From NCBI RefSeq assembly GCF_007993815.1, contig NZ_VJWE01000019.1:62001-126000 (forward strand): a DNA stretch of 64,000 bases. The letters run 5' to 3'. The notes under the pieces are model-generated. The model searched no databases. It saw nothing but the letters and a program-made list of their open reading frames with translations, and was not told where the DNA came from. Made by a program: the position numbers and the translations under genes. This document shows positions 1-64,000 of the stretch, one piece after another (positions within the stretch are counted from its first letter, which is position 1; each line of letters starts with the position of its first letter). The stretch is from Acidovorax delafieldii. GTDB lineage: Bacteria > Pseudomonadota > Gammaproteobacteria > Burkholderiales > Burkholderiaceae_C.

Positions 1-673
1 CTGGGCTACGCGTCGCTTTCTGCCGCGTCTGGCCGGCCACAAGCAAGGGGTTGACTCACTTCGCCGCTGCGCACGCGCTTGCGTGCAGCGCGGCGTTGGT
101 GTGCTCACGGTGTTTGCGTTTTCTTCCGAAAACTGGAACCGCCCCGCCGACGAGGTCTCCGGCCTCATGGAGCTGCTGGCGATGGCGCTGGCGCGCGAGG
201 TGCCCCAGCTCAAGAAAGACGGCGTGCGTCTTCATTTTGTGGGCGAACGTGGCAGCCTTTCGCCCAAGGTGCGAGACGGCCTGGGTCAGGCAGAAGCCGC
301 CACGGCGGACAACACCCGCCTGGTGCTCAACGTCTGCTTCAACTACGGAGGCCGCTGGGACATCGCGCAGGCGGCCGCATCGCTGGCTGCCCGTGGCGAG
401 CCCATCACCGAGGCCAGTCTGCACAATGCGATGGGATTGGCCCACGTGCCCGACCCCGACCTCGTGATCCGCACCGGGGGAGAAATGCGGATCAGCAACT
501 TTTTGCTCTGGCAATCGGCATACTCCGAGTTCTTCTTCAGCGACCGACTGTGGCCCGATTTCGATGAGTCCGCCCTGGACGAGGCCATCGACGCCTTCAG
601 CCGCCGCGAGCGCCGTTTTGGCAAAACCTCTGAACAGATTCTGTCCGCGCATCCTGATCCGATGCCGGGTTGA
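1..673 (+). CDS. uppS: Undecaprenyl diphosphate synthase, 5' end outside window
   Basis: Cis-prenyltransferase that condenses isopentenyl diphosphate with farnesyl diphosphate to make the C55 carrier lipid for peptidoglycan and O-antigen. The window opens inside the gene: the reading frame starts at base 2 with the W-A of the family's GNGRWA motif, so about 25-30 N-terminal residues, including the catalytic Asp, are missing. Visible family motifs are FAFSSENWNRP and, later, RTGGEMRISNFLLWQ followed by SAYSEFFF, with the C-terminal RRERRFG. About 224 residues are present, against about 250 for a full enzyme. It is the first visible gene of the uppS-cdsA-dxr-rseP-bamA cluster; cdsA starts 27 bases after its stop. 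Confidence 0.95.
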   Translation, partial: WATRRFLPRLAGHKQGVDSLRRCARACVQRGVGVLTVFAFSSENWNRPADEVSGLMELLAMALAREVPQLKKDGVRLHFVGERGSLSPKVRDGLGQAEAATADNTRLVLNVCFNYGGRWDIAQAAASLAARGEPITEASLHNAMGLAHVPDPDLVIRTGGEMRISNFLLWQSAYSEFFFSDRLWPDFDESALDEAIDAFSRRERRFGKTSEQILSAHPDPMPG

Positions 674-700
674 GAACCTGAACAGGTTCTGAAAGCCCCC

Positions 701-1555
701 ATGCTTCAACAGCGCGTCATCACAGCCCTTGTTCTGCTGGCCATCTTGTTGCCCGCGCTTTTCTACGCCAACACCATACCGTTCACGCTGGTCGTGCTGG
801 TTCTGATGGCTGCCGGGGCTTGGGAATGGGGTCGTCTGAGCGGCTTTGGCCAAGCAGGTTCCGTGGCGGTGGGTGTGGCCTGTGTGGCCTTGTGCGCCGG
901 GTCGTGGGCGCTGGGCTGGGTCGATCGCCCGTTGACTGCCCTGTGGGTGGTGGGCGGCGGGCTGTGGGTCCTGGCGGCTGCCTGGCTGCTCAAGGCCGGG
1001 GTGCCCGGCTGGCCCCGCATACCGGCCGGTTTGCGCCTGGTCGCTGGGGTGTTGGCCTTGTGGTTGGCATGGCTGGCGGTGGTGCAGGCACGCAATGTAG
1101 GCATCAATTTTCTGTTGTCGGTGCTGCTGCTGGTGTGGGTGGCGGATATTTTTGCCTACTTTGCGGGGCGTGCGTTTGGGTTGCGGTTTACCAAGGGCAA
1201 GCTGGCACCCTCGATCAGTCCTGGCAAGAGCTGGGAAGGTGTGTGGGGCGGCCTGGCAGGGGTGATGGTGATGGCTTTTGTTTGGGCGGGAGCGGATGCC
1301 CACTGGCAGGCGTCGGTGCCCAGTTTTTACAGCCGCATGGCGCAGCAGGGCTGGTGGTTGCTGGTGATTGCGGCGTTGTTCATGGTGGCCATGAGCGTGT
1401 CGGGTGACCTGGTGGAGTCGCTCATCAAGCGCAGCGCCGGAGTCAAGGACAGCAGTGGCCTTTTCCCCGGACACGGCGGCGTGCTTGACCGCGTGGATGC
1501 CTTGCTGCCCACACTGCCCCTGGCCATGATGCTCACGAGCCTGACAACCCTATGA
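701..1555 (+). CDS. cdsA: Phosphatidate cytidylyltransferase (CDP-diacylglycerol synthase)
   Basis: Integral inner-membrane enzyme of 284 residues that makes CDP-diacylglycerol from phosphatidic acid and CTP, the branch point for all phospholipids. The sequence is a chain of hydrophobic segments ending in the family signature: SLIKRSAGVKDSSG runs into LFPGHGGVLDRVD near the C-terminus (residues about 230-260), with the conserved K-D, H-G-G and D-R residues intact. The ATG follows a small perfect inverted repeat (673-690, arms AGAACCTG/CAGGTTCT) at the uppS stop. Its TGA overlaps the dxr ATG by four bases (ATGA), which suggests translational coupling. Confidence 0.97.
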   Translation: MLQQRVITALVLLAILLPALFYANTIPFTLVVLVLMAAGAWEWGRLSGFGQAGSVAVGVACVALCAGSWALGWVDRPLTALWVVGGGLWVLAAAWLLKAGVPGWPRIPAGLRLVAGVLALWLAWLAVVQARNVGINFLLSVLLLVWVADIFAYFAGRAFGLRFTKGKLAPSISPGKSWEGVWGGLAGVMVMAFVWAGADAHWQASVPSFYSRMAQQGWWLLVIAALFMVAMSVSGDLVESLIKRSAGVKDSSGLFPGHGGVLDRVDALLPTLPLAMMLTSLTTL

Positions 1556-2733
1556 AGAAACAACGACTCACCGTTCTCGGTTCCACCGGCTCCATCGGGA
1601 CCAGCACGCTGGATGTGGTGGCGCGCCACCCTGAGCGCTTTGAGGTGTTTGCGCTGAGTGCGGCGACGCAAGTGGATCTCTTGCTGGCGCAGTGCGCGCA
1701 GTTTCGCCCGCGTTATGCTGTGATGGCCAGCGCCCCGCACGCTGCTGCCTTGGCTGAAAAATTGCAGGCCAATAGCCTTCCAACGCAAGTCATTCAATCG
1801 CAAGATGCTCTTGAAGTGATAGCGTCACACGATGAAGTGGATGCCGTGATGGCTGCCATCGTGGGGGCGGCCGGTCTTGCGCCCTGTCTGGCTGCGGCCC
1901 GCGCAGGCAAACGACTGCTGCTGGCCAATAAGGAGGCCCTGGTGGTGGGCGGCGGGTTGTTCATGCAGACCGTGCGCGACGGTGGCGCCACGTTGCTGCC
2001 CATTGACAGCGAACACTCGGCCATCTTCCAGTGCTTGCCAGAAGACCCTGCCACTTGGTCTGACCGGGTGGACAGCATCCTGCTCACAGCCTCGGGCGGC
2101 CCGTTCCGCCAGCGGGACCCTTCCACGCTGGCGCAGATCACCCCTGACCAGGCCTGCGCGCACCCCAACTTCTCGATGGGACGCAAGATTTCCGTGGATT
2201 CGGCCACGATGATGAACAAGGCCCTGGAGGTCATTGAGGCCCGCTGGCTGTTTGATCTGCACCCGGACCAGATCAAGGTGGTCATCCACCCGCAGCAGAT
2301 CATCCATTCGATGGTTCAGTTCAAGGACGCCTCCATCCTGGCGCAGCTGGGTACGCCCGACATGCGAGTGCCCATTGCCTGCGGCCTGTCCTGGCCCGAG
2401 CGCATTACCAGCGGGGCCAGCAAGCTGGATTTCTCGACCCTGAGCGCCCTCGCGTTTGAAGACGCGGACGCCATTCGCTTCCCGGGCCTGCACCTGTCCT
2501 GGCAGGCGCTGAAGGCGGCCGAGGGGACCACTGCCGTGCTGAATGCGGCCAACGAGGTGGCGGTGGGCGCCTTTTTGTCGGGTCGGCTGCGTTTTGACCA
2601 TATTCATGCGGTCAACCTTGCAACTTTGGATGCAGTTTCGCCCTCCAAGCCCGATTCGCTCGCCGCGTTGCTGGATCTGGACACCCAGGCCCGCCATGCG
2701 GCTGAACATGTGGCGGGCCGTCTGGCTGCCTGA
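1552..2733 (+). CDS. dxr: 1-deoxy-D-xylulose 5-phosphate reductoisomerase
   Basis: NADPH-dependent enzyme that converts DXP to 2-C-methyl-D-erythritol 4-phosphate, the committed step of the MEP isoprenoid pathway that supplies UppS upstream. The 393-residue length is normal. The N-terminal Rossmann motif GSTGSIG is at residues 10-16, followed by LLANKEALV. The metal and substrate region has SEHSAIFQCL, the flexible-loop motif ASGGPFR, and HPNFSMGRKISVDSATMMNK. The start overlaps the cdsA stop by four bases. Codons for the variable segment around residues 77-91 coincide with one copy of a dispersed 44-bp AT-rich repeat (1780-1823), read on the opposite strand. Confidence 0.97.
   Translation: MKKQRLTVLGSTGSIGTSTLDVVARHPERFEVFALSAATQVDLLLAQCAQFRPRYAVMASAPHAAALAEKLQANSLPTQVIQSQDALEVIASHDEVDAVMAAIVGAAGLAPCLAAARAGKRLLLANKEALVVGGGLFMQTVRDGGATLLPIDSEHSAIFQCLPEDPATWSDRVDSILLTASGGPFRQRDPSTLAQITPDQACAHPNFSMGRKISVDSATMMNKALEVIEARWLFDLHPDQIKVVIHPQQIIHSMVQFKDASILAQLGTPDMRVPIACGLSWPERITSGASKLDFSTLSALAFEDADAIRFPGLHLSWQALKAAEGTTAVLNAANEVAVGAFLSGRLRFDHIHAVNLATLDAVSPSKPDSLAALLDLDTQARHAAEHVAGRLAA
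1780..1823 (-). repeat. 44-bp AT-rich dispersed repeat, copy in dxr
   Basis: Read on the minus strand this copy fits the whole spaced pattern GCTAT-N9-AGC-N5-GCG-N12-GCG. It lies wholly within dxr coding sequence, in a variable stretch before the conserved MAAIVGAAG segment. The dxr protein is not visibly longer than its homologues here. The similarity appears to run a further 10-12 bases to a second TAT-containing end. Confidence 0.6.
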
Positions 2734-2762
2734 CTGCCGGCCCACTCAGGAACCAACCATCC

Positions 2763-4127
2763 ATGCTGCTTACTATCGCTGCCTTCATCGTCGCCCTCGG
2801 TCTTTTGATCGCAGTGCACGAATACGGGCACTACCGCGTGGCGGTGGCCTGTGGGGTCAAGGTATTGCGGTTCTCTGTGGGTTTCGGCAAGCCGCTATTG
2901 CGCTGGCAGCCCCAGGGGTCTCCCACGGAGTTTGTGCTGGGAGCCTTCCCATTGGGGGGCTATGTGCGCATGCTGGACGAGCGAGAGGCACCCGTTGCCG
3001 CAGAGGAGCGGCATCTGGCCTTCAACACCCAGCCCCTGCGCTCGCGAGCAGCCATCGTTGCGGCTGGGCCCATCGCCAATTTGTTGTTGGCAGTGCTGCT
3101 GTATTCGGTGGTGAACTGGAACGGTGTCGAGGAGCCCCGAGCCATTCTGGCAAGCCCGGTCGCAGGCTCTGTCGCACACAGTGCCGGTTTGCGGGGCGGT
3201 GAACTGGTAGAGCAAGCCGCTTTGGGGGCAGAAGACCTGGAGCCAGTTCGTTCGTTTGAAGACCTGCGGTGGCTGCTGACCCGCGGTGCGCTTGAGGGGC
3301 TGAACGTGCGTCTTGACGTCCAGTCCGCCCATGGTGCGGGCCATCGTGAGGTTGTGCTCGACATGTCCCGGATCGACAGCCGTGAGGCTGATGCCCAGCT
3401 GTTTCGCAAGGTCGGCATCCTGGGACCTTGGACCCGCCCTGTGTTGGGCGAGGTCATGGCGCAAAGCGCGGCTGAGCGCTCGGGCCTGCGCCAAGGTGAT
3501 GTGGTGCTCAAGGTGGGGCAGACCGATGTGGTGGATGGGCAGCAACTGCGCGAGTTGATCCGGCAGTCTGTGCGGGGGAACGAGCCATTGGCGCAGCCTT
3601 GGCGCGTTGAGCGCGGTGGTCAGGTGATGACACTGGACGTGTTGCCCGAGGCTGTGACCGAACCGGCTAATACGGTGGGGCGCATTGGCGCCTACGTGGG
3701 AGCTGCACCAGAATTTGTCACGGTGGACTACGGGCTGGTCGATGGTCTGTGGGGTGGTGTGGTGAAGACCTGGGATGTGTCGCTGCTGACCCTGCGCATG
3801 ATGGGCCGCATGGTGATCGGCGAGGCGTCGCTCAAGAACCTCAGTGGCCCCTTGACCATTGCCGACTACGCAGGCCGCTCAGCCAGCATGGGGCTGACGC
3901 AGTACCTCATCTTTCTGGCGCTGATCAGTGTGAGCCTGGGGGTGCTGAACCTGCTTCCGCTGCCAGTCTTGGACGGTGGGCACCTGATGTATTATCTTTG
4001 GGAGGGTGTCACGGGCAGGGGTGTGTCGGACGCATGGATGGAGCGATTGCAGCGTGGAGGCGTTGCTGTCCTGCTTGTCATGATGTCCATAGCTCTGTTC
4101 AACGATATCACCCGGCTCTTTGGCTAA
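2763..4127 (+). CDS. rseP: Site-2 intramembrane metalloprotease RseP
   Basis: Inner-membrane zinc protease of 454 residues that makes the second cut in anti-sigma factor RseA during the sigma-E envelope stress response. The zinc motif HEYGH is at residues 19-23 in the first membrane segment. The distal metal-binding motif NLLPLPVLDGGH starts near residue 396 in a late membrane segment. Between them is a periplasmic region with two PDZ-like domains, the second recognisable around AAERSGLRQGDVVLKV. It sits between dxr and bamA, as in many Proteobacteria, which fits its role in monitoring outer-membrane assembly. Confidence 0.96.
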   Translation: MLLTIAAFIVALGLLIAVHEYGHYRVAVACGVKVLRFSVGFGKPLLRWQPQGSPTEFVLGAFPLGGYVRMLDEREAPVAAEERHLAFNTQPLRSRAAIVAAGPIANLLLAVLLYSVVNWNGVEEPRAILASPVAGSVAHSAGLRGGELVEQAALGAEDLEPVRSFEDLRWLLTRGALEGLNVRLDVQSAHGAGHREVVLDMSRIDSREADAQLFRKVGILGPWTRPVLGEVMAQSAAERSGLRQGDVVLKVGQTDVVDGQQLRELIRQSVRGNEPLAQPWRVERGGQVMTLDVLPEAVTEPANTVGRIGAYVGAAPEFVTVDYGLVDGLWGGVVKTWDVSLLTLRMMGRMVIGEASLKNLSGPLTIADYAGRSASMGLTQYLIFLALISVSLGVLNLLPLPVLDGGHLMYYLWEGVTGRGVSDAWMERLQRGGVAVLLVMMSIALFNDITRLFG

Positions 4128-4172
4128 CACTTTTGCCGCGCTTGCCCTGCAACTGCGGCTCCCGCTTCATTC

Positions 4173-6470
4173 ATGAAAAAACACATCAATCGCCTGGGCG
4201 TGCGTACCGCATCGGCCGTTGCAGCCATGATTTTTGCCGCCAATGCGGCATGGGCTCTGGAGCCATTCAAGGTGCAGGACATTCGCGTGGAGGGCTTGCA
4301 GCGTGTGGAGCCGGGTACCGTGTTTGCATCCATGCCCCTGCGGGTGGGTGACGACTACAACGACGAAAAAGGCGCCGCAGCAATTCGTACGCTGTTCGGC
4401 CTGGGACTCTTCAAGGATGTGCGCCTGGAGGCCAGCGGCAACGTTCTGGTGGTGGTGGTCGAAGAGCGCCCCACTGTCGCCGACGTGGACTTTGCCGGTG
4501 CCCGTGAATTCGACAAAGATGCGCTTAAAAAAGCCATGCGCGAAGTGGGCCTGACGGAAGGGCGTCCTTATGACAAGGCGCTCACCGACCGCGCCGAACA
4601 AGAGCTCAAGCGCCAGTACATCAACAAGAGCCTGTATGGCGCCGAGGTGGTGACCACGGTCACGCCCATCGAGCGCAACCGCGTTAACCTGACCTTCACG
4701 ATCACGGAAGGTGAGCCCGCACGCATCAAGGAAGTGCGCATCGTGGGCAACAAGGCGTTCAGTGAATCGACGCTCAAGGGCCTGTTCGACCAGGACACGG
4801 GGGGCTGGCTGAGCTGGTACACCAAGTCCGATCGCTACTCGCGCACCAAGCTCAACGCCGACCTTGAAACCCTGCGCTCGTATTACCTGCAGCGCGGCTA
4901 CCTGGAGTTCCGTGTGGACTCGACGCAGGTCGCCATCTCGCCGGACAAGCAGGACATCTCCATCACTGTCAATGTGACGGAAGGCGAACGGTATGTGGTG
5001 TCGGGCGTGAAACTCGAAGGCAACTATCTGGACCGCGAGGACGAGTTCAAGTCGCTGGTGACCATTCGCCCAGGTGAGCCCTACAACGCCGACCAGGTGA
5101 CTGAGACCACCAAGGCCTTCTCTGAGTATTTCGCCCGGTTTGGTTTTGCATTTGCCCGTGTGGAGGCTGTGCCCGAAATCGACCGCGAGAACAATCGTGT
5201 CAACTTTGTGCTGCAGGCCGAACCGGCACGCCGCGCCTACGTGCGCCGTATCAACGTCAGTGGCAACAACCGCACGCGTGACGAAGTCATTCGCCGTGAG
5301 TTCCGCCAATACGAGGCCTCCTGGTACGACGGCGACAAGATCCGCCTGTCCCGCGACCGCGTGGACCGTCTGGGCTTCTTCACGGAAGTGAACGTGGAAA
5401 CCCAGGAAGTGCCCGGCTCGCCCGACCAGGTCGATCTGGTGATCAACGTGGCAGAAAAGCCCACCGGCTCGTTGCAACTGGGTGTGGGTTTTTCCAGCGC
5501 CGAAAAAGCGTCTCTCTCGTTCGGTATCAAGCAGGAAAACATCTTTGGCTCGGGCAACTACCTGGGCATCGACGTCAACACGAGCAAGTACCGGCGCACA
5601 CTGGTGTTCAGCACCACCAACCCGTACTTCACGCCCGAAGGCATCTCGCGCACGCTCGATGTGTACTACCGCACCGACAAGCCCTATGAAGACCAGGGGG
5701 GCAATTACCAGCTGGTAACCACCGGGACCTCCGTGCGTTTTGGCGTGCCTTTCAGTGAGACCGACACGGTGTTCTTTGGCGGTGGGCTGGAGCAGACCCG
5801 CATCAAGCCCGGCACGAACATCCCGGCCACCTACCTGTTTTACGCAGACAAGTTCGGCTACAGCAGCACCTCGATTCCATTGACTGTGGGCTGGTCCCGT
5901 GACGACCGGGACAGCGCCTTGGCGCCCAACTCCGGCCGGTACCAGCGCCTCAATTCCGAATGGTCTGTGGCAGGCGATGCACGCTACGTGCGGGCCAACT
6001 ATCAGTACCAGCAGTACATCCCCCTCAACAAGCGCTTCACCATTGCGTTCAACGGCGAGGCCGGTTATGGCAAGGGCTTGAACGGCCGTCCGTTCCCGGT
6101 ATTCAAGAACTTCTACTCGGGTGGTCTGGGCTCGGTGCGTGGTTTCGACCAGGGCACCCTGGGACCACGTGATGTGACCGGGGCCTCGTTGGGTGGGCCC
6201 AAGAAGATCACGCTGAACACCGAGCTGATTGCTCCGTTCCCGGGTGCTGGCAATGACCGGACCCTGCGTGTGTTCACGTTCCTGGACGTGGGCAATGTGT
6301 ACGGCGAGAACGACAAAGTTACCTTCAGTGACATGCGTGCCTCCGTGGGCCTGGGGCTGAGCTGGATTTCGCCGCTCGGTCCCTTGCGTTTGGCGTTTGC
6401 GCAGCCAGTGCGCAAGTTCGCCGGCGATAGAATCCAGAAACTGCAATTCCAGATTGGAACGTCTTTCTAA
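4173..6470 (+). CDS. bamA: Outer membrane protein assembly factor BamA
   Basis: Omp85-family outer-membrane protein, the core of the BAM complex that folds beta-barrel proteins into the outer membrane. The 765-residue precursor has a signal peptide with likely cleavage after residue 28 (AAWA/LE). Five POTRA domains cover roughly residues 29-350, and a C-terminal beta-barrel begins near residue 425. The conserved barrel loop motif VRGF is at about residue 655, and the protein ends in the aromatic residue expected of outer-membrane barrels (final residues GTSF). Its stop shares one base with the skp start (TAATG), so it is probably translated together with its periplasmic chaperone. Confidence 0.98.
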   Translation: MKKHINRLGVRTASAVAAMIFAANAAWALEPFKVQDIRVEGLQRVEPGTVFASMPLRVGDDYNDEKGAAAIRTLFGLGLFKDVRLEASGNVLVVVVEERPTVADVDFAGAREFDKDALKKAMREVGLTEGRPYDKALTDRAEQELKRQYINKSLYGAEVVTTVTPIERNRVNLTFTITEGEPARIKEVRIVGNKAFSESTLKGLFDQDTGGWLSWYTKSDRYSRTKLNADLETLRSYYLQRGYLEFRVDSTQVAISPDKQDISITVNVTEGERYVVSGVKLEGNYLDREDEFKSLVTIRPGEPYNADQVTETTKAFSEYFARFGFAFARVEAVPEIDRENNRVNFVLQAEPARRAYVRRINVSGNNRTRDEVIRREFRQYEASWYDGDKIRLSRDRVDRLGFFTEVNVETQEVPGSPDQVDLVINVAEKPTGSLQLGVGFSSAEKASLSFGIKQENIFGSGNYLGIDVNTSKYRRTLVFSTTNPYFTPEGISRTLDVYYRTDKPYEDQGGNYQLVTTGTSVRFGVPFSETDTVFFGGGLEQTRIKPGTNIPATYLFYADKFGYSSTSIPLTVGWSRDDRDSALAPNSGRYQRLNSEWSVAGDARYVRANYQYQQYIPLNKRFTIAFNGEAGYGKGLNGRPFPVFKNFYSGGLGSVRGFDQGTLGPRDVTGASLGGPKKITLNTELIAPFPGAGNDRTLRVFTFLDVGNVYGENDKVTFSDMRASVGLGLSWISPLGPLRLAFAQPVRKFAGDRIQKLQFQIGTSF

Positions 6471-6991
6471 TGAAATCCTTTTCTCGCCATCTCTCTGTGG
6501 CCTTGCTGCTCGGCACCGTTGCCATTGCAGCCCCTGCACAAGCGCAAGAGTTCAAAGCCGGTTTCGTCAACACCGATCGCATCTTCCGAGAAGCCACCAC
6601 AGCCAAGGCTGCGCAGGCCAAGCTGGAGCAGGAGTTCTCCCGTCGCGAGAAAGAACTGGTGGATCTGGGCAACACCCTGAAGACTGCCAGCGACAAGTTT
6701 GAGCGTGAAGCACCCACCATGGCGGAGAGCCAGCGCACTGCGCGGCAGCGCCAGCTGGTGGACCAGGACCGCGACTTCCAGCGCAAGCGCCGTGAATTCC
6801 AGGAAGACCTGAGCGCCCGCAAGAACGAAGAGCTGTCGCAAGTGCTGGAACGCGCCAACAAGGTGGTCAAGCAGGTGGCCGAGGCCGAAAAATACGACGT
6901 GATCCTGCAAGAGGCCGTCTACATCAATCCCAAGCACGACATCACCGACAAGGTGATCAAGGCCCTGAATGCCGCTGCTGCTGCCAAGTAA
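6470..6991 (+). CDS. skp: Periplasmic chaperone Skp/OmpH
   Basis: Holdase of 173 residues that binds unfolded outer-membrane proteins in the periplasm and delivers them to BamA. The signal peptide is clear, with cleavage after AQA at residue 25. The mature protein has the family's long charged coiled-coil tentacles (residues about 45-120, rich in K, E, R and Q) and a beta-strand-rich C-terminal core (YDVILQEAVYI). The ATG overlaps the bamA TAA by one base. The length matches the family, and the bamA-skp-lpxD order is the canonical one. Confidence 0.95.
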   Translation: MKSFSRHLSVALLLGTVAIAAPAQAQEFKAGFVNTDRIFREATTAKAAQAKLEQEFSRREKELVDLGNTLKTASDKFEREAPTMAESQRTARQRQLVDQDRDFQRKRREFQEDLSARKNEELSQVLERANKVVKQVAEAEKYDVILQEAVYINPKHDITDKVIKALNAAAAAK

Positions 6992-7015
6992 GCCGCTGCG
7001 CAAGACAGGTGGCGC

Positions 7016-7999
7016 GTGAGCAGCTTGCTTCTCGGGCACATTGTTGATGCGCTCGGTGGTTCGCTGGAAGGGGGCGCGCGGGAAACCGTCATCGCCCGCA
7101 TTGCGCCACTGGAGGTCGCGGGTCCGGGAGACCTCAGTTTCCTGAGCAATCCCCGCTACCAACAGCAACTGGCCGCCTCCCGGGCGGCCTGTGTCATTGT
7201 GGCGCCTGCCATGCGCGACGCCGCATTGGCACGGGGCGCCTGCATCGTGGCCGACAACCCCTACGTGTACTTCGCCCGCGCTACCCAGTTGTGGCGGCAG
7301 CGCAATACGCCCGCGCGGTCGTCCGGTGTGCACCCCAGCGCAGTGGTTGATCCCTCGGCGCTGGTCCACCCCTCGGCCACCATCGGTCCGCTGTGCGTGA
7401 TTGAGCGGGGCGCCTCGGTGGGCGCAGATACCGTGCTCAAGTCGCGCGTCACCGTGGGCGAGGGCTGCAGCATCGGCGCGCGTTGCATCGTCCATGCGGG
7501 CGTGGTCATTGGCGCTGATGGTTTCGGTTTTGCGCCTGAGAACGGGCAGTGGGTCAAGATCGAGCAACTGGGTGCCGTGCGCATTGGAGATGACGTCGAG
7601 ATTGGCGCCAACACCTGCATCGACCGGGGTGCGCTGCAGGACACGGTGATCGAAGACGGCGTGAAGCTCGACAACCTGATCCAGATCGGGCACAACGTGC
7701 GTATCGGCAAGCACTCGGCCATGGCTGGGTGTGTAGGCGTGGCGGGCAGTGCCACCATCGGGGCGCATTGCACGGTAGGCGGTGGTGCCATCGTGTTGGG
7801 GCACCTGGAGCTGGCTGACAACGTGCACATCTCGGCCGCGACGGTGGTCACCCGCTCTCTCACCCGGCCTGGTCAGTACACCGGCATGTTCCCCATCGAC
7901 GACAATGCGCGCTGGGAAAAAAACGCTGCCACACTCAAACAATTGCACAGCCTGCGCGAGCGCATCAAGGCGCTGGAGCTGGCCCTCAAGGCAGCATGA
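7016..7999 (+). CDS. lpxD: UDP-3-O-(3-hydroxyacyl)glucosamine N-acyltransferase
   Basis: Third enzyme of lipid A synthesis. It adds a 3-hydroxyacyl chain from acyl-ACP to the 2-amino group of UDP-3-O-acylglucosamine. The 327 residues begin at a GTG 24 bases after the skp stop. Residues 1-100 are the uridine-binding domain. Hexapeptide repeats of the left-handed beta-helix follow, for example [18 protein letters not shown]. The catalytic region reads [17 protein letters not shown] then [16 protein letters not shown], with the conserved His. The C-terminal helix ([15 protein letters not shown]) is typical. The cluster order lpxD-fabZ-lpxA-lpxB is conserved in Proteobacteria. Confidence 0.97.
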
Positions 8000-8015
8000 A
8001 CGGAAGAACAACTCG

Positions 8016-8456
8016 ATGATGGATATTCACGCAATTCTCAAACAACTGCCCCACCGCTACCCGTTTTTGCTGGTGGACAAGGTGATCGAGTTAGAGAGCA
8101 ACACCCGCATCAAGGCCATCAAGAACGTGACGTTCAACGAGCCCTATTTCATGGGGCATTTCCCTGGCCGTCCGGTGATGCCGGGTGTGTTGATCCTGGA
8201 AGCACTGGCCCAAGCTGCGGGCTTGCTGGCGTTCGATGCCATGGGCAAGGTGCCCGATGAGAACAACATTTACTACTTTGTCGGTATCGATGGCGCGCGG
8301 TTCAAGCGCCCTGTGGAGCCCGGTGACCAGTTGATCCTGACCATCACCATCGACCGCGTGCGCGGTGGCATCTGGAAGTTCAAGGGCGTTGCGAGCGTGG
8401 GCGAAGAGGTGGCCTGCGAGGCCGAACTCATGTGCACCATGCGCAACGTCGGTTGA
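8016..8456 (+). CDS. fabZ: 3-hydroxyacyl-ACP dehydratase FabZ
   Basis: Hotdog-fold dehydratase of the fatty-acid elongation cycle. Residues [10 protein letters not shown] near the N-terminus and [20 protein letters not shown] carry the catalytic His (about residue 48) and Glu (about residue 62). The frame is open far upstream, but homology begins at MMDIH. The first of two adjacent ATGs is chosen (8016, giving 146 residues) because GGAAG at 8002-8006 is well placed; 8019 is the alternative. Its place between lpxD and lpxA reflects competition for the shared 3-hydroxyacyl-ACP pool. Confidence 0.96.
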
Positions 8457-8477
8457 CCGGTTCAGGCCTGTTGGATC

Positions 8478-9266
8478 GTGAGCAATATCCACCCCACAGC
8501 CATTGTTGCGGACGGCGCCCGCCTGGACCCTACGGTCACGGTGGGGCCCTACGCGGTCATTGGCGAGCATGTGTCCATCGGCGCGGGCACCACAGTTGGC
8601 GCGCACTGCGTGATCGATGGGCGCACCACGATTGGCGCTGACAACCGCATTTTCCAGTTCAACTCCATCGGCGCCATCCCGCAGGACAAGAAGTACGCAG
8701 GCGAGCCGACCGAGCTGGTCATCGGTGACCGCAACACCATCCGCGAATTCTGCACGCTGAACCTGGGCGTGCCCCAGGCCGGCGGCATCACCACCGTGGG
8801 CCATGACAACTGGATCATGGCGTACACCCACATCGCGCACGATTGCCATGTGGGCAACCACACCACGCTGGCGAACAACACCACGCTGGCAGGGCATGTG
8901 CACCTGGGCGACTGGGTGACGGTGGGCGGACTCACGGGCATCCACCAGTTCGTCAAGATTGGTGCGCACGCGATGGTGGGCTTTGCCAGCGCGGTGTCGC
9001 AGGACGTGCCGCCTTTCATGCTGGTGGATGGCAATCCCCTGGCCGTGCGCGGCTACAACGTGGTGGGGCTGCGCCGCCGTGGCTTTTCGGTCGAGCGCAT
9101 TGCTGCGGTCAAGCAGATGCACAAGCTGATTTATCGCCAGGGCCTGACGCTGGAGGCCGCGCGTGCCGCCATTGCAGAGTTGGCGCAGTCCGCACCGCAG
9201 GCCGGTGACGATGCGGCGATGATGGAGCGGTTCCTGGCCGACGCCACGCGCGGCATTGCGCGCTGA
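8478..9266 (+). CDS. lpxA: UDP-N-acetylglucosamine O-acyltransferase
   Basis: First enzyme of lipid A synthesis, a cytosolic homotrimer of 262 residues per chain. It transfers 3-hydroxyacyl from ACP to UDP-GlcNAc. The sequence opens at GTG with hexapeptide repeats ([19 protein letters not shown]) forming the beta-helix. The catalytic segment [14 protein letters not shown], with the conserved His, and the substrate-binding [11 protein letters not shown] are intact. The C-terminal helical domain ([15 protein letters not shown]) is typical. It ends just before the lpxB start. Confidence 0.97.
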
Positions 9267-9276
9267 GGGCTGGGCG

Positions 9277-10440
9277 ATGGCAGATTCCCCCCGCGTCGCC
9301 ATGGTGGCGGGCGAGACGTCGGGCGACTTGCTGGCGGGCTTGCTCATCGATGGCATGCAGGCGCATTGGCCCGGGCTGCAATCCTGCGGCATTGGCGGGC
9401 CGCAGATGGCGCGCCGCGGTTTTACTGCCTGGTGGCCCAGCGACAAGCTGGCAGTGCACGGCTACAGCATGGAGGTGCTGCGCCGGCTGCGCGAGCTGCT
9501 GGGTATTCGCAATCAACTGCGCGAGCGCCTGCTCAAGGACCGCCCCGACGTCTTCATCGGTGTGGATGCACCCGATTTCAACCTGGGCCTGGAGGCCGAT
9601 TTACGCGCTGCGGGCATCAAGACCGTGCATTTCGTGTGCCCGTCCATCTGGGCCTGGCGTGCGGATCGCGTCGACAAGATCCGCCGCAGCGCGGACCATG
9701 TGCTGTGCATCTTCCCGTTTGAGCCAGAGCTGCTCGCGCAGCACGGCATTGCCGCCACCTACGTAGGTCACCCGCTGGCGGGCGTGATTCCCATGGTGCC
9801 GGACCGTGCAGCCGCGCGTGCGCAATTGGGTCTGAAGGGTGAGGACGAAGTCCTGGCCATCCTGCCAGGGAGCCGCTCCTCCGAGATCCAGTACATTGCC
9901 CAGCCATTCTTTGAGGCTGCAGCGCTAATACTTAAAGCGCGACCAGCTATTAAATTGATAGTGCCTGCAGTGCCCGCACTGCGTGATCGCATCGAGCAGT
10001 TGGCGCGCGCGTGCGGTCTGGGCGATGCCTTGCAAATCACCACGGGCCAGTCGCACACGGTGCTCGCAGCGTGTGATGCCACGTTGATTGCCAGCGGCAC
10101 CGCGACGCTGGAGGCCGCGCTCTTCAAGCGGCCCATGGTCATCGGCTACCACATGCACCCGCTCAGCTGGTGGCTCATGCGCCGCAAGCAGTTGCAACCC
10201 TGGGTGGGTCTGCCCAACATCCTGTGCCGCGAGTTTGTGGTGCCCGAGCTGATCCAGGACGCCGCCGCGCCCCAGGCGCTTTGCGCAGCCACGCTGGACT
10301 GGCTGGATGCAAAGCGCCAAGATCCCCGAAAAATTGCAGCCCTGGAGCAGCGCTTTACGGCGCTGCACGAGAGCCTGCTGCGCAACACCCCCCAACTGGC
10401 TGCCGATGCGATCCAGAAAATCCTCGCTCCCGCTGCCTGA
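9277..10440 (+). CDS. lpxB: Lipid-A-disaccharide synthase
   Basis: GT19 glycosyltransferase that joins UDP-2,3-diacylglucosamine and lipid X into the lipid A disaccharide at the inner membrane. The frame could begin at a TTG overlapping lpxA, but ATG 9277 matches the family N-terminus ([17 protein letters not shown]) and gives 387 residues. Other markers are [22 protein letters not shown] and the C-terminal [14 protein letters not shown]. The stretch [17 protein letters not shown] is encoded by one of the 44-bp AT-rich repeat copies (9919-9962). The 3' end overlaps the likely rnhB start by 35 bases. Confidence 0.96.
9919..9962 (-). repeat. 44-bp AT-rich dispersed repeat, copy in lpxB
   Basis: On the minus strand it reads ACTAT-N9-AGC-N5-GCG-N12-GCG, one mismatch from the family pattern. 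Fourteen consecutive bases (TCAATTTAATAGCT) are identical, at the same offset, to the intergenic copy at 61176-61219. Its AT content contrasts sharply with the surrounding lpxB sequence. It is wholly coding. Confidence 0.7.
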
Positions 10441-11038
10441 GCAGGCCTGCCTGCCCTGGCACCCGCCCGGCCTTGTGGCTGGCGTGGATGAGGCTGGCCG
10501 TGGCCCCCTGGCCGGGCCCGTGGTGGCAGCGGCTGTGATCCTGGACGACCTGCATCCGATTGCGGGCTTGGCCGACTCCAAGAAACTCACGGCCGCGCGG
10601 CGCGAGAAGCTCTACGACGAGATCCGCGCCAAGGCCCTGTGCTGCAGCATTGCCGAGGCCAGCGTGGAAGAGATTGACCAGCTCAACATCCTGCAGGCCA
10701 CTCTTCTGGCCATGCGCCGTGCCGTCATGGGGCTGCGGCTCAAACCGGCCATGGTGCTGGTGGACGGCAACCGGCTGCCCGTGCTGGACGTTCCTGCGGA
10801 GGCCATCGTCAAGGGCGATGCGCTGGTGCCGGCCATCTCGGCGGCCTCCATCCTCGCCAAGGTGCACCGCGACCGCTGGTGCGCGCAGGTGCATGACGAG
10901 TTTCCGCAGTACGGCTTTGCCGGCCACAAGGGGTACGGTACGGCCGTGCACATGGCCGCCTTGCGGGAGCACGGTGCCTGCATTTACCACCGGCGCTCGT
11001 TTGCGCCGGTGGCCCAGAACCTGCGCGCCGGATCCTGA
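10406..11038 (+). CDS. rnhB: Ribonuclease HII
   Basis: Endonuclease that removes ribonucleotides misincorporated in DNA and RNA in hybrids. The metal-binding start [13 protein letters not shown] (first catalytic Asp-Glu) and the later [15 protein letters not shown] and GYGT segments are intact. The chosen ATG at 10406 gives 210 residues and a short N-terminal extension ([13 protein letters not shown]), and it overlaps the end of lpxB by 35 bases. Starts further downstream would cut too close to the catalytic motif. rnhB directly after lpxB is a common proteobacterial arrangement. Confidence 0.93.
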
Positions 11039-11058
11039 CCGCGCGCTGAAAATTTGCC

Positions 11059-11832
11059 ATGACCTCCTCGTCCGTGACCTCCATCCATTCCCGCGATAAC
11101 ACCTTCGTCAAGGATTTGCGCCGTTTGGCCCAGGATACGACGGCGTACCGCAAGCAGGGCCGTGTCTGGCTTGAAGGCGATCATTTGTGCCGCGCTGCGC
11201 TCGCACGGGGGCTGCGGGCATCGGTGGCGGTGTTTTCGGAGTCTTTTTGGCCGCAAGCGCAGGTGCAATATGCTGGTGCAGCTACAAAATTCATAGTCCT
11301 TGCCGATGCACTTTTTGCGGACGTGAGCGGACTGGAGTCGCCCGCCTCGATGGGCTTTGTCCTGGACTTGCCCGCACCGGCTTCACTCCAGCCCAATGCG
11401 CCCACCGTGGTGCTGGACAGGGTGCAGGACGCGGGCAATGTGGGTTCCATCCTGCGCAGCGCCTCGGCGTTCGGATTCCGCCAGGTGGCCGCCATCAAGG
11501 GAAGTGCCGCGCTGTGGTCGCCCAAGGTCTTGCGGGCTGGCATGGGGGCGCATTTCGCGCTGGACCTGATCGAGGGGCTGGCGCTGGACGACCTCGTTGC
11601 CCTGCAGGTGCCGCTGCTGGTCACCAGCTCGCATGCGGGTGACTTCCTGCACCGCGCCGCCTTGCCCTGGCCATGCGCCTGGGTGATGGGCCACGAAGGG
11701 CAGGGCGTCAGCCCGGCTCTGGAAGATAGGGCTTCGTTGCGCATCCGCATCGCCCAGCCCGGCGGCGAGGAGTCGCTGAACGTGGCGGCGGCTGCGGCCA
11801 TCTGCCTGCACGCGAGCGGAGCAGGGCGCTGA
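11059..11832 (+). CDS. SpoU/TrmH-family RNA 2'-O-methyltransferase
   Basis: SAM-dependent trefoil-knot (SPOUT) methyltransferase of 257 residues, probably acting on rRNA. Residues 1-85 are a substrate-binding domain (KDLRRLAQDTTAYR, VWLEGDHLCRAAL) like that of RlmB/TsnR relatives. The three SpoU motifs follow: VVLDRVQDAGNVGSILRSA near residue 115, WVMGHEGQG, and EESLNVAAAAAI at the C-terminus. The exact target nucleotide cannot be read from sequence. It lies 20 bases after rnhB. One 44-bp AT-rich repeat copy (11254-11297) falls in the linker between the two domains. Confidence 0.9.
   Translation: MTSSSVTSIHSRDNTFVKDLRRLAQDTTAYRKQGRVWLEGDHLCRAALARGLRASVAVFSESFWPQAQVQYAGAATKFIVLADALFADVSGLESPASMGFVLDLPAPASLQPNAPTVVLDRVQDAGNVGSILRSASAFGFRQVAAIKGSAALWSPKVLRAGMGAHFALDLIEGLALDDLVALQVPLLVTSSHAGDFLHRAALPWPCAWVMGHEGQGVSPALEDRASLRIRIAQPGGEESLNVAAAAAICLHASGAGR
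11254..11297 (-). repeat. 44-bp AT-rich dispersed repeat, copy in the SpoU-family gene
   Basis: On the minus strand it reads ACTAT-N9-AGC at the start and GCGCTTG at offset 37. The central GCG is shifted. It shares AATTTTGTAGC-like sequence with the minus-strand copy in addA (52975-53018). It falls between the N-terminal domain and the SPOUT core. Confidence 0.55.
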
Positions 11833-11927
11833 TCCTGCCCGCGTCGGCCGCAGTGCCATGGGCGCTCGGGGTGAGCCTTGGTCCTGCAGCTCATAGACGT
11901 TGGTATCAGGGTTATGCAAGGCGTGCA

Positions 11928-11958
11928 TTGCAGAGGTGTCAGCGACGGAGGGTATAAT
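11928..11958 (+). promoter_or_regulatory. Probable sigma-70 promoter of carAB
   Basis: A perfect -10 hexamer TATAAT at 11953-11958 lies 19 bases after a TTGCAG -35-like hexamer (11928-11933). It is the only strong promoter-like element in the 265-base gap before carA. Transcription from it would give a leader of about 130 bases. The leader contains an 8-bp long-range complement, GTCGCCCG at 11981-11988 with CGGGCGAC at 12069-12076, the latter ending 21 bases before the start codon. Confidence 0.65.
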
Positions 11959-12097
11959 CGGGAGCTTTTCTCGCAACAGCGTCGCCCGACCGCACCCAAA
12001 GCAACAACCCATCTGAGAGCAGCCATTGGCACCATCGCGCTTCGAGTGTGCGAGTGGTCTGCAGGCGCCGGGCGACCGTAACCATCCGGAGAACCCA

Positions 12098-13260
12098 GTG
12101 CTTTTGTCTCTCAAGGGAAACTTCCCGCCCGCCATCCTGGCGCTCGCAGACGGCACGGTCTTTATCGGTAACTCGATCGGTGCCACCGGCACCACGGTCG
12201 GTGAAGTGGTGTTCAACACCGCCATCACCGGCTACCAGGAAATCCTCACCGACCCCAGCTACTGCCAGCAGATCGTCACCCTGACGTATCCGCACATCGG
12301 CAATTACGGCGTCAATGCGGAAGACATCGAAGCCGACAAGGTCCATGCTGCAGGCCTGATCATCAAAGACCTGCCCCTTCTGGCCAGCAACTTCCGATCC
12401 ACCGAAACGCTTTCGCAGTACCTCGTGCGCGAAAAGACGGTGGCCATTGCCAACATCGACACCCGCAAACTCACCCGCCTGCTGCGCGACAAGGGTGCGC
12501 AGAACGGCGCCATCCTGGGCCTGGCGGCTGGTGAGGCGGTGACGCAGGCGCGCATCGACGAAGCCCTGGCGGCTGCCAAGGCCGCGCCCAGCATGAAGGG
12601 CCTGGACCTCGCCCAGGTGGTGACCACCCCTGCGACCTATACCTGGGACCAGACCGAGTGGAAGCTGGGTGCAGGCTATGGCACACAGGCTGCGCCGCGC
12701 TTCCACGTGGTGGCGTACGACTTCGGCGTCAAGAAGAACATCCTGCGCATGCTGGCCGAACGTGGCTGCAAGCTCACCGTGGTGCCCGCCAAGACGCCCG
12801 CGGCCGACGTGCTGGCCATGAAGCCGGATGGTGTGTTCCTGTCCAACGGCCCTGGCGACCCAGAGCCCTGCGACTACGCCATCGACGCCACCCGCCAGAT
12901 CGTTGATGCAGGCGTGCCCACCTTCGGCATCTGTCTGGGCCACCAGATCATGGCACTGGCCAGCGGCGCCAAGACCTTCAAGATGGACAACAGCCACCAT
13001 GGTGCCAACCACCCGGTGAAGGACCTGGACAACGGCCGCGTGAGCATCACCAGCCAGAACCACGGCTTTGCCGTGGACATGGCCTCGCTGCCCGCCACGC
13101 TGCGCCCCACGCACATCAGCCTGTTCGACGGCACGCTGCAAGGGCTGGAACGCACCGACAAGCCTGCGTTCTGCTTCCAGGGCCACCCCGAGGCATCGCC
13201 CGGCCCGCACGACATCGCCTACCTGTTTGACCGCTTCACCGCGCTGATGGAGAAGAAATA

Positions 13261-13261
<1 letters not shown>
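12098..13261 (+). CDS. carA: Carbamoyl-phosphate synthase small (glutaminase) subunit
   Basis: Glutamine amidotransferase subunit that releases ammonia for CarB in arginine and pyrimidine synthesis. The frame is open further upstream, but the family N-terminus ([13 protein letters not shown]) and a GGAG ribosome site at 12087-12090 favour the GTG at 12098, giving 387 residues. The N-terminal CarA-specific domain ([21 protein letters not shown]) is followed by a class I amidotransferase domain. The nucleophile is in FGICLGHQ (Cys279), and the His-Glu pair is in [11 protein letters not shown]. The TAA shares its last base with the carB ATG, so the subunits are tightly coupled. Confidence 0.97.
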
Positions 13262-16506
<3,245 letters not shown>

Positions 16507-16513
16507 CCGGGTT

Positions 16514-16539
16514 TTTGCGGTGGCTTTTGCCGCCGCAAA
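16514..16539 (+). other. Stem-loop directly after carB
   Basis: An 11-bp stem (TTTGCGGTGGC with GCCGCCGCAAA, one G-U pair) encloses a TTTT loop, eight bases after the carB stop. No T-run follows, so it is more likely a 3'-end stabiliser or part of a two-hairpin terminator with the structure at 16566 than a terminator by itself. Confidence 0.5.
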
Positions 16540-16565
16540 CACGGCATAATTGCAGCCGAACTAAC

Positions 16566-16599
16566 ACCGCCGCGCGGCAACGTGCGGCGGTTTCCTTTT
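16566..16599 (+). terminator. Rho-independent terminator after carAB
   Basis: A 10-bp GC-rich stem (ACCGCCGCGC with GTGCGGCGGT, one G-U) and 6-base loop are followed by TTTCCTTTT. It lies 60 bases after the carB stop and about 110 bases before greA. It probably separates the two transcription units. Confidence 0.7.
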
Positions 16600-16707
16600 G
16601 TAGATGTGCCATGTGCACCCGCCAGTGTTTTGCGGGGCGTAGCGTGGCGACAGATCGGTGGAAGTGCATTGCACTTTCACCGTTTTGACTTGTGGAGACT
16701 CAATCTC

Positions 16708-17184
16708 ATGGCCACCATTCCAATTACCAAACGCGGCGCCGAAATGCTCAAGGAAGAGCTGCACCGACTCAAGACCGTGGAGCGTCCCGCTGTGATCTCG
16801 GCCATTGCCGAAGCGCGTGCGCAGGGCGACCTGAGTGAAAACGCCGATTACGACGCCGCCAAGGACCGCCAGGGCTTTATTGAAGGCCGCATTCAGGAGA
16901 TCGAGGGCAAGCTCTCGGTGGCCCAGGTCATCGACCCCAGTGCGGTCGATGGCGGCGGCAAGGTGGTGTTTGGTGCTACGGTCGAGCTGGAGGACGAAGA
17001 GTCGGGCGACACGGTGAAATACCAGATCGTCGGGGAAGACGAGGCGGACCTCAAGCGAGGCCTGATCAATATTTCCAGCCCCATCGCGCGTGCCCTCATT
17101 GGCAAGGAGGAGGGCGACACCGCTGAGGTGCAGGCCCCCGGTGGCATCCGCCGTTATGAAGTGGTGGCGGTCAGCTACCAGTGA
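16708..17184 (+). CDS. greA: Transcription elongation factor GreA
   Basis: Cleavage factor that inserts its coiled coil into the RNA polymerase secondary channel and rescues backtracked complexes. The ATG at 16708 gives the family N-terminus ([14 protein letters not shown]) and 158 residues; the frame is open further upstream without homology. Residues about 10-75 form the antiparallel coiled coil. The acidic tip reads [15 protein letters not shown], with the essential Asp-Glu. The C-terminal FKBP-like domain ends [13 protein letters not shown]. carB-greA-DUF4149-yhbY-rlmE-ftsH is a conserved betaproteobacterial neighbourhood. Confidence 0.97.
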
Positions 17185-17191
17185 TGGTGTG

Positions 17192-17659
17192 ATGGCTGCC
17201 ATGTGGCTGGGCATGCGCCCGCGACTTCCCGTTCTGGTGGCGGCCTTGTGGTGGGGCAGTCTTACCACCATCGGCTTTTTGGTGGTGCCGCTGTTGTTCG
17301 CCTATCTGCCATCCCCTTCCCTGGCGGGACAGATGGCGGCCCGGCTGTTTGCGGCGCAAACCTGGGTGGCTGTGGTGTGCTGTGTGGTGCTGCTGCTCCT
17401 GTCCAGACCTCGGCATGGGGTGACCCAATATCCGTGGGCACGCGTTGCCATGCTGTTCGTTCTGGGCGGTCTGCTGCTGGCGTTGCTCAACCAGTTTGGT
17501 GTGGCGCCCCGCATTGTGGCCCGGCAGGACTTGCGTCTGTGGCACAGCGTGGGGACAGTGATGTACGCGGTGCAATGGGGCTGCGCCTTGGCAGTGTTCT
17601 GGCAAACGCTTCGGCCAGGAGCGCACACGGCAGTGGAAGAGCGGTCCGCCAGCGATTGA
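17192..17659 (+). CDS. DUF4149 family integral membrane protein
   Basis: Small protein of 155 residues with four predicted membrane segments (residues about 12-35, 48-70, 83-103 and 125-145). It matches the DUF4149 (TMEM205-like) type seen beside greA and yhbY in Burkholderiales. The ATG at 17192, eight bases after the greA stop, is chosen because it puts the first hydrophobic segment (LPVLVAALWWGSLTT) near the N-terminus. Its function is unknown. Spacing suggests co-transcription with greA. Confidence 0.8.
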   Translation: MAAMWLGMRPRLPVLVAALWWGSLTTIGFLVVPLLFAYLPSPSLAGQMAARLFAAQTWVAVVCCVVLLLLSRPRHGVTQYPWARVAMLFVLGGLLLALLNQFGVAPRIVARQDLRLWHSVGTVMYAVQWGCALAVFWQTLRPGAHTAVEERSASD

Positions 17660-17738
17660 CGGTCAGGCAAGCGACTCGCTGACAGACCTACTGCGGCGTG
17701 GACTTTTCTCTTGAGGACAAGCCTGCCCGCCGCCGCGC

Positions 17739-18515
17739 CTATTCGTGCCAGTGTTCCGCCACCCAGGTAGCTGGACGGATGTAGCGGAAGCGGCGGTTGC
17801 GCCTCCCCGCCAGCGCATCCGGGGGATTGCATTCCCCGTGAAAAATCACGATGCGTGCGCCGTCGGGCACAAACGGAGCGCGCCAGTAATTGGTGGGCCA
17901 CGGCGGTATACCGTGGTACTTGAAACTGGGGCACCATGCAGCGGGCCAGTATTGCAGCTTGCCCTGCTTGTGCAAGAAGTCGGACAGGTAGGCCTGTTCG
18001 TTGCGAAACTGTGCGCGGATCTCCGCGAAGTGTTCGCGAAAATACGCCAGCACATCAGGATGGGCGCCAAGCTCGAAGCGGTAGACCGACGAGTTTCCCG
18101 TGATGCGCCATGGGCGTTTGTAGTCGTGAATGATCAGGAATTCGCCGGGCTGGGTGAAAAAATCATCCAGGCTGCCGGTGACGACCACATCCACGTCCAG
18201 AAACAGGGCGGTGCCCCGCAGGCCATGCAAGTCTGCGCTGAAGGTGGCCAGCTTGGTCCAGCCCCGCTCGGGAATGCCGGGCGGTAGATCCAGTGCAGGA
18301 ATGGGCAGGCATTGCACTTCGCTACGGATTCCGGTGCTGTCATCGGTGAGGCAGACAAAACGGAAGTCTCCGCTCAGATGCCGGCGCACCATGGCGTACA
18401 GCCGGTTGACGTATTCGGGGCCGTATTTCGTGCCCCATTTCATGCAGAGGATGTGGCGCGTTGGCGCCATGCCGGCAGGTGCTGCAATGGTTGCAGATGC
18501 TGCTTCAGCGGTCAT
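17739..18515 (-). CDS. Putative glycosyltransferase with a DxD motif
   Basis: Predicted cytosolic protein of 258 residues with no signal peptide or membrane segment. A Rossmann-like start (HILCMKWGTKYGPEYVNRLYAMV) and the motif LFLDVDVVVTGSLD, a DxD metal and nucleotide-sugar site near residue 103, resemble GT8-like or capsule-type glycosyltransferases. Later YWPAAWCPSFKYH and VIFHGECNP fit an acceptor and metal-ligand His region. Donor and acceptor are not evident. Its ATG overlaps the yhbY stop by one base (TGATG), so the two form a minus-strand unit converging on the greA operon. Confidence 0.7.
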   Translation of the reverse strand: MTAEAASATIAAPAGMAPTRHILCMKWGTKYGPEYVNRLYAMVRRHLSGDFRFVCLTDDSTGIRSEVQCLPIPALDLPPGIPERGWTKLATFSADLHGLRGTALFLDVDVVVTGSLDDFFTQPGEFLIIHDYKRPWRITGNSSVYRFELGAHPDVLAYFREHFAEIRAQFRNEQAYLSDFLHKQGKLQYWPAAWCPSFKYHGIPPWPTNYWRAPFVPDGARIVIFHGECNPPDALAGRRNRRFRYIRPATWVAEHWHE

Positions 18516-18988
18516 CAGTCAGCCTGGCGCTTTTTGATGGATTTTTGCTTGGGCTTGGCGCGCTTGATTTGGCCGCCTGACGTGAGGCGCTGGTTGCCGA
18601 GCACACGCAACTGCTTGATCTCGGGGCGCTGACCACCCCGTTTGCTGTACTTCAGCACCTTGACATCGCGTGGGCCGGGCATCCGGTCTTCGTCGATGGT
18701 TCGCTCTTTGACAGGCTGGGGCCGCCACAGCACCAGCAGTTTGCCGATGTGCTGAATGGGTGCAGCGTTGAGTTCGGCGGTCAGCTCCTGGTACATCAGC
18801 TCGCGCGCCACGCGGTCGTCGTTGAAAACACGCACCTTGATCAGGCCATGGGCGTTGAGGGCGGCGTCGATTTCCTTCTTCACGGCAGGGGTGAGGCCAT
18901 CGCCGCCGATCAGGACCACGGGGTCCAGGTGGTGGGCATTGGCGCGTTGTTCCCGGCGCTCGGCAGGAGTCAGTTGAATTTGGGGCAT
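18515..18988 (-). CDS. yhbY: YhbY family RNA-binding protein
   Basis: CRS1/YhbY-domain protein of 157 residues that associates with ribosome precursors in E. coli. Residues 1-97 carry the domain: a start [23 protein letters not shown], the [23 protein letters not shown] loop and GKLLVLWRP. About 55 extra, strongly basic residues follow (ending [16 protein letters not shown]), longer than the E. coli protein and probably disordered RNA-contacting tail. It is divergent from rlmE with 105 bases between them, and it is coupled to the glycosyltransferase gene downstream. Confidence 0.92.
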
Positions 18989-19093
18989 ACCCGTATTATG
19001 TCTGCGGCCCGTGGTGGGGTGACTCCACCTCCCGAGTGCGGCAAGGCTTTCAAGTCACCAGCTACAGCGATTGTCGAGAGACAATACCGCCAT

Positions 19094-19759
19094 ATGAAAG
19101 TCAAAACCCAGAGCAAGAAGGTGAACAAGGCGTGGCTCAACGACCACGTGAACGACACCTATGTCAAATTGGCACAGAAGGAGGGTTACCGCGCCCGTGC
19201 CGCCTACAAGCTCAAGGAGATTGACGAGCAACTGGGCCTCATCAAGCCTGGTTATACGGTGGTCGACCTGGGCTCCACACCGGGGGCGTGGAGCCAGTAT
19301 CTGCGCAGGCGCATGTCGCCCGCGGGCGCCGCTGCGGGGCAGCTCAACGGGGTGATCATTGCGTTGGACATTCTGCCCATGGACCCCATTGAAGGCGTTA
19401 CCTACTTGAACGGAGACTTTCGCGAGCCCGAGGTGCTGGAGCGCCTGGAGCAGGCGCTCGACGGCCGGGTGGTGGACGTGGTGGTGTCTGACATGGCGCC
19501 CAACCTGTCGGGCATCGAGTCGGCCGATGCAGCACGGATTGCGCATTTGGTGGAGTTGGCTGTGGATTTTGCGTGCAACCATTTGAAACCGGAAGGCGCC
19601 CTGGTGGTCAAGCTGTTCCATGGCAGCGGATACAGCGATCTGGTCACACTGTTCAAGCAGACCTTCAAGGTCGTCAAACCCTTGAAACCCAAGGCGTCGC
19701 GCGACAAGTCGTCAGAAACCTTCCTGGTGGGCATGGGGCTGAAAAAGCAGCCTTTCTAG
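19094..19759 (+). CDS. rlmE: 23S rRNA (uridine-2552-2'-O) methyltransferase RlmE
   Basis: Heat-shock-linked methyltransferase (RrmJ/FtsJ) that modifies U2552 in the A loop during late 50S assembly. The ATG at 19094 gives 221 residues starting [15 protein letters not shown]. The SAM-binding motif [15 protein letters not shown] and the K-D-K-E catalytic residues are visible in [26 protein letters not shown] and SSETFLVG. A small inverted repeat (ATTGTC/GACAAT, 19070-19085) sits just before the start. ftsH follows in the same direction, as in most Proteobacteria. Confidence 0.95.
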
Positions 19760-19848
19760 GCTTGCCTCAGGTCAAGAATCCGTGAACTTTGGCTGCAAAG
19801 CCCGTGCTGATTCCATGGGCGTGAGGGGGAATAGAGCTGGTCCCGTGG

Positions 19849-19876
19849 CTTGAAAGACCTAAAATGGGCCGCACAT
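19849..19876 (+). promoter_or_regulatory. Candidate sigma-32 (heat-shock) promoter of ftsH
   Basis: CTTGAAA at 19849-19855 is followed after 13 bases by CCGCACAT at 19869-19876. This resembles the sigma-32 consensus CTTGAA-N13-14-CCCCATNT with two mismatches in the -10. It is about 55 bases before the ftsH start. A TAAAAT at 19860 lies within the spacer, so a housekeeping promoter there is the alternative. Confidence 0.45.
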
Positions 19877-19930
19877 GCGTGCCATGACGGCAGTGTGTCC
19901 GTTTTCTGTTCCCTGCAACTGGAGCCCCGC

Positions 19931-21850
19931 TTGAACAATCAGTGGTTTTCAAAAATTGCCGTATGGCTGGTTATTGCCATGGTGCTGTTCACGGTGTTCA
20001 AGCAGTTTGACACTCGCAGCGGCGCCAGTGCAGGCCACGTCGGGTATTCCGAGTTTCTGGACGAAGTCCGCAATAACCGCATTAAAAGCGCCACCATTCC
20101 CGAAGGGCTGAGCGGTGGCGAGATTGTTGCGGTCACCACCGATGATCGCAAGATCCGCACAAACGCTTCGGTGCTGGACCGTGGTCTGGTGGGTGACCTG
20201 CTGAATCACAACGTCAAGTTCGACGTGAAGCCTCGTGAGGAAGGCTCCTTGCTCATGACCCTCCTTGTCAGTTGGGGCCCCATGTTGCTGCTGATCGGCG
20301 TGTGGGTGTACTTCATGCGCCAGATGCAAGGTGGTGGCAAGGGCGGCGCCTTCAGCTTTGGCAAGAGCAAGGCTCGCATGCTGGACGAGAACAACAACCA
20401 GGTCACGTTCGCTGACGTGGCCGGCTGCGACGAGGCCAAGGAAGAAGTCAAGGAAGTGGTGGACTTCCTCAAAGACCCGCAAAAGTTCCAGAAGCTCGGC
20501 GGCCGTATTCCCCGTGGCCTGCTGCTGGTGGGGCCTCCCGGTACTGGCAAGACCCTGCTGGCCAAGTCCATCGCTGGCGAAGCCAAGGTGCCGTTCTTCA
20601 GCATCTCCGGCTCCGATTTCGTGGAAATGTTCGTTGGCGTGGGCGCGGCGCGCGTGCGCGACATGTTCGACAACGCCAAGAAGAACGCTCCCTGCATCAT
20701 CTTCATCGATGAAATCGACGCGGTGGGCCGCCAGCGTGGCGCTGGCCTGGGCGGTGGTAACGACGAGCGCGAGCAGACCCTGAACCAAATGCTGGTCGAG
20801 ATGGACGGCTTTGAAACCAACCTGGGCGTGATCGTCGTGGCAGCCACCAACCGCCCTGACATTCTGGACGCCGCCCTGCTGCGTCCAGGACGTTTTGACC
20901 GCCAGGTGTATGTGACGCTGCCCGACATCCGTGGCCGCGAGCAGATCCTGAACGTGCACATGCGCAAGATCCCGATTGGTCAGGATGTGGCGCCTGGCAT
21001 CATCGCCCGTGGTACCCCCGGCATGAGTGGTGCCGACTTGGCCAACCTGTGTAATGAAGCCGCCCTGATGGCTGCCCGCCGCAATGCGCGCACCGTGGAG
21101 ATGCAGGACTTCGAGAAGGCCAAGGACAAGATCCTCATGGGCCCCGAGCGCAAGAGTATGGTCATGCCCGAGGAAGAACGCCGCAACACGGCTTACCACG
21201 AGTCAGGCCATGCGCTGATCGGCAAGTTGCTGCCCAAGTGCGACCCCGTGCACAAGGTCACCATCATTCCCCGCGGCCGTGCTCTGGGCGTGACGATGAG
21301 CCTGCCCGCGCAGGACCGTTACAGCTATGACCGCGAATACATGCTCAACCAGATCAGCATGCTGTTCGGTGGCCGCATTGCCGAAGAAGTGTTCATGAAC
21401 CAGATGACCACCGGCGCCAGCAACGACTTCGAGCGCGCGACCCACATCGCCCGCGACATGGTCACGCGCTACGGCATGACCGATGCCCTGGGGCCGATGG
21501 TTTACGCCGAGAACGAAGGCGAAGTGTTCCTGGGCCGCTCGGTCACCAAGACCACCACCATGAGCGAACAGACCATGGAAAAGGTGGACATGGAAGTGCG
21601 CCGCATCATCGACGAGCAGTACAACCTCGCCCGCCGCCTGATCGAAGAGAACAGTGACAAGATGCACGCCATGGCCAAGGCCTTGCTCGAATGGGAAACC
21701 ATCGATACCGAACAGTTGGACGACATCATGGCGGGCAAGGAACCTCGTCCTCCCAAGGACTGGACGCCACGCACCCCTCCCTCTGGTGGTGATAACTCCA
21801 GTGGCGGCACTCCAGCTGTAGCCACGGACACTGCACCGACGGCAGCCTGA
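19931..21850 (+). CDS. ftsH: ATP-dependent zinc metalloprotease FtsH
   Basis: Hexameric inner-membrane AAA+ protease that degrades misassembled membrane proteins and regulators such as sigma-32 and LpxC. The best start is TTG at 19931 (GGAG six bases upstream), giving the family N-terminus [12 protein letters not shown] and 639 residues. Membrane segments are near residues 5-25 and 100-120. Walker A GPPGTGKT is at about 201-208, Walker B is [11 protein letters not shown], and the second-region-of-homology reads [10 protein letters not shown]. The zinc site HESGH is at about 423-427. A disordered C-terminus is rich in P, T and G. Confidence 0.97.
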
Positions 21851-21874
21851 CCGGGCTCGCGGTCCAGCCGTTTG

Positions 21875-21898
21875 AACGGGGCCTTGTGCCCCGTTTTT
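21875..21898 (+). terminator. Rho-independent terminator after ftsH
   Basis: An 8-bp stem (AACGGGGC with GCCCCGTT), a 5-base loop and a TTTTT tract lie 25 bases after the ftsH stop and about 80 bases before folP. Confidence 0.8.
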
Positions 21899-21975
21899 CA
21901 TGGGGGCCATCGGTTTTTTTCTTGCGGAATGCTTTGTCGAGCCGCTATTTCGAAATCTGCACGGGTGTGATCGGC

Positions 21976-22806
21976 ATGATCTGGCAAACCTCTCGCTTCG
22001 CAATTGACTTGGTCCGTCCCCAGGTCATGGGCATCGTCAACGTCACTCCTGATTCTTTCTCCGACGGTGGGCGCCATGGCTCCACGGCTGCTGCGCTACG
22101 GCATTGCGAACAGCTGTTGAAAGAGGGCGCAGATATTTTGGATATCGGTGGTGAGTCCACTCGCCCGGGCAGCCCTGCTGTGCCGCTGGATGAGGAGCTG
22201 TCTCGTGTCGTTCCCTTGGTGCGTGAGGCTGTGGCGCTGGATGTCCCGATTTCGGTGGACACCTACAAGCCGGAGGTCATGCGCGCTGTGCTGGATCTGG
22301 GGGCTGACATCGTCAACGACATCTGGGCCCTGCGGCAGCCAGCAGCTGCGGCAGTGGTGGCTGCGTACCCGCAGTGTGGTGTGTGCCTGATGCATATGCA
22401 CCGCGACCCGCAGACCATGCAACAGGCGCCTATGGGGGGTGATGTGGTACCTCAGGTGCTATCATTTTTGCAGCTGCAGGCGCATAATCTACTAGCGCTT
22501 GGGGTCGAAAAGGCTCGTATCCTGCTGGATGCGGGCATTGGTTTCGGCAAAACGGTGGAACAGAACTTTGCGTTGCTGGCACGACAGTCCGAGCTATTGG
22601 CAGCTGGCTACCCGCTGCTGGCGGGATGGTCGCGCAAGTCATCGCTGGGCACGATCACAGGGCTGGAGGTGAGCCAACGCATGGTACCCAGTGTGGCCGC
22701 CGCTTTGCTCGCGGTGGAGCGGGGCGCGTCGGTAGTGCGTGTGCACGATGTACGCGAGACGGTGGCGGCACTGGCAGTGTGGTCTGCGATGCAGCGATCT
22801 GGCTGA
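21976..22806 (+). CDS. folP: Dihydropteroate synthase
   Basis: TIM-barrel enzyme that joins p-aminobenzoate to 6-hydroxymethyl-7,8-dihydropterin diphosphate in folate synthesis; the sulfonamide target. The ATG at 21976 yields 276 residues (MIWQTSRFAIDL). The hallmark motifs are PQVMGIVNVTPDSFSDGG and DILDIGGESTRPGS. LLDAGIGFGKT and LLAGWSRKSSLG follow. The order ftsH-folP-glmM is widely conserved. Codons for the helix around residues 162-175 coincide with a complete 44-bp AT-rich repeat copy (22458-22501) without evident extra residues. Confidence 0.97.
   Translation: MIWQTSRFAIDLVRPQVMGIVNVTPDSFSDGGRHGSTAAALRHCEQLLKEGADILDIGGESTRPGSPAVPLDEELSRVVPLVREAVALDVPISVDTYKPEVMRAVLDLGADIVNDIWALRQPAAAAVVAAYPQCGVCLMHMHRDPQTMQQAPMGGDVVPQVLSFLQLQAHNLLALGVEKARILLDAGIGFGKTVEQNFALLARQSELLAAGYPLLAGWSRKSSLGTITGLEVSQRMVPSVAAALLAVERGASVVRVHDVRETVAALAVWSAMQRSG
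22458..22501 (+). repeat. 44-bp AT-rich dispersed repeat, copy in folP
   Basis: A complete match to GCTAT-N9-AGC-N5-GCG-N12-GCG. It aligns without gaps to the sense-strand copy in addA (54673-54716), both carrying GGCGCAT in the middle and AGCGCTTG at the end. It is entirely coding, in a variable surface helix. Confidence 0.7.
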
Positions 22807-22896
22807 GGGGCCAGTGATTCGAGAGCAGGTAGTGGGGCGCCAAGTCCTCGCCTTTGACAACAACATACTGAGATCCGTACGAGGAGACGCCAGAAC

Positions 22897-24231
22897 ATGA
22901 CACGCCAATACTTTGGAACCGACGGCATCCGCGGCACTGTGGGGCAGCCGCCCATCACACCGGATTTTGTGCTGCGCCTTGCCCATGCCGTGGGCCGTGT
23001 GTTACGCCGCACGGAAGAGCGACCCACAGTGTTGATCGGCAAGGACACCCGCATCTCGGGCTACATGCTTGAAAGCGCGCTGGAGTCTGGCTTCAACTCG
23101 GCAGGGGTGGATGTGGTGCTGCTGGGGCCGTTGCCCACGCCAGGCGTGGCTTACCTGACCCGCGCCCAGCGCGCCAGTCTGGGCGTGGTCATCAGCGCCA
23201 GCCATAACGCCTACCCTGACAACGGCATCAAGTTCTTCAGTGCGCAAGGTACCAAGCTGTCGGACGCCTGGGAGCTGGCGGTGGAGGTCGCACTGGCCGA
23301 ACCACCCGTCTGGGTCGATTCGGCCAGCCTGGGCAAGGCGCGGCGCCTAGATGATGCGGCCGGGCGCTACATCGAGTTTTGCAAGAGCACGTTTCCCCAG
23401 GACCTGACGCTCAAGGGCCTGAAGATAGTGGTGGACGCTGCCCACGGAGCCGCCTACCAGGTGGCGCCCAAGGTATTCCACGAGCTGGGTGCGGAAGTGC
23501 TGTCGATTGGCTGCGCACCCGACGGCCTCAACATCAACCACGAGGTCGGTGCGACACACCCCGACGCGTTGGTGCGCGCTGTGCGCGCGAACCGTGCCGA
23601 CTATGGCATTGCCCTGGATGGGGATGCAGACCGGCTGCAGATTGTGGACGCCACTGGGCGGCTGTACAACGGTGACGAGCTGCTGTACCTGATGGCGGCA
23701 GACCGCATGGGCCGTGACGAGCACGTGCCTGGCGTGGTGGGCACGCTGATGACCAACATGGCGGTAGAGGTGGCGCTACTGGCCAAGGGAGTGAAGTTTG
23801 TACGCGCCAAGGTCGGTGACCGGTACGTACTGGAAGAACTGGCGCGCCACCACTGGGTGTTGGGCGGGGAGGGGTCCGGGCATCTGCTGGCCCTGGACCG
23901 ACACACCACCGGCGACGGTTTGGTCAGTGCCCTGCAGGTGCTGCAGGCTTGTGTGCGCAGCGGCCGCACGCTGGCGCAGCTGCTGGCAGGCATCACGCTC
24001 TACCCGCAGGTCTTGCTCAACGTCCGACTGGCGCCAGGGCAGGACTGGAAGGCCAACCGTTTACTGGCAGAGGCCACGCAGGCGGTGGAGCAGCAGTTGG
24101 GCTCCTCGGGCCGCGTGCTGATCCGCGCCAGTGGCACCGAGCCTCTGCTGCGTGTGATGGTGGAGGCGCGCGACGCGCAGTTGGCCAGCTCTTGCGCTCA
24201 GCGCCTGGCCGACGCAGCCCGCGCGGGTTGA
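22897..24231 (+). CDS. glmM: Phosphoglucosamine mutase
   Basis: Interconverts glucosamine 6-phosphate and glucosamine 1-phosphate, feeding UDP-GlcNAc for peptidoglycan and for LpxA. The 444 residues contain the phosphoserine loop ISASHN (catalytic Ser102), the magnesium loop DGDADR, the sugar-recognition GEGSGH and the phosphate-binding [11 protein letters not shown] near the C-terminus. The N-terminus YFGTDGIRG is the family start. It follows folP by 90 bases in the same direction. Confidence 0.97.
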
Positions 24232-24293
24232 GGTCTTGGTCTATCGGCGGAGCGCAGCAGCGTCCGTCGCGCTGGAAGGGGTCTTGAGGCCGC

Positions 24294-26525
24294 TCAGTGT
24301 GCTGGTGTGTGTTGCCGCATGAAGCGTTCCAGCTGCTCCGCGGGCAGTGGCGTGCTGAAGTGGTAGCCCTGCGCTTCGTCGCAACCTTGTTCGTGTAAAA
24401 AGGCCAGTTGCCCCTCGGTTTCCACACCTTCGGCGGTAGTACGCATGCCCAGCGCCTGCGCCATGCGGATGATGGCGCTGACGATGGCGCGGTCGTTGCT
24501 GTCGTTGCCCAAGTCGCGCACAAAGGATTGATCGATCTTGAGCTTGAAGATCTGGAACCGCTTGAGTTGGCTGAGTGACGAATAGCCCGTGCCGAAGTCG
24601 TCCATCGACATCCGCACTCCACGCGCATGCAACTGGTCCATGGTGGCCACCGCCGCATGGGGGTCGTCCACTGCCACCCCCTCCGTCAGTTCCAGTTCCA
24701 GCGAATCGGGGGGCAGGTCAAACTCCGCGAGCACCCGGCTCACCAGCTCTGGCAGCTGTGGCTGGCGAAATTGAATGGCTGACAGGTTCACTGCCATTGT
24801 GAGTTCGGGAAACCCGCAGCTGCGCCATGCCTTGAGCTGGGCCAGCGCTGTGCGCAGCACCCACTCGCCGATCTGCAGAATCTGGCCGCTGTCTTCGGCG
24901 ATGGGGATGAACTCTCCCGGAGAAATCGCACCGAGCTGGGGGTGTTGCCAGCGCAGCAGGGCTTCCACACTGCGCACAGTACCTGTGGCCAGGTTCATCT
25001 GTGGCTGGTAGTGCAGGTGGAACTGTTCGCGCTCCAGCGCACGGCGCAATGCGTTTTCGAGCTGCAGGGCCCGTACCGACTGGGCCTGCATCTCGGGGGT
25101 AAAGAAGCGAAAGGTGTTGCGTCCGTCCAGCTTGGCGCGGTACATGGCCACGTCTGCCGACTGGGTCAAAGTATCGAAATCGTGTCCGTCCTGGGGGAAC
25201 AGCGCAATGCCCATCGACGGGGCCATGGTCAGCTCGTGGTGATCGATCTGGTACGGCTGACGGGATGCCTCCTGCAACTTGCTGGCAACCCGGGCTGCAC
25301 CCCGTGCATCGGCGCCTGGCAAAAGCAGGATGAACTCATCCCCTCCCAGGCGCGACACCGTGTCCTTGTCGCGCACCACCGCACGCAGGCGCTTGGCAAT
25401 TTCGACCAGCAGCACATCGCCCACCCGGTGGCCCAGAGAGTCGTTCACATGCTTGAAGTGATCCAGGTCCAGGAAGATGACGGCCAGCGGCGTCTGGTTC
25501 TCCTGCGCCACCCGAATGGCCTGCTGCGCACGTTCTGCCAGCAGGGCCCGGTTGGGCAGACCGGTCAACGCATCGTAGTGGGCCAACCAGTAAATGCGCT
25601 CTTGGTCGGCCTTGCGGTCATTGATTTCACGGTGCAGGTTTTCCACTGTCTCGCGCAGCTCGCGCGTGCGGTCTTGCACCTGCCGCTCCAGCTCCTCATG
25701 GGCCTGGGCCAGCACCGCCTGCGCGCGTTTGCGGTCGGTGATGTCCATGGTGATCCAGATGGTCCCCTGGGCAGGGTCGGCGGGATCGATGCATTTGCTG
25801 CGTACTTCGCAAATCACAGGGGTGCCGTCCTTGCGGCATAGCTCCACCTCGCCCTCGTACGACTGTCCGGCCACCAGCGAGGGGTAGCAGCGGTCGCCCA
25901 CTTCTTGCCAGGCAGCATCGCTGGCGTACCAGCGACGCGACGAGCTGCCAATGAGTTCGCCCGGATCAAAGCCCAGCATCTGCTCAAAATGGTGGTTGCA
26001 GCGGGTCAGATGCCGGTCTCGCAGAAAGACGATGCCGACCATCGCGCTGTCAAACAGCAACTGCTTTTCCCGCACAGCAGCATTCAGCGCGGCGTGGGCA
26101 CGCTTTTGCTCATCGATGTCGTCCACGATCCAGATCGAGCCTTCTCCGGTGTCGTGCGGATTGATCAGGCGCCCCGTGAGACTGCCCCAGAATAGTGTGC
26201 CGCCCTGACGACGCAACTGGCGTTCAATCCGGAATGACTGCCCCTGGGCCAGCGCGGGATAAGCCGTGCGCCCGAGGTCGCGGAATGCATCCCGGTCTGG
26301 ATAGAAGGCTTCGGTGTTGAGCCCTACCAAGTGGGCGGGGCTGGCATAGCCAAAGATTTCGGCATACCGCTGGTTGCAGCGCACCACGCTGCGCTGGCGC
26401 AGGAACACGATACCCACTCCCGCGCTGTCCAGGAGGGTTTGTTGTTCACGCAAGGTGCGTTGCAGGGGGGTGTCAGGGGGCACTCCGGCGCGCTGCGAGG
26501 GCGGAGTGCTGAACAGCGAATACAT
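24294..26525 (-). CDS. PAS-PAS-GGDEF-EAL cyclic-di-GMP protein
   Basis: Predicted soluble c-di-GMP enzyme of 743 residues. Two PAS domains (about residues 25-145 and 150-275) are followed by a coiled coil (AHEELERQVQDRTRELRETV). A GGDEF domain comes next, with RLGGDEF and an intact RxxD inhibitory site (RDKD) five residues before it. The C-terminal EAL domain has EALLRW, DDFGTGYSS, KIDQSFV and EGVET, so synthesis and hydrolysis residues are both present. No membrane segment is visible, so the signal is probably cytosolic. It is a paralogue of the next gene upstream on the same strand, 188 bases away. Confidence 0.9.
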   Translation of the reverse strand: MYSLFSTPPSQRAGVPPDTPLQRTLREQQTLLDSAGVGIVFLRQRSVVRCNQRYAEIFGYASPAHLVGLNTEAFYPDRDAFRDLGRTAYPALAQGQSFRIERQLRRQGGTLFWGSLTGRLINPHDTGEGSIWIVDDIDEQKRAHAALNAAVREKQLLFDSAMVGIVFLRDRHLTRCNHHFEQMLGFDPGELIGSSSRRWYASDAAWQEVGDRCYPSLVAGQSYEGEVELCRKDGTPVICEVRSKCIDPADPAQGTIWITMDITDRKRAQAVLAQAHEELERQVQDRTRELRETVENLHREINDRKADQERIYWLAHYDALTGLPNRALLAERAQQAIRVAQENQTPLAVIFLDLDHFKHVNDSLGHRVGDVLLVEIAKRLRAVVRDKDTVSRLGGDEFILLLPGADARGAARVASKLQEASRQPYQIDHHELTMAPSMGIALFPQDGHDFDTLTQSADVAMYRAKLDGRNTFRFFTPEMQAQSVRALQLENALRRALEREQFHLHYQPQMNLATGTVRSVEALLRWQHPQLGAISPGEFIPIAEDSGQILQIGEWVLRTALAQLKAWRSCGFPELTMAVNLSAIQFRQPQLPELVSRVLAEFDLPPDSLELELTEGVAVDDPHAAVATMDQLHARGVRMSMDDFGTGYSSLSQLKRFQIFKLKIDQSFVRDLGNDSNDRAIVSAIIRMAQALGMRTTAEGVETEGQLAFLHEQGCDEAQGYHFSTPLPAEQLERFMRQHTPAH

Positions 26526-26713
26526 AAGACCAGAACAGGCGGCAGGGCCAGACGGCCTCAGAAAATTGTGCCAAAGTGTAGCAGCGGCAGCTTACAAGCC
26601 GTTTGAGGGTATGCCTCAGGTACTGCGCTGCAGGTTCTGCCGTACGGCTGATGCAAGTGCAGTCGCCAGGAGCTCTGGCGCGAGAGGGTGCAGAGACGCG
26701 TTGCCCGGCGTTT

Positions 26714-29665
26714 TTAGCGTCCCAAGTGTTCCCGCAGATAGGCCTCAAAGGCATCGGCTGCCAGGGGGCGACTGAACAGGTAACCCTGGCCTTCGTCGCA
26801 GCCCTGCGCGCGCAGAAACTCCAGCTGGCCATCGGTCTCCACCCCCTCGGCGGTCGTCTGCATGCCCAAGGCCTGCGCCATGCGGATGATGGCGCTGACA
26901 ATGGCCCGGTCATTGGCGTCGTCGTCCAGGTCGCGCACAAACGACTGGTCGATCTTGAGCTTGTAGATCTGGAAGCGCTTGAGGTAGCTCAACGACGAAT
27001 ATCCCGTGCCAAAGTCATCCATCGACAGCCGGACGCCCCGGTCATGCAATTGGTCCATCATGGCCAGTGCAGCAGCGGGGTCGTCTACCGCAGCCCCCTC
27101 GGTCAGTTCCAGCTCCAGCCGACGCGCAGGCAGTCCGGCTTGTTGCAGGCAGCGTGTCACCATCTCGGGCAACTGAGGGTGACGGAACTGCACCGCCGAC
27201 AGATTGACTGACACAGCCCGCAGTGGCAATTGAAGGTCCAGCCAGCGCTTGGCGTCATGCACGGCAGTGTTCAGCACCCACTCGCCAATTGCGACGATCA
27301 TGCCGCTGCTTTCTGCCACAGGGATGAACTCCGCCGGGGACACCATGCCCAGCTCGGGGTGGCTCCAGCGCAGCAGCGCCTCGGCACCGACCACTTGGCG
27401 CGTGGTGAGTGACACCTGGGGTTGGTAGTGCAGCTCGAACTGGTTGCGTTCCAGTGCCCGGCGCAGTGCGTTTTCGATCTGCAAGGCTCGGGCGGTCCGT
27501 GCCTCCAGGTCGGCGGTGAAAAAGCCAAAGCGGTTGCGTCCGCTTTGCTTGGCACGGTACATGGCGGCATCAGCGCGCTGGTACAGGGTGTCGAACGAGT
27601 CTCCGTCCGCCGGATACATGGCAATGCCTACGGACAGGGTGGTGGTGAGTTCGTAAGGCTCCACCTGAAACGGCTGCGCCACGGCCATCAGCAAACGGTT
27701 GGCTACGTCGGCCGCCTGCAGGGCCGAGGCAGCGGGTAGCAGCAGCAAAAATTCATCCCCTCCCAGGCGCGATACGGTGTCCTGTGTGCCCAGCAGGGAC
27801 TCCAGCCGTCGCGCTACTGCCACCAGCAGGATGTCGCCAATGCGGTGCCCCAGCGAGTCGTTGACGTTCTTGAAGTGGTCCAGGTCCAGGAACAGCAAGG
27901 CCAGCGTTCCGCCCCGCGCTTGCTCTTGTTCGATGTGGCGTTGGGCGCGCTCTGCCAGGAGCGCACGGTTGGGCAGGTCAGTGAGGGGGTCGAAATGCGC
28001 GAGGCGCTGGATGCGGTCCTGAGCCTCGCGTTGCAGGGTGATGTCGCGGAACAGCGTGATGGAGTGGGTGGTGCTGCCATTGCCATCGCGCACGCGGCTG
28101 ACGGACAGCCACTGGGGGTAGGTCGATCCGTCCTTGCGGCGGCCCCAGGCTTCGCCTTCCCAGTGCCCTTCTTTGGTGAGATGGGTGTACACCAGGTCGG
28201 CGTCGAAGTCTCGGGTGGACTCTGCCACCGTGAGCAGGCGCATCGACTGACCTACGGCCTCCGCTTCGGAGTAGCCGGTGATGCGGCTGAATGCCCGGTT
28301 GATGCGCACGATGGTCTGGGCCGCATCGGCAATCACGATGGCCTCGCCGCTCTGGTCAAACACCTGGGCCGTCAACTGCAGTTGTTCTTGCGACCGCTTG
28401 CGTTCTGAAATGTCGCGGGACAGCACGATGAACCTGGGTTTTCCTCCCGCTGATCCCGCCTTGCGGGCCGCAGAAAGTTCGAACCAGGTGGCCCCCAGGC
28501 CAGGCAGGTCCAGCATGATCTGGCGTCCAGTGGACCATCCCTGGGATTGCGCTTCATTGAGCACATCCATCACCGTCAGTGCAGCCAGGGCAGGTAACAC
28601 CTCGGTGACATTGCGGCCGATCAATTGCTCAGCAGGGCCCATGAGCAACTCGGCACGAGGGCTGTGCACGCTGCAATAGCGGCCGTCCTGGTCGATTTCA
28701 AACAACGGATCGGGAATTGCATCGATGGTGGCGCGCAGCTGCTGCTGTGTGGCCTGGATCTCGGAGGTCCGCTGGGCCACCTGTGTCGCCAGACCGCGCT
28801 CGTGCACCTTCAATTCGACCAGCAAGCGCGCCAGGTAGCCCATCAGCAACGCAAACAGCAAGCCCAAGGCACAGCGCAGAGCCAGCACACCTGGCGCGCC
28901 CCATCCCTTGGCGGGTGTCAGGCTGAGCGTCCACTGGCCATTGGGCAGGGTCAGGGACCGGCCAACAGCGTCACCGGTGGGCGGAGGGTCAGACGTCGCG
29001 ATGGTCTGCTCCTGGTTGTTATCCGGGCGGACACGCCACAATCGATAGTGAAAACCCCGTTCCTTGAGCTGGGGCAACCGGGCGGTGGCCAGCACCTCGG
29101 GCAGACGGATGGTGACGTAAGTAAAACCCCAGAAGCTCCGGCGCCCCAGGTCATCTTCCAGGTACACCGGTTGGCGCCCCACGACGCCCAGGCCGCCCTG
29201 GACCAGCTCCATGGGCCCCGCCAGCGTCAACACGCCGGACTCGCGGGCACGCGCGGACTCCGCCCCTTGGCGGGGGTCGTTGAGCTGGTCAAAACCAATC
29301 GAATTTTCGTTGCCTGCACGGGGAACAACCTGCTGCACTACCCCTCCCGGGGACAGGCCCATGGCCGCGATGCCCGGGTAGAAAGGCAGCATCTGCACGC
29401 CGATTTCTTCGAACTGGGGAACGTTCCCGTGGCCCTGGCGCACCAGCGCCACCAAAGTGTTGTTGGCCGACAGTGCCAACTCGATGGCGCGCTGCAGGGC
29501 CTGGACATGATCGCCCGCCACATCGGCGGCTTGGGTGCGCTGCTGCGCACGTTCCTGGCGTTCCAGCGTCCAGATCAAAGCACCAGCGCAGGCGGCTGCC
29601 AGCACAAACACAGCCACAAAGGCTGCGATGGGGCTGCGTGTGGGGGGCAGGGCGGGGGACGGCAC
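26714..29665 (-). CDS. CHASE-PAS-PAS-GGDEF-EAL membrane c-di-GMP protein
   Basis: Membrane-anchored sensor of 983 residues, starting at GTG. A first membrane segment (about 13-33) and a second (about 268-290) flank a periplasmic CHASE-type domain (GIAAMGLSPGG, FWGFTYVTIRLPEVL). Two PAS domains (about 325-430 and 435-560), a GGDEF domain (RLGGDEF, 565-725) and an EAL domain (EALLRW, DDFGTGYSS, EGVET) follow. The RxxD inhibitory site is GTQD here, so product inhibition is probably lost. It is divergent from the OlsB-like gene, across a region with Pho-box-like repeats. The ligand is unknown. Confidence 0.9.
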   Translation of the reverse strand: MPSPALPPTRSPIAAFVAVFVLAAACAGALIWTLERQERAQQRTQAADVAGDHVQALQRAIELALSANNTLVALVRQGHGNVPQFEEIGVQMLPFYPGIAAMGLSPGGVVQQVVPRAGNENSIGFDQLNDPRQGAESARARESGVLTLAGPMELVQGGLGVVGRQPVYLEDDLGRRSFWGFTYVTIRLPEVLATARLPQLKERGFHYRLWRVRPDNNQEQTIATSDPPPTGDAVGRSLTLPNGQWTLSLTPAKGWGAPGVLALRCALGLLFALLMGYLARLLVELKVHERGLATQVAQRTSEIQATQQQLRATIDAIPDPLFEIDQDGRYCSVHSPRAELLMGPAEQLIGRNVTEVLPALAALTVMDVLNEAQSQGWSTGRQIMLDLPGLGATWFELSAARKAGSAGGKPRFIVLSRDISERKRSQEQLQLTAQVFDQSGEAIVIADAAQTIVRINRAFSRITGYSEAEAVGQSMRLLTVAESTRDFDADLVYTHLTKEGHWEGEAWGRRKDGSTYPQWLSVSRVRDGNGSTTHSITLFRDITLQREAQDRIQRLAHFDPLTDLPNRALLAERAQRHIEQEQARGGTLALLFLDLDHFKNVNDSLGHRIGDILLVAVARRLESLLGTQDTVSRLGGDEFLLLLPAASALQAADVANRLLMAVAQPFQVEPYELTTTLSVGIAMYPADGDSFDTLYQRADAAMYRAKQSGRNRFGFFTADLEARTARALQIENALRRALERNQFELHYQPQVSLTTRQVVGAEALLRWSHPELGMVSPAEFIPVAESSGMIVAIGEWVLNTAVHDAKRWLDLQLPLRAVSVNLSAVQFRHPQLPEMVTRCLQQAGLPARRLELELTEGAAVDDPAAALAMMDQLHDRGVRLSMDDFGTGYSSLSYLKRFQIYKLKIDQSFVRDLDDDANDRAIVSAIIRMAQALGMQTTAEGVETDGQLEFLRAQGCDEGQGYLFSRPLAADAFEAYLREHLGR

Positions 29666-29729
29666 GGCGGAGTTCCTCAGTCAATTATGCAGGCCATCGG
29701 TGAGGGCCCGTGCCAATGGAAAGCGCGCA

Positions 29730-29769
29730 TTGTCATGGCGTTGACACGCCGAAGACATGGGCATGTCAT
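29730..29769 (+). promoter_or_regulatory. Tandem Pho-box-like array upstream of the lipid gene set
   Basis: Four units occur at exact 11-bp steps: TTGTCAT (29730), TTGACAC (29741), AAGACAT (29752) and ATGTCAT (29763). The outer two match the PhoB half-site CTGTCAT at 6 of 7 positions and the inner two at 4 of 7. The phasing equals that of known Pho boxes, so two PhoB dimers could bind side by side. The array ends 92 bases before the OlsB-like start. No convincing -10 follows at the usual distance. Confidence 0.6.
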
Positions 29770-29861
29770 GCGCGGCTTTCACACTCCCGGCCAGGAAAGC
29801 GGATTCCCGCTCTGTTTGGAAATTCCAGCTGTGCCCGTTCTTACCGAAGGAGACGTTGTCC

Positions 29862-30701
29862 ATGAACGACCTGCCCACTTTGATGCAGTTGTCCACATCG
29901 CCGGAGGCTACAGGTACCGGTATTGTTCAGCCTTCTGGTGTTGTGCCGGGCGCTGTGCATGCTGTCCCGGCGCGTGGTGCTATCGAGGTGACTTGGGCCA
30001 GGCATCTGGATGAGGTCCGTGAGGCACAGCGCTTGCGGTTTGAGGTGTTCGCGGCAGAGATGGGCGCTCGATTGACGACCCCCATTCCTGGCCACGACGT
30101 GGACCTGTTTGACGACTATTGCGAGCATCTTCTGGTGCGCGACGCTCCGAGCCAGCAAGTCATTGGGACTTACCGGGTGCTGACGCCCGCGCAGGCCAAG
30201 CGGGTGGGCGGAACTTACAGCGACACCGAATTCGACTTGACGCGCTTGCGCACGCTGCGCCCGCGCATGGTGGAGCTGGGCCGCAGCTGTGTACATCCCG
30301 ACCACCGCCACGGCGGCGTGATCATGGCGCTGTGGAGCGCGCTGGCGGACTTCATGGTGCGCAACGAACTCGACACGATGATCGGCTGTGCCAGCATTCC
30401 CATGCTTCACAATGGCGTGGTTAGCGGCGACGCTGCGGCCAGCATCTGGCAGCAAGTGCGAAAGACCCATCTGGCACCCATCGAATACCACGTGCTGCCG
30501 CGCCTGCCGTTGCCCGTGGAGCATCTGGACGGATCCATTGCCGTGGACCCACCGGCCTTGATCAAAGGCTATCTGCGACTGGGCGCCCGTGTACTGGGTG
30601 CACCGGCGTGGGATCCGGACTTCAATACCGCCGACCTGCCCATGCTGATGCGGCTGGCCGACCTGCATCCCCGCTACCGCAAGCATTTTCTGGGGGCCTG
30701 A
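29862..30701 (+). CDS. OlsB-like GNAT acyltransferase (ornithine-lipid type)
   Basis: Predicted cytosolic N-acyltransferase of 279 residues, of the hemolysin-like acyltransferase family (Pfam Acetyltransf_5). That family includes OlsB, which puts a 3-hydroxyacyl chain on ornithine in the first step of ornithine-lipid synthesis. Motifs are AQRLRFEVFAAEMGARL, DLFDDYCEHLLVRD, VIGTYRVLTP and MVELGRSCVHPDHRHGGVI. The start at 29862 has AAGGAG nine bases upstream. An OlsA partner is not in the window. The next gene begins four bases after its stop. Family assignment is secure; the ornithine substrate is inferred from context. Confidence 0.75.
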   Translation: MNDLPTLMQLSTSPEATGTGIVQPSGVVPGAVHAVPARGAIEVTWARHLDEVREAQRLRFEVFAAEMGARLTTPIPGHDVDLFDDYCEHLLVRDAPSQQVIGTYRVLTPAQAKRVGGTYSDTEFDLTRLRTLRPRMVELGRSCVHPDHRHGGVIMALWSALADFMVRNELDTMIGCASIPMLHNGVVSGDAAASIWQQVRKTHLAPIEYHVLPRLPLPVEHLDGSIAVDPPALIKGYLRLGARVLGAPAWDPDFNTADLPMLMRLADLHPRYRKHFLGA

Positions 30702-30704
30702 CCG

Positions 30705-31574
30705 GTGCGTGCCGCGTTCGACGCCCTGGGCCCTTGGTTGAACGAGTCCCAGGTGCCGCAGGATGCAGAGCCCGAGGCCCTTGTGGCGTTCGCCGGTCAA
30801 CGCCGGTTCCGTGCGGTGTTCATTTCGGATTTGCACCTCGGCACACCTGGGTGTCAGGCTGAAGCGCTTCTGGATTTTCTGAAGCACCATCCCAGCGATC
30901 ATCTGTACCTGGTGGGAGACATCGTCGATGGGTGGCAGTTGCGCCGTCGGTGGTTCTGGCCACAGGCGCACAACGATGTGGTGCAAAAGCTGTTGCGCCG
31001 CGCGCGCAAGGGGTGCCGCGTGGTGTTTGTTCCTGGTAACCACGACGAATTTGCCCGAGCCTTTGTGGGGCATTCTTTTGGCGGTATCGAGGTGGTGTCC
31101 GATGCTGTGCACACCACTGCAGATGGGCGCAGCCTGTGGGTCACGCATGGTGACCACTTTGATGGTGTGATCCAGTGTGCCAAATGGCTCGCCTACGTGG
31201 GTGACAACCTCTATGAATTCACGCTCAAGCTGAACCGCCATCTCAACATCCTTCGGGCGCGGATGGGGCTTCCGTATTGGTCTTTGTCAGCTTACCTGAA
31301 AGGCAAGGTAAAAAAGGCGCTCAACTACGTCACCGATTTTGAAGTGGCGGTGGCCGCAGAGGCCCGTCGCCGCGGGCACGATGGAGTGGTCTGCGGACAT
31401 ATCCACCGCGCGGAGATGCGCGAGATTGGTGGCACCTTGTATTGCAACGATGGCGACTGGGTGGAGAGCCACACAGCACTCGTCGAGCACCTTGATGGTC
31501 GGCTGGAGCTGTTGCAATGGCCCGCTGTGCCCGCAGCCAATCTGTCCAGCCAGGCCACACGGGTGTCCGCATGA
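30705..31574 (+). CDS. PlcP-like calcineurin-type phosphoesterase (LpxH family)
   Basis: Metallophosphoesterase of 289 residues with the complete metal-binding set: SDLHLG, VGDIVDGW, PGNHDEF, THGDHFD and CGHIHRAEM. By similarity it would be labelled UDP-2,3-diacylglucosamine diphosphatase. However, its length and setting match PlcP, the phospholipase C of Sinorhizobium that removes phospholipid headgroups under phosphate limitation. A second LpxH elsewhere in the genome would support that reading. It starts at GTG four bases after the OlsB-like stop, and its TGA overlaps the glycosyltransferase ATG by four bases, so the three genes are an operon. Confidence 0.75.
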   Translation: MRAAFDALGPWLNESQVPQDAEPEALVAFAGQRRFRAVFISDLHLGTPGCQAEALLDFLKHHPSDHLYLVGDIVDGWQLRRRWFWPQAHNDVVQKLLRRARKGCRVVFVPGNHDEFARAFVGHSFGGIEVVSDAVHTTADGRSLWVTHGDHFDGVIQCAKWLAYVGDNLYEFTLKLNRHLNILRARMGLPYWSLSAYLKGKVKKALNYVTDFEVAVAAEARRRGHDGVVCGHIHRAEMREIGGTLYCNDGDWVESHTALVEHLDGRLELLQWPAVPAANLSSQATRVSA

Positions 31575-32662
31575 AGATTGCGCTGCTGACTGATGCATGG
31601 CTGCCGCAGGTCAATGGCGTGGTGACCACTTTGGTCGAGTTGGTGCGAGAGCTGGAAGATGCCGGGCATGACGTGCAGGTGCTGCATCCTGGTCAGTTTT
31701 TTACCCGTCCTTGTCCCGGTTACGCTGGTATTGATCTAGCGGTGCGACCCTACAAGTCACTCGCCCAGAAGTTGGACGCGCTGCAGCCCGATGCCATTCA
31801 TCTGGCGACCGAGGGGCCTCTGGGCTGGGCGGGGCGTCGTTACTGTCTCAAGCGTGGCCTGGCGTTCACCACAGCCTTTCATACAAGGTTTCCCGAGATT
31901 CTTCAGGCAGCCTTGCGCATACCACTGGGTTGGGGTTATGCGCTTTTCAGGCATTTCCATCGCCCTTCGTCGGGGGTGATGGTTCCTACGCAGGGTGTCT
32001 TGCAAATGCTGCAGCAGCGGGGCTTTCGCCAACTGCGGTTATGGACGCACGGTGTGGACACCCAGGCGTTTCGCTTTCATGGTGAGGTCTGTCAGAGTCC
32101 GCTCACTGGCGTTCTGGCGCATCCTGTGGCGCTTTATGTGGGGCGCATTTCATATGAAAAGAACATCGATGCCTTTTTGCAGATGGACATGCCGGGCACG
32201 AAGGTGGTGTGTGGTGTAGGCCCGCTCGAGGCACGGCTGAAAGCCAAGTACCCGCAGGTACGCTGGCTTGGCATTCTGGACCGGGAGGCGCTGGCACAGG
32301 TCTACGCCTCGGCCGATGTCTTTGTGTTTCCGAGCCGCTCCGAAACCTTTGGGCTGGTCATGCTGGAGGCAATGGCTTGCGGCACGCCGGTCGCTGCCTT
32401 TCCTGAAGATGGTCCGCGGGAGGTCTTGGGTGCAGGGGACGGCAGGGTGCCGATGGGCGGCGTGTTGCACGCGAGCCTTCTGGCGGCCACGCAGCAGGCC
32501 TTGTCCATACCCAGGTCCGAAGCACGAAGCCGGGCGCTGGAGTTCACCTGGGCACATGCGGCCAGGCTGTTTCAACAGTACCTGGTGCCAGCCCGCTCCA
32601 GCTCGCAGGGAGTTTTCGTGTCTGTCACAAAGTCTGTCACGCAGTTGTCATCTGGGCGTTAA
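31571..32662 (+). CDS. GT4-type glycosyltransferase, Agt-like
   Basis: GT-B fold glycosyltransferase of 363 residues. The N-terminal domain begins MKIALLTDAWLPQVNGVV with the glycine-rich loop. The C-terminal domain has ALYVGRISYEKNID and the E-x7-E motif in SETFGLVMLEAMACGTPV. The family includes PimB-like mannosyltransferases and Agt, which glycosylates the diacylglycerol released by PlcP to make a phosphorus-free glycolipid. Overlap with the PlcP-like gene supports that role, but acceptor specificity is inferred. The last 14 codons contain the Pho-box repeats of the next promoter, and its stop overlaps that promoter's -10. Confidence 0.75.
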   Translation: MKIALLTDAWLPQVNGVVTTLVELVRELEDAGHDVQVLHPGQFFTRPCPGYAGIDLAVRPYKSLAQKLDALQPDAIHLATEGPLGWAGRRYCLKRGLAFTTAFHTRFPEILQAALRIPLGWGYALFRHFHRPSSGVMVPTQGVLQMLQQRGFRQLRLWTHGVDTQAFRFHGEVCQSPLTGVLAHPVALYVGRISYEKNIDAFLQMDMPGTKVVCGVGPLEARLKAKYPQVRWLGILDREALAQVYASADVFVFPSRSETFGLVMLEAMACGTPVAAFPEDGPREVLGAGDGRVPMGGVLHASLLAATQQALSIPRSEARSRALEFTWAHAARLFQQYLVPARSSSQGVFVSVTKSVTQLSSGR

Positions 32663-32665
32663 ATA
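32622..32665 (+). promoter_or_regulatory. Pho-box promoter of ppk1 inside the end of the glycosyltransferase gene
   Basis: CTGTCAC at 32634-32640 and TTGTCAT at 32645-32651 form a Pho box with the usual 4-base spacer. Each unit matches CTGTCAT at 6 of 7 positions. A further CTGTCAC lies at 32622-32628, one base out of 11-bp phase. A -10-like TAAATA (32660-32665) follows the box by eight bases, about the E. coli pstS arrangement, and overlaps the upstream TAA stop. This is the best-formed box in the window. Confidence 0.75.
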
Positions 32666-32701
32666 CTGCAGCGATTCCGCAATTGCTGTACGCGCGTATC
32701 C

Positions 32702-34897
32702 ATGCTGCCCCTGCCTCCTGTTGATTCCATCCCTTTGCAGCGCGAGCACCCCGATGCTGTCGCGGACTCCTCGCACGCCGTGTCACATGACAACGATTTT
32801 GCGGCTGTGGGGGCTGTCACGGGCGTCGCCCCCCACATGTTTCTGGACCGCGACCACAGCATCCTGGCATTTAACGAACGCGTGTTCGACTGGGCGGTTC
32901 GCACAGATGTCCCGCTGCTGGAGCGGCTGCGCTACCTGTGCATCGTGTCATCCAACCTCGACGAGTTTTTTGAAGTACGTGCTGCAGCGCACATCACGGC
33001 GGCCAAGAAGGGCGAGACCAAGGGGCTCTACACCGCGGCGTCGTTCGAGGCCCTGTCCGCTCAGGTACACGACCTGGTAGAGCGGCAATACGCGCTGTAC
33101 AACGAAGCACTGGTTCCCGCATTTGCAAAGCATGGGATACGTATCGTGGCGCATGGTGACCGCTCCGCAGAGCAGAGGCGCTGGGTGCACGAGTATTTTG
33201 CGCGCGAGGTCCGTCCCCTGTTGATTCCGGTGGGACTCGACCCGGCCCACCCGTTTCCGCAGGTGGCTAATAAGTCGTTGAACTTCATCGTGCGTCTCAA
33301 GGGGCATGATGCCTTCGGCCGCGAGAACGAAATCGCCATCGTCAAGGTGCCGCGTGCACTGCCCCGCCTGATCCGCATGCCAAAGAAGGTCGCGTCCGAC
33401 GGGGCGTTGTTCGTCAGCTTGTCCAGCATCGTGCGTGCCCATTTGGAAGACCTCTTTCCTGGCCGCGAAGTGACGGAGTTTTCCCAGTTTCGTGTCACAC
33501 GCCATTCCGATCTGGCACTGGACGAAGAGGATGTGCGTAACCTGCGCACCGCCTTGCGGCAAGGCCTGCAGCACCGCCATTACGGACAGGCTGTGCGCCT
33601 GGAAGTCTCTGCGGGTTGCTCTCGCTTCCTGTCCGACTTCTTGTTGCAGCAATTTGATCTGCCCAACGCGGCCTTGTACCGTGTACATGGTCCTGTGAAC
33701 TTGGTGCGCCTGAATCAGCTGGTCGACTTGGTGAACGATCCCGCGTTGCTGTTCCCGCCATGGAGTTCCGCTTGGCCCCGTCAGCTCCAGCCAGGGGTGT
33801 CCATCATGGGCCAACTGCGCGAGCGCGACGTGTTGATCCACCAGCCGTTCGAGAGCTTTGATGGTTTGCTTGCGTTCCTGCGGGAGGCTGTGAACGATCC
33901 GGACGTGCTGGTCATCAAACAGACCATTTACCGCACGGGCGCCGACTCCGAACTCATGGACCTGCTCAGCGAGGCGGTACGCCGAGGCAAGGAGGTGATG
34001 GCGGTGGTGGAGTTGAAAGCACGCTTTGACGAGGAGGCCAACATCAATTGGGCAGAGGCGCTGGAGTCGATTGGGGCGCAGGTGGTCTATGGCGTCGTGG
34101 GCCTCAAGACCCACGCGAAGATGCTGCTCGTCACACGCCGTGAAGGGCGGCAGTTACGCCGGTACGGCCATCTCTCCACGGGCAACTACAACGTGCGCAC
34201 GGCCAAGCTGTACACCGACCTGAGTTACCTCACGGCAGATGAAGAAACCACTGCCGATATGGACGGTGTTTTCAATCACCTGGCCAGCCAGAACCGGCCT
34301 CCCAAGCTGCGCAAGCTCATGCTGGCACCGTTCCATTTGCATCGCCGCATGATCGAGAAAATCGAGCGCGTGGGACTGGCGGCCAGCCGCGGGGAAGACG
34401 CACGGATCGTTGCCAAGATGAATGCCCTGACCGACGAGGGATTGATGCGGGCGTTGATCCTCGCTGGGCAGCGCGGCGCACGCATCGATCTGATTGTGCG
34501 CGGGGCCTGCATGCTGGCTCCGCAGGTGCCGGGAGTGACGGACAACATCCGGGTGCGCTCGGTGATTGGTCGGTTCCTGGAGCACACGCGTGTTTTCTAT
34601 TTCCGCGCGGGGGGCGAAGAAGACCTCTATCTGTCGAGTGCCGATTGGATGAACCGCAACATGATGCGCCGCGTCGAGTTGGCGTGGCCAGTGACTGACC
34701 CCAAGCTGCGCCAGCAGATCATTGATGAATGTTTGGTGGCCTATCTGTGTGATGACCGCGATGCCTGGACGTTGAATGCCGCAGGCGTCTACGACCGCGC
34801 TGTGCACCCGGTGGACGGTAGTGGTGCCCAAAACGCGTTGATGGTGCGCTATGGGCCACGGCCTGCTCTGGGTCGCGAGGAGCCAGGGGTCGCATGA
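32702..34897 (+). CDS. ppk1: Polyphosphate kinase 1
   Basis: Reversibly transfers the terminal phosphate of ATP to polyphosphate. The 731 residues have the N-terminal domain (FLDRDHSILAFNERV, SSNLDEFFEVR), the head domain, and two phospholipase-D-like catalytic domains. The autophosphorylated His is in VGLKTHAKMLL (about His471) and the second catalytic His is in FLEHTRVFYF (about His628). DLYLSSADWMNRNM is the C-terminal signature. The first in-frame ATG after the Pho-box promoter is used, although no clear ribosome site precedes it; the first about 40 residues are variable, so a later start is possible. The stop overlaps sixA. Confidence 0.95.
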   Translation: MLPLPPVDSIPLQREHPDAVADSSHAVSHDNDFAAVGAVTGVAPHMFLDRDHSILAFNERVFDWAVRTDVPLLERLRYLCIVSSNLDEFFEVRAAAHITAAKKGETKGLYTAASFEALSAQVHDLVERQYALYNEALVPAFAKHGIRIVAHGDRSAEQRRWVHEYFAREVRPLLIPVGLDPAHPFPQVANKSLNFIVRLKGHDAFGRENEIAIVKVPRALPRLIRMPKKVASDGALFVSLSSIVRAHLEDLFPGREVTEFSQFRVTRHSDLALDEEDVRNLRTALRQGLQHRHYGQAVRLEVSAGCSRFLSDFLLQQFDLPNAALYRVHGPVNLVRLNQLVDLVNDPALLFPPWSSAWPRQLQPGVSIMGQLRERDVLIHQPFESFDGLLAFLREAVNDPDVLVIKQTIYRTGADSELMDLLSEAVRRGKEVMAVVELKARFDEEANINWAEALESIGAQVVYGVVGLKTHAKMLLVTRREGRQLRRYGHLSTGNYNVRTAKLYTDLSYLTADEETTADMDGVFNHLASQNRPPKLRKLMLAPFHLHRRMIEKIERVGLAASRGEDARIVAKMNALTDEGLMRALILAGQRGARIDLIVRGACMLAPQVPGVTDNIRVRSVIGRFLEHTRVFYFRAGGEEDLYLSSADWMNRNMMRRVELAWPVTDPKLRQQIIDECLVAYLCDDRDAWTLNAAGVYDRAVHPVDGSGAQNALMVRYGPRPALGREEPGVA

Positions 34898-35358
34898 TGG
34901 ATTTGATCCTTTGGCGTCATGCCGAGGCGGAAGAGGCAGAAGACGGTAGCGATGATCTTGCACGCCCGCTCACGGCCCGGGGCGAGAAGCAGGCGGCGCG
35001 CATGGCGGCCTGGCTTGATCGTCAACTGCCAGAAGGCCTGAGGGTGGTGGCAAGTCCAGCGCGGCGGACTGAGCAAACTGCCCACGCTTTGGGCCGCAAA
35101 TTCAAGATGCGCGCCGAGTTGTTGCCTGGCGGTACACCACAGGATTTGCTAGAGCTCGTGCAATGGCCGCGTGCCAAGGGCGCTGTTCTGGTGGTGGGGC
35201 ACCAGCCCATGCTGGGCCAGACCGTTGCCCAGTTGTTGCAATTACAGGCCCCCGAGTGCCCTGTGCGCAAGGGCTCCGTGTGGTGGTTGCGCCAGCGCCA
35301 GCGCTGGGACCACAGCCAGACCGTGCTCATGGCCGTACAGTCACCGGAGTTTCTTTAG
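34894..35358 (+). CDS. sixA: Phosphohistidine phosphatase SixA
   Basis: Small histidine-phosphatase-superfamily enzyme of 154 residues. The RHG-type motif LILWRHAEAE (catalytic His9) is at the N-terminus. Later conserved residues appear in VVASPARRTEQTA and VLVVGHQPMLG, the second catalytic His. SixA relatives dephosphorylate phosphohistidine in PTS or phosphorelay proteins. The ATG overlaps the ppk1 stop by four bases; a second ATG three bases later is equally possible. Pairing with ppk1 is common in Burkholderiales and suggests a link to phosphate metabolism. Confidence 0.88.
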   Translation: MMDLILWRHAEAEEAEDGSDDLARPLTARGEKQAARMAAWLDRQLPEGLRVVASPARRTEQTAHALGRKFKMRAELLPGGTPQDLLELVQWPRAKGAVLVVGHQPMLGQTVAQLLQLQAPECPVRKGSVWWLRQRQRWDHSQTVLMAVQSPEFL

Positions 35359-35422
35359 CTTGCCCGGCAATGTCCGAGGGCCCGAAGCCGTGCCCCTGGA
35401 CACGCCGTGTCTCGGGACAGGT

Positions 35423-35953
35423 TTACTTGCGTCCTGCTTTGCCGCTGGACTTGGTCGTTGCCTTGGCAGGGACAGTTGGCGCGGCTTCAGCTGTGTCGGC
35501 CTTTGGGCGACCGGTCTTGATGGAAGGCACAGCTTGCAAAGCGCTGCGCAACGCGCTGTCTGACAGACCTGCCAGCACCTTGAGCCCTGCGCGCAACAGC
35601 TCGCTTTTCTTGACGGGGTGGGCCAGTGCTGTGGCACGGTCTTTCAGGGTGTCGAGTACCGCGTACTCGTCTTTGGGGATGGTGAAGCTGTCACGGACCA
35701 GCTTGGGCTTTTTGCCCTTGGGCTCGGTGGCCTTGGTGGGTTTCACTGCGGAAGCTGCCTTGGTCGCGGTGGCTGGCTTGGAGGCTGGCGCCTTTTCTGC
35801 CACGGCCTTTTTTGCGGGCTTTGCAGCCTTGGATGCCTTTGGAGCCTTGGGTGCTGTTGCCGGCTTGGTTGACGTGGCGGCCTTGGCGGGCTGGGCTGCT
35901 GCGGGCGCGGCGGGTGTGGCGGAGGGGCTGGGGGTTGTGGTGGCAGTGGTCAT
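35423..35953 (-). CDS. Alanine/lysine-rich histone-H1-like protein, conserved C-terminal domain
   Basis: Protein of 176 residues of unknown function. Residues 1-85 are low-complexity Ala, Pro, Lys and Thr with AAKPAK-like repeats, as in bacterial histone-H1-like proteins. Residues about 85-150 form a compact part (KLVRDSFTIPKDEYAVLDTL then HPVKKSELLRAGLKVLAGL). I recall this part as conserved in betaproteobacterial hypothetical proteins, and it has the look of a small helical DNA-binding or oligomerisation domain. The tail is again basic. A 27-bp palindrome lies 15 bases before the start codon and may be its operator. Nucleoid association is inferred from composition only. Confidence 0.65.
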   Translation of the reverse strand: MTTATTTPSPSATPAAPAAAQPAKAATSTKPATAPKAPKASKAAKPAKKAVAEKAPASKPATATKAASAVKPTKATEPKGKKPKLVRDSFTIPKDEYAVLDTLKDRATALAHPVKKSELLRAGLKVLAGLSDSALRSALQAVPSIKTGRPKADTAEAAPTVPAKATTKSSGKAGRK

Positions 35954-35967
35954 GACAGAAGATTGAT

Positions 35968-35994
35968 AAACGGTATAAACAGTTTATACCGTTT
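35968..35994. promoter_or_regulatory. 27-bp perfect palindrome, probable operator
   Basis: Arms AAACGGTATAAAC (35968-35980) and GTTTATACCGTTT (35982-35994) are perfect reverse complements around a single A. It lies between the ppx stop and the start of the histone-like gene, both on the minus strand. It contains TATAAA-like -10 sequences on both strands. An AT-rich dyad of this size fits a dimeric repressor site; an ordinary terminator would have a GC-rich stem. Confidence 0.6.
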
Positions 35995-36005
35995 GTTGTT
36001 TACCC

Positions 36006-37484
36006 TCAAGGCATGTCCACAGCCAGCTCCCAGGGGGTTTTTTGCCAGGCTTGAACTTCTTCGCGCAGAAGGTGGGCCGACTGGGGGTATGCGATGGCCC
36101 ATCCAGGGCGCGCGCTGACCTGAAATTGCTGTCCGTCCGCCTGCAATGACAGCCCTTTGGTATCGGGCTCCCGGCGTGCGTGGCACAGGGCCACAGCCAA
36201 GCGCAAGCACAGCAGCTGCAGCACAAAAATCGGATCGTCGAGTTCCACCCCCAGCTTTCGTACCTTGCCCCGCTGCCCCTGCACCAGCACTCCCAGGCGG
36301 TGCAGTTCTGGCACCGCAAAACCAGCGGCGTCAGTGTTGTCGAGAATGTAGGCGCCGTGTCGGTGGTAGTCGCTGTGGGAAATGCGGCAGCCAATCTCAT
36401 GCAGGCGGGCGGCCCAGTCGAGCTTGCGGCTGGCACGTTCGCTCCCGGGCGGGGCAGCCTGGTCAAACAGTGCGCAGGCGGTGCGCGCCACGCGGTCTGC
36501 ATGCTCCATGTCCACGCCAAACCGCTGCATTAGCCCTTGGACGGTGGTGGTGCGAAGGTCGGTGCCGGGTTGCTCCCGATCCAGAAGGTCATACAAGGCG
36601 CCCTGGCGTAGTGCTCCTTGCGCAACCTGCATCTCATGGATGTCCAGCAGGTCAAACACGGCGCGCAGCACGCTGATGCCCCCCCCGATGACTGCACGGC
36701 GCTCTTCCTTGAGTCCGTCCATGCGCAGCCGGTCGGCACTCTGGGCGCGGAGCAAACGCTCCCGCAGCCAGTTCAGCCCATCGCGGGTAATCAGGCCCGG
36801 CGAACCTCCTGCGGCGGACAGAATGTCCCCCACGGCGCCGGCCGTGCCAGACGACCCATAGGCAACATCCCATGCATCGGGGCGAAAAGTCTCCAGCGCC
36901 TCATCGAGTACAGCCTTGGCAGCAATCTCCGCCGCCAGGAAGGCCTGGGCAGAGAACTCTCCCTTGGCAAAGTACCGTTGTGACCAGGCGACGCTGCCAA
37001 CCCGGAAGGAGGCCACCGCGTGGGGCGTGAACTGCTCGCCGAGGATCAATTCGGTGGACCGACCTCCGATATCCACCACCAGGCGGCGCTCGTCCGACTG
37101 AGGCAGCAATCGGGCTACACCCTGGTAAATCAACCGAGCTTCTTCCGGGCCAGACACCACGTCGATAGGGTATCCCAGCACCTCACTGCCGCGTGACAGG
37201 AATTCTTCGCGATTGCGTGCTTCACGCAGTGTTTGAGTGGCCACTGCACGGACCTGCGCGCGGGGAAAGCCCGCCAGGCGCTCGCCAAAGCGCGCCAGAC
37301 AAGCCCAGCCGCGCTCCATGGCGTCGCGAGTCAGGTTCCGATCTTCATCCAGCCCGTTGCCTTGGCGCACGGTTTCCTTGAGGTATTCCACCCGCTGGAC
37401 GTGTCCGAACTCATAGCGCCCGATTTCCAGGCGAAAACTGTTGGAGCCGAGATCGACTGCGGCGAGGCGTGTGCCGTTCTGCAT
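36006..37484 (-). CDS. ppx: Exopolyphosphatase Ppx/GppA
   Basis: Enzyme of 492 residues of the sugar-kinase/hsp70 fold that cuts terminal phosphate from polyphosphate (or hydrolyses pppGpp). The first phosphate-binding loop AAVDLGSNSFRLEIG is at the N-terminus. A second, VVDIGGRSTELILG, is near residue 138, and GSSGTAGAVGDI follows. The C-terminal half has the HD-like region (LHEIGCRISHSDYHRHGAYI). Ppx and GppA cannot be separated by sequence alone, but the place beside ppk1 and pst argues for Ppx. It is divergent from pstS across 261 bases that contain Pho-box-like repeats on both strands. Confidence 0.92.
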   Translation of the reverse strand: MQNGTRLAAVDLGSNSFRLEIGRYEFGHVQRVEYLKETVRQGNGLDEDRNLTRDAMERGWACLARFGERLAGFPRAQVRAVATQTLREARNREEFLSRGSEVLGYPIDVVSGPEEARLIYQGVARLLPQSDERRLVVDIGGRSTELILGEQFTPHAVASFRVGSVAWSQRYFAKGEFSAQAFLAAEIAAKAVLDEALETFRPDAWDVAYGSSGTAGAVGDILSAAGGSPGLITRDGLNWLRERLLRAQSADRLRMDGLKEERRAVIGGGISVLRAVFDLLDIHEMQVAQGALRQGALYDLLDREQPGTDLRTTTVQGLMQRFGVDMEHADRVARTACALFDQAAPPGSERASRKLDWAARLHEIGCRISHSDYHRHGAYILDNTDAAGFAVPELHRLGVLVQGQRGKVRKLGVELDDPIFVLQLLCLRLAVALCHARREPDTKGLSLQADGQQFQVSARPGWAIAYPQSAHLLREEVQAWQKTPWELAVDMP

Positions 37485-37605
37485 GTGTGTTTGGTGGGAG
37501 CTGCGTGCGGCATCGTACCGCGATGCGCGTGGCCTGATCCGAAGCGGGCCGCCATTGGCTGGGCGGGCAAGTGACCGGGAGGTGGCGGGAGTGTGACGAG
37601 GTTGT

Positions 37606-37623
37606 GTGACGCATTCATGACGT
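37606..37623 (-). promoter_or_regulatory. Candidate Pho box directed toward ppx
   Basis: Read on the minus strand: ACGTCAT, four bases, GCGTCAC, giving GTCA cores 11 bases apart. It ends 122 bases before the ppx start. Two more minus-strand GTCA cores lie closer to ppx (37594 and 37572) but not in 11-bp phase. It is weaker than the pstS box. Confidence 0.45.
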
Positions 37624-37673
37624 CAGCGATGCTGCGTCATGGGGGTGTTGCAATGGTCTGAGGTTGGTCTTTT

Positions 37674-37707
37674 GTGTCACTGAATTGTCACGATAGGCCT
37701 CTAGAGT
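37674..37707 (+). promoter_or_regulatory. Pho box and -10 region of the pst operon
   Basis: GTGTCAC (37674) and TTGTCAC (37685) are separated by TGAA, so TGTCAC is repeated at exactly 11 bp. A -10-like TAGAGT (37702-37707) follows ten bases after the box, the spacing of PhoB-activated promoters that lack a -35. The box ends 54 bases before the pstS start. Confidence 0.75.
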
Positions 37708-37745
37708 TCGCTCTGTTCCTGTTAACCCCTGCCGAAAGGTACCTC

Positions 37746-38768
37746 ATGAAACGCGTATTTCTCAAAACCGTCGCAGTAACTCTGGCAGCCCTGGCAGTGG
37801 GCAACGCCTTTGCGGCAGACATCACCGGCGCCGGCGCTACGTTCCCCTTCCCGATGTATGCCAAGTGGGCTGAAGCCTACAAGAAGGAAACCGGCGTGGG
37901 TCTGAACTACCAGTCCATCGGTTCCTCGGGTGGTATTCGCCAGATCCGCGCCAAGACCGTGGCTTTTGGCGCTACCGATGCCCCTCTGTCGGGCGCTGAA
38001 CTGGAAAAAGACGGCATGGTGCAGTTTCCTGCCATCATCGGTGGCACCGTGCCTGTGGTGAATCTGGACGGTTTCAAGCCAGGCGAACTGCGCGTGACCG
38101 GCACCGTCCTGGCCGAAATGTATCTGGGCAAGATCACCAAGTGGAACGATGCCAAGCTGGCAGCCCTGAACCCCGGCAAGACGCTGCCCGACCAGAACAT
38201 CACCATCGTGCACCGCGCCGATGGCTCTGGCACCACATTCAACTGGACCGACTACCTGAGCTCTGTCAGCAAGGAATGGGCGGATACGGTGGGCAAGGGT
38301 GCTGCAGTGAAGTGGCCTGCTCAGTCTTCGGTGGGAGGCAAGGGCAATGAAGGTGTTGCAGCCAACGTGACCCGTGTGAAGGGTGCCCTGGGCTACGTGG
38401 AGTACGCCTACGTCAAGAAGAACAACATGACTTTCCTGCAACTGCAGAACGCTGATGGCAAGTATGTGGCGCCCGACGATGCCACCTTTGCAGCGGCGGC
38501 TGCGAGCGCTGACTGGTTCAGCGTGCCTGGCATGGGTATTTCGATGGTGAACGCCAAGGGTGCCAACAGCTGGCCCGTGAGCACGGCATCCTTCATCCTC
38601 ATGTACGCCGACCCCGCAGACAAGGCCCAGTCAGCCGAAGTCCTGAAATTCTTTGACTGGGCCTTCAAGAACGGCAAAACCATGGCTGCTGACCTGGACT
38701 ACGTGCCGCTGCCTGACGCTCTGACGGCGCAGATCCGTTCCAAGGTCTGGTCGCAAATCAAGAAGTAA
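37746..38768 (+). CDS. pstS: Phosphate ABC transporter substrate-binding protein PstS
   Basis: Periplasmic high-affinity phosphate receptor of the Pst transporter. The frame is open into the Pho box, but the signal peptide defines the start at ATG 37746 with AAAGG upstream. The 340-residue precursor is cleaved after AFA at residue 23. Phosphate-binding segments are GAGATFPFPMYAKW, IGSSGGIRQI, GATDAPLSG and HRADGSGTTFNWTDYL. It is the first gene of pstS-pstC-pstA-pstB-phoU-phoB-phoR. A strong hairpin separates it from pstC. Confidence 0.97.
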   Translation: MKRVFLKTVAVTLAALAVGNAFAADITGAGATFPFPMYAKWAEAYKKETGVGLNYQSIGSSGGIRQIRAKTVAFGATDAPLSGAELEKDGMVQFPAIIGGTVPVVNLDGFKPGELRVTGTVLAEMYLGKITKWNDAKLAALNPGKTLPDQNITIVHRADGSGTTFNWTDYLSSVSKEWADTVGKGAAVKWPAQSSVGGKGNEGVAANVTRVKGALGYVEYAYVKKNNMTFLQLQNADGKYVAPDDATFAAAAASADWFSVPGMGISMVNAKGANSWPVSTASFILMYADPADKAQSAEVLKFFDWAFKNGKTMAADLDYVPLPDALTAQIRSKVWSQIKK

Positions 38769-38786
38769 GCGGTTTGCCCCAGAATA

Positions 38787-38823
38787 GTGCCCATCGGCCG
38801 GCTGGTCTGACCGATGGGCGCTG
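38787..38823 (+). other. Intercistronic hairpin between pstS and pstC
   Basis: A 12-bp stem (AGTGCCCATCGG with CCGATGGGCGCT, one G-U) has a 13-base loop and starts 19 bases after the pstS stop. No real T-run follows. It probably protects the pstS mRNA 3' end or acts as a partial terminator, so that the binding protein exceeds the membrane components. Confidence 0.65.
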
Positions 38824-38859
38824 GTTTGTGGGGTCTCCAGAAGCCAGATGGGAGTCAAC

Positions 38860-39867
38860 ATGAGCGTGGGAACCACCATGAGTTCGCAACCCGTGTCCGT
38901 CAAGATGACGGACGCCCCCACACCGTCCATGGTGTCGATTGCCAAGCGGCAGCGCCTGCAGGACATCGTTTTCCATCGGCTGACCCAGAGCCTGTCGCTG
39001 CTGGTGCTGGTGGCGCTGCTGGGCATCATCGTTTCGCTGTTCATCTACGCGTGGCCAGCTTTTCACAAGTTTGGCATCCAGTTCATCTGGCGCGCTGAGT
39101 GGGACATCATCAATGAAGAATTTGGTGCGGCGATTGCCATCGTCGGCACCCTGGCCAGCGCAGGCATTGCACTGCTGATCGCCGTTCCACTGGCATTCGG
39201 CATTGCGCTGTTCCTGACCGAAACCTGCCCTGTTTGGCTGCGCCGCCCGCTCGGCACGGCGGTGGAATTGCTGGCGGCCGTCCCGTCCATCATCTACGGC
39301 ATGTTCGGCCTGTTCGTGTTTGCGCCATTGTTTGCAGACCATTTCCAGGTACCCGTGCAAAAGCTGCTCGGCTCCATGCCGCTGATCGGCTTCCTGTTTG
39401 GCGGCAGTACCAACGGATTTGGCATCCTGGCCGCGGGCATCGTGCTGGCCTTCATGGTGTTGCCTTTTGTGGCTGCCGTGATGCGCGATGTGTTCGAGAT
39501 TGTTCCCCCCATCCTGCGCGAGTCCGCCTATGGCCTGGGTTGCACGACCTGGGAGGTGGTGCGTCGCGTGGTGCTGCCCTACACGCAGAAGGGCGTGATT
39601 GGCGGAGTGATGCTGGGCCTGGGCCGGGCCTTGGGCGAGACCATGGCCGTCACTTTTGTGATCGGCAATGCCAACCGCATGCCCACCTCGCTGTTCTCGC
39701 CAGGCACTTCCATCGCATCCACGCTGGCCAATGAGTTTGGCGAGGCGGCGGACTTTCATTTGTCCACGCTGTTTGCCCTGGGCTTCCTGCTGTTTGTGAT
39801 CACGTTTGTGGTGCTGTCGGCCGCCAAGATCATGCTGCTGCGCGCCGAGAAGGCCAAGGGCCTGTAA
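38860..39867 (+). CDS. pstC: Phosphate ABC transporter permease PstC
   Basis: Inner-membrane permease subunit with six main membrane segments. The first is around [21 protein letters not shown], after a cytosolic N-terminal tail. The ABC-permease EAA-like loop is [22 protein letters not shown], which contacts PstB. The ATG at 38860 is preferred because GGAG lies five bases upstream (335 residues); ATG 38848 in the same frame would add four residues. It pairs with PstA downstream. Confidence 0.95.
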
Positions 39868-39908
39868 GCCCTGCAGCCCGCTCCCGACCCTCTTCAGAGA
39901 CGAGCTCC

Positions 39909-40763
39909 ATGGAATTCAATCAACAACTCTACAAAAAGCGCCAGCGTTCCAACGCCATTGGCCTGACCCTGTCACTGGGCGCCATGGCACTGGGCCTGTT
40001 CGTGCTGCTCTGGATCCTGAGCGTGCTCCTGTCCAACGGTTTTGCCGCTTTGGACTGGAACATGTTCACTCAGTCCACCCCGGCGCCCGGCTCCGACGGC
40101 GGTGGCCTGGCCAACGCCATCGTGGGCAGCCTGCTGATGGTGGGCTTCACCGTGCTGGTGTCCACGCCCATCGGCGTGCTGGCGGGGGTGTACCTGGCCG
40201 AATACGGGGACCAGAGCAAAACCGCCGAACTGACCCGCTTTGTGACGGACATCATGCTGTCGGCCCCTTCCATCGTGCTGGGCCTGTTCGTATATGCCAT
40301 TGCGGTCGCTACCGTGGGCAACTTCTCGGGCTGGGCGGGCAGCCTGGCGCTCTCGCTCATCGCCGTGCCGGTGGTGGTGCGCACCACCGAGAACATGCTG
40401 CGCCTGGTGCCCGGCAGCCTGCGCGAAGCGGCCTTTGCCCTCGGTGCACCGCGCTGGAAGGTCTCGACCATGGTCACCCTGCGTGCTGCTCGCAGCGGCG
40501 TGATGACCGGCTTGCTGCTGGCTGTGGCCCGCATCAGTGGCGAGACAGCGCCCCTGCTGTTCACCGCGCTCAACAACCAGTTCTTTAGCACCAACATGAA
40601 TGCGCCCATGGCCAACCTGCCAGTCGTGATCTTCCAGTTTGCGCTGAGCCCGTACGAGAACTGGGTTCGCCTGGCCTGGGGCGGTGCGCTGCTCATCACG
40701 CTGTCGGTGCTGATCCTCAACGTCGTGGCGCGGGTGTTCCTGCGCGAAAAGAACCGCGTGTGA
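39909..40763 (+). CDS. pstA: Phosphate ABC transporter permease PstA
   Basis: Second permease subunit of the phosphate transporter, 284 residues with six membrane segments. The EAA-like loop is LREAAFALGAPRWKVSTMVTL. GEYxxLA-type family markers appear as GVYLAEYGDQSK. It follows pstC by 41 bases and precedes pstB by 73 bases in the same direction. Confidence 0.96.
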   Translation: MEFNQQLYKKRQRSNAIGLTLSLGAMALGLFVLLWILSVLLSNGFAALDWNMFTQSTPAPGSDGGGLANAIVGSLLMVGFTVLVSTPIGVLAGVYLAEYGDQSKTAELTRFVTDIMLSAPSIVLGLFVYAIAVATVGNFSGWAGSLALSLIAVPVVVRTTENMLRLVPGSLREAAFALGAPRWKVSTMVTLRAARSGVMTGLLLAVARISGETAPLLFTALNNQFFSTNMNAPMANLPVVIFQFALSPYENWVRLAWGGALLITLSVLILNVVARVFLREKNRV

Positions 40764-40836
40764 TTTCGTTGGCTGATCCGGCCAACGCCAACGCCAACGC
40801 CATCGACAAGACTGCCTCCATTTTCAGGAATTGACA

Positions 40837-41619
40837 ATGAACGCCACTGCTACCGCCACTGCCAGCAAGAACGCGCTGGAGCTGCGTAACCTGAGTTTTT
40901 TCTACGGCAAGTTCCAGGGCCTGCGCAACGTGAGCCTGGACATCGCCGAGCACAAGGTCACTGCCTTCATCGGCCCCTCGGGCTGTGGCAAGTCCACGCT
41001 GCTGCGCACGCTCAACCGCATGTACAGCCTGTATCCCGGCCAGCGCGCCGAGGGCTCCATCAGCTTCTACGGCCAGGACATCCTGGACCCCAAGCAAGAC
41101 ATCAACCTGCTGCGCGCCCGCATCGGCATGGTGTTCCAGAAGCCCACGCCGTTCCCGATGTCCATCTACGACAACATCGCGTTTGGCGTGAAGCTTTACG
41201 AGACGCTGAGCAAGAGCGAGATGGACGACCGCGTGGAGTGGGCACTGTCCAAAGCCGCTCTGTGGACTGAGGTGAAAGACAAGCTGCACCAGAGCGGCCT
41301 GTCGCTCTCCGGCGGCCAGCAGCAGCGCCTGTGCATTGCGCGCAGCGTGGCGGTGAAGCCTTCGGTGCTGTTGCTCGACGAGCCCACCTCGGCGCTGGAC
41401 CCGTTGTCCACTGCCAAGATCGAAGAGCTGATCGACGAGCTCAAGCACGACTACACCATTGCGATCGTGACCCACAACATGCAGCAGGCCGCCCGCTGCA
41501 GCGACTTCACCGCCTACATGTACCTGGGCGAGATGATCGAGTTCGGTGCGACCGAGCAGATCTTCTTCAAGCCCGAGCGCAAAGAAACCGAAGACTACAT
41601 CACCGGCCGTTTCGGCTAA
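40837..41619 (+). CDS. pstB: Phosphate ABC transporter ATP-binding protein PstB
   Basis: ATPase of the Pst complex, 260 residues, also part of the phosphate signal passed through PhoU to PhoR. Walker [10 protein letters not shown], the signature [14 protein letters not shown], Walker [14 protein letters not shown] and the switch His in VTHNM are all intact. The ATG at 40837 is preferred over a TTG six bases earlier, because AGGA lies at 40826-40829. Confidence 0.97.
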
Positions 41620-41630
41620 GGAGACAGCAG

Positions 41631-42332
41631 ATGCCCGATAAACATCTTTCGTCCCAGTTCGACAGCGAACTCAACAGCGTCTCTGCCCGCGTCATGGAAA
41701 TGGGCGGCTTGGTGGAGTCGCAGATTCGCCAGGCGGTGTACGCACTGTCGCAATTCAGCCTGGAGGCCGTGGAGACGGTGGCTTCGATGGAGACCCGCAT
41801 CAATGCGATGGAGGTCGAGATAGACCAGGAGCTGTCCTCCATCATCGCCCGCCGCCAGCCCACCGCGCGTGACCTGCGCCTGCTGCTGGCCTTCTCCAAG
41901 GCCACGGCCAATCTGGAGCGTATGGGCGACGAAGCCAACAAGATGGCGCGCATGGTGCGCTCCATCATTGAAGGCGGCGCCCCACGTTCGTTGCCGTCAA
42001 GCGACCTGCGGGTGGCGGCTGAGTTGGCCTCGGGCCAGCTGCGCAAGACGCTGGATGCGTTTGCACGGCTGGACGTGAAGGCGGCGGTCGCCATCCTCAA
42101 GGAGGACGATCTCATCGACAAGGAGTTCGATGGCTTCGTGCGCAAGCTCATCACCTACATGATGGAAGACCCCCGCACCATCTCGCCCAGCCTGGATTTG
42201 CTGTTCCTCGCCAAGGCCATCGAGCGCATTGGCGACCATTCCAAGAACGTGGCCGAGCTCATCATCTATCTGGTCAAGGGCAAGGACGTGCGCCACACAG
42301 CCCTCGACGAGATCGAGTCGGCAGTGCTGTAA
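41631..42332 (+). CDS. phoU: Phosphate signalling complex protein PhoU
   Basis: Helical-bundle regulator of 233 residues that links Pst transport to PhoR and keeps the Pho response off when phosphate is plentiful. Two PhoU repeats are visible, each with the metal-binding motif: LERMGDEANKMARM in the first and IERIGDHSKNVAELI in the second. The GGAG at 41620 just after the pstB stop serves as ribosome site for the ATG at 41631. Confidence 0.96.
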   Translation: MPDKHLSSQFDSELNSVSARVMEMGGLVESQIRQAVYALSQFSLEAVETVASMETRINAMEVEIDQELSSIIARRQPTARDLRLLLAFSKATANLERMGDEANKMARMVRSIIEGGAPRSLPSSDLRVAAELASGQLRKTLDAFARLDVKAAVAILKEDDLIDKEFDGFVRKLITYMMEDPRTISPSLDLLFLAKAIERIGDHSKNVAELIIYLVKGKDVRHTALDEIESAVL

Positions 42333-42353
42333 GTACGGGGCGCTGAAATCACC

Positions 42354-43061
42354 ATGAGAAAGCTTCCCCGTGTCCTCATCGTGGAGGACGAACCCGCGAT
42401 TGCTGAACTGATTGCAGTCAACCTGCGCCACAACGGTTTCCAGCCCTTCTGGGCGGAAGACGGCGACAGCGCGCAGCGCGAGCTGGATGCCGTGCTGCCC
42501 GATGTGATCCTGCTGGACTGGATGCTGCCCGGGCAAAGCGGTCTGTCGCTGGCGCGCAAGTGGCGTGCAGACAGCCGCACCAAGCCCATCCCCATCCTCA
42601 TGCTCACCGCGCGTGGGGATGAGCCGGATAAGGTGGCCGGGCTGGACGCCGGTGCCGACGACTACATCACCAAGCCCTTTTCCACGCAGGAGCTGTTGGC
42701 CCGCATCCGTGCGGTGCTGCGCCGCCGCGCACCCGAGCAGGTGAGCGACAGCGTGAGCATTGGCGAGCTGGTGCTGGATGCTGCGACCTACCGGGTCACC
42801 TTCCAGGGCCAGCCCCTGAAGGTCGGCCCCACCGAGTTCAAGCTGCTGCATTTCTTGATGAAACACGCCGAGCGTGTGCACAGCCGGTCGCAGCTGCTCG
42901 ACAAGGTGTGGGGCGACCATGTCTTCATCGAGGAGCGCACGGTGGACGTGCATGTCAAGCGCCTGCGCGAGGCCCTGGGTGCAGCGTCCGTGATGGTGGA
43001 AACGGTGCGCGGCGCGGGCTACCGGCTCACTGCACAACCCCAGGTGCCGCTGTCGGCCTGA
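42354..43061 (+). CDS. phoB: Phosphate response regulator PhoB
   Basis: OmpR-family transcription factor of 235 residues, predicted to bind the Pho boxes in this window. The receiver domain has the acidic pair in VEDEPAIAE, the phosphoacceptor Asp55 in LLDWMLPG, and the conserved Lys in TKPFSTQELLAR. The C-terminal winged helix contains VGPTEFKLLHFLMKHAERV and EERTVDVHVKRLREAL. It lies 21 bases after phoU. Confidence 0.96.
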   Translation: MRKLPRVLIVEDEPAIAELIAVNLRHNGFQPFWAEDGDSAQRELDAVLPDVILLDWMLPGQSGLSLARKWRADSRTKPIPILMLTARGDEPDKVAGLDAGADDYITKPFSTQELLARIRAVLRRRAPEQVSDSVSIGELVLDAATYRVTFQGQPLKVGPTEFKLLHFLMKHAERVHSRSQLLDKVWGDHVFIEERTVDVHVKRLREALGAASVMVETVRGAGYRLTAQPQVPLSA

Positions 43062-43226
43062 TGGGTAGGCGGGCTGCCGCCTGTGAGTGATGCGACGCGC
43101 TCGATGGCTGCTGTGCAGCGGTCCACTGCGGTCGGCGTGCATCGGTGGTGGCGATGGATGGATGTGATGGATCAATGGGCGCGCGTGTCGCGCCCCTGGC
43201 GTTTCTGAGAAGGCTTTGCAATCCGC

Positions 43227-44570
43227 ATGCTGTGGCGTATTTCGTTTTTCCTGCTGTGGCAGTTGGCGGGTGGTGGCCTGGGGTGGTGGCAAGGCGGGCC
43301 CTGGGGGGCCGCACTGGGGGCCGCCATTGCTGCCTGGGCGTGGTTCGTGTGGGACCTGCTGCGGGGCGTGCGGGTGCTGCGCTGGTTGCGCACGGGCGAT
43401 CTGGCATCGGTGCCGTCCATGCGTGGCATCTGGGGCGAGGCGGCGGACCGTGCGCGGCGTCTGCTGCGCAAGCAGGAGGCGCAGATACGCGACAGCCAGG
43501 ACCGTTTGCAGGAGATCCTGGCCGCCCTGCAGGCCTCCCCCAACGGCGTGGTGCTGCTGGATGCGCAGGGCCGCATCGAATGGTGCAACCAGATGGCAGC
43601 CAACCAGTTTGGCTTTGATGCGCAGCGCGACGTCATGCAGTCCATCGGCAATCTGCTGCGCAACCCGGAATTCACGGCTTACTTCGCTGCCAAGGACTTC
43701 ACCAGCGATGTGGTGCTGGAGGGGCGCCTGAGCACGCCGTCGCGACCCGTACGCATCTCGGTGCACCTGCACCCCTACGGCGATGGCCGCACGCTGCTGC
43801 TGTCGCGCGACGTGACGGCGCTGGAGCAGGCCGACGCGATGCGGAGAGACTTTGTGGCCAATGTGTCGCACGAGATCCGCACACCCCTCACGGTGCTCAC
43901 CGGTTTTGTCGAAACCTTGCAGACCTTGCCGCTGAGCGCCGACGAGCGCTCGCGCTATCTGGGCATGATGGCGCAGCAGGCGCAGCGCATGCAAAGTGTG
44001 GTGCAGGACCTGCTCACGCTGTCGCGGCTGGAGGGCAGCCCGCTGCCCGGCATGGCCGAATGGACACCTGTTCAGTCGCTGATGCAGCGCTGCGAGGAAG
44101 AGGGCCGCGCCCTGTCGACGCTGCTCACACAGAACCAGCAGCGTCCCCATGCGATGCGCTTTCCGGCGGCCGATCTGCTGCGGGCCGAAGGCGAGATTGC
44201 TGGTGTGCCTGCCGAACTGCAAAGTGCCTTGTCCAACCTCGTCAACAACGCGGTGCGCTACACACCCGGCGGTGGTTCCATCGAGGTGCAGTGGCTGCGC
44301 AAGGAGGATGGCAGTGCCGTGTTCTCCGTGCATGACACCGGCCCCGGCATTGCGCCCGAGCACATCCCGCGCCTGACAGAGCGCTTTTACCGGGTGGACC
44401 GCAGCCGTTCGCGCGAGACCGGGGGCACTGGCCTGGGCCTGGCCATCGTCAAGCATGTGCTGCAGCGCCATGGCGCCACGCTGGACATCGCGAGCACGCT
44501 GGGCAAGGGCTCGGTGTTTTCGGTCACTTTCCCGGCCAACCGTTTGCGGGGTTTTTCCTTGCCGGGCTGA
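43227..44570 (+). CDS. phoR: Phosphate regulon sensor kinase PhoR
   Basis: Membrane histidine kinase of 447 residues. Two close N-terminal hydrophobic segments (about 3-20 and 25-45) leave almost no periplasmic loop, as expected for PhoR, which senses phosphate indirectly through Pst and PhoU. A PAS domain (about 90-195), HisKA with His215 in NVSHEIRTPL, and a HATPase domain (NLVNNAVRYTPGG, GTGLGLAIV) follow. It is separated from phoB by 165 bases, with a GC-rich 7-bp hairpin at 43177-43195. Its last 47 bases overlap the end of the convergent MATE gene. Confidence 0.95.
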   Translation: MLWRISFFLLWQLAGGGLGWWQGGPWGAALGAAIAAWAWFVWDLLRGVRVLRWLRTGDLASVPSMRGIWGEAADRARRLLRKQEAQIRDSQDRLQEILAALQASPNGVVLLDAQGRIEWCNQMAANQFGFDAQRDVMQSIGNLLRNPEFTAYFAAKDFTSDVVLEGRLSTPSRPVRISVHLHPYGDGRTLLLSRDVTALEQADAMRRDFVANVSHEIRTPLTVLTGFVETLQTLPLSADERSRYLGMMAQQAQRMQSVVQDLLTLSRLEGSPLPGMAEWTPVQSLMQRCEEEGRALSTLLTQNQQRPHAMRFPAADLLRAEGEIAGVPAELQSALSNLVNNAVRYTPGGGSIEVQWLRKEDGSAVFSVHDTGPGIAPEHIPRLTERFYRVDRSRSRETGGTGLGLAIVKHVLQRHGATLDIASTLGKGSVFSVTFPANRLRGFSLPG

Positions 44571-45891
44571 TGGCTCGCCAGAGCATGGCGACGAACAGCA
44601 GTGCGGTGACTGCGAGCGCCGCCGCGCTGGCCGCCCAGAAGGGAGTGGGCGAAGCCACACCCGACCAAGGCCCGATGCCTCCATAAGCCAGCCAATAGCC
44701 GCCCGCCAGGCCAGCCCCCCACAGCAGCGCGCAGTACACCACCAGTGGCGCCAGCGTGATGCGGTAGCAGCGCAGCACAAACACGCACAGCGTCTGCACC
44801 GCATCGGCAGCGTGGTACGCCGCCACCCAGACCAGCACCGTGCCGGCCACGGCTGCCACGCTGGCGTTGTCGGTGTAGATCTGGCTGATCGAGTGTCTTG
44901 CTATCAATAGAATAGCTGCCAAGGCAATACCCACTAGCGCAGCGAGCGAAAAACCCATCAAAACCACCTGACGGGCTCGCTGGGGCTGCTGTGCGCCCAG
45001 CCAGTAGCTCACCCGCGCGCTGGTGGCGATGGACAGCGACAGCGGCACCATGTAGAGCACGGCAGCCATGTTGGCGGCGATCTGGTGGGCGGCCGCCGAG
45101 GTGGTGCCCTGGCGCGCGATGAACAAGGCCATCAGGGTGAAGGAGGTCACCTCCACCATCACGGCCAGGCCTGCTGGAACGCCGAGCCTGGCAAAGCCTG
45201 CAATCGTGGGCCAGTGCGGGGGCTCCATGCGGCGCCACAGCCCCAGGGGGGTGTAGATGTCCTGCGTGCGCAGCAGCCACACAGCCAGCGCCAGCATGCT
45301 GCAGTTGACGACCAGCGTTGCCCAGGCGCAGCCCACCACCCCCTGCGCGGGCAGGCCCCCGCCGCCAAAGGTGAACCACACCGACAGCGGCAGCTTGATC
45401 AGCAGCGAGCCCACCTGCAGCCAGGTGACCAGACGCGGATGCCCCAGGGCCTGGTTGAGGGTGCTGTAGATCCGGAACAGCAGGGCGGGTGCGAGTGCCA
45501 GTGCCAGCACAGCCAGGTAGTTTTCTACCTGCGGGCGAAGCGCAGGGGGTACTTCCGTCCAGCGCAGCAGCGCGCCTGGCGATAGCAGCACCGCCATGCC
45601 CACCACTGAAGCAGCAGCGCACAGGTACAAGGCCTGTCGCAGTGATCGGCCTACGGCCTCAGGCTGTTGCGCGCCGCGCTGTTCGGCCCACACGGGGAGG
45701 AGTGCCTGCAGCACGCCGATCAGCGCGACGTACACACTGATGAAGATGGCCGACCCTACGGACAGCGCGGCCAGCGACGATTCGCTGTAGCGCCCCGCCA
45801 CGATGGTGTCCGTCACCCCGAAGGCCATGACCGCCAATTGCCCCGCCAGCACGGTCACGGCGTGCCGGGTGATGGTGGACAGCTCCGACAT
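44524..45891 (-). CDS. MATE family multidrug efflux transporter
   Basis: Inner-membrane cation-coupled exporter of 455 residues with about twelve hydrophobic segments in two related halves. Family motifs include AVTVLAGQLAVMAFGVTDTIVAGRYS at the N-terminus and the conserved region between helices 6 and 7. The frame is open upstream, but the start at 45891 (MSELSTITRHAVTVL) fits the family and overlaps the preceding stop by one base (TGATG). The 3' end overlaps phoR by 47 bases tail to tail. A 44-bp AT-rich repeat copy lies in it (44900-44943). Substrate unknown. Confidence 0.9.
   Translation of the reverse strand: MSELSTITRHAVTVLAGQLAVMAFGVTDTIVAGRYSESSLAALSVGSAIFISVYVALIGVLQALLPVWAEQRGAQQPEAVGRSLRQALYLCAAASVVGMAVLLSPGALLRWTEVPPALRPQVENYLAVLALALAPALLFRIYSTLNQALGHPRLVTWLQVGSLLIKLPLSVWFTFGGGGLPAQGVVGCAWATLVVNCSMLALAVWLLRTQDIYTPLGLWRRMEPPHWPTIAGFARLGVPAGLAVMVEVTSFTLMALFIARQGTTSAAAHQIAANMAAVLYMVPLSLSIATSARVSYWLGAQQPQRARQVVLMGFSLAALVGIALAAILLIARHSISQIYTDNASVAAVAGTVLVWVAAYHAADAVQTLCVFVLRCYRITLAPLVVYCALLWGAGLAGGYWLAYGGIGPWSGVASPTPFWAASAAALAVTALLFVAMLWRAISPARKNPANGWPGK
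44900..44943 (+). repeat. 44-bp AT-rich dispersed repeat, copy in the MATE gene
   Basis: GCTAT-N9-AGC at the start and AGCGC at offset 36 match the family. The middle GCG is AGG. It aligns gap-free to the folP copy, sharing GCTATCA, AGCTGC and ACTAGCGC. It is antisense to the gene and entirely coding. Confidence 0.65.
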
Positions 45892-47591
45892 CAGCGGGCC
45901 GGGGCCGCACGGCGGAACAGCAGCAGGTTCTCGTTCTTGTCGGTGGGGCGGGGCAGGGTGGCCCGGGCTTCCCACAGCTCAGCGCGGACCATGCGCTCGG
46001 ACGCGGGCCAGGAGGCGCTGTCCACCAGCAGCCACTGGCATTCATCCTGCAGGCCCGCGCGCTGCAGCGACAGCTGTCCATGGAACTGCAGAGCCGCCAC
46101 CTGAGCACGGTTCAGCCCCACGGTCTGAATGCACCCGGGCTCCGGCCCCAGGGCTGCCACCACACTGCGCACCTGCGGACCATAGCTGCGTGCGTAGTCC
46201 AGCAGGGGCAGCCACAGGGTCATCAGCAAAAGCCAGCCCAGGGCAGCACCACCTGCGGGCAGCACCAGGCTCTTCCAGATGGGGGCCCGGTTGCGGGACG
46301 CACGCCACCACGCCAGACCACACCAACCCACAGTGGCCGCCACGGCCACCAGCAAAGCCAGTGCAGAAAACTGCGGCACGAACCCGGGCGCCAGCTTGGC
46401 CACGTTGGCGGCAGGTTTGGCAGGCACCCCGGTCTGCATGGCAATCCAGATCACCCAGATCGCGAGGGCCGATGCGGTGAAGAACAGCAGCGTGAACCAG
46501 TCGATCAAGGCCCCCACGCTGCGGCGCAGCGTAGGCAGGGCAAAGGCTGCCAGCGCAGCCAGGGCGGGCAGGCCCAGCAGCAATGCCCGGTCGGCCGGCT
46601 GGGTGGTGATGGTGGCGCCAATCGACACCAGAGTGAACCACAGGGGCAGCAGCAGGTGCCGTTGGCCAGGGCGGCTGAAGATCTGCTGGCGCCAGCGCCA
46701 CAAGGTCCAGAGAGCCAGTGGCCAGGCCGGCCAGCCAAACCACAGCAGCAGGCGCGCCAGGCTCAGCCAGTCCTTGCTACCACCATCGAACCCCACAACA
46801 CGCCAGCGCCAAAGGTCCAGACCCTGGGCCAGGGCAGCAGCCGCCAGTGTGGCTGCGGCCAGCACGGCGGCCCAGCGCCAGCGGCGGTCGGTGTTGCCAG
46901 CGGGCGCAAACAGCGCCAGCAACGCGCCGCCCATGCCCAATAAGCCCGTGAGGGCGGGGGCTCCGGACAGCGTGAGCCCGGCCATGCCCAGCACCAGGGC
47001 CACGGCGGGCACCACGGTGCGGTGGGGCATGGCGGCCACCGCAAAAAACAGCAAAGCGGTGCAGCCAAGCTGTGCCAGATAGCTCGTGACCTCATGCGAG
47101 AGCTGCGCCAGGCCCAGGCAGGCGATCAGCGCCAGCAAGGCGCCATCGGCAATGGCACGCGCATAGTCCAGTGGGGAAGCCTCGCCGCCAAAAGCAAATG
47201 CGACCGGTTGGGCGCCCGGGCTACGGGCCAGGTAGTACACGCCATACCAAGTGGCCATCAGGGTGATGACCAGGAGCGCGATGAACGGTATGCGGGCCGC
47301 CATCTCCGGCGACAGCCAGGCCGGTGCCATCTGCACAGCCCAGGCCCCCAGCCAGTAGGGCAGCAGCCCTTCGGTTTCGGGGGGCATGCCACCGAGCAGC
47401 GGACTGAGCCAGGGAGTGCTTCCCTGGGCGAGCTCCAGCATGTAGCCAAAAGCGGTGACGTCTGCGTTCTTCCACGGATCCCGGCCCACAAAGCCGGGCA
47501 CTACGTAGGCAATGCACAGCAGCAGCAGCGCCCAGCGGGGCAGTGGGCTGACGGCGTTCTGGGTAACGATGGCGGGGGTGGGTGGAGTCAC
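45891..47591 (-). CDS. ArnT/PMT-like multispanning membrane glycosyltransferase
   Basis: Inner-membrane protein of 566 residues from the GTG at 47591, with about twelve hydrophobic segments and a C-terminal soluble part. The first loop (GRDPWKNADVTAFGYMLELAQG, then a PWLSPLLGG / PETEGLLPYWLGA segment) resembles the first periplasmic loop of GT39 (PMT/ArnT) glycosyltransferases, which carries the catalytic acid. ArnT proteins use undecaprenyl-linked sugars to modify lipid A or proteins. The specific reaction cannot be read here. The frame runs upstream to 47753 without homology. The TGA overlaps the MATE start, so the pair is co-translated. Confidence 0.65.
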   Translation of the reverse strand: MTPPTPAIVTQNAVSPLPRWALLLLCIAYVVPGFVGRDPWKNADVTAFGYMLELAQGSTPWLSPLLGGMPPETEGLLPYWLGAWAVQMAPAWLSPEMAARIPFIALLVITLMATWYGVYYLARSPGAQPVAFAFGGEASPLDYARAIADGALLALIACLGLAQLSHEVTSYLAQLGCTALLFFAVAAMPHRTVVPAVALVLGMAGLTLSGAPALTGLLGMGGALLALFAPAGNTDRRWRWAAVLAAATLAAAALAQGLDLWRWRVVGFDGGSKDWLSLARLLLWFGWPAWPLALWTLWRWRQQIFSRPGQRHLLLPLWFTLVSIGATITTQPADRALLLGLPALAALAAFALPTLRRSVGALIDWFTLLFFTASALAIWVIWIAMQTGVPAKPAANVAKLAPGFVPQFSALALLVAVAATVGWCGLAWWRASRNRAPIWKSLVLPAGGAALGWLLLMTLWLPLLDYARSYGPQVRSVVAALGPEPGCIQTVGLNRAQVAALQFHGQLSLQRAGLQDECQWLLVDSASWPASERMVRAELWEARATLPRPTDKNENLLLFRRAAPAR

Positions 47592-47646
47592 GCGGCAGTG
47601 GGCGGCTGGGCAAAGGAGCCACCGAGAATAAAGGCAAAACCCATGA

Positions 47647-47680
47647 AAAAAGGCAGCCCGGTTGCCCGGGCTGCCTTTTT
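47647..47680. terminator. Bidirectional rho-independent terminator after rpmE2
   Basis: A 14-bp perfect stem (AAAAAGGCAGCCCG with CGGGCTGCCTTTTT) around a 6-base loop ends in T-runs on both strands. It lies 21 bases after the rpmE2 stop on the minus strand. It is the strongest terminator in the window. Confidence 0.9.
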
Positions 47681-47700
47681 GGCGGGATCGCAGGGGCGAA

Positions 47701-47955
47701 TTACTTCGCTGCGGTCTTGCCGAAACGGTTGCGGAAGCGCTCCACGCGGCCACCCATGTTGTCCACGGACTTTTGCGTGCCGGTGTAGAAGGGGTGCGAT
47801 TCAGAAGAGGTATCCAGCTTGAACAGCGGGTATTCCTTGCCTTCGTGGGTTTCGGTTTCCTTGGTGTTCACGCACGAGCGGGTCACGAACTTGAAACCGT
47901 TGGACAGGTCCACGAACAGAACTTCGCGGTAGTTGGGGTGAATGCCTTCTTTCAT
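47701..47955 (-). CDS. rpmE2: 50S ribosomal protein L31 type B
   Basis: Ribosomal protein of 84 residues that bridges the two subunits. The start [16 protein letters not shown] is the type B form, and the zinc-binding cysteine set of type A L31 is absent (only one Cys, in [10 protein letters not shown]). Zinc-independent L31 paralogues commonly replace the zinc form under zinc limitation, but here it may be the only copy. [25 protein letters not shown] is the conserved C-terminal half. It sits downstream of rho, 92 bases away, and ends at a strong terminator. Confidence 0.95.
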
Positions 47956-48047
47956 GATCTTCCTTTGAGTCAACTGCGGGAGCCGCACCGGCCAGTCCGA
48001 TGTACTTTCCGCAAGAAAAAGCCCTCTATTATTGCACAGGCTGAGAA

Positions 48048-49310
48048 TTAGCCCCCGCGACGCATCATGTCGAAGAAGTCCACATTGGTCTTGGTGGCCT
48101 TCATGTTCTTGATCATGAGCTCCATGGACTCGATCTCGTCCATGTTGTACATGAACTGGCGAAGGATGCGGGTCTTTTGCAGGATCTCGGGGGCCAGCAG
48201 CAGTTCTTCGCGGCGTGTGCCGCTCTTGTTGAGCTCGATGGCAGGGAACACGCGCTTTTCGTACAGGCGGCGGTTCAGGTGGATTTCGCAGTTGCCCGTG
48301 CCCTTGAATTCTTCAAAGATCACTTCATCCATGCGGCTGCCGGTATCGACCAGCGCAGTGGCGATGATGGTGAGCGAACCACCTTCCTCAACCTTGCGCG
48401 CAGCGCCAAAGAAGCGCTTGGGGCGCTGGAGTGCGGCGGCATCCACACCGCCAGACAGCACCTTGCCGCTCGACGGCACGACGTTGTTGTAGGCGCGGGC
48501 CAGGCGGGTGATGGAGTCGAGCAGGATCACCACGTCCTTCTTGAGCTCGACCAGGCGCTTGGCGCGCTCGATCACCATCTCGGCCACGTGCACGTGGCGG
48601 GCGGCGGGCTCGTCGAAGGTGGAGGCGATGATCTCGCCCTTGACCGTGCGCTGCATTTCGGTCACTTCTTCAGGGCGCTCGTCCACCAGCAGCACCATCA
48701 GGTGCACGTCGGGGTTGTTTGCCGTAATGGCGTGGGCGATGTGCTGCATCATCACCGTCTTGCCGCTCTTGGGCGGTGCCACGATCAGCGCACGCTGGCC
48801 GCGGCCAATGGGCGCGATGATGTCGATGATGCGGCCGGTGATGTTCTCTTCACTCTTGACGTCGCGCTCCAGTCGCATCTGCTCCTTGGGGAACAGGGGC
48901 GTCAGGTTTTCGAACATCACCTTGTGCTTGTTTTGCTCTGGGGGGCCGTCGTTGACCTTGTCGAGCTTGGTCAGTGCAAAGTAGCGCTCGCCGTCCTTGG
49001 GCGTACGCACTTCGCCTTCGATCATGTCGCCGGTGTGCAGGTTGAAGCGACGCACCTGGCTGGGGCTGATGTAAATATCGTCCGTGCTGGCGGTGAAGCT
49101 GGTGTCCGGGCTGCGCAGAAAGCCGAAGCCATCAGGCAGGATTTCCAGCACGCCGTCTGCAAACACCTGCTCACCCGCCTTGGCGCGCTTCTTGATGATG
49201 GCAAACATCAACTCCTGCTTGCGCATGCGGCCCGTGTTTTCGATTTCGAGTTCTTCGGCCTGCTTCAGGACTTCAGACACGTGCAGTGCCTTGAGTTCGT
49301 TTAAGTGCAT
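48048..49310 (-). CDS. rho: Transcription termination factor Rho
   Basis: Hexameric RNA helicase of 420 residues that terminates untranslated transcripts. The N-terminal Rho domain begins [15 protein letters not shown]. The RNA-binding cold-shock-like domain ([27 protein letters not shown]) follows. The ATPase core has Walker [20 protein letters not shown], the Q-loop and R-loop ([19 protein letters not shown]). The frame is open upstream, but AAGGAG precedes ATG 49310. It is separated from trxA by a 277-base gap. Confidence 0.97.
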
Positions 49311-49445
49311 GGATTGACTCCTTGGCGGAGCTGGTATGAATCTTGGGGGAGATGGGCTGATGCCGAATGGGCTGCTGTTTGCAGGTCCGGCTCGCCAGGG
49401 ATCTTGGTCCGGCTGCCAATGCATGCAGCCCGGTGATCTGTGGGA

Positions 49446-49454
49446 ATTATGACA
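49446..49454 (-). promoter_or_regulatory. Probable extended -10 promoter of rho
   Basis: Read on the minus strand, TGTCATAAT is an extended -10 (TG-N-CATAAT) about 135 bases before the rho start. No good -35 hexamer is seen, as is usual for extended -10 promoters. The long leader would suit the known autoregulation of rho by its own product. Confidence 0.5.
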
Positions 49455-49540
49455 GGAAAAAATGCGGGGGCCTCAGGGGCGCAAGGTGTGAGGTTGCGCA
49501 ACTGCCAGCCTGTTGTTTCCCCGCAGGTCTATCGCTTAAC

Positions 49541-49576
49541 AAAAAAGCCCCATCGGCAGTCGTACCGAGGGGGCTT
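49541..49576 (-). terminator. Rho-independent terminator after trxA
   Basis: On the minus strand AAGCCCC pairs with GGGGCTT, with an inner CGG/CCG extension, followed by a run of T residues (the AAAAAA at 49541-49546 on the + strand). It lies 11 bases after the trxA stop. Confidence 0.75.
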
Positions 49577-49587
49577 GGGGCAGTGGG

Positions 49588-49920
49588 TCAGGCCAGTTGT
49601 TGGTCGATGAAGGCGGTCAACTGGGCCTTGCTCATCGCGCCGACCTTGGTGGCTGCCAGTTGGCCATCCTTGAACAGCATCAGGGTGGGGATGCCGCGGA
49701 TGCCGAACTTGGCGGGGATTTCGCGGTTCTCGTCCACGTTCATCTTGGCGATCTGCAGCTTGCCTTGGTAGGTGCCTGCGACTTCGTCCAGGATGGGAGC
49801 AATCATCTTGCAGGGGCCGCACCACTCAGCCCAGTAGTCCACCAGCACGGCGGAGCCCGGTTGGAGCACGTCGGCTTCAAAGCTGGCGTCGGAGACATGT
49901 TTGATGAGTTCGCTGGCCAT
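49588..49920 (-). CDS. trxA: Thioredoxin 1
   Basis: Cytosolic disulfide reductase of 110 residues with the active site WCGPC (Cys34 and Cys37). The conserved cis-Pro segment [11 protein letters not shown] and the buried Asp in LVDYWAEW are present. AAGGA precedes the ATG at 49920. trxA followed by rho is a widespread bacterial pairing. Its divergent neighbour is the AddB-like gene. Confidence 0.97.
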
Positions 49921-49979
49921 GGCGGAATTCCTTGATTTTGGGCGGGTTGCGACCGGTGTACGTTTAAAGTCTGGGCATT

Positions 49980-52649
49980 GTGACAGAAACCAATCCCACG
50001 TTCACCGGTGTGGCCGGGTCTTGCGACGCTATGACAGTCATAGCGAAAAGCGATCAAACCAGTGGATTTGCGGCCGCAAGCACCGCCCTGTGGCAAAGCG
50101 CACTGGCCCAGGTGGCCGCGCATGCCCAAGCCCATGGTGCTCACTTGGCGCGCACGGTGGTGCTGGTGCCCTACGCCCAGCTCATGCCCTGGGCGCAGCG
50201 CCATTGGGTTCAGCAGTTCCCGCAGAGCTTTGCACCACGTTTTGAAACCACCCGCAACTGGGCCCGCCAGCTGCAAGCGTTTGAGCCCACGGGCGACGAC
50301 CTGGCGGGCGACGTTGCGCGCGACACGCTCACCGCCCGCACCTTGCTCGATCGCGTGGGGCAGGGCGGGCAGCGCGAAGTGCTGGCCACGCCACTGCAGG
50401 AGGCTGCAGCCCAATTGGCCCCGGTGATTGCTGCCGTGTCCCCAGCCCTACGTGCTGCCTGGGGTGACGAGGCTAGGAAGCTGCTGGCCACGCCGGAAGA
50501 AGGTACCGCCCTGCATTACGAGGCCCTGGTGGCTCGCCTGGCGCTGGAATGGGCACTGGCATCGCGCTACGCGACCGACGTGCTTTTTGAGCCCGGCGTT
50601 CGCGGGGCGGTGGATGCGCTGGTGGTGCTGGAGGGATTTCAGTCTGACACGCTGACCCGGGCTCTGCAGGCGCATTGGGGCGAACAAGGTTTGTGCATTG
50701 CACTCCCCGCGTTGGTCGGTGATGCGGGTTCACCACCGCAGTGGGCCCTGCACGCCGCAACGGACGCCGAAGACGAGGCGCACCGTGCTGCGGCCTGTGT
50801 GCTGCGTCATGTCGAGCAGGGGCGGGTGCCCGTGGCCCTCGCGGCCACTGACCGCGCACTGATCCGCCGCGTCCTGGCCCACCTGGACAGCAGTGGCGTA
50901 TTGGTGCGCGACGAAAGCGGCTGGATTCTGTCCACCACGCGCGCCGCTTCACGGGTCATGGCCGTGCTGCAGGCCGCTGCGTGGAATGCCTCTTCCAACG
51001 AGGTGCTGGACTGGGTCAAACACACCCCAGCGCTGATGCCTGGCGAGGTCAATCGCCTGGAGCAATGGCTGCGCAAAGGTGTGGTGCAGCACTGGAGCGC
51101 CGCCGCCCAGTGGGGTTTGAAGGGCGACGTGGGTGCGCAGCCCCACCTGGCCCGCACCGTGGCCACCGTAGAAGCATGGCGCAACACCCTGCGCGCTGCA
51201 CGGCCGCTGGCGCAGTGGCTACCCGCTTTGCGCACGGTGCTGGAGCAGGCCGGCCAATGGCAGGGTCTGCAGGCCGACCCTGCTGGCATGCGGGTGCTGG
51301 CCGCCCTGCGCCTTCAGGACGGTCAGCAGTCAGAGCTGGACGGCTGGGGCGACAGTGCGGGCCGCCGCATGACATTGGCCGAATTCACCCGTTGGGCCAA
51401 AGACGTGCTGGAGGCCGGGCGCTATGTGGCCGCGCAGGCGGCTGGTGCCCCCGTGGTGGTGGTGCCTATGCCGCAACTGCTGGGCCGCCCTTTCGCCGCC
51501 GCCGTGTTGCCGGGTTGCGACGAAAAGCGCCTGCAACCTGCTCCCGAACCCGCTGGCGACTGGACACAGGCCCAGCGCGAGGCATGGGGCCTGCCTACGC
51601 GCCAGTCGCTGGAGGCTGCCCAGCGTGCCGCCTGGGCCCATGCCCTGCGCACGCCGGTGGTGGATGTGCTGTGGCGCACCGGTGACGAAGGCGGTGAGCC
51701 CCTGCTGGCCAGCGCGCTGGTGCTCGCCCTGCAGCTGCATCGTGCCGCCCTGCCGGGAGCCGATGAGCGCGGTGCGCGCGAGGTGGTCGCCACTCCCACG
51801 CTACGCCCCTTGCCCGTGGGCCAGGCGCTGCCGGTGACCCACCTGTCATCCACGGCGTATTCCGATTTGCGCCACTGTCCTTACCGCTTCTTTGCCCAGC
51901 GCCAACTGGGCCTGCGCGAGGCCGACGAGCTGGATGCCGAAGTGGACAAGCGGGACTTTGGCACCTGGCTGCACGCGGTACTGCAGCATTTTCATGAAGC
52001 CTTGCTGGCGGAGCCGACCGATGGTCTGGATGAGCGCCGCGTGCGCATGGACGCCGCCGCCGAGGCCGTCACCCGCGAGCAGCGTTTGCAGGACGGCGAC
52101 TTTCTGCCCTTTGCCGCGGGCTGGACGCAACTGCGCGACGGCTACCTGCAATGGCTGGCAGGGCATGAGCAACAGGGCGCCACCTTCCGCCAGGCCGAGT
52201 TCAAGGCCCGTCAGCCGCTGGGCGATCTGGAACTCATCGGCACCATCGACCGCATCGATGGGGTCTCGTCCACCGGCGAGCCTGCGGTACTGGTGATTGA
52301 CTACAAGACCGAAAGCGACAGCGTGACCCGCCAGCGCATCAAGTCCGGTGCGGAGGACACCCAACTTGCTTTTTACGCAGCCTTGTTGAGCCACGACACC
52401 CTGCGAGCGGCTTATGTCAACGTAGGCGAGCGCGGCGAGACACAGCTGCACGAACAAGACGAGGTGGTGCACCTGCGCGATGTGCTCATCGAAGGCATCC
52501 AGCACGACATGGCCCGCATCGCCGCCGGCGCGCCGCTGCCCGCGCTGGGCGAGGGATCGGTGTGCGAGTTCTGCGCCGTGCGCGGCCTGTGCCGCAAGGA
52601 CTACTGGGCGGACGCTGAACAGGCGTTGCCCGCGCAAGAGACGCCATGA
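49980..52649 (+). CDS. addB: AddB-like PD-(D/E)XK nuclease subunit
   Basis: Predicted subunit (889 residues) of an AddAB-type nuclease-helicase that resects double-strand breaks for recombination. The N-terminal half is a degenerate UvrD-like helicase. The C-terminal nuclease has GTIDRID and [10 protein letters not shown]. Four cysteines fit the AddB iron-sulfur cluster: one in LRHCPYRFF (about 633) and three in [10 protein letters not shown] (about 862, 865, 871). The start is uncertain: GTG 49980 lacks a good ribosome site, and ATG 50031 gives 872 residues. The stop overlaps the addA-like ATG by four bases. Confidence 0.85.
50028..50071 (+). repeat. 44-bp dispersed repeat, divergent copy at the start of the addB-like gene
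   Basis: GCTAT-N9-AGC-N5-GCG matches the first three anchors. The last anchor is displaced by five bases (GCG at 50070). The first 19 bases, CGCTATGAC-A-GTCATAGCG, are also a perfect inverted repeat (50027-50045) that includes the alternative ATG start. Membership in the family is tentative. Confidence 0.35.
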
Positions 52650-55600
52650 CCGAGAGCCATTCCCCACCCGCCCAGGCCGCTTACGAACACAACGGCCGCC
52701 CCGTATCGCGCGAGGCCTTCTACGCCATCGCCTGTGACCCCGCGCGCAGCGTGGCGGTGGAGGCCTGCGCCGGTGCGGGCAAGACCTGGATGCTGGTTTC
52801 GCGCATGCTGCGGGCGCTGCTCGACGGCTGCGCGCCGCACGAAATCCTGGCCATCACCTTCACCAAGAAGGCGGCCGGGGAGATGCGCCAGCGTTTGCAG
52901 GAGTGGCTGGAGCAGTACAGCCACAAGCCGCTCGAAGAACTCACTGCCGAGCTGATTGCAAGGGGAATCAGCCCCCAAGGTGCACTGGAAAAGCGCGAGG
53001 CGCTACAAAATCTATACCGCCAGCTGCTCACTGCAGGCCGCCCGGTGCAGATCCGCACCTTCCACAGCTGGTTTGCCGCGCTGCTGGGCACGGCGCCGCT
53101 GGCGCTGCTGCAACAACAAGACCTGCCCGCGCACTTTGAGCTGCTCGAAGACGATGCCGAGGCGGTGCGCGAGGTCTGGCCCCCGTTTCTGCAGACCGTG
53201 GCCGACAGCGCCAGCCTGCGTGCCGACTACGAAGCCGTGGTGGCCCGCCATGGCCGCTCGCAAACGCACAAGGCCCTGGCAGCGGCGCTGGCCAAGCGGG
53301 TGGAGTTCGATCTGGCCGACGAGGCGGGCGTGGTGGATGCCTCGGTGCCGCCGTTCCAGCAGGCCTACCCCGAACTGGCCGCGTTGGCCGAGCCCGCCGA
53401 TGCTTTGCAGACCGACGCTGCTCTTCAGCGCTGGCGCAGCCGTGCCAGCGCGCTGGGCGCCGAGGCCAACAAGACCCCCCAAAAGGCGGCCGACGCCATC
53501 ATCGACGCGCTGGGCTGCACCGACCTGAACCAGCGCCTGGACCAATTGCGCCGTGCGATGTTCGTGGCCAAGGAAGACCGCCTCTCCAAGAACCTCGAGA
53601 AGTTCCCCGCTGCGCAAGAAGCCGAGCCCGAGCTGCAGCGCCTGCTCACCGCCCGCCGCCAGCACGAGGCCTGGCAGCACCAGCAGCGCATGGCCCGGCT
53701 GGCGCGTTGCCTCATCGCGCAGTTTGTGGCCGTCAAGCAGCAGCACGGCTGGGTGGACATGAACGATGTGGAGCGCACGGCCCTGGTCATGCTGGCGGAC
53801 CCGGTGCTGTCGGGCTGGGTGCAGGAGCGGCTCGATGCCCGCATTCGCCACCTGCTGGTCGACGAGTTTCAGGACACCAACCCGCTGCAGTGGCAGGCGC
53901 TGCACGCCTGGCTGTCGGGCTATGCGGGCTCGGGCGGCGGGTCTACCGCGCCCAGCGTGTTCATCGTGGGCGACCCCAAGCAGAGCATCTACCGCTTTCG
54001 CCGCGCCGAGCCGCAGGTGTTCATCGCCGCGCAGGCTTTTGTGCGCGATGGGCTCGGTGGGGACCTGCTGAGCTGCGACCACACACGCCGCAACGCGCAG
54101 GGCGTGATCGGCGCCGTCAACGCCGTGATGGGCGAGGCCCAGGCGCAGCACGAAACGAGTGGTTTTCGTGATCACACCTCCGAATCCAAACACCCCGGCC
54201 AGTTGCTGCGCCTGCCCGCCATCACCGATGCGGACGACGACAGCCAAGGCGCAGCCCGCGACGCCCTGGCCTGGCGCGACAGCCTGACCGAACCCCGGCA
54301 CGAGGCCGAAGAAACCCAGCGCATGCGCGAATGCACCCAGGCCGCCGCCTGGGTGGCCGCGCAGATCGCCAGCGGCACGCCGCCCAAGGAGGTGCTGGTG
54401 CTGGCCCGCAAGCGCGACCGCCTGGCCAGCATGCAAGACGCCCTGCGCGCCCTGCACCTGCCCTGTGTGCAGCCCGAAAAAGCCGACCTGTTTGACGCGC
54501 CCGAGGTGCAGGACATGGTGGCGCTGCTCGACGCGCTGGTGTCGCCCACACACGACTTGTCTTTGGCCCGCGCGCTCAAGTCACCCCTGTTTGGCCTGGG
54601 CGACGACGCGCTGGTCGCGCTGGCGTTGTTGCGCCGCCAGCCGGAACACGCGGGCTGTAGCTGGTTTGAGTTGCTATTGAAAAGTGAGCTTGTGGCGCAT
54701 GAATATCAAGCGCTTGGAGCCGTTTTGGCCCAATATCAGACGTGGGTGGGTACTTTGCCGCCCCACGACGCGCTGCACACCATTTACGAACACGGTGACG
54801 TGCTGGCCCGCTTCGCTGCCGCAGCACCGGTCACCCAGCGCCAGTCCGTGCAGGCCAATCTGCGCGCACTGCTGGCGGCATCGCTGCAGCACGACGGGGG
54901 GCGTTACCTCACGCCCTATGCCTTTGTGCGGGCCATGAAAAAGGGCGGTGTGCGCGCCCCAGGCCGGGCGGATGCGCAGGCCATCCGCTTGCTGACGGTG
55001 CACGGTGCCAAGGGGCTGGAGGCCGATTGCGTGCTGCTGCTCGATACCGACACCCGTCCACAAAAGGCCGAGACCATGGGCGTGCTGGTGGACTGGCCTG
55101 GCGAGCAGGCCGTGCCGTCTGCCTTCGTCTTTTTGGCCAGCGAATCGACCCCCCCACCCAGCGCAGTGGATGCGCTCGCCGCCGAGCAGCAGGCCCGCAG
55201 CCGCGAGGAACTGAACATGCTCTACGTGGCCATGACGCGTGCCAAGCATTGCCTGGCCCTGTCGTCTGTGCAGCCCGGTAACTCGGCCCCCGGCAGTTGG
55301 TGGAATCGGCTCGCTCCCTTGGTCACTGAAGTGGACACGCAGGCGTTGGCCCCCGCAGAACATGCCGTGGCGGCCGTAGCGCCCGCCCAGACCTTCACCA
55401 TCCCCTGCCTGCCCGCGCTGCCCGAGGCGCTGCAAAGTGCGCGCGTGCAAACCGATGCGGGATTGCCGGGCGACAGCCCTGTGGCCATGCCGGGCGACGG
55501 AGAGTCCACCCCCTTGTCGCGCCAGGGCGATGCCATGCACCAGCTGCTGGAGCAAGCCGGCGTGGCTGGTGCCCCACTGGCCGACTTGCGCGCCCAGGGT

Positions 55601-56155
55601 TGGGCTGCCGCGCGCATTGCCCGCCTGGCTCTGGACCACGACATTGCCCCCGCTGCCGCCGAGTTGGCTGCCCGCATGGCGCAGGCCATTCTGGCGGGCG
55701 AGGGGGCCTGGGCGTGGGACGCTGCCCTGGTACAGACCGCCATCAACGAAGCCCCGCTGCACTACCAGGGGCAGAGCCTGCGCATCGACCGCTTGGTGCA
55801 GCGCCGCGCTGCACACGCTGGCGATGCAGAGGCCGGCTGGTGGGTGCTGGATTACAAAAGCGCCACCCAACCCCAGCGCCAGCAGGCACTGGTGGCCCAG
55901 TTGCAGCGTTACCGCGAAGCCGTACAGGCCCTGATGCCGGGCGAGGTGGTGCATGCCGCCTTTCTCACGGGCGATGGGCGGTTGGTAATGGTGGGCGATG
56001 CGCAGGGCTCAGCAGGGGCATCGGCGGCCAAGGCCCTTGTGGTGGGGCATACTCGCCCGCCCGTTGCCCCCATTGCGCCGGTTGCCCCAGCACAACCAGA
56101 GCGCGCGCCCACCGCGCCAGGCCCTGCGGATTCTCCGCAAGGCTCCCTGTTCTGA
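52646..56155 (+). CDS. addA: AddA-like UvrD-type helicase-nuclease
   Basis: Protein of 1169 residues combining an SF1A helicase with a C-terminal RecB-type nuclease, the partner of the preceding gene. Helicase motifs in order: ACAGAGKT, ILAITFTKKAAGEM, LLVDEFQDTN, VGDPKQSIYRFRRA, LLTVHGAKGLE and LYVAMTRAKH. The nuclease motif WWVLDYKSATQPQRQ is near residue 1070. AddAB replaces RecBCD in many Betaproteobacteria. The ATG overlaps the addB-like stop (ATGA). Two 44-bp AT-rich repeat copies lie within it, in opposite orientations. Confidence 0.88.
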   Translation: MTESHSPPAQAAYEHNGRPVSREAFYAIACDPARSVAVEACAGAGKTWMLVSRMLRALLDGCAPHEILAITFTKKAAGEMRQRLQEWLEQYSHKPLEELTAELIARGISPQGALEKREALQNLYRQLLTAGRPVQIRTFHSWFAALLGTAPLALLQQQDLPAHFELLEDDAEAVREVWPPFLQTVADSASLRADYEAVVARHGRSQTHKALAAALAKRVEFDLADEAGVVDASVPPFQQAYPELAALAEPADALQTDAALQRWRSRASALGAEANKTPQKAADAIIDALGCTDLNQRLDQLRRAMFVAKEDRLSKNLEKFPAAQEAEPELQRLLTARRQHEAWQHQQRMARLARCLIAQFVAVKQQHGWVDMNDVERTALVMLADPVLSGWVQERLDARIRHLLVDEFQDTNPLQWQALHAWLSGYAGSGGGSTAPSVFIVGDPKQSIYRFRRAEPQVFIAAQAFVRDGLGGDLLSCDHTRRNAQGVIGAVNAVMGEAQAQHETSGFRDHTSESKHPGQLLRLPAITDADDDSQGAARDALAWRDSLTEPRHEAEETQRMRECTQAAAWVAAQIASGTPPKEVLVLARKRDRLASMQDALRALHLPCVQPEKADLFDAPEVQDMVALLDALVSPTHDLSLARALKSPLFGLGDDALVALALLRRQPEHAGCSWFELLLKSELVAHEYQALGAVLAQYQTWVGTLPPHDALHTIYEHGDVLARFAAAAPVTQRQSVQANLRALLAASLQHDGGRYLTPYAFVRAMKKGGVRAPGRADAQAIRLLTVHGAKGLEADCVLLLDTDTRPQKAETMGVLVDWPGEQAVPSAFVFLASESTPPPSAVDALAAEQQARSREELNMLYVAMTRAKHCLALSSVQPGNSAPGSWWNRLAPLVTEVDTQALAPAEHAVAAVAPAQTFTIPCLPALPEALQSARVQTDAGLPGDSPVAMPGDGESTPLSRQGDAMHQLLEQAGVAGAPLADLRAQGWAAARIARLALDHDIAPAAAELAARMAQAILAGEGAWAWDAALVQTAINEAPLHYQGQSLRIDRLVQRRAAHAGDAEAGWWVLDYKSATQPQRQQALVAQLQRYREAVQALMPGEVVHAAFLTGDGRLVMVGDAQGSAGASAAKALVVGHTRPPVAPIAPVAPAQPERAPTAPGPADSPQGSLF
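52975..53018 (-). repeat. 44-bp AT-rich dispersed repeat, first copy in the addA-like gene
   Basis: On the minus strand GGTAT-N9-AGC-N5-GCG matches with one mismatch; the last anchor is degenerate. It shares ATTTTGTAGC with the copy at 11254-11297. Confidence 0.45.
54673..54716 (+). repeat. 44-bp AT-rich dispersed repeat, second copy in the addA-like gene
   Basis: A complete match to GCTAT-N9-AGC-N5-GCG-N12-GCG. It encodes a stretch ending SELVAHEYQALGA. It is visibly more AT-rich than the flanking helicase sequence and aligns gap-free with the folP copy. Confidence 0.7.
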
Positions 56156-56200
56156 CGTGCCGCCCCCGCGACGCGCTTCTTTATTCAGCAAGGCCCTCAC

Positions 56201-57577
56201 GTGTCCCACCCCCTTCTTCCTTCCGATACATCCCCTGCACTTGCCCAGTCTGCGGAGGCTTTGCAGTGCGACGTGGCCGTCATCGGCGGTGGCCCTGCGG
56301 GGCTCATGGCCGCAGAGGTGTTGGCCCAGGCGGGAGTGGCCGTGCACGTGTTTGACGCCATGCCTTCGGTGGGCCGCAAGTTTTTGCTCGCGGGCAAGGG
56401 CGGGCTCAACCTCACGCATTCCGAGCCGCATGCGCCTTTTGTGAGTCGCTATGCCGGGCGCGAACCACAGATTGAGCCCCTGATTCAGGCTTTTGGCGGC
56501 CCCGAGATACGCGCTTGGGCGCAGAGGCTGGGAGTGGAGACCTTTGTGGGCACTTCGGGCCGTGTGTTTCCCACCGACATGAAGGCCGCGCCGTTGCTGC
56601 GCGCCTGGCTGCAGCGCCTGCGCGGGCAAGGCGTGCTGTTCCACATGCGCCACCGCTGGCTGGGCTGGGCCGAGGATGGCGCTCTGCGCTTGGCTGCACC
56701 GGCTGGCGAGGTGCGGGTGGTCGCTAAGGCGGTGGTGCTGGCGCTGGGCGGCGGCAGCTGGGCGCGCCTGGGGTCTGATGGTGCCTGGGTGCCGCTGCTG
56801 GCACAGCAGGGTGTGGCCGTGGCTCCGCTGCGCCCGTCCAACTGCGGCTTTGATGTGCTGCGTGCAGACGCACCTGCGGGCGAGACGCGCCGCGCCTTTC
56901 TGCAGGAGCTGCTGGGCCGCATGCCTGCGCCCACCGTGGGCTGGACGCCGCATTTTGCCGAGAAGTTTGTGGGCCAGCCCTTCAAGACTGTGGCGCTCAG
57001 CTTTACCGACAGCCGGGGCCACAGCTTCAGTCGTCGGGGCGAGTTTGTGGTCACGGCCACAGGGGTGGAGGGCAGCCTGGTCTATGCCGCCTCGCACCTG
57101 CTGCGCGACGAGGTGGAGGCCCATGGCCACGCCACGTTCCACCTCGACCTGCTGCCCGACCATGCGCCTGAGCGCGTGCTGGTGGAAGTGCGCCACCCGC
57201 GCGGTTCCCGGTCGCTCTCCAGCCACCTCAAGAGCCGCCTGGGCCTGGATGGCATCAAGGCGGGCGTCCTGTATGAACACCTGGGCAAGGACGGCATGAA
57301 CGACCCCGTGGCCCTGGCCCACGCGATCAAGGCGCTGCCCATCACCGTGGTGGCTGCGCGCCCGCTGGACGAGGCCATCAGCACGGCGGGCGGTGTGGCT
57401 TTTGAAGCGATGGACGCACACCTCATGGCGACGGCGTTACCAGGTGTGTTCTGCGCGGGAGAAATGCTGGACTGGGAGGCGCCCACCGGGGGCTATCTGC
57501 TGACCGCCAGCATGGCCAGCGGCCGTGTGGCGGGAGAGGGGGCGCTGCGCTGGCTAGGGCAGTCCGCAGGGGCTTGA
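56201..57577 (+). CDS. HI0933/BaiN-like FAD-dependent oxidoreductase (PP_4765-type flavoprotein)
   Basis: Predicted cytosolic flavoprotein of 458 residues with an N-terminal Rossmann FAD site (VAVIGGGPAGLMAAEVLAQ, acidic residue in VHVFDAMPSVGRKFL). The family motif GKGGLNLTHSEP follows. A second flavin region is near the C-terminus: GVFCAGEMLDWEAPTGGYLL. Relatives are the YhiN/HI0933 group, with several proposed roles and no settled substrate. GTG 56201 is used, since no start closer to the FAD motif is suitable. The first about 25 residues are variable. Confidence 0.8.
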   Translation: MSHPLLPSDTSPALAQSAEALQCDVAVIGGGPAGLMAAEVLAQAGVAVHVFDAMPSVGRKFLLAGKGGLNLTHSEPHAPFVSRYAGREPQIEPLIQAFGGPEIRAWAQRLGVETFVGTSGRVFPTDMKAAPLLRAWLQRLRGQGVLFHMRHRWLGWAEDGALRLAAPAGEVRVVAKAVVLALGGGSWARLGSDGAWVPLLAQQGVAVAPLRPSNCGFDVLRADAPAGETRRAFLQELLGRMPAPTVGWTPHFAEKFVGQPFKTVALSFTDSRGHSFSRRGEFVVTATGVEGSLVYAASHLLRDEVEAHGHATFHLDLLPDHAPERVLVEVRHPRGSRSLSSHLKSRLGLDGIKAGVLYEHLGKDGMNDPVALAHAIKALPITVVAARPLDEAISTAGGVAFEAMDAHLMATALPGVFCAGEMLDWEAPTGGYLLTASMASGRVAGEGALRWLGQSAGA

Positions 57578-57627
57578 GCGGCCGCTGAAGCGCACGGCGC
57601 GCTGTGGAAATACTGGAGAGAGGGAAG

Positions 57628-57649
57628 TTTTTGCGCGACCGCGCAAAAA
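57628..57649. other. Perfect AT/GC palindrome downstream of the SRP RNA
   Basis: TTTTTGCGCG (57628-57637) and CGCGCAAAAA (57640-57649) are perfect reverse complements with two bases between. It lies 15 bases beyond the 3' end of the minus-strand SRP RNA and 51 bases after the flavoprotein stop. On either strand the stem is followed by A residues rather than T, so it is not a standard terminator. It could be an RNA 3'-end or protein-binding site. Confidence 0.45.
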
Positions 57650-57663
57650 GAAAGAAGAAGTTG

Positions 57664-57755
57664 ACGAGCCTTACCCCCGGCACTGACTCCACAGTTAGGG
57701 CTGCTTGGTTCCCCACCTGACCCGGTTGGCCGCTTCACCATGCGAGGAGGCCCGT
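57664..57755 (-). ncRNA. ffs: Signal recognition particle RNA (4.5S RNA, small bacterial type)
   Basis: About 92 bases on the minus strand with the conserved domain IV: GGGTCAGGTGGGGAACCAAG followed by CAGCCC. This has the tetraloop and asymmetric internal loop that bind Ffh. The termini pair perfectly (ACGGGCCT at the 5' end with AGGCTCGT at the 3' end), which sets the boundaries given. Its place just upstream of dnaX, in the opposite direction, is a known arrangement in Betaproteobacteria. Ends are accurate to a few bases. Confidence 0.9.
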
Positions 57756-57858
57756 CACCGCTGATTGTACGTCGGATGGAGGCCCTGATTTTTCAGTGGC
57801 TGTTTTGTTTGCCCTGGTGGCGCCAGGGGCGCATGGCCCAGCCCGTAGAATCGACCGC

Positions 57859-59907
57859 ATGTCCTACCTCGTGCTCGCCCGCAAGTACCGTCCCCGCAAT
57901 TTCACCGAGATGGTGGGGCAGGAACATGTGGTCCAAGCCTTGTCGAATGCGCTGACCCAGCAGCGCCTGCACCACGCCTACCTGTTTACCGGTACGCGCG
58001 GCGTGGGCAAGACCACGGTGTCGCGCATCCTGGCCAAGTCGCTCAACTGCCAGGGGGCGGACGGCAATGGCGGCATCACCGCTACGCCCTGCGGCGTGTG
58101 CCAGGCCTGCACCGACATCGACAGCGGCCGCTTTGTGGACTACACCGAGCTGGACGCGGCCTCCAACCGGGGCGTGGACGAAGTGCAAAGCCTGCTGGAG
58201 CAGGCGGTCTACAAGCCGGTGCAGGGGCGCTTCAAGGTCTTCATGATCGACGAAGTGCACATGCTGACCAACACGGCGTTCAACGCCATGCTCAAGACGC
58301 TGGAAGAGCCGCCTGAGTATCTCAAGTTTGTGCTGGCCACGACCGACCCGCAGAAGGTGCCGGTCACGGTGCTGAGCCGCTGCCTGCAGTTCAACCTGCG
58401 CCCCATGGCGCCTGAAACCGTCCTCTCGCACCTCACGCAGGTGCTGGCGACCGAGAACGTGCCTGCCGAGCCCCAGGCGCTGCGCTTGCTCTCACGCGCT
58501 GCGCGGGGCTCCATGCGCGATGCACTGTCGCTGACCGACCAGGCCATTGCCTTCGGTAGCGGCCAGCTGCAGGAAGCCGGTGTGCGCCAGATGCTGGGTG
58601 CGGTGGACCGCTCCTATGTGTTCCGGCTCATCGAAGCGCTCGCCCAGGGTGACGGGAAAACCGTGGTGGAGACCTCGGACACTCTGCGCATGAACGGGCT
58701 GTCTGCCGCCTCCACGCTCGAAGAGATGAGTGCCGTACTGCAGCGCATGGCCGTGTTCCAGGCCGTGCCCCAGATGGCAGGTGCCGTGGACGCAGATGAC
58801 CCCGAGGCTGCTGAAACAGCCCGCCTGTCTGCACTGATGCCCGCCGATGAAACGCAGTTGCTCTACAGCCTGTGCCTGCACGGGCGCGGCGAGTTGGGCC
58901 TGGCGCCCGACGAGTACGCGGCACTCACCATGGTGCTGCTGCGTCTGCTGGCCTTCAAGCCTGCCAGCGGCGTCGGCGAATCGGCTGAAAAAAAAACTCT
59001 GACGCGGGCTGAAACGCCCCCCTCAGGCGCTGTTGCATCAACTGCAGCAGCCCCTGCTGCAGTGGTGGCCACGCCAGGGCCTGTGGGAGGGGCAGCGGTG
59101 AAGCCCCCCCAGGCCCTGCCTGTGCCGTCGGCGCCTGCAGCTCCGGTGCGTGCTGCCCCGCCAGTCCCGTCTGCGGCCCCCGCGCCTGCAGTCCCGGCCC
59201 CCGTTCCGGCAGTGGCTGCAGGCACCGCATCTTCTGGCGCCGGAGACCATCCATCAGAGTCGTTCAACGATTCTGAGCCACCTCCATGGCCGGGTTCTGA
59301 CGAGTCCGGTACGGTGACCACTGCGGCTGCGCCCGCTGCCACGGCGTTGCCGGTACGCACCACCGAGAGGTTTGATCAAAATCCCGGTGTAGCGCAATCA
59401 TTCAAAGCACAGAATGCTCCTGAATATGTAGCAATCCCAGTGCGTGAGTCCCCGGAGCCCGGCGAACGGTTGCAGCCGCTTCCACTGTCTGCCCCGACCC
59501 CGGTATCTGCCCGCTACACCCCCACCGAAGAGGGGGACGTCTGGCATGCCACGGTGCAGCAACTGGTGGCAGCAGAGGCCATCACGGCGCTGGTGCGCGA
59601 ACTGGCCCTGCAGTCACAGCTGGTGGCGCGCGACGGTGGTCACTGGCTGTTGCGCGTCGAGCGCGAGTCGCTCAACCAGCCCACGGCGCGCGAGCGCCTG
59701 CGTGCGGCCCTTGAAGCTGCGGGCCATGCGACCCAGATCAGCGTGGAAGTGGGCGTGGTCATCGACAGCCCCGCCCGTCGCAACGCCGCCGCCGCCGCCG
59801 AGCGCCAACGCCGCGCGGAAGAAATCGTGCACAACGATCCCTTCGTGCAATCGCTGATGCGTGACTACGGCGCGAGAATCGTGCCGGGCAGTATCAAACC
59901 TGCATGA
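57859..59907 (+). CDS. dnaX: DNA polymerase III subunits gamma and tau
   Basis: AAA+ clamp-loader ATPase, 682 residues for tau. The frame is open upstream, but MSYLVLARKYRPRNF is the family N-terminus. Walker A GTRGVGKT is at residues 45-52, the zinc module uses LNC and PCGVCQAC, Walker B is FMIDEVHML, and the sensor arginine region is TVLSRCLQF. Domain III ends near residue 370. A Pro/Ala-rich linker and a C-terminal domain that should bind the alpha and DnaB subunits follow. Nine A residues at 58988-58996 could give a truncated gamma form by slippage. A 44-bp repeat copy lies in the linker. Confidence 0.96.
   Translation: MSYLVLARKYRPRNFTEMVGQEHVVQALSNALTQQRLHHAYLFTGTRGVGKTTVSRILAKSLNCQGADGNGGITATPCGVCQACTDIDSGRFVDYTELDAASNRGVDEVQSLLEQAVYKPVQGRFKVFMIDEVHMLTNTAFNAMLKTLEEPPEYLKFVLATTDPQKVPVTVLSRCLQFNLRPMAPETVLSHLTQVLATENVPAEPQALRLLSRAARGSMRDALSLTDQAIAFGSGQLQEAGVRQMLGAVDRSYVFRLIEALAQGDGKTVVETSDTLRMNGLSAASTLEEMSAVLQRMAVFQAVPQMAGAVDADDPEAAETARLSALMPADETQLLYSLCLHGRGELGLAPDEYAALTMVLLRLLAFKPASGVGESAEKKTLTRAETPPSGAVASTAAAPAAVVATPGPVGGAAVKPPQALPVPSAPAAPVRAAPPVPSAAPAPAVPAPVPAVAAGTASSGAGDHPSESFNDSEPPPWPGSDESGTVTTAAAPAATALPVRTTERFDQNPGVAQSFKAQNAPEYVAIPVRESPEPGERLQPLPLSAPTPVSARYTPTEEGDVWHATVQQLVAAEAITALVRELALQSQLVARDGGHWLLRVERESLNQPTARERLRAALEAAGHATQISVEVGVVIDSPARRNAAAAAERQRRAEEIVHNDPFVQSLMRDYGARIVPGSIKPA
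58988..58996 (+). promoter_or_regulatory. A9 slippery run in dnaX (gamma/tau switch)
   Basis: Nine consecutive A residues follow codon 376 and are read GAA-AAA-AAA-ACT in the tau frame. A -1 shift reaches TGA at 59010-59012, making a protein of about 384 residues. A +1 shift, or loss of one A, reaches TGA at 59000-59002, about 380 residues. The position, just after clamp-loader domain III, is where gamma ends in other bacteria. Confidence 0.65.
59389..59432 (-). repeat. 44-bp AT-rich dispersed repeat, copy in the dnaX linker
   Basis: On the minus strand GCTAC-N9-AGC and a GCGCT at offset 37 fit the family; the middle anchor is GTG. It resembles the dxr copy, sharing GAGCAT and TTGAATGA at nearly the same offsets. 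It lies in the variable Pro/Ala-rich linker. Confidence 0.45.
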
Positions 59908-59958
59908 CGGACAACCTCTGATACTCATTTCACTAGAAACTGAAAAGGAAACCACACC

Positions 59959-60291
59959 ATGTTCAACAAAGGACAACTCGCCGGCCTCATGAAGCAAGCC
60001 CAGGCGATGCAGGACAACCTCAAGAAGGCCCAGGACGAACTGGCTTTTATCGAGGTGGAGGGTGAATCGGGCGCGGGTCTGGTGAAGGTGGTCATGACCT
60101 GCAAGCACGACGTCAAGCGCATCACCATCGACCCGAGCCTGCTGGCCGAAGACAAGGACATGCTGGAAGACCTGGTGGCGGCTGCGTTCAATGCGGCGGT
60201 GCGCAAGGCGGAGGAGACATCTTCGGAGAAGATGGGCAAGCTGACGCAAGGTATGCCAGGCCTCCCCGGCGGCATGAAATTCCCTTTCTGA
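59959..60291 (+). CDS. YbaB/EbfC family nucleoid-associated protein
   Basis: Small DNA-binding protein of 110 residues, normally dimeric and tweezers-shaped. Features are the N-terminal helix ([20 protein letters not shown]), the central strands ([21 protein letters not shown]) and a C-terminal helix with a Gly/Met-rich tail ([13 protein letters not shown]). It lies 51 bases after dnaX and before recR, the standard dnaX-ybaB-recR order. Confidence 0.95.
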
Positions 60292-60304
60292 GGGTTGGCT
60301 ACCG

Positions 60305-60402
60305 AGCGGGCCATCTGCGTCGTTGGGCGGTGCTCGCCATCCTCACGTACTTCAAGTACGTTCCGGTGGCTGTGCTCCGTCCGCCTAGCAGCTGATCCCG
60401 CT
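60305..60402. repeat. 98-bp imperfect palindrome, REP/MITE-like
   Basis: The centre is ACGTACTT-C-AAGTACGT (60345-60361). Imperfectly complementary arms extend about 48 bases each way, from AGCGGG (60305) to CCCGCT (60397-60402), with GGCGG/CCGCC and GCCA/TGGC matching on the way. It fills much of the 243-base ybaB-recR gap and could form one long hairpin. I recall similar units between genes in Comamonadaceae, but I cannot search for them. Confidence 0.65.
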
Positions 60403-60470
60403 CGCTACGCCCTTGAGGGCGGGGTGTGAAGGCAAGGACCACATGCCTGTTGTTTTGCTGGCATCCTTTG

Positions 60471-60498
60471 GGGCTGAGCTTGTCGAAGCCTTGCCCCG
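60471..60498. repeat. REP-like motif GAGCTTGTCGAAG
   Basis: GGGGCTGAGCTTGTCGAAGCC, followed by TTGCCCC, contains the imperfect dyad CTTGTCGAAG inside a partial GGGG/CCCC outer pairing. Short motifs of this kind recur between genes in many Proteobacteria. Only one copy is seen in this window. Confidence 0.35.
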
Positions 60499-60534
60499 CT
60501 CGTTCCTCACATCTTTCCTGCATCGCTCGTTTCC

Positions 60535-61125
60535 ATGTCCACCACCAACTCCCTCGACGTTCTGATCCAGGCGCTGCGCCGGTTGCCGGGAGTGGGGGTG
60601 AAGTCTGCGCAGCGCATGGCGTTCCATCTGCTGCAGCATGATCGCGAAGGGGCGCAGGCCCTGTCGCGGGCGCTCTCGGAAGCGGTGGGCACGGTGCACC
60701 ACTGCGCGCGTTGTCATACGTTCACCGAGGCGGAGGTGTGCAGCACCTGTCTGGACCCTGACCGCGATGCCACGCGGCTGTGCGTGGTGGAGACGCCCGC
60801 TGACCAGTCTGCGCTGGAGCGCACGGGGGCCTTCAAGGGGTTGTACTTCGTGTTGATGGGGCGGCTCAGCCCGCTCGATGGTGTCGGTCCCAAGGAGATC
60901 GGCCTGCACAAGCTCATGGAGCGCGCCACGGATGGCACCGTTCAGGAGGTGATCCTGGCCACCAACTTCAATGCCGAGGGGGAGGCGACTGCGCATGTGA
61001 TCAGCGAGGCCCTGAAGAGCCGTGGGTTGCATGTCACGCGGCTCGCGCGCGGCGTGCCTGTCGGCAGTGAGCTGGAGTACGTGGACCTGGGAACGATCGC
61101 GCATGCGCTGGTGGATCGCCGGTGA
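60535..61125 (+). CDS. recR: Recombination mediator protein RecR
   Basis: Ring-forming DNA-binding protein of 196 residues that helps RecF and RecO load RecA at gaps. An N-terminal helix-hairpin-helix ([20 protein letters not shown]) is followed by a zinc finger ([15 protein letters not shown] with STCLD). A Toprim domain ([17 protein letters not shown]) and the C-terminal Walker-B-like segment ([18 protein letters not shown]) complete it. It lies downstream of ybaB beyond a repeat-filled gap. Confidence 0.96.
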
Positions 61126-61175
61126 CGCCAGGGCGCCTGCCAGCCCGTCGTCCCGACAATGTCTGCGGCTAAAAT

Positions 61176-61219
61176 ACTCTCAATTTAATAGCTACCAGCG
61201 CTTGTATTTGCTGCGCTGT
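61176..61219 (+). repeat. 44-bp AT-rich dispersed repeat, intergenic copy
   Basis: AGC, GCG and GCG fall at the family offsets; the first anchor is ACTCT. Bases TCAATTTAATAGCT are identical to the lpxB copy at the same offset. It is the only copy outside a gene, lying between recR and the MAPEG gene and ending 20 bases before the latter's start. Confidence 0.6.
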
Positions 61220-61239
61220 TGCCCTCAAAAGCCTCGAAA

Positions 61240-61665
61240 ATGAATACCACCTTGCACGTCGCGCGGTTCACCGTGGCCTATTGGTGCGTGCTGTTCGCAG
61301 CACTGCTGCCCATCGCTTGTGCCTGGTTGGCCAAAAGTGGCAACTTTGGCAAGTCCCGCAAAGAAGGCGGTTTTGACAACCACGATCCGCGCGGCTGGCT
61401 CTCGCGGCAGACCGACTGGCGCGGACGTGCCAACGCAGCGCAGGCCAACAGCTTTGAAGCGCTGCCGTTCTTCATCGGCGCGGTCATCATTGCGCACCTG
61501 CTGGGCGCTGGGCAGACGTTGCTGGACCTGCTGGCGTTGTTGTATGTCTTCCTGCGCATCTTCTACGTGATGATGTACGTGGCCGACATGCCGATGGCCC
61601 GCAGCGCAGTCTGGGCCGGTGGTTTTCTGGTCAATATTGCCATCCTGTTCATCGGGTACCGTTGA
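61240..61665 (+). CDS. MAPEG family membrane protein
   Basis: Inner-membrane protein of 141 residues with four hydrophobic segments. The segments are near residues 8-30, 70-92, 92-112 and 118-138. The central loop has the MAPEG-type arrangement of polar residues before ANAAQANSFEALPFF and the pair RIFYVMMYVAD. The bacterial members have no well-defined role; eukaryotic relatives act on glutathione and eicosanoids. The ATG at 61240 is chosen over an in-frame start 21 bases earlier, because the first helix follows directly. Confidence 0.8.
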   Translation: MNTTLHVARFTVAYWCVLFAALLPIACAWLAKSGNFGKSRKEGGFDNHDPRGWLSRQTDWRGRANAAQANSFEALPFFIGAVIIAHLLGAGQTLLDLLALLYVFLRIFYVMMYVADMPMARSAVWAGGFLVNIAILFIGYR

Positions 61666-61819
61666 GCGCCCCGGGTGCGCGCCATCCGTCTTGCGGTGTG
61701 CTGCGGTTGAAGGCTGTCTATCGCGGTACGTAGTAACCCGCAGGGATTCACCCTGATGCGGTTTCGTCTGTGCTGCGGCACGATTGTTGCAATGCAGCAT
61801 TGTCTTTTTGCCTGATTCC

Positions 61820-62875
61820 ATGTCCCTGCCTCCACTCACCCGCCGCGCCTTTGGCGCTGTATCTGCCTTGTCGGCGGCTGCGGTGTGGGCGCCTGCCATC
61901 CGGGTGCGTGCGCAGACCGATGGTGCTGCTCTCGGGCGAGTGACCGTGGCGGTCGGAGGGCAGGGCGTTCTGTACCACCTGCCGCTGGCGCTGGCCGATG
62001 CGCTGGGGTACTTCCGCCTCGAAGGCCTGGACGTGGTGGTGCGGGACTATTCGGCGGGAGCGCATGCTTGGCAGGCGGTACAGGACGGTGCGGCAGATGT
62101 CTGTTCCGGTGCCTTCGAGCACGTGTTGCGTGCGCAGGCGCGAGGTCATGCGTACCGCGCGCTGGTGCTGCAGGGGCGGGCCCCGCAGCTGGCGCTGGGT
62201 GTGTCACTGCGGTCGGTGCCTGCGTACAAGGACCTGGGTGACCTCGCGGGGCGCAAGGTGGGTGTGTCGTCGGTGGGCTCATCCACTCATCTGGCGGCCA
62301 GCCTGATGCTGATGCGTGCGGGCGTGCCGTTGCGCGATGTGGGTTTTGTGGGGGTGGGCTCGGGTACCAATGCCATGAACGCGCTGCGTTCCGGCCAGGT
62401 GCATGCACTGTGCCATGCCGATCCCATCATGACCTTGCTGGAGCAGAAGGCGGACACCCGCATCGTGGGCGATCTGCGCTCTCTCAAGGCAGCGCAGGAC
62501 ATGTTCAGTGGCACCATGCCCGCCAGTTGCCTGTATGCCCCGCAGGCCTTCATCCAGAAGCAGCCTGCCCAGGCCCAGGCATTGGTCAATGGCGTTGTGC
62601 ATGCGCTCAAGTGGCTGCAGACGGCAGCACCGGCAGACCTGGTGAAGGCGGTGCCTCCGGCCTACCTGATGGGCGACCGGGGGCTCTATCTGGCGGCGTT
62701 CAGCCGGGTGCGCGAGACCTACTCCACCAACGGACTGATGCCGGACGAAGGTCCGGCTACCGCACTGCGCGTGTTGTCGCGCGTGCTGCCCGAACTGGCC
62801 GAGGCCAAGGTCGAACTGGCGCGTACGGCCAGCAACGATCTGGTGCGCAAAGCCCGCCAAAAGTACAGCGTCTGA
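61820..62875 (+). CDS. ABC transporter substrate-binding protein (NitT/TauT type), Tat signal
   Basis: Predicted periplasmic solute receptor of 351 residues of the nitrate/sulfonate/thiamine-precursor class. The N-terminus contains TRRAFGAVSALSAAAVWAP, a twin-arginine signal with a weakly hydrophobic core and cleavage near VRAQ. The mature part (VTVAVGGQGVLYHLPLALADALGYFRLEGL, DVCSGAFEHVLR, GRKVGVSSVGSSTHL) is typical of the NMT1/SsuA fold. No permease or ATPase genes adjoin it here, so the transported compound is unknown. The start at 61820 gives the cleanest signal peptide. Confidence 0.8.
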   Translation: MSLPPLTRRAFGAVSALSAAAVWAPAIRVRAQTDGAALGRVTVAVGGQGVLYHLPLALADALGYFRLEGLDVVVRDYSAGAHAWQAVQDGAADVCSGAFEHVLRAQARGHAYRALVLQGRAPQLALGVSLRSVPAYKDLGDLAGRKVGVSSVGSSTHLAASLMLMRAGVPLRDVGFVGVGSGTNAMNALRSGQVHALCHADPIMTLLEQKADTRIVGDLRSLKAAQDMFSGTMPASCLYAPQAFIQKQPAQAQALVNGVVHALKWLQTAAPADLVKAVPPAYLMGDRGLYLAAFSRVRETYSTNGLMPDEGPATALRVLSRVLPELAEAKVELARTASNDLVRKARQKYSV

Positions 62876-62900
62876 CAAGCCGCTGCGGCGGGAGACCCCA

Positions 62901-62941
62901 AGAGCCTGCTTACCTCTCCTGCGAGATCGTCAACAGGCTCT
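62901..62941 (+). other. Inverted repeat after the substrate-binding protein gene
   Basis: AGAGCCTG (62901-62908) and CAGGCTCT (62934-62941) could form an 8-bp stem with a 25-base loop. It lies 25 bases after the stop codon. No T-run follows. The right arm resembles the CAGGTTCT arm of the inverted repeat between uppS and cdsA (673-690). Confidence 0.35.
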
Positions 62942-63086
62942 GAGGGCCCTGGCATCGACTACAGTGTCAGCCGCCTGCCCACCTGCCACTGCACCGCAAT
63001 CGCACCGTGCGATACGCATTGCGCAGGCTACACACGCAGCACTTGTGCTGCCCCATTCCCGTGCCATTTTTCAAGGACTATCCACC

Positions 63087-63239
63087 ATGTCGCTGAGCCT
63101 CAGCATCGGCCCGCTCGTCTCCCTGATCGCAGGCATCCTCATTCTGGTCATGCCGCGTTTGCTCAGCACCATCGTGGCGCTTTATCTCATCATCATGGGA
63201 ATCCTGGGGCTGCTGGGCATGCACACGCTCCGGTTCTGA
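63087..63239 (+). CDS. DUF3096 family small membrane protein
   Basis: A 50-residue protein made almost entirely of two hydrophobic segments (SIGPLVSLIAGILILVM and STIVALYLIIMGILGLL) joined by PRLL. This is the shape of the DUF3096 family found in many Proteobacteria. AAGGA lies 9 bases before the ATG at 63087, and no homology exists upstream in the open frame. Function unknown; its size and stacked glycine/leucine pattern suggest a membrane oligomer. Confidence 0.75.
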   Translation: MSLSLSIGPLVSLIAGILILVMPRLLSTIVALYLIIMGILGLLGMHTLRF

Positions 63240-63314
63240 TGCATGGGCCCAGCGACCAGCCAAGCAATGCCGGGCTTCGCCGGGCCCAGGTGGCTTTGCT
63301 GAGGCGCCTGCGTC

Positions 63315-64000
63315 TCAGCGGCGCTTGACCTTGGAGGGGGATCCGCCACGCCGCGCAGGCGCTGGAGCCTGGCGTTTGCCCGCGGTGGCGGCCGATGCGC
63401 GAGCGCTGCCGCCGCTGCTGCGCGCCTGACTCTGGCGCACCGGCAGGTACACCACAATCTGCTGGCCCACCTTGAATGCAGCATTCGCCCGCACATCGTT
63501 CCAGTCCGCCACGTTGGCGGCTGCCAACTTGTAGCGCCGCGCAATGCTGGCCACCGTGTCGCCCTTGCCGGCCCGCACCGTGGTGCGGCGGGTGACGATC
63601 TCGGGGGTAAGGCTCAGTTGGCCGTTGTCGGCCAAGTGGGACGACACGTCTTGCCGGGTGGTCGTGGAGCGGGGCACCATCAGCGCCGAGCCTGCTTTGA
63701 TGAGCATGCGCGGCGGGATGTTGTTCATGCTGCGCAGATCCGCCTCGCTCATGCCGGCACGTTGTGCCGCCTCGGCCACCGTCATGGTGGTGGGTACAGA
63801 CCACACGGTCCAGCTCGCGTACTGGCCTTCACGCTTGGCCTCCAGGTTGCGCTGGAAGACCTTGGCGTTGTCCCAGGGCAGCAGGATTTGCGGCGTCCCG
63901 GCGGCGAGGATCACGGGTCGCTTGTACGACGGGTTGAGGGCACGGAAGTCTTCCTCGCGAATACCCGCCAGTGTGGCCACCAGCGACACATCGATGTCGT
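63315..64000 (-). CDS. mltD: MltD-like lytic transglycosylase with LysM domains, 5' end outside window
   Basis: The C-terminal 228 or so residues of a protein that continues past the window edge (the frame reads D-I-D-V-S-L-V-A-T-L-A-G-I at the end). This segment matches the region after the catalytic domain of membrane-bound lytic transglycosylase D. A first LysM-like motif spans WTVWSVPTTMTVAEAAQRAGMSEADLRSMNNI. A second spans VRAGKGDTVASIARRYKL then VADWNDV. The basic low-complexity tail ends SPSKVKRR. The SLT catalytic domain and signal peptide are not visible, so the name rests on the LysM region and the linker. Confidence 0.8.
   Translation of the reverse strand, partial: DIDVSLVATLAGIREEDFRALNPSYKRPVILAAGTPQILLPWDNAKVFQRNLEAKREGQYASWTVWSVPTTMTVAEAAQRAGMSEADLRSMNNIPPRMLIKAGSALMVPRSTTTRQDVSSHLADNGQLSLTPEIVTRRTTVRAGKGDTVASIARRYKLAAANVADWNDVRANAAFKVGQQIVVYLPVRQSQARSSGGSARASAATAGKRQAPAPARRGGSPSKVKRR

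Follow-up and report, generated by a model that had tools for sequence, protein, structure and literature searches.

A 64,000-nucleotide stretch of the Acidovorax delafieldii genome (the window) raises the question of what kind of sequence can recur inside genes without altering their lengths. The initial annotation had proposed ten related 44-bp sequences, nine of them in genes, from a short spaced pattern, which all ten coordinates indeed fit with 0–3 mismatches each, three of them exactly (1784, 22458 and 54673). With up to three mismatches, that pattern occurred 24 times in the window versus 14.6 ± 4.25 times in shuffled sequence, a count reached by 3 of 100 shuffles. By itself it is weak evidence, whereas a full-length profile proved decisive and extended the element to about 64 conserved columns rather than 44 bp. 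Across two contiguous blocks that include the window and total 458,479 bases, the profile detected 64 copies at a score of at least 30 and two further copies scoring 12–30. Neither the reversed sequence nor, on the same bases, column-shuffled profiles gave any; the training copies came from the blocks that were scanned, and the controls used the same profile. The genome scan that had been named as able to overturn the family thus yielded 64 copies versus 0 in 458 kb, and a pattern search of the whole genome yielded 24 matches versus 0 in controls. Extrapolation from the 458 kb gives a genome total of ~700 copies.

Copies were found on both strands, in genes and in intergenic DNA, with a mean GC content of 0.45 (range, 0.36–0.55; n = 64) and an information content of about 51–69 bits per element. 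The consensus has a weak dyad near column 31, as had been noticed at the outset. About a third of copies (21 of 64) fell entirely within predicted genes, 8 in the same orientation as the gene and 13 antisense, bearing out the claim that either orientation occurs. These numbers come from the third of three gene-call sets made with custom scripts, which placed 20, 16 and 21 copies within genes; the first set miscalled the region of the MATE gene, the second trimmed gene starts at elements and the third lacked folP. A low-sensitivity BLAST search with one consensus matched 3 of 72,556 plasmid records and 0 of 50,697 phage records. Within the open-licence PMC literature, no description of the element was found, and sequence strings returned only unrelated matches.

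In the window itself, eight of the ten proposed sites are strong copies (scores of 36–63 with the own-genome profile), seven of them genic and one, at 61176, intergenic (Table 1). The site at 52975 is degenerate, although its orthologues scored 21–31 in nine of ten relatives, and the site at 50028 is no copy, with all orthologues in ten relatives also scoring negative (−15 to −33). The host genes have normal lengths, as the initial annotation had judged. Where the consensus would place an in-frame TAG stop codon, the folP copy reads CAG and the addA copy at 54673 reads GAG. The copy in the MATE-family gene was common to all 11 genomes that contain the block.

Table 1 Proposed element sites in the window (positions refer to the window)
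Feature	Position	Strand	Profile score	Remark
Copy in dxr (1552–2733, +)	1760..1823	−	47.8	Gene named by NCBIfam
Copy in lpxB (9256–10440, +)	9899..9962	−	42.6 (own profile); 61 (pooled)	Orthologues
Copy in TrmH/RlmB-like RNA methyltransferase gene (11059–11832, +)	11234..11297	−	56.8	Family match below cut-off
Copy in folP (21886–22806, +)	22458..22521	+	63.2	
Copy in MATE-family transporter gene (44524–45891, −)	44900..44963	+	55.5	PF01554
Site in AddB-like gene (addB)	50028..50067	+	−19.0	Non-member
Degenerate copy in addA (52646–56155, +)	52955..53018	−	7 (own profile); 16–24 (pooled profiles)	
Copy in addA	54673..54736	+	60.7	Common to 11 of 11 genomes
Copy in dnaX (57796–59907, +)	59369..59432	−	36.1	
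Intergenic copy	61176..61239	+	47.6	Adjoins the ATG at 61240, with which a MAPEG-family gene (PF01124) probably begins

Gene-internal copies are not insertions, and equal lengths in orthologues, together with GC-rich codons in relatives without the element, support the earlier suggestion of an overlay on, or a replacement of, coding segments. Where both genomes carried the element, site length was exactly equal in 1,198 of 1,250 ordered pairs, and where the target lacked it, in 248 of 281 (coding and intergenic sites pooled in both cases); 24 of the remaining 33 unequal pairs came from one intergenic locus. No length change was seen at aligned gene-internal sites; the pstB–phoU intergenic locus varies in length between species. 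Four relatives without the family answer the question of what stands at the same codons: they encode nearly identical LpxB and methyltransferase segments with 69–76% GC in the site. Codon choice exceeded synonymous chance at all 21 gene-internal copies tested, and none of 21,000 synonymous resamplings reached the observed match. Because relatives encode nearly the same segments in GC-rich codons and resampling never recovered the match, these codons are not simply conserved protein sequence, the other outcome that had been named as fatal to the family. Third codon positions were overall not more conserved within the element (0.55–0.67) than in the flanks (0.55–0.73); only the core columns were (0.75–0.94; 3–4 columns per gene).

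Across the genus Acidovorax, 41 of 47 genomes contained 34–610 pattern matches and the other six contained 1–4, with pattern-based numbers undercounting both copies and dialects; a control pattern with altered spacing gave one match each in 3 of 47 genomes. Other genera of the Comamonadaceae also carry the element, and 20 of 27 genomes from outside the genus had the lpxB copy at identical codons, from a set of 28 chosen mostly among carriers (24 with matches and four without; one, G138, yielded no lpxB). The accompanying lpxB tree, read as the bare topology of a single gene, is of uncertain rooting, since a genome intended for the outgroup was placed elsewhere. Dialects differ between close species: in the present genome 80% of copies have A at column 26, and in a genome with 94% identity in carB (G164) 84% have T. 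In FolP this change turns Ala-His into Ala-Leu. Pattern matches numbered 395 in A. temperans DSM 7270 and 451 in A. defluvii, where many copies lie in what look like integron cassettes.

Several features point to recognition at the level of the DNA duplex. In columns 50–53, AAAA and TTTT interchange, and among the all-AT tracts of three species a TpA step occurred in only 0 of 43, 1 of 54 and 4 of 59, the pattern expected of a site whose duplex shape is read by a protein. The strongest column correlations were mostly between neighbors; among distant pairs with high mutual information (10–24, 21–42, 26–42 and 41–57), Watson–Crick pairing was near or below expectation. A two-turn AT/GC period of 21–22 bp is not claimed, the strongest Fourier peaks lying at 23–25 or 7.5–8 bp. 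Spacing, typically around 7.2–7.4 kb, was more even than random (coefficient of variation, 0.70 versus 0.96–0.99), with two intervals below 1 kb versus 8–9 at random. Intergenic copies were concentrated in convergent (13 versus 2.0 expected) and tandem gaps (29 versus 6.6); divergent gaps held one copy in each of three gene sets versus 2.5, 2.8 and 1.3 expected, which supports no more than a lack of enrichment there. Replication polarity was absent, with 30 leading- and 27 lagging-strand copies in one comparison and 34 and 38 in another (leading strand assigned by local GC skew), and there was no strand bias along replichores of the kind found for KOPS or Chi.

Considering the observed family together with its positions, overlay on genes, codon constraint, dialects, spacing and absence from some lineages, we infer that the element is very probably a genome-wide, DNA-level site for a putative binding protein. 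This candidate reader would recognize a fixed-length site of ~64 bp as double-stranded DNA, sensing both base sequence and the shape conferred by A-tracts. Selection or biased gene exchange would maintain the ~700 chromosomal positions, and within genes the site would be written over existing codons by point substitution. The leading role, which we put forward tentatively and by analogy, is in natural transformation, where the element would tag self-DNA. It would then be a counterpart, with species dialects, to the uptake sequences DUS of Neisseriaceae and USS of Pasteurellaceae, though far longer than these, and through it a cell might favor DNA of its own kind. As with DUS and USS, copies of the element number in the hundreds, occupy both strands, lie within genes as well as between them and come in species dialects; USS are also evenly spaced. 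Known uptake sequences are short, about 10–29 bp, whereas the element spans ~64 bp and, at about one per 7 kb, is sparser. The likeness is one of sequence; a receptor and an uptake bias would be predicted for the element. Moreover, 64 bp with 51–69 bits would seem to be far beyond the apparent need of a pilin, which argues against the tag. The flank-like overall conservation of third codon positions within the element also counts against this explanation.

The available text of one study (PMC4212676) reports competence in the Acidovorax group, as in DUS and USS bearers: A. temperans and A. facilis were naturally transformable, A. temperans solely by DNA of its own species, Verminephrobacter bound DNA selectively and transformation was not detected in A. 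defluvii. The absence of detected transformation in A. defluvii despite its 451 matches counts against the tag role, and failed chromosomal transformation across species could alternatively be caused by poor homology. ComEC, the DNA import channel, was considered as a discriminator of carriers and rejected: all 47 genomes of the genus had a match (44 above the curated cut-off), among them five of six non-carriers above the cut-off and the sixth (G165) with a partial match where a contig begins. Since it occurs in both groups, it is not diagnostic and does not explain presence or absence; its occurrence throughout the genus and the 395 pattern matches in the transformable A. temperans do agree with an uptake role. 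The best matches to the ComEA model TIGR00426 were nearly all ORFs of ~800 aa, which we take to be Tex, and none exceeded the cut-off; these matches carry no information on ComEA.

We consider it somewhat probable that these hundreds of fixed, shape-coded 64-bp putative protein-binding sites, spread over core genes whose lengths are kept, with at least one copy (in lpxB) shared across genera at the same codons, a set-wide dialect shift between sister species and wholesale absence from some lineages, form a self-recognition or scaffold system that bends amino-acid choices such as those in FolP. To our knowledge, a DNA-reading system of such size and positional stability is known nowhere else. 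If true, a DNA-level message would constrain coding sequence at many sites in a widespread bacterial family, and a candidate protein would read it. With the element as a defined DNA candidate, the sequence-specific transformation reported for Acidovorax and Verminephrobacter would become testable, and lineages without sites would offer natural knock-outs for finding the reader protein. It would also be a warning that a non-protein signal enters analyses of codons and GC content in core genes of the Comamonadaceae.

A close rival to the uptake tag is a role in chromosome architecture, a possible but rather doubtful reading under which a nucleoid-associated oligomer would bind or wrap the element, or a topoisomerase would prefer it, so that copies anchor or insulate supercoil domains of ~7 kb. 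The enrichment in convergent and tandem but not divergent gaps, the even spacing, the A-tract with few TpA steps and the presence of the lpxB copy in 20 of 27 genomes from outside the genus all favor such a role, while the existence of lineages without the element and the rapid shift of dialect between close species argue against it, and no protein with a site of this kind is known to us. That the copies instead act in transcripts, as a structured RNA, a terminator or something similar, is highly improbable. Many intergenic copies are indeed flanked by tandem or convergent genes, and the inverted repeat is more perfect in relatives (AGCGCTT...AAGCGCT), but RNAalifold found 0 consensus pairs in 32 copies, distant correlated columns pair hardly above expectation, A and T exchange strands in the tract and gene-internal copies run with the gene in 8 cases and against it in 13. 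Rfam 15 likewise matched no copy, either in window positions 40–64 kb, which hold the degenerate copy and four of the strong ones, or at nine loci. Scarcely conceivable is an origin in chance, AT-rich composition or conserved protein sequence: in its favor, the short pattern alone barely exceeds shuffles, but reversed and column-shuffled controls contained 0 copies, synonymous resampling failed in all 21,000 trials and relatives without the element encode nearly the same protein. This reading fails for the eight strong sites and holds for 50028.

Mobile repeats of REP type, spread by a single-copy Y1 (RAYT-type) transposase, are an unlikely source, although a Y1_Tnp match was present in 44 of 47 genus genomes and the element overlaps the 3′ end of the transposase gene in five of nine carriers examined. 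The varying length of the pstB–phoU locus and the integron-cassette-like settings in A. defluvii also fit mobility, and nearest-neighbor identity between copies (0.691) was slightly above that of column-shuffled copies (0.654), so some relatedness of copies is possible. However, the transposase was also matched in all six non-carriers, for which reason we rejected it as the cause, and the three genomes without a match (G179, G183 and G189, all <91% complete) are carriers. Equal length at aligned gene-internal sites, positions conserved across genera, the lack of a consensus fold, near-expected Watson–Crick pairing at correlated distant columns and the fact that no more than a single pair of copies, 3.7 kb apart, exceeds 78% identity weigh further against transposition.

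Beyond uptake sequences, the putative binding site can be compared to several known repeat families. REP and BIME sequences comprise hundreds of short, inverted-repeat-like copies, many at gene ends, associated with RAYT transposases. The element shares the copy number, the frequent position at gene ends and a Y1 transposase gene in the genome, but about a third of its copies are genic at unchanged length rather than extragenic, it has no conserved hairpin and the transposase is also found where the element is absent. The beta-proteobacterial repeat element (BRE) is described in the available text of PMC3110155 as occurring in Bordetella and Comamonadaceae, with some copies within coding sequence; it is about 90 bp long, with a mean of 69% GC in Bordetella, tandem arrangement at some loci and 1–29 copies per listed genome. 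At ~64 bp and a GC content of 0.45, the element is set apart from BRE by this partial description rather than by sequence. HIP1 and similar words of cyanobacteria are 8-bp palindromes that overlie coding sequence in very many places at the DNA level; the element shares this overlay but is ~64 bp long, degenerate and weakly dyad. Rickettsia palindromic elements lie in protein-coding genes and lengthen the protein. The element shares a genic location with them but adds no length: in contrast to insertion-type mobile repeats such as these and MITEs, site length was equal in 248 of 281 comparisons with a genome that lacks it.

The initial annotation had grouped ten sites as one family from a short spaced pattern (GCTAT-N9-AGC-N5-GCG-N12-GCG), which is present at all ten and exact at three but overall barely exceeds shuffled sequence (24 matches in the window versus 14.6 ± 4.25, with 24 reached by 3 of 100 shuffles). 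By profile scoring, eight of the ten are strong copies; 52975 is degenerate in the window genome, yet scores 21-31 in nine of ten relatives, and 50028 has no copy there or in any of the ten. Conserved columns run gaplessly from approximately -2 to 63 in aligned copies, and a profile over them detected 64 copies scoring at least 30 in two contiguous blocks (458,479 bases) of the A. delafieldii genome (G000; 5.02 Mb, 18 contigs), with only two further matches between 12 and 30 and none in reversed sequence or with column-shuffled profiles. Genome-wide, a longer pattern matched 24 places versus 0 in the reversed control, so the proposed scan places the family well beyond controls. Scaled by length, the genome would hold roughly 700 copies; with a sequence-only covariance model, 150 of 1904 candidate places across the genome were scored, all 150 at E ≤ 2.7e-10.

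Positions of element copies and other features (window coordinates unless an accession or genome handle is given)
Feature	Location	Context
Strong copies within genes (7 of 8)	1780, 9919, 11254, 22458, 44900, 54673, 59389	alphabetically: addA (54673), dnaX, dxr, folP, lpxB, MATE-family gene, TrmH/RlmB-like methyltransferase
Strong intergenic copy	61176	ends at ATG 61240, likely start of MAPEG-family gene
Degenerate site	52975	addA
Site without a copy	50028	AddB-like gene
Small SRP RNA gene (bacterial)	57660-57756, minus strand	adjoins dnaX; Rfam RF00169
Two neighbouring ORFs	24294-29665, minus strand	long direct repeats, 72-80% identity over 300-nt stretches, 2417 bp apart
Y1 transposase gene	G000:C1:129611-130336	protein begins MARLPRL; orthologues in loci L192-L204
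Plasmid copy at cobN	NZ_CP049911.1 (Diaphorobacter), 107811-107876	88% to one consensus; two places on the plasmid in total
Cassette-like array	G196:C1:1-20000 (locus L205)	A. defluvii DSM 12644

Copies were enriched in convergent (13 versus 2.0 expected) and tandem (29 versus 6.6) gene gaps, not enriched in divergent gaps (1 versus 1.3) and depleted inside genes (21 of 64 in the final gene set versus 53.9 expected). They were also spaced more regularly than random expectation (CV 0.70, P ~0.001 or less), with no leading/lagging bias in genomes G164 (30/27) or G004 (34/38).

The suggestion that the element overlies coding sequence rather than inserting into it was borne out by orthologous regions. 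In the 20 kb corresponding to window positions 3300-23299, taken from 20 genomes of the genus, the lpxB and methyltransferase copies occupy the same codons in the window genome and 16 relatives, 15 of which also share the folP copy. The four genomes missing the element from this region (G165, G192, G162 and G169) have LpxB and methyltransferase segments of nearly unchanged protein sequence, encoded at 69-76% GC versus 42-59% in carriers; folP was not found in their 20-kb regions. Across 60-64 kb blocks of 11 genomes and 20 kb of ten more, pooling coding and intergenic sites, site length was identical in 1198 of 1250 ordered pairs with the element in both and, for targets without it, in 248 of 281. 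A single intergenic locus, between genes we take to be pstB and phoU, accounts for 24 of the 33 exceptions and is longer in three of eleven genomes. Its element-bearing allele is ~80 bp longer in G171 (L114), G163 (L113) and G164 (L111), and is not found in G158 and G180, two genomes that the lpxB tree places together with G171. This distribution suggests exchange between species. At one apparently coding site the element was lost or gained by point change, with G158 in an intermediate state. As judged from aligned orthologues, gene-internal copies are overlays and not insertions.

Codon choice within the gene-internal copies shows a constraint at the DNA level. Synonymous resampling by genome codon usage reached the observed match in 0 of 21,000 trials for the 21 gene-internal copies (z 4.0-8.1; 3.5-7.9 for 20 copies in an earlier gene set), and third-position GC was 0.38 within sites versus 0.83 in genes. 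In addA and folP, whose reading frame would make a stop codon of the consensus TAG at columns 13-15, another base replaces the T (GAG and CAG, respectively), a change needed to keep the gene open; adjacent columns vary there too, and TAG is missing from 11 of 64 copies. Taken overall, third positions were no more conserved in the element (0.55-0.67) than in flanks (0.55-0.73), which speaks against a simple conservation picture; core columns alone, three or four per gene, reached 0.75-0.94.

Neither an RNA consensus structure among copies nor an Rfam match on those searched was found. Mutual information was highest mostly between adjacent columns; some distant pairs also ranked high, but their Watson-Crick pairing was at about the expected level or under it. 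At columns 50-53, AAAA and TTTT substitute for one another, and TpA steps are rare among all-AT tetramers (0/43, 1/54 and 4/59 in three species), a pattern that would be expected of a protein reading A-tract shape on either strand. Mean identity between copies was 54%, with only one pair (3.7 kb apart) above 78%, and pairwise identities gave no sign of recent wide copying. Nearest-neighbour identity slightly exceeded that of column-shuffled copies (0.691 versus 0.654), an excess attributable to correlation between columns or to a degree of common descent.

Pattern matches numbered 34-610 in 41 of 47 Acidovorax-genus genomes and 1-4 in the other six, which we treated as noise. Among 150 genomes of the family, 56 had at least one match and 28 at least 12 (reversed control, at most 5 per genome). 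Of 27 genomes from other genera, 20 have the lpxB copy over the same codons, in a sample for which 24 of 28 queried genomes were picked for having matches; it is absent from G007, G013, G022, G034, G088, G117 and G125. Several absences are nested among carriers on an element-masked LpxB protein tree (a single gene with a doubtful root, support values not considered), which suggests an ancestral element with repeated loss. Two further Comamonadaceae plasmids, besides that tabulated, have one element place each. Dialects were also apparent: at column 26, 80% of G000 copies have A and 84% of G164 copies have T, and at column 35, 61% have T and 81% have A, respectively, between species with 94% carB identity. 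In FolP, the column-26 switch turns Ala-His into Ala-Leu. Because many sites shift together, a shared reader with a moved preference, or a drive process, may be responsible.

Two functions would suit the element. It is possibly a self-DNA tag for natural transformation, a reading supported by one report (PMC4212676), in which A. temperans and A. facilis are naturally transformable, A. temperans by conspecific DNA alone, and Verminephrobacter shows evidence of selective DNA binding; A. temperans DSM 7270 has 395 pattern matches (197+198). Against this count the element's length, a ComEC that passes the cut-off in all but one of the six non-carriers (partial in that one), the finding of no receptor in searches limited to ComEA and ComEC, and A. 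defluvii, which has 451 matches although PMC4212676 reports that its transformation was undetected. A chromosome-architecture site is a close alternative, only slightly less likely, that fits the preference for gene ends, the regular spacing and the deep conservation. We know of no protein with such a site.

Mobilization by a RAYT is unlikely, since the transposase match is retained in non-carriers and missing from three carriers and copies within genes did not arise by insertion. Among printed repeats the nearest is BRE, from which the element differs in GC (0.45 in the element) and size, a distinction drawn from the description of BRE in PMC3110155. A search of open-licence literature, which does not establish absence from print, found no published description of the element.

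The Y1 transposase gene has a match in 44 of 47 genus genomes, single in most, and the element overlaps its 3' end in five of nine carriers examined; 16-kb regions around it in four non-carriers contained no element. Genome G194 has 37 Y1_Tnp matches, mostly 153-aa ORFs of equal score, compared with 0-3 in the other 46. The A. defluvii locus L205 is an integron-cassette-like array with attC-like ends; it carries ORFs of the AadA-like and small multidrug resistance types, along with several units of ~320 bp that are poor in ORFs, and 12 strong element copies lie within its first 8 kb.
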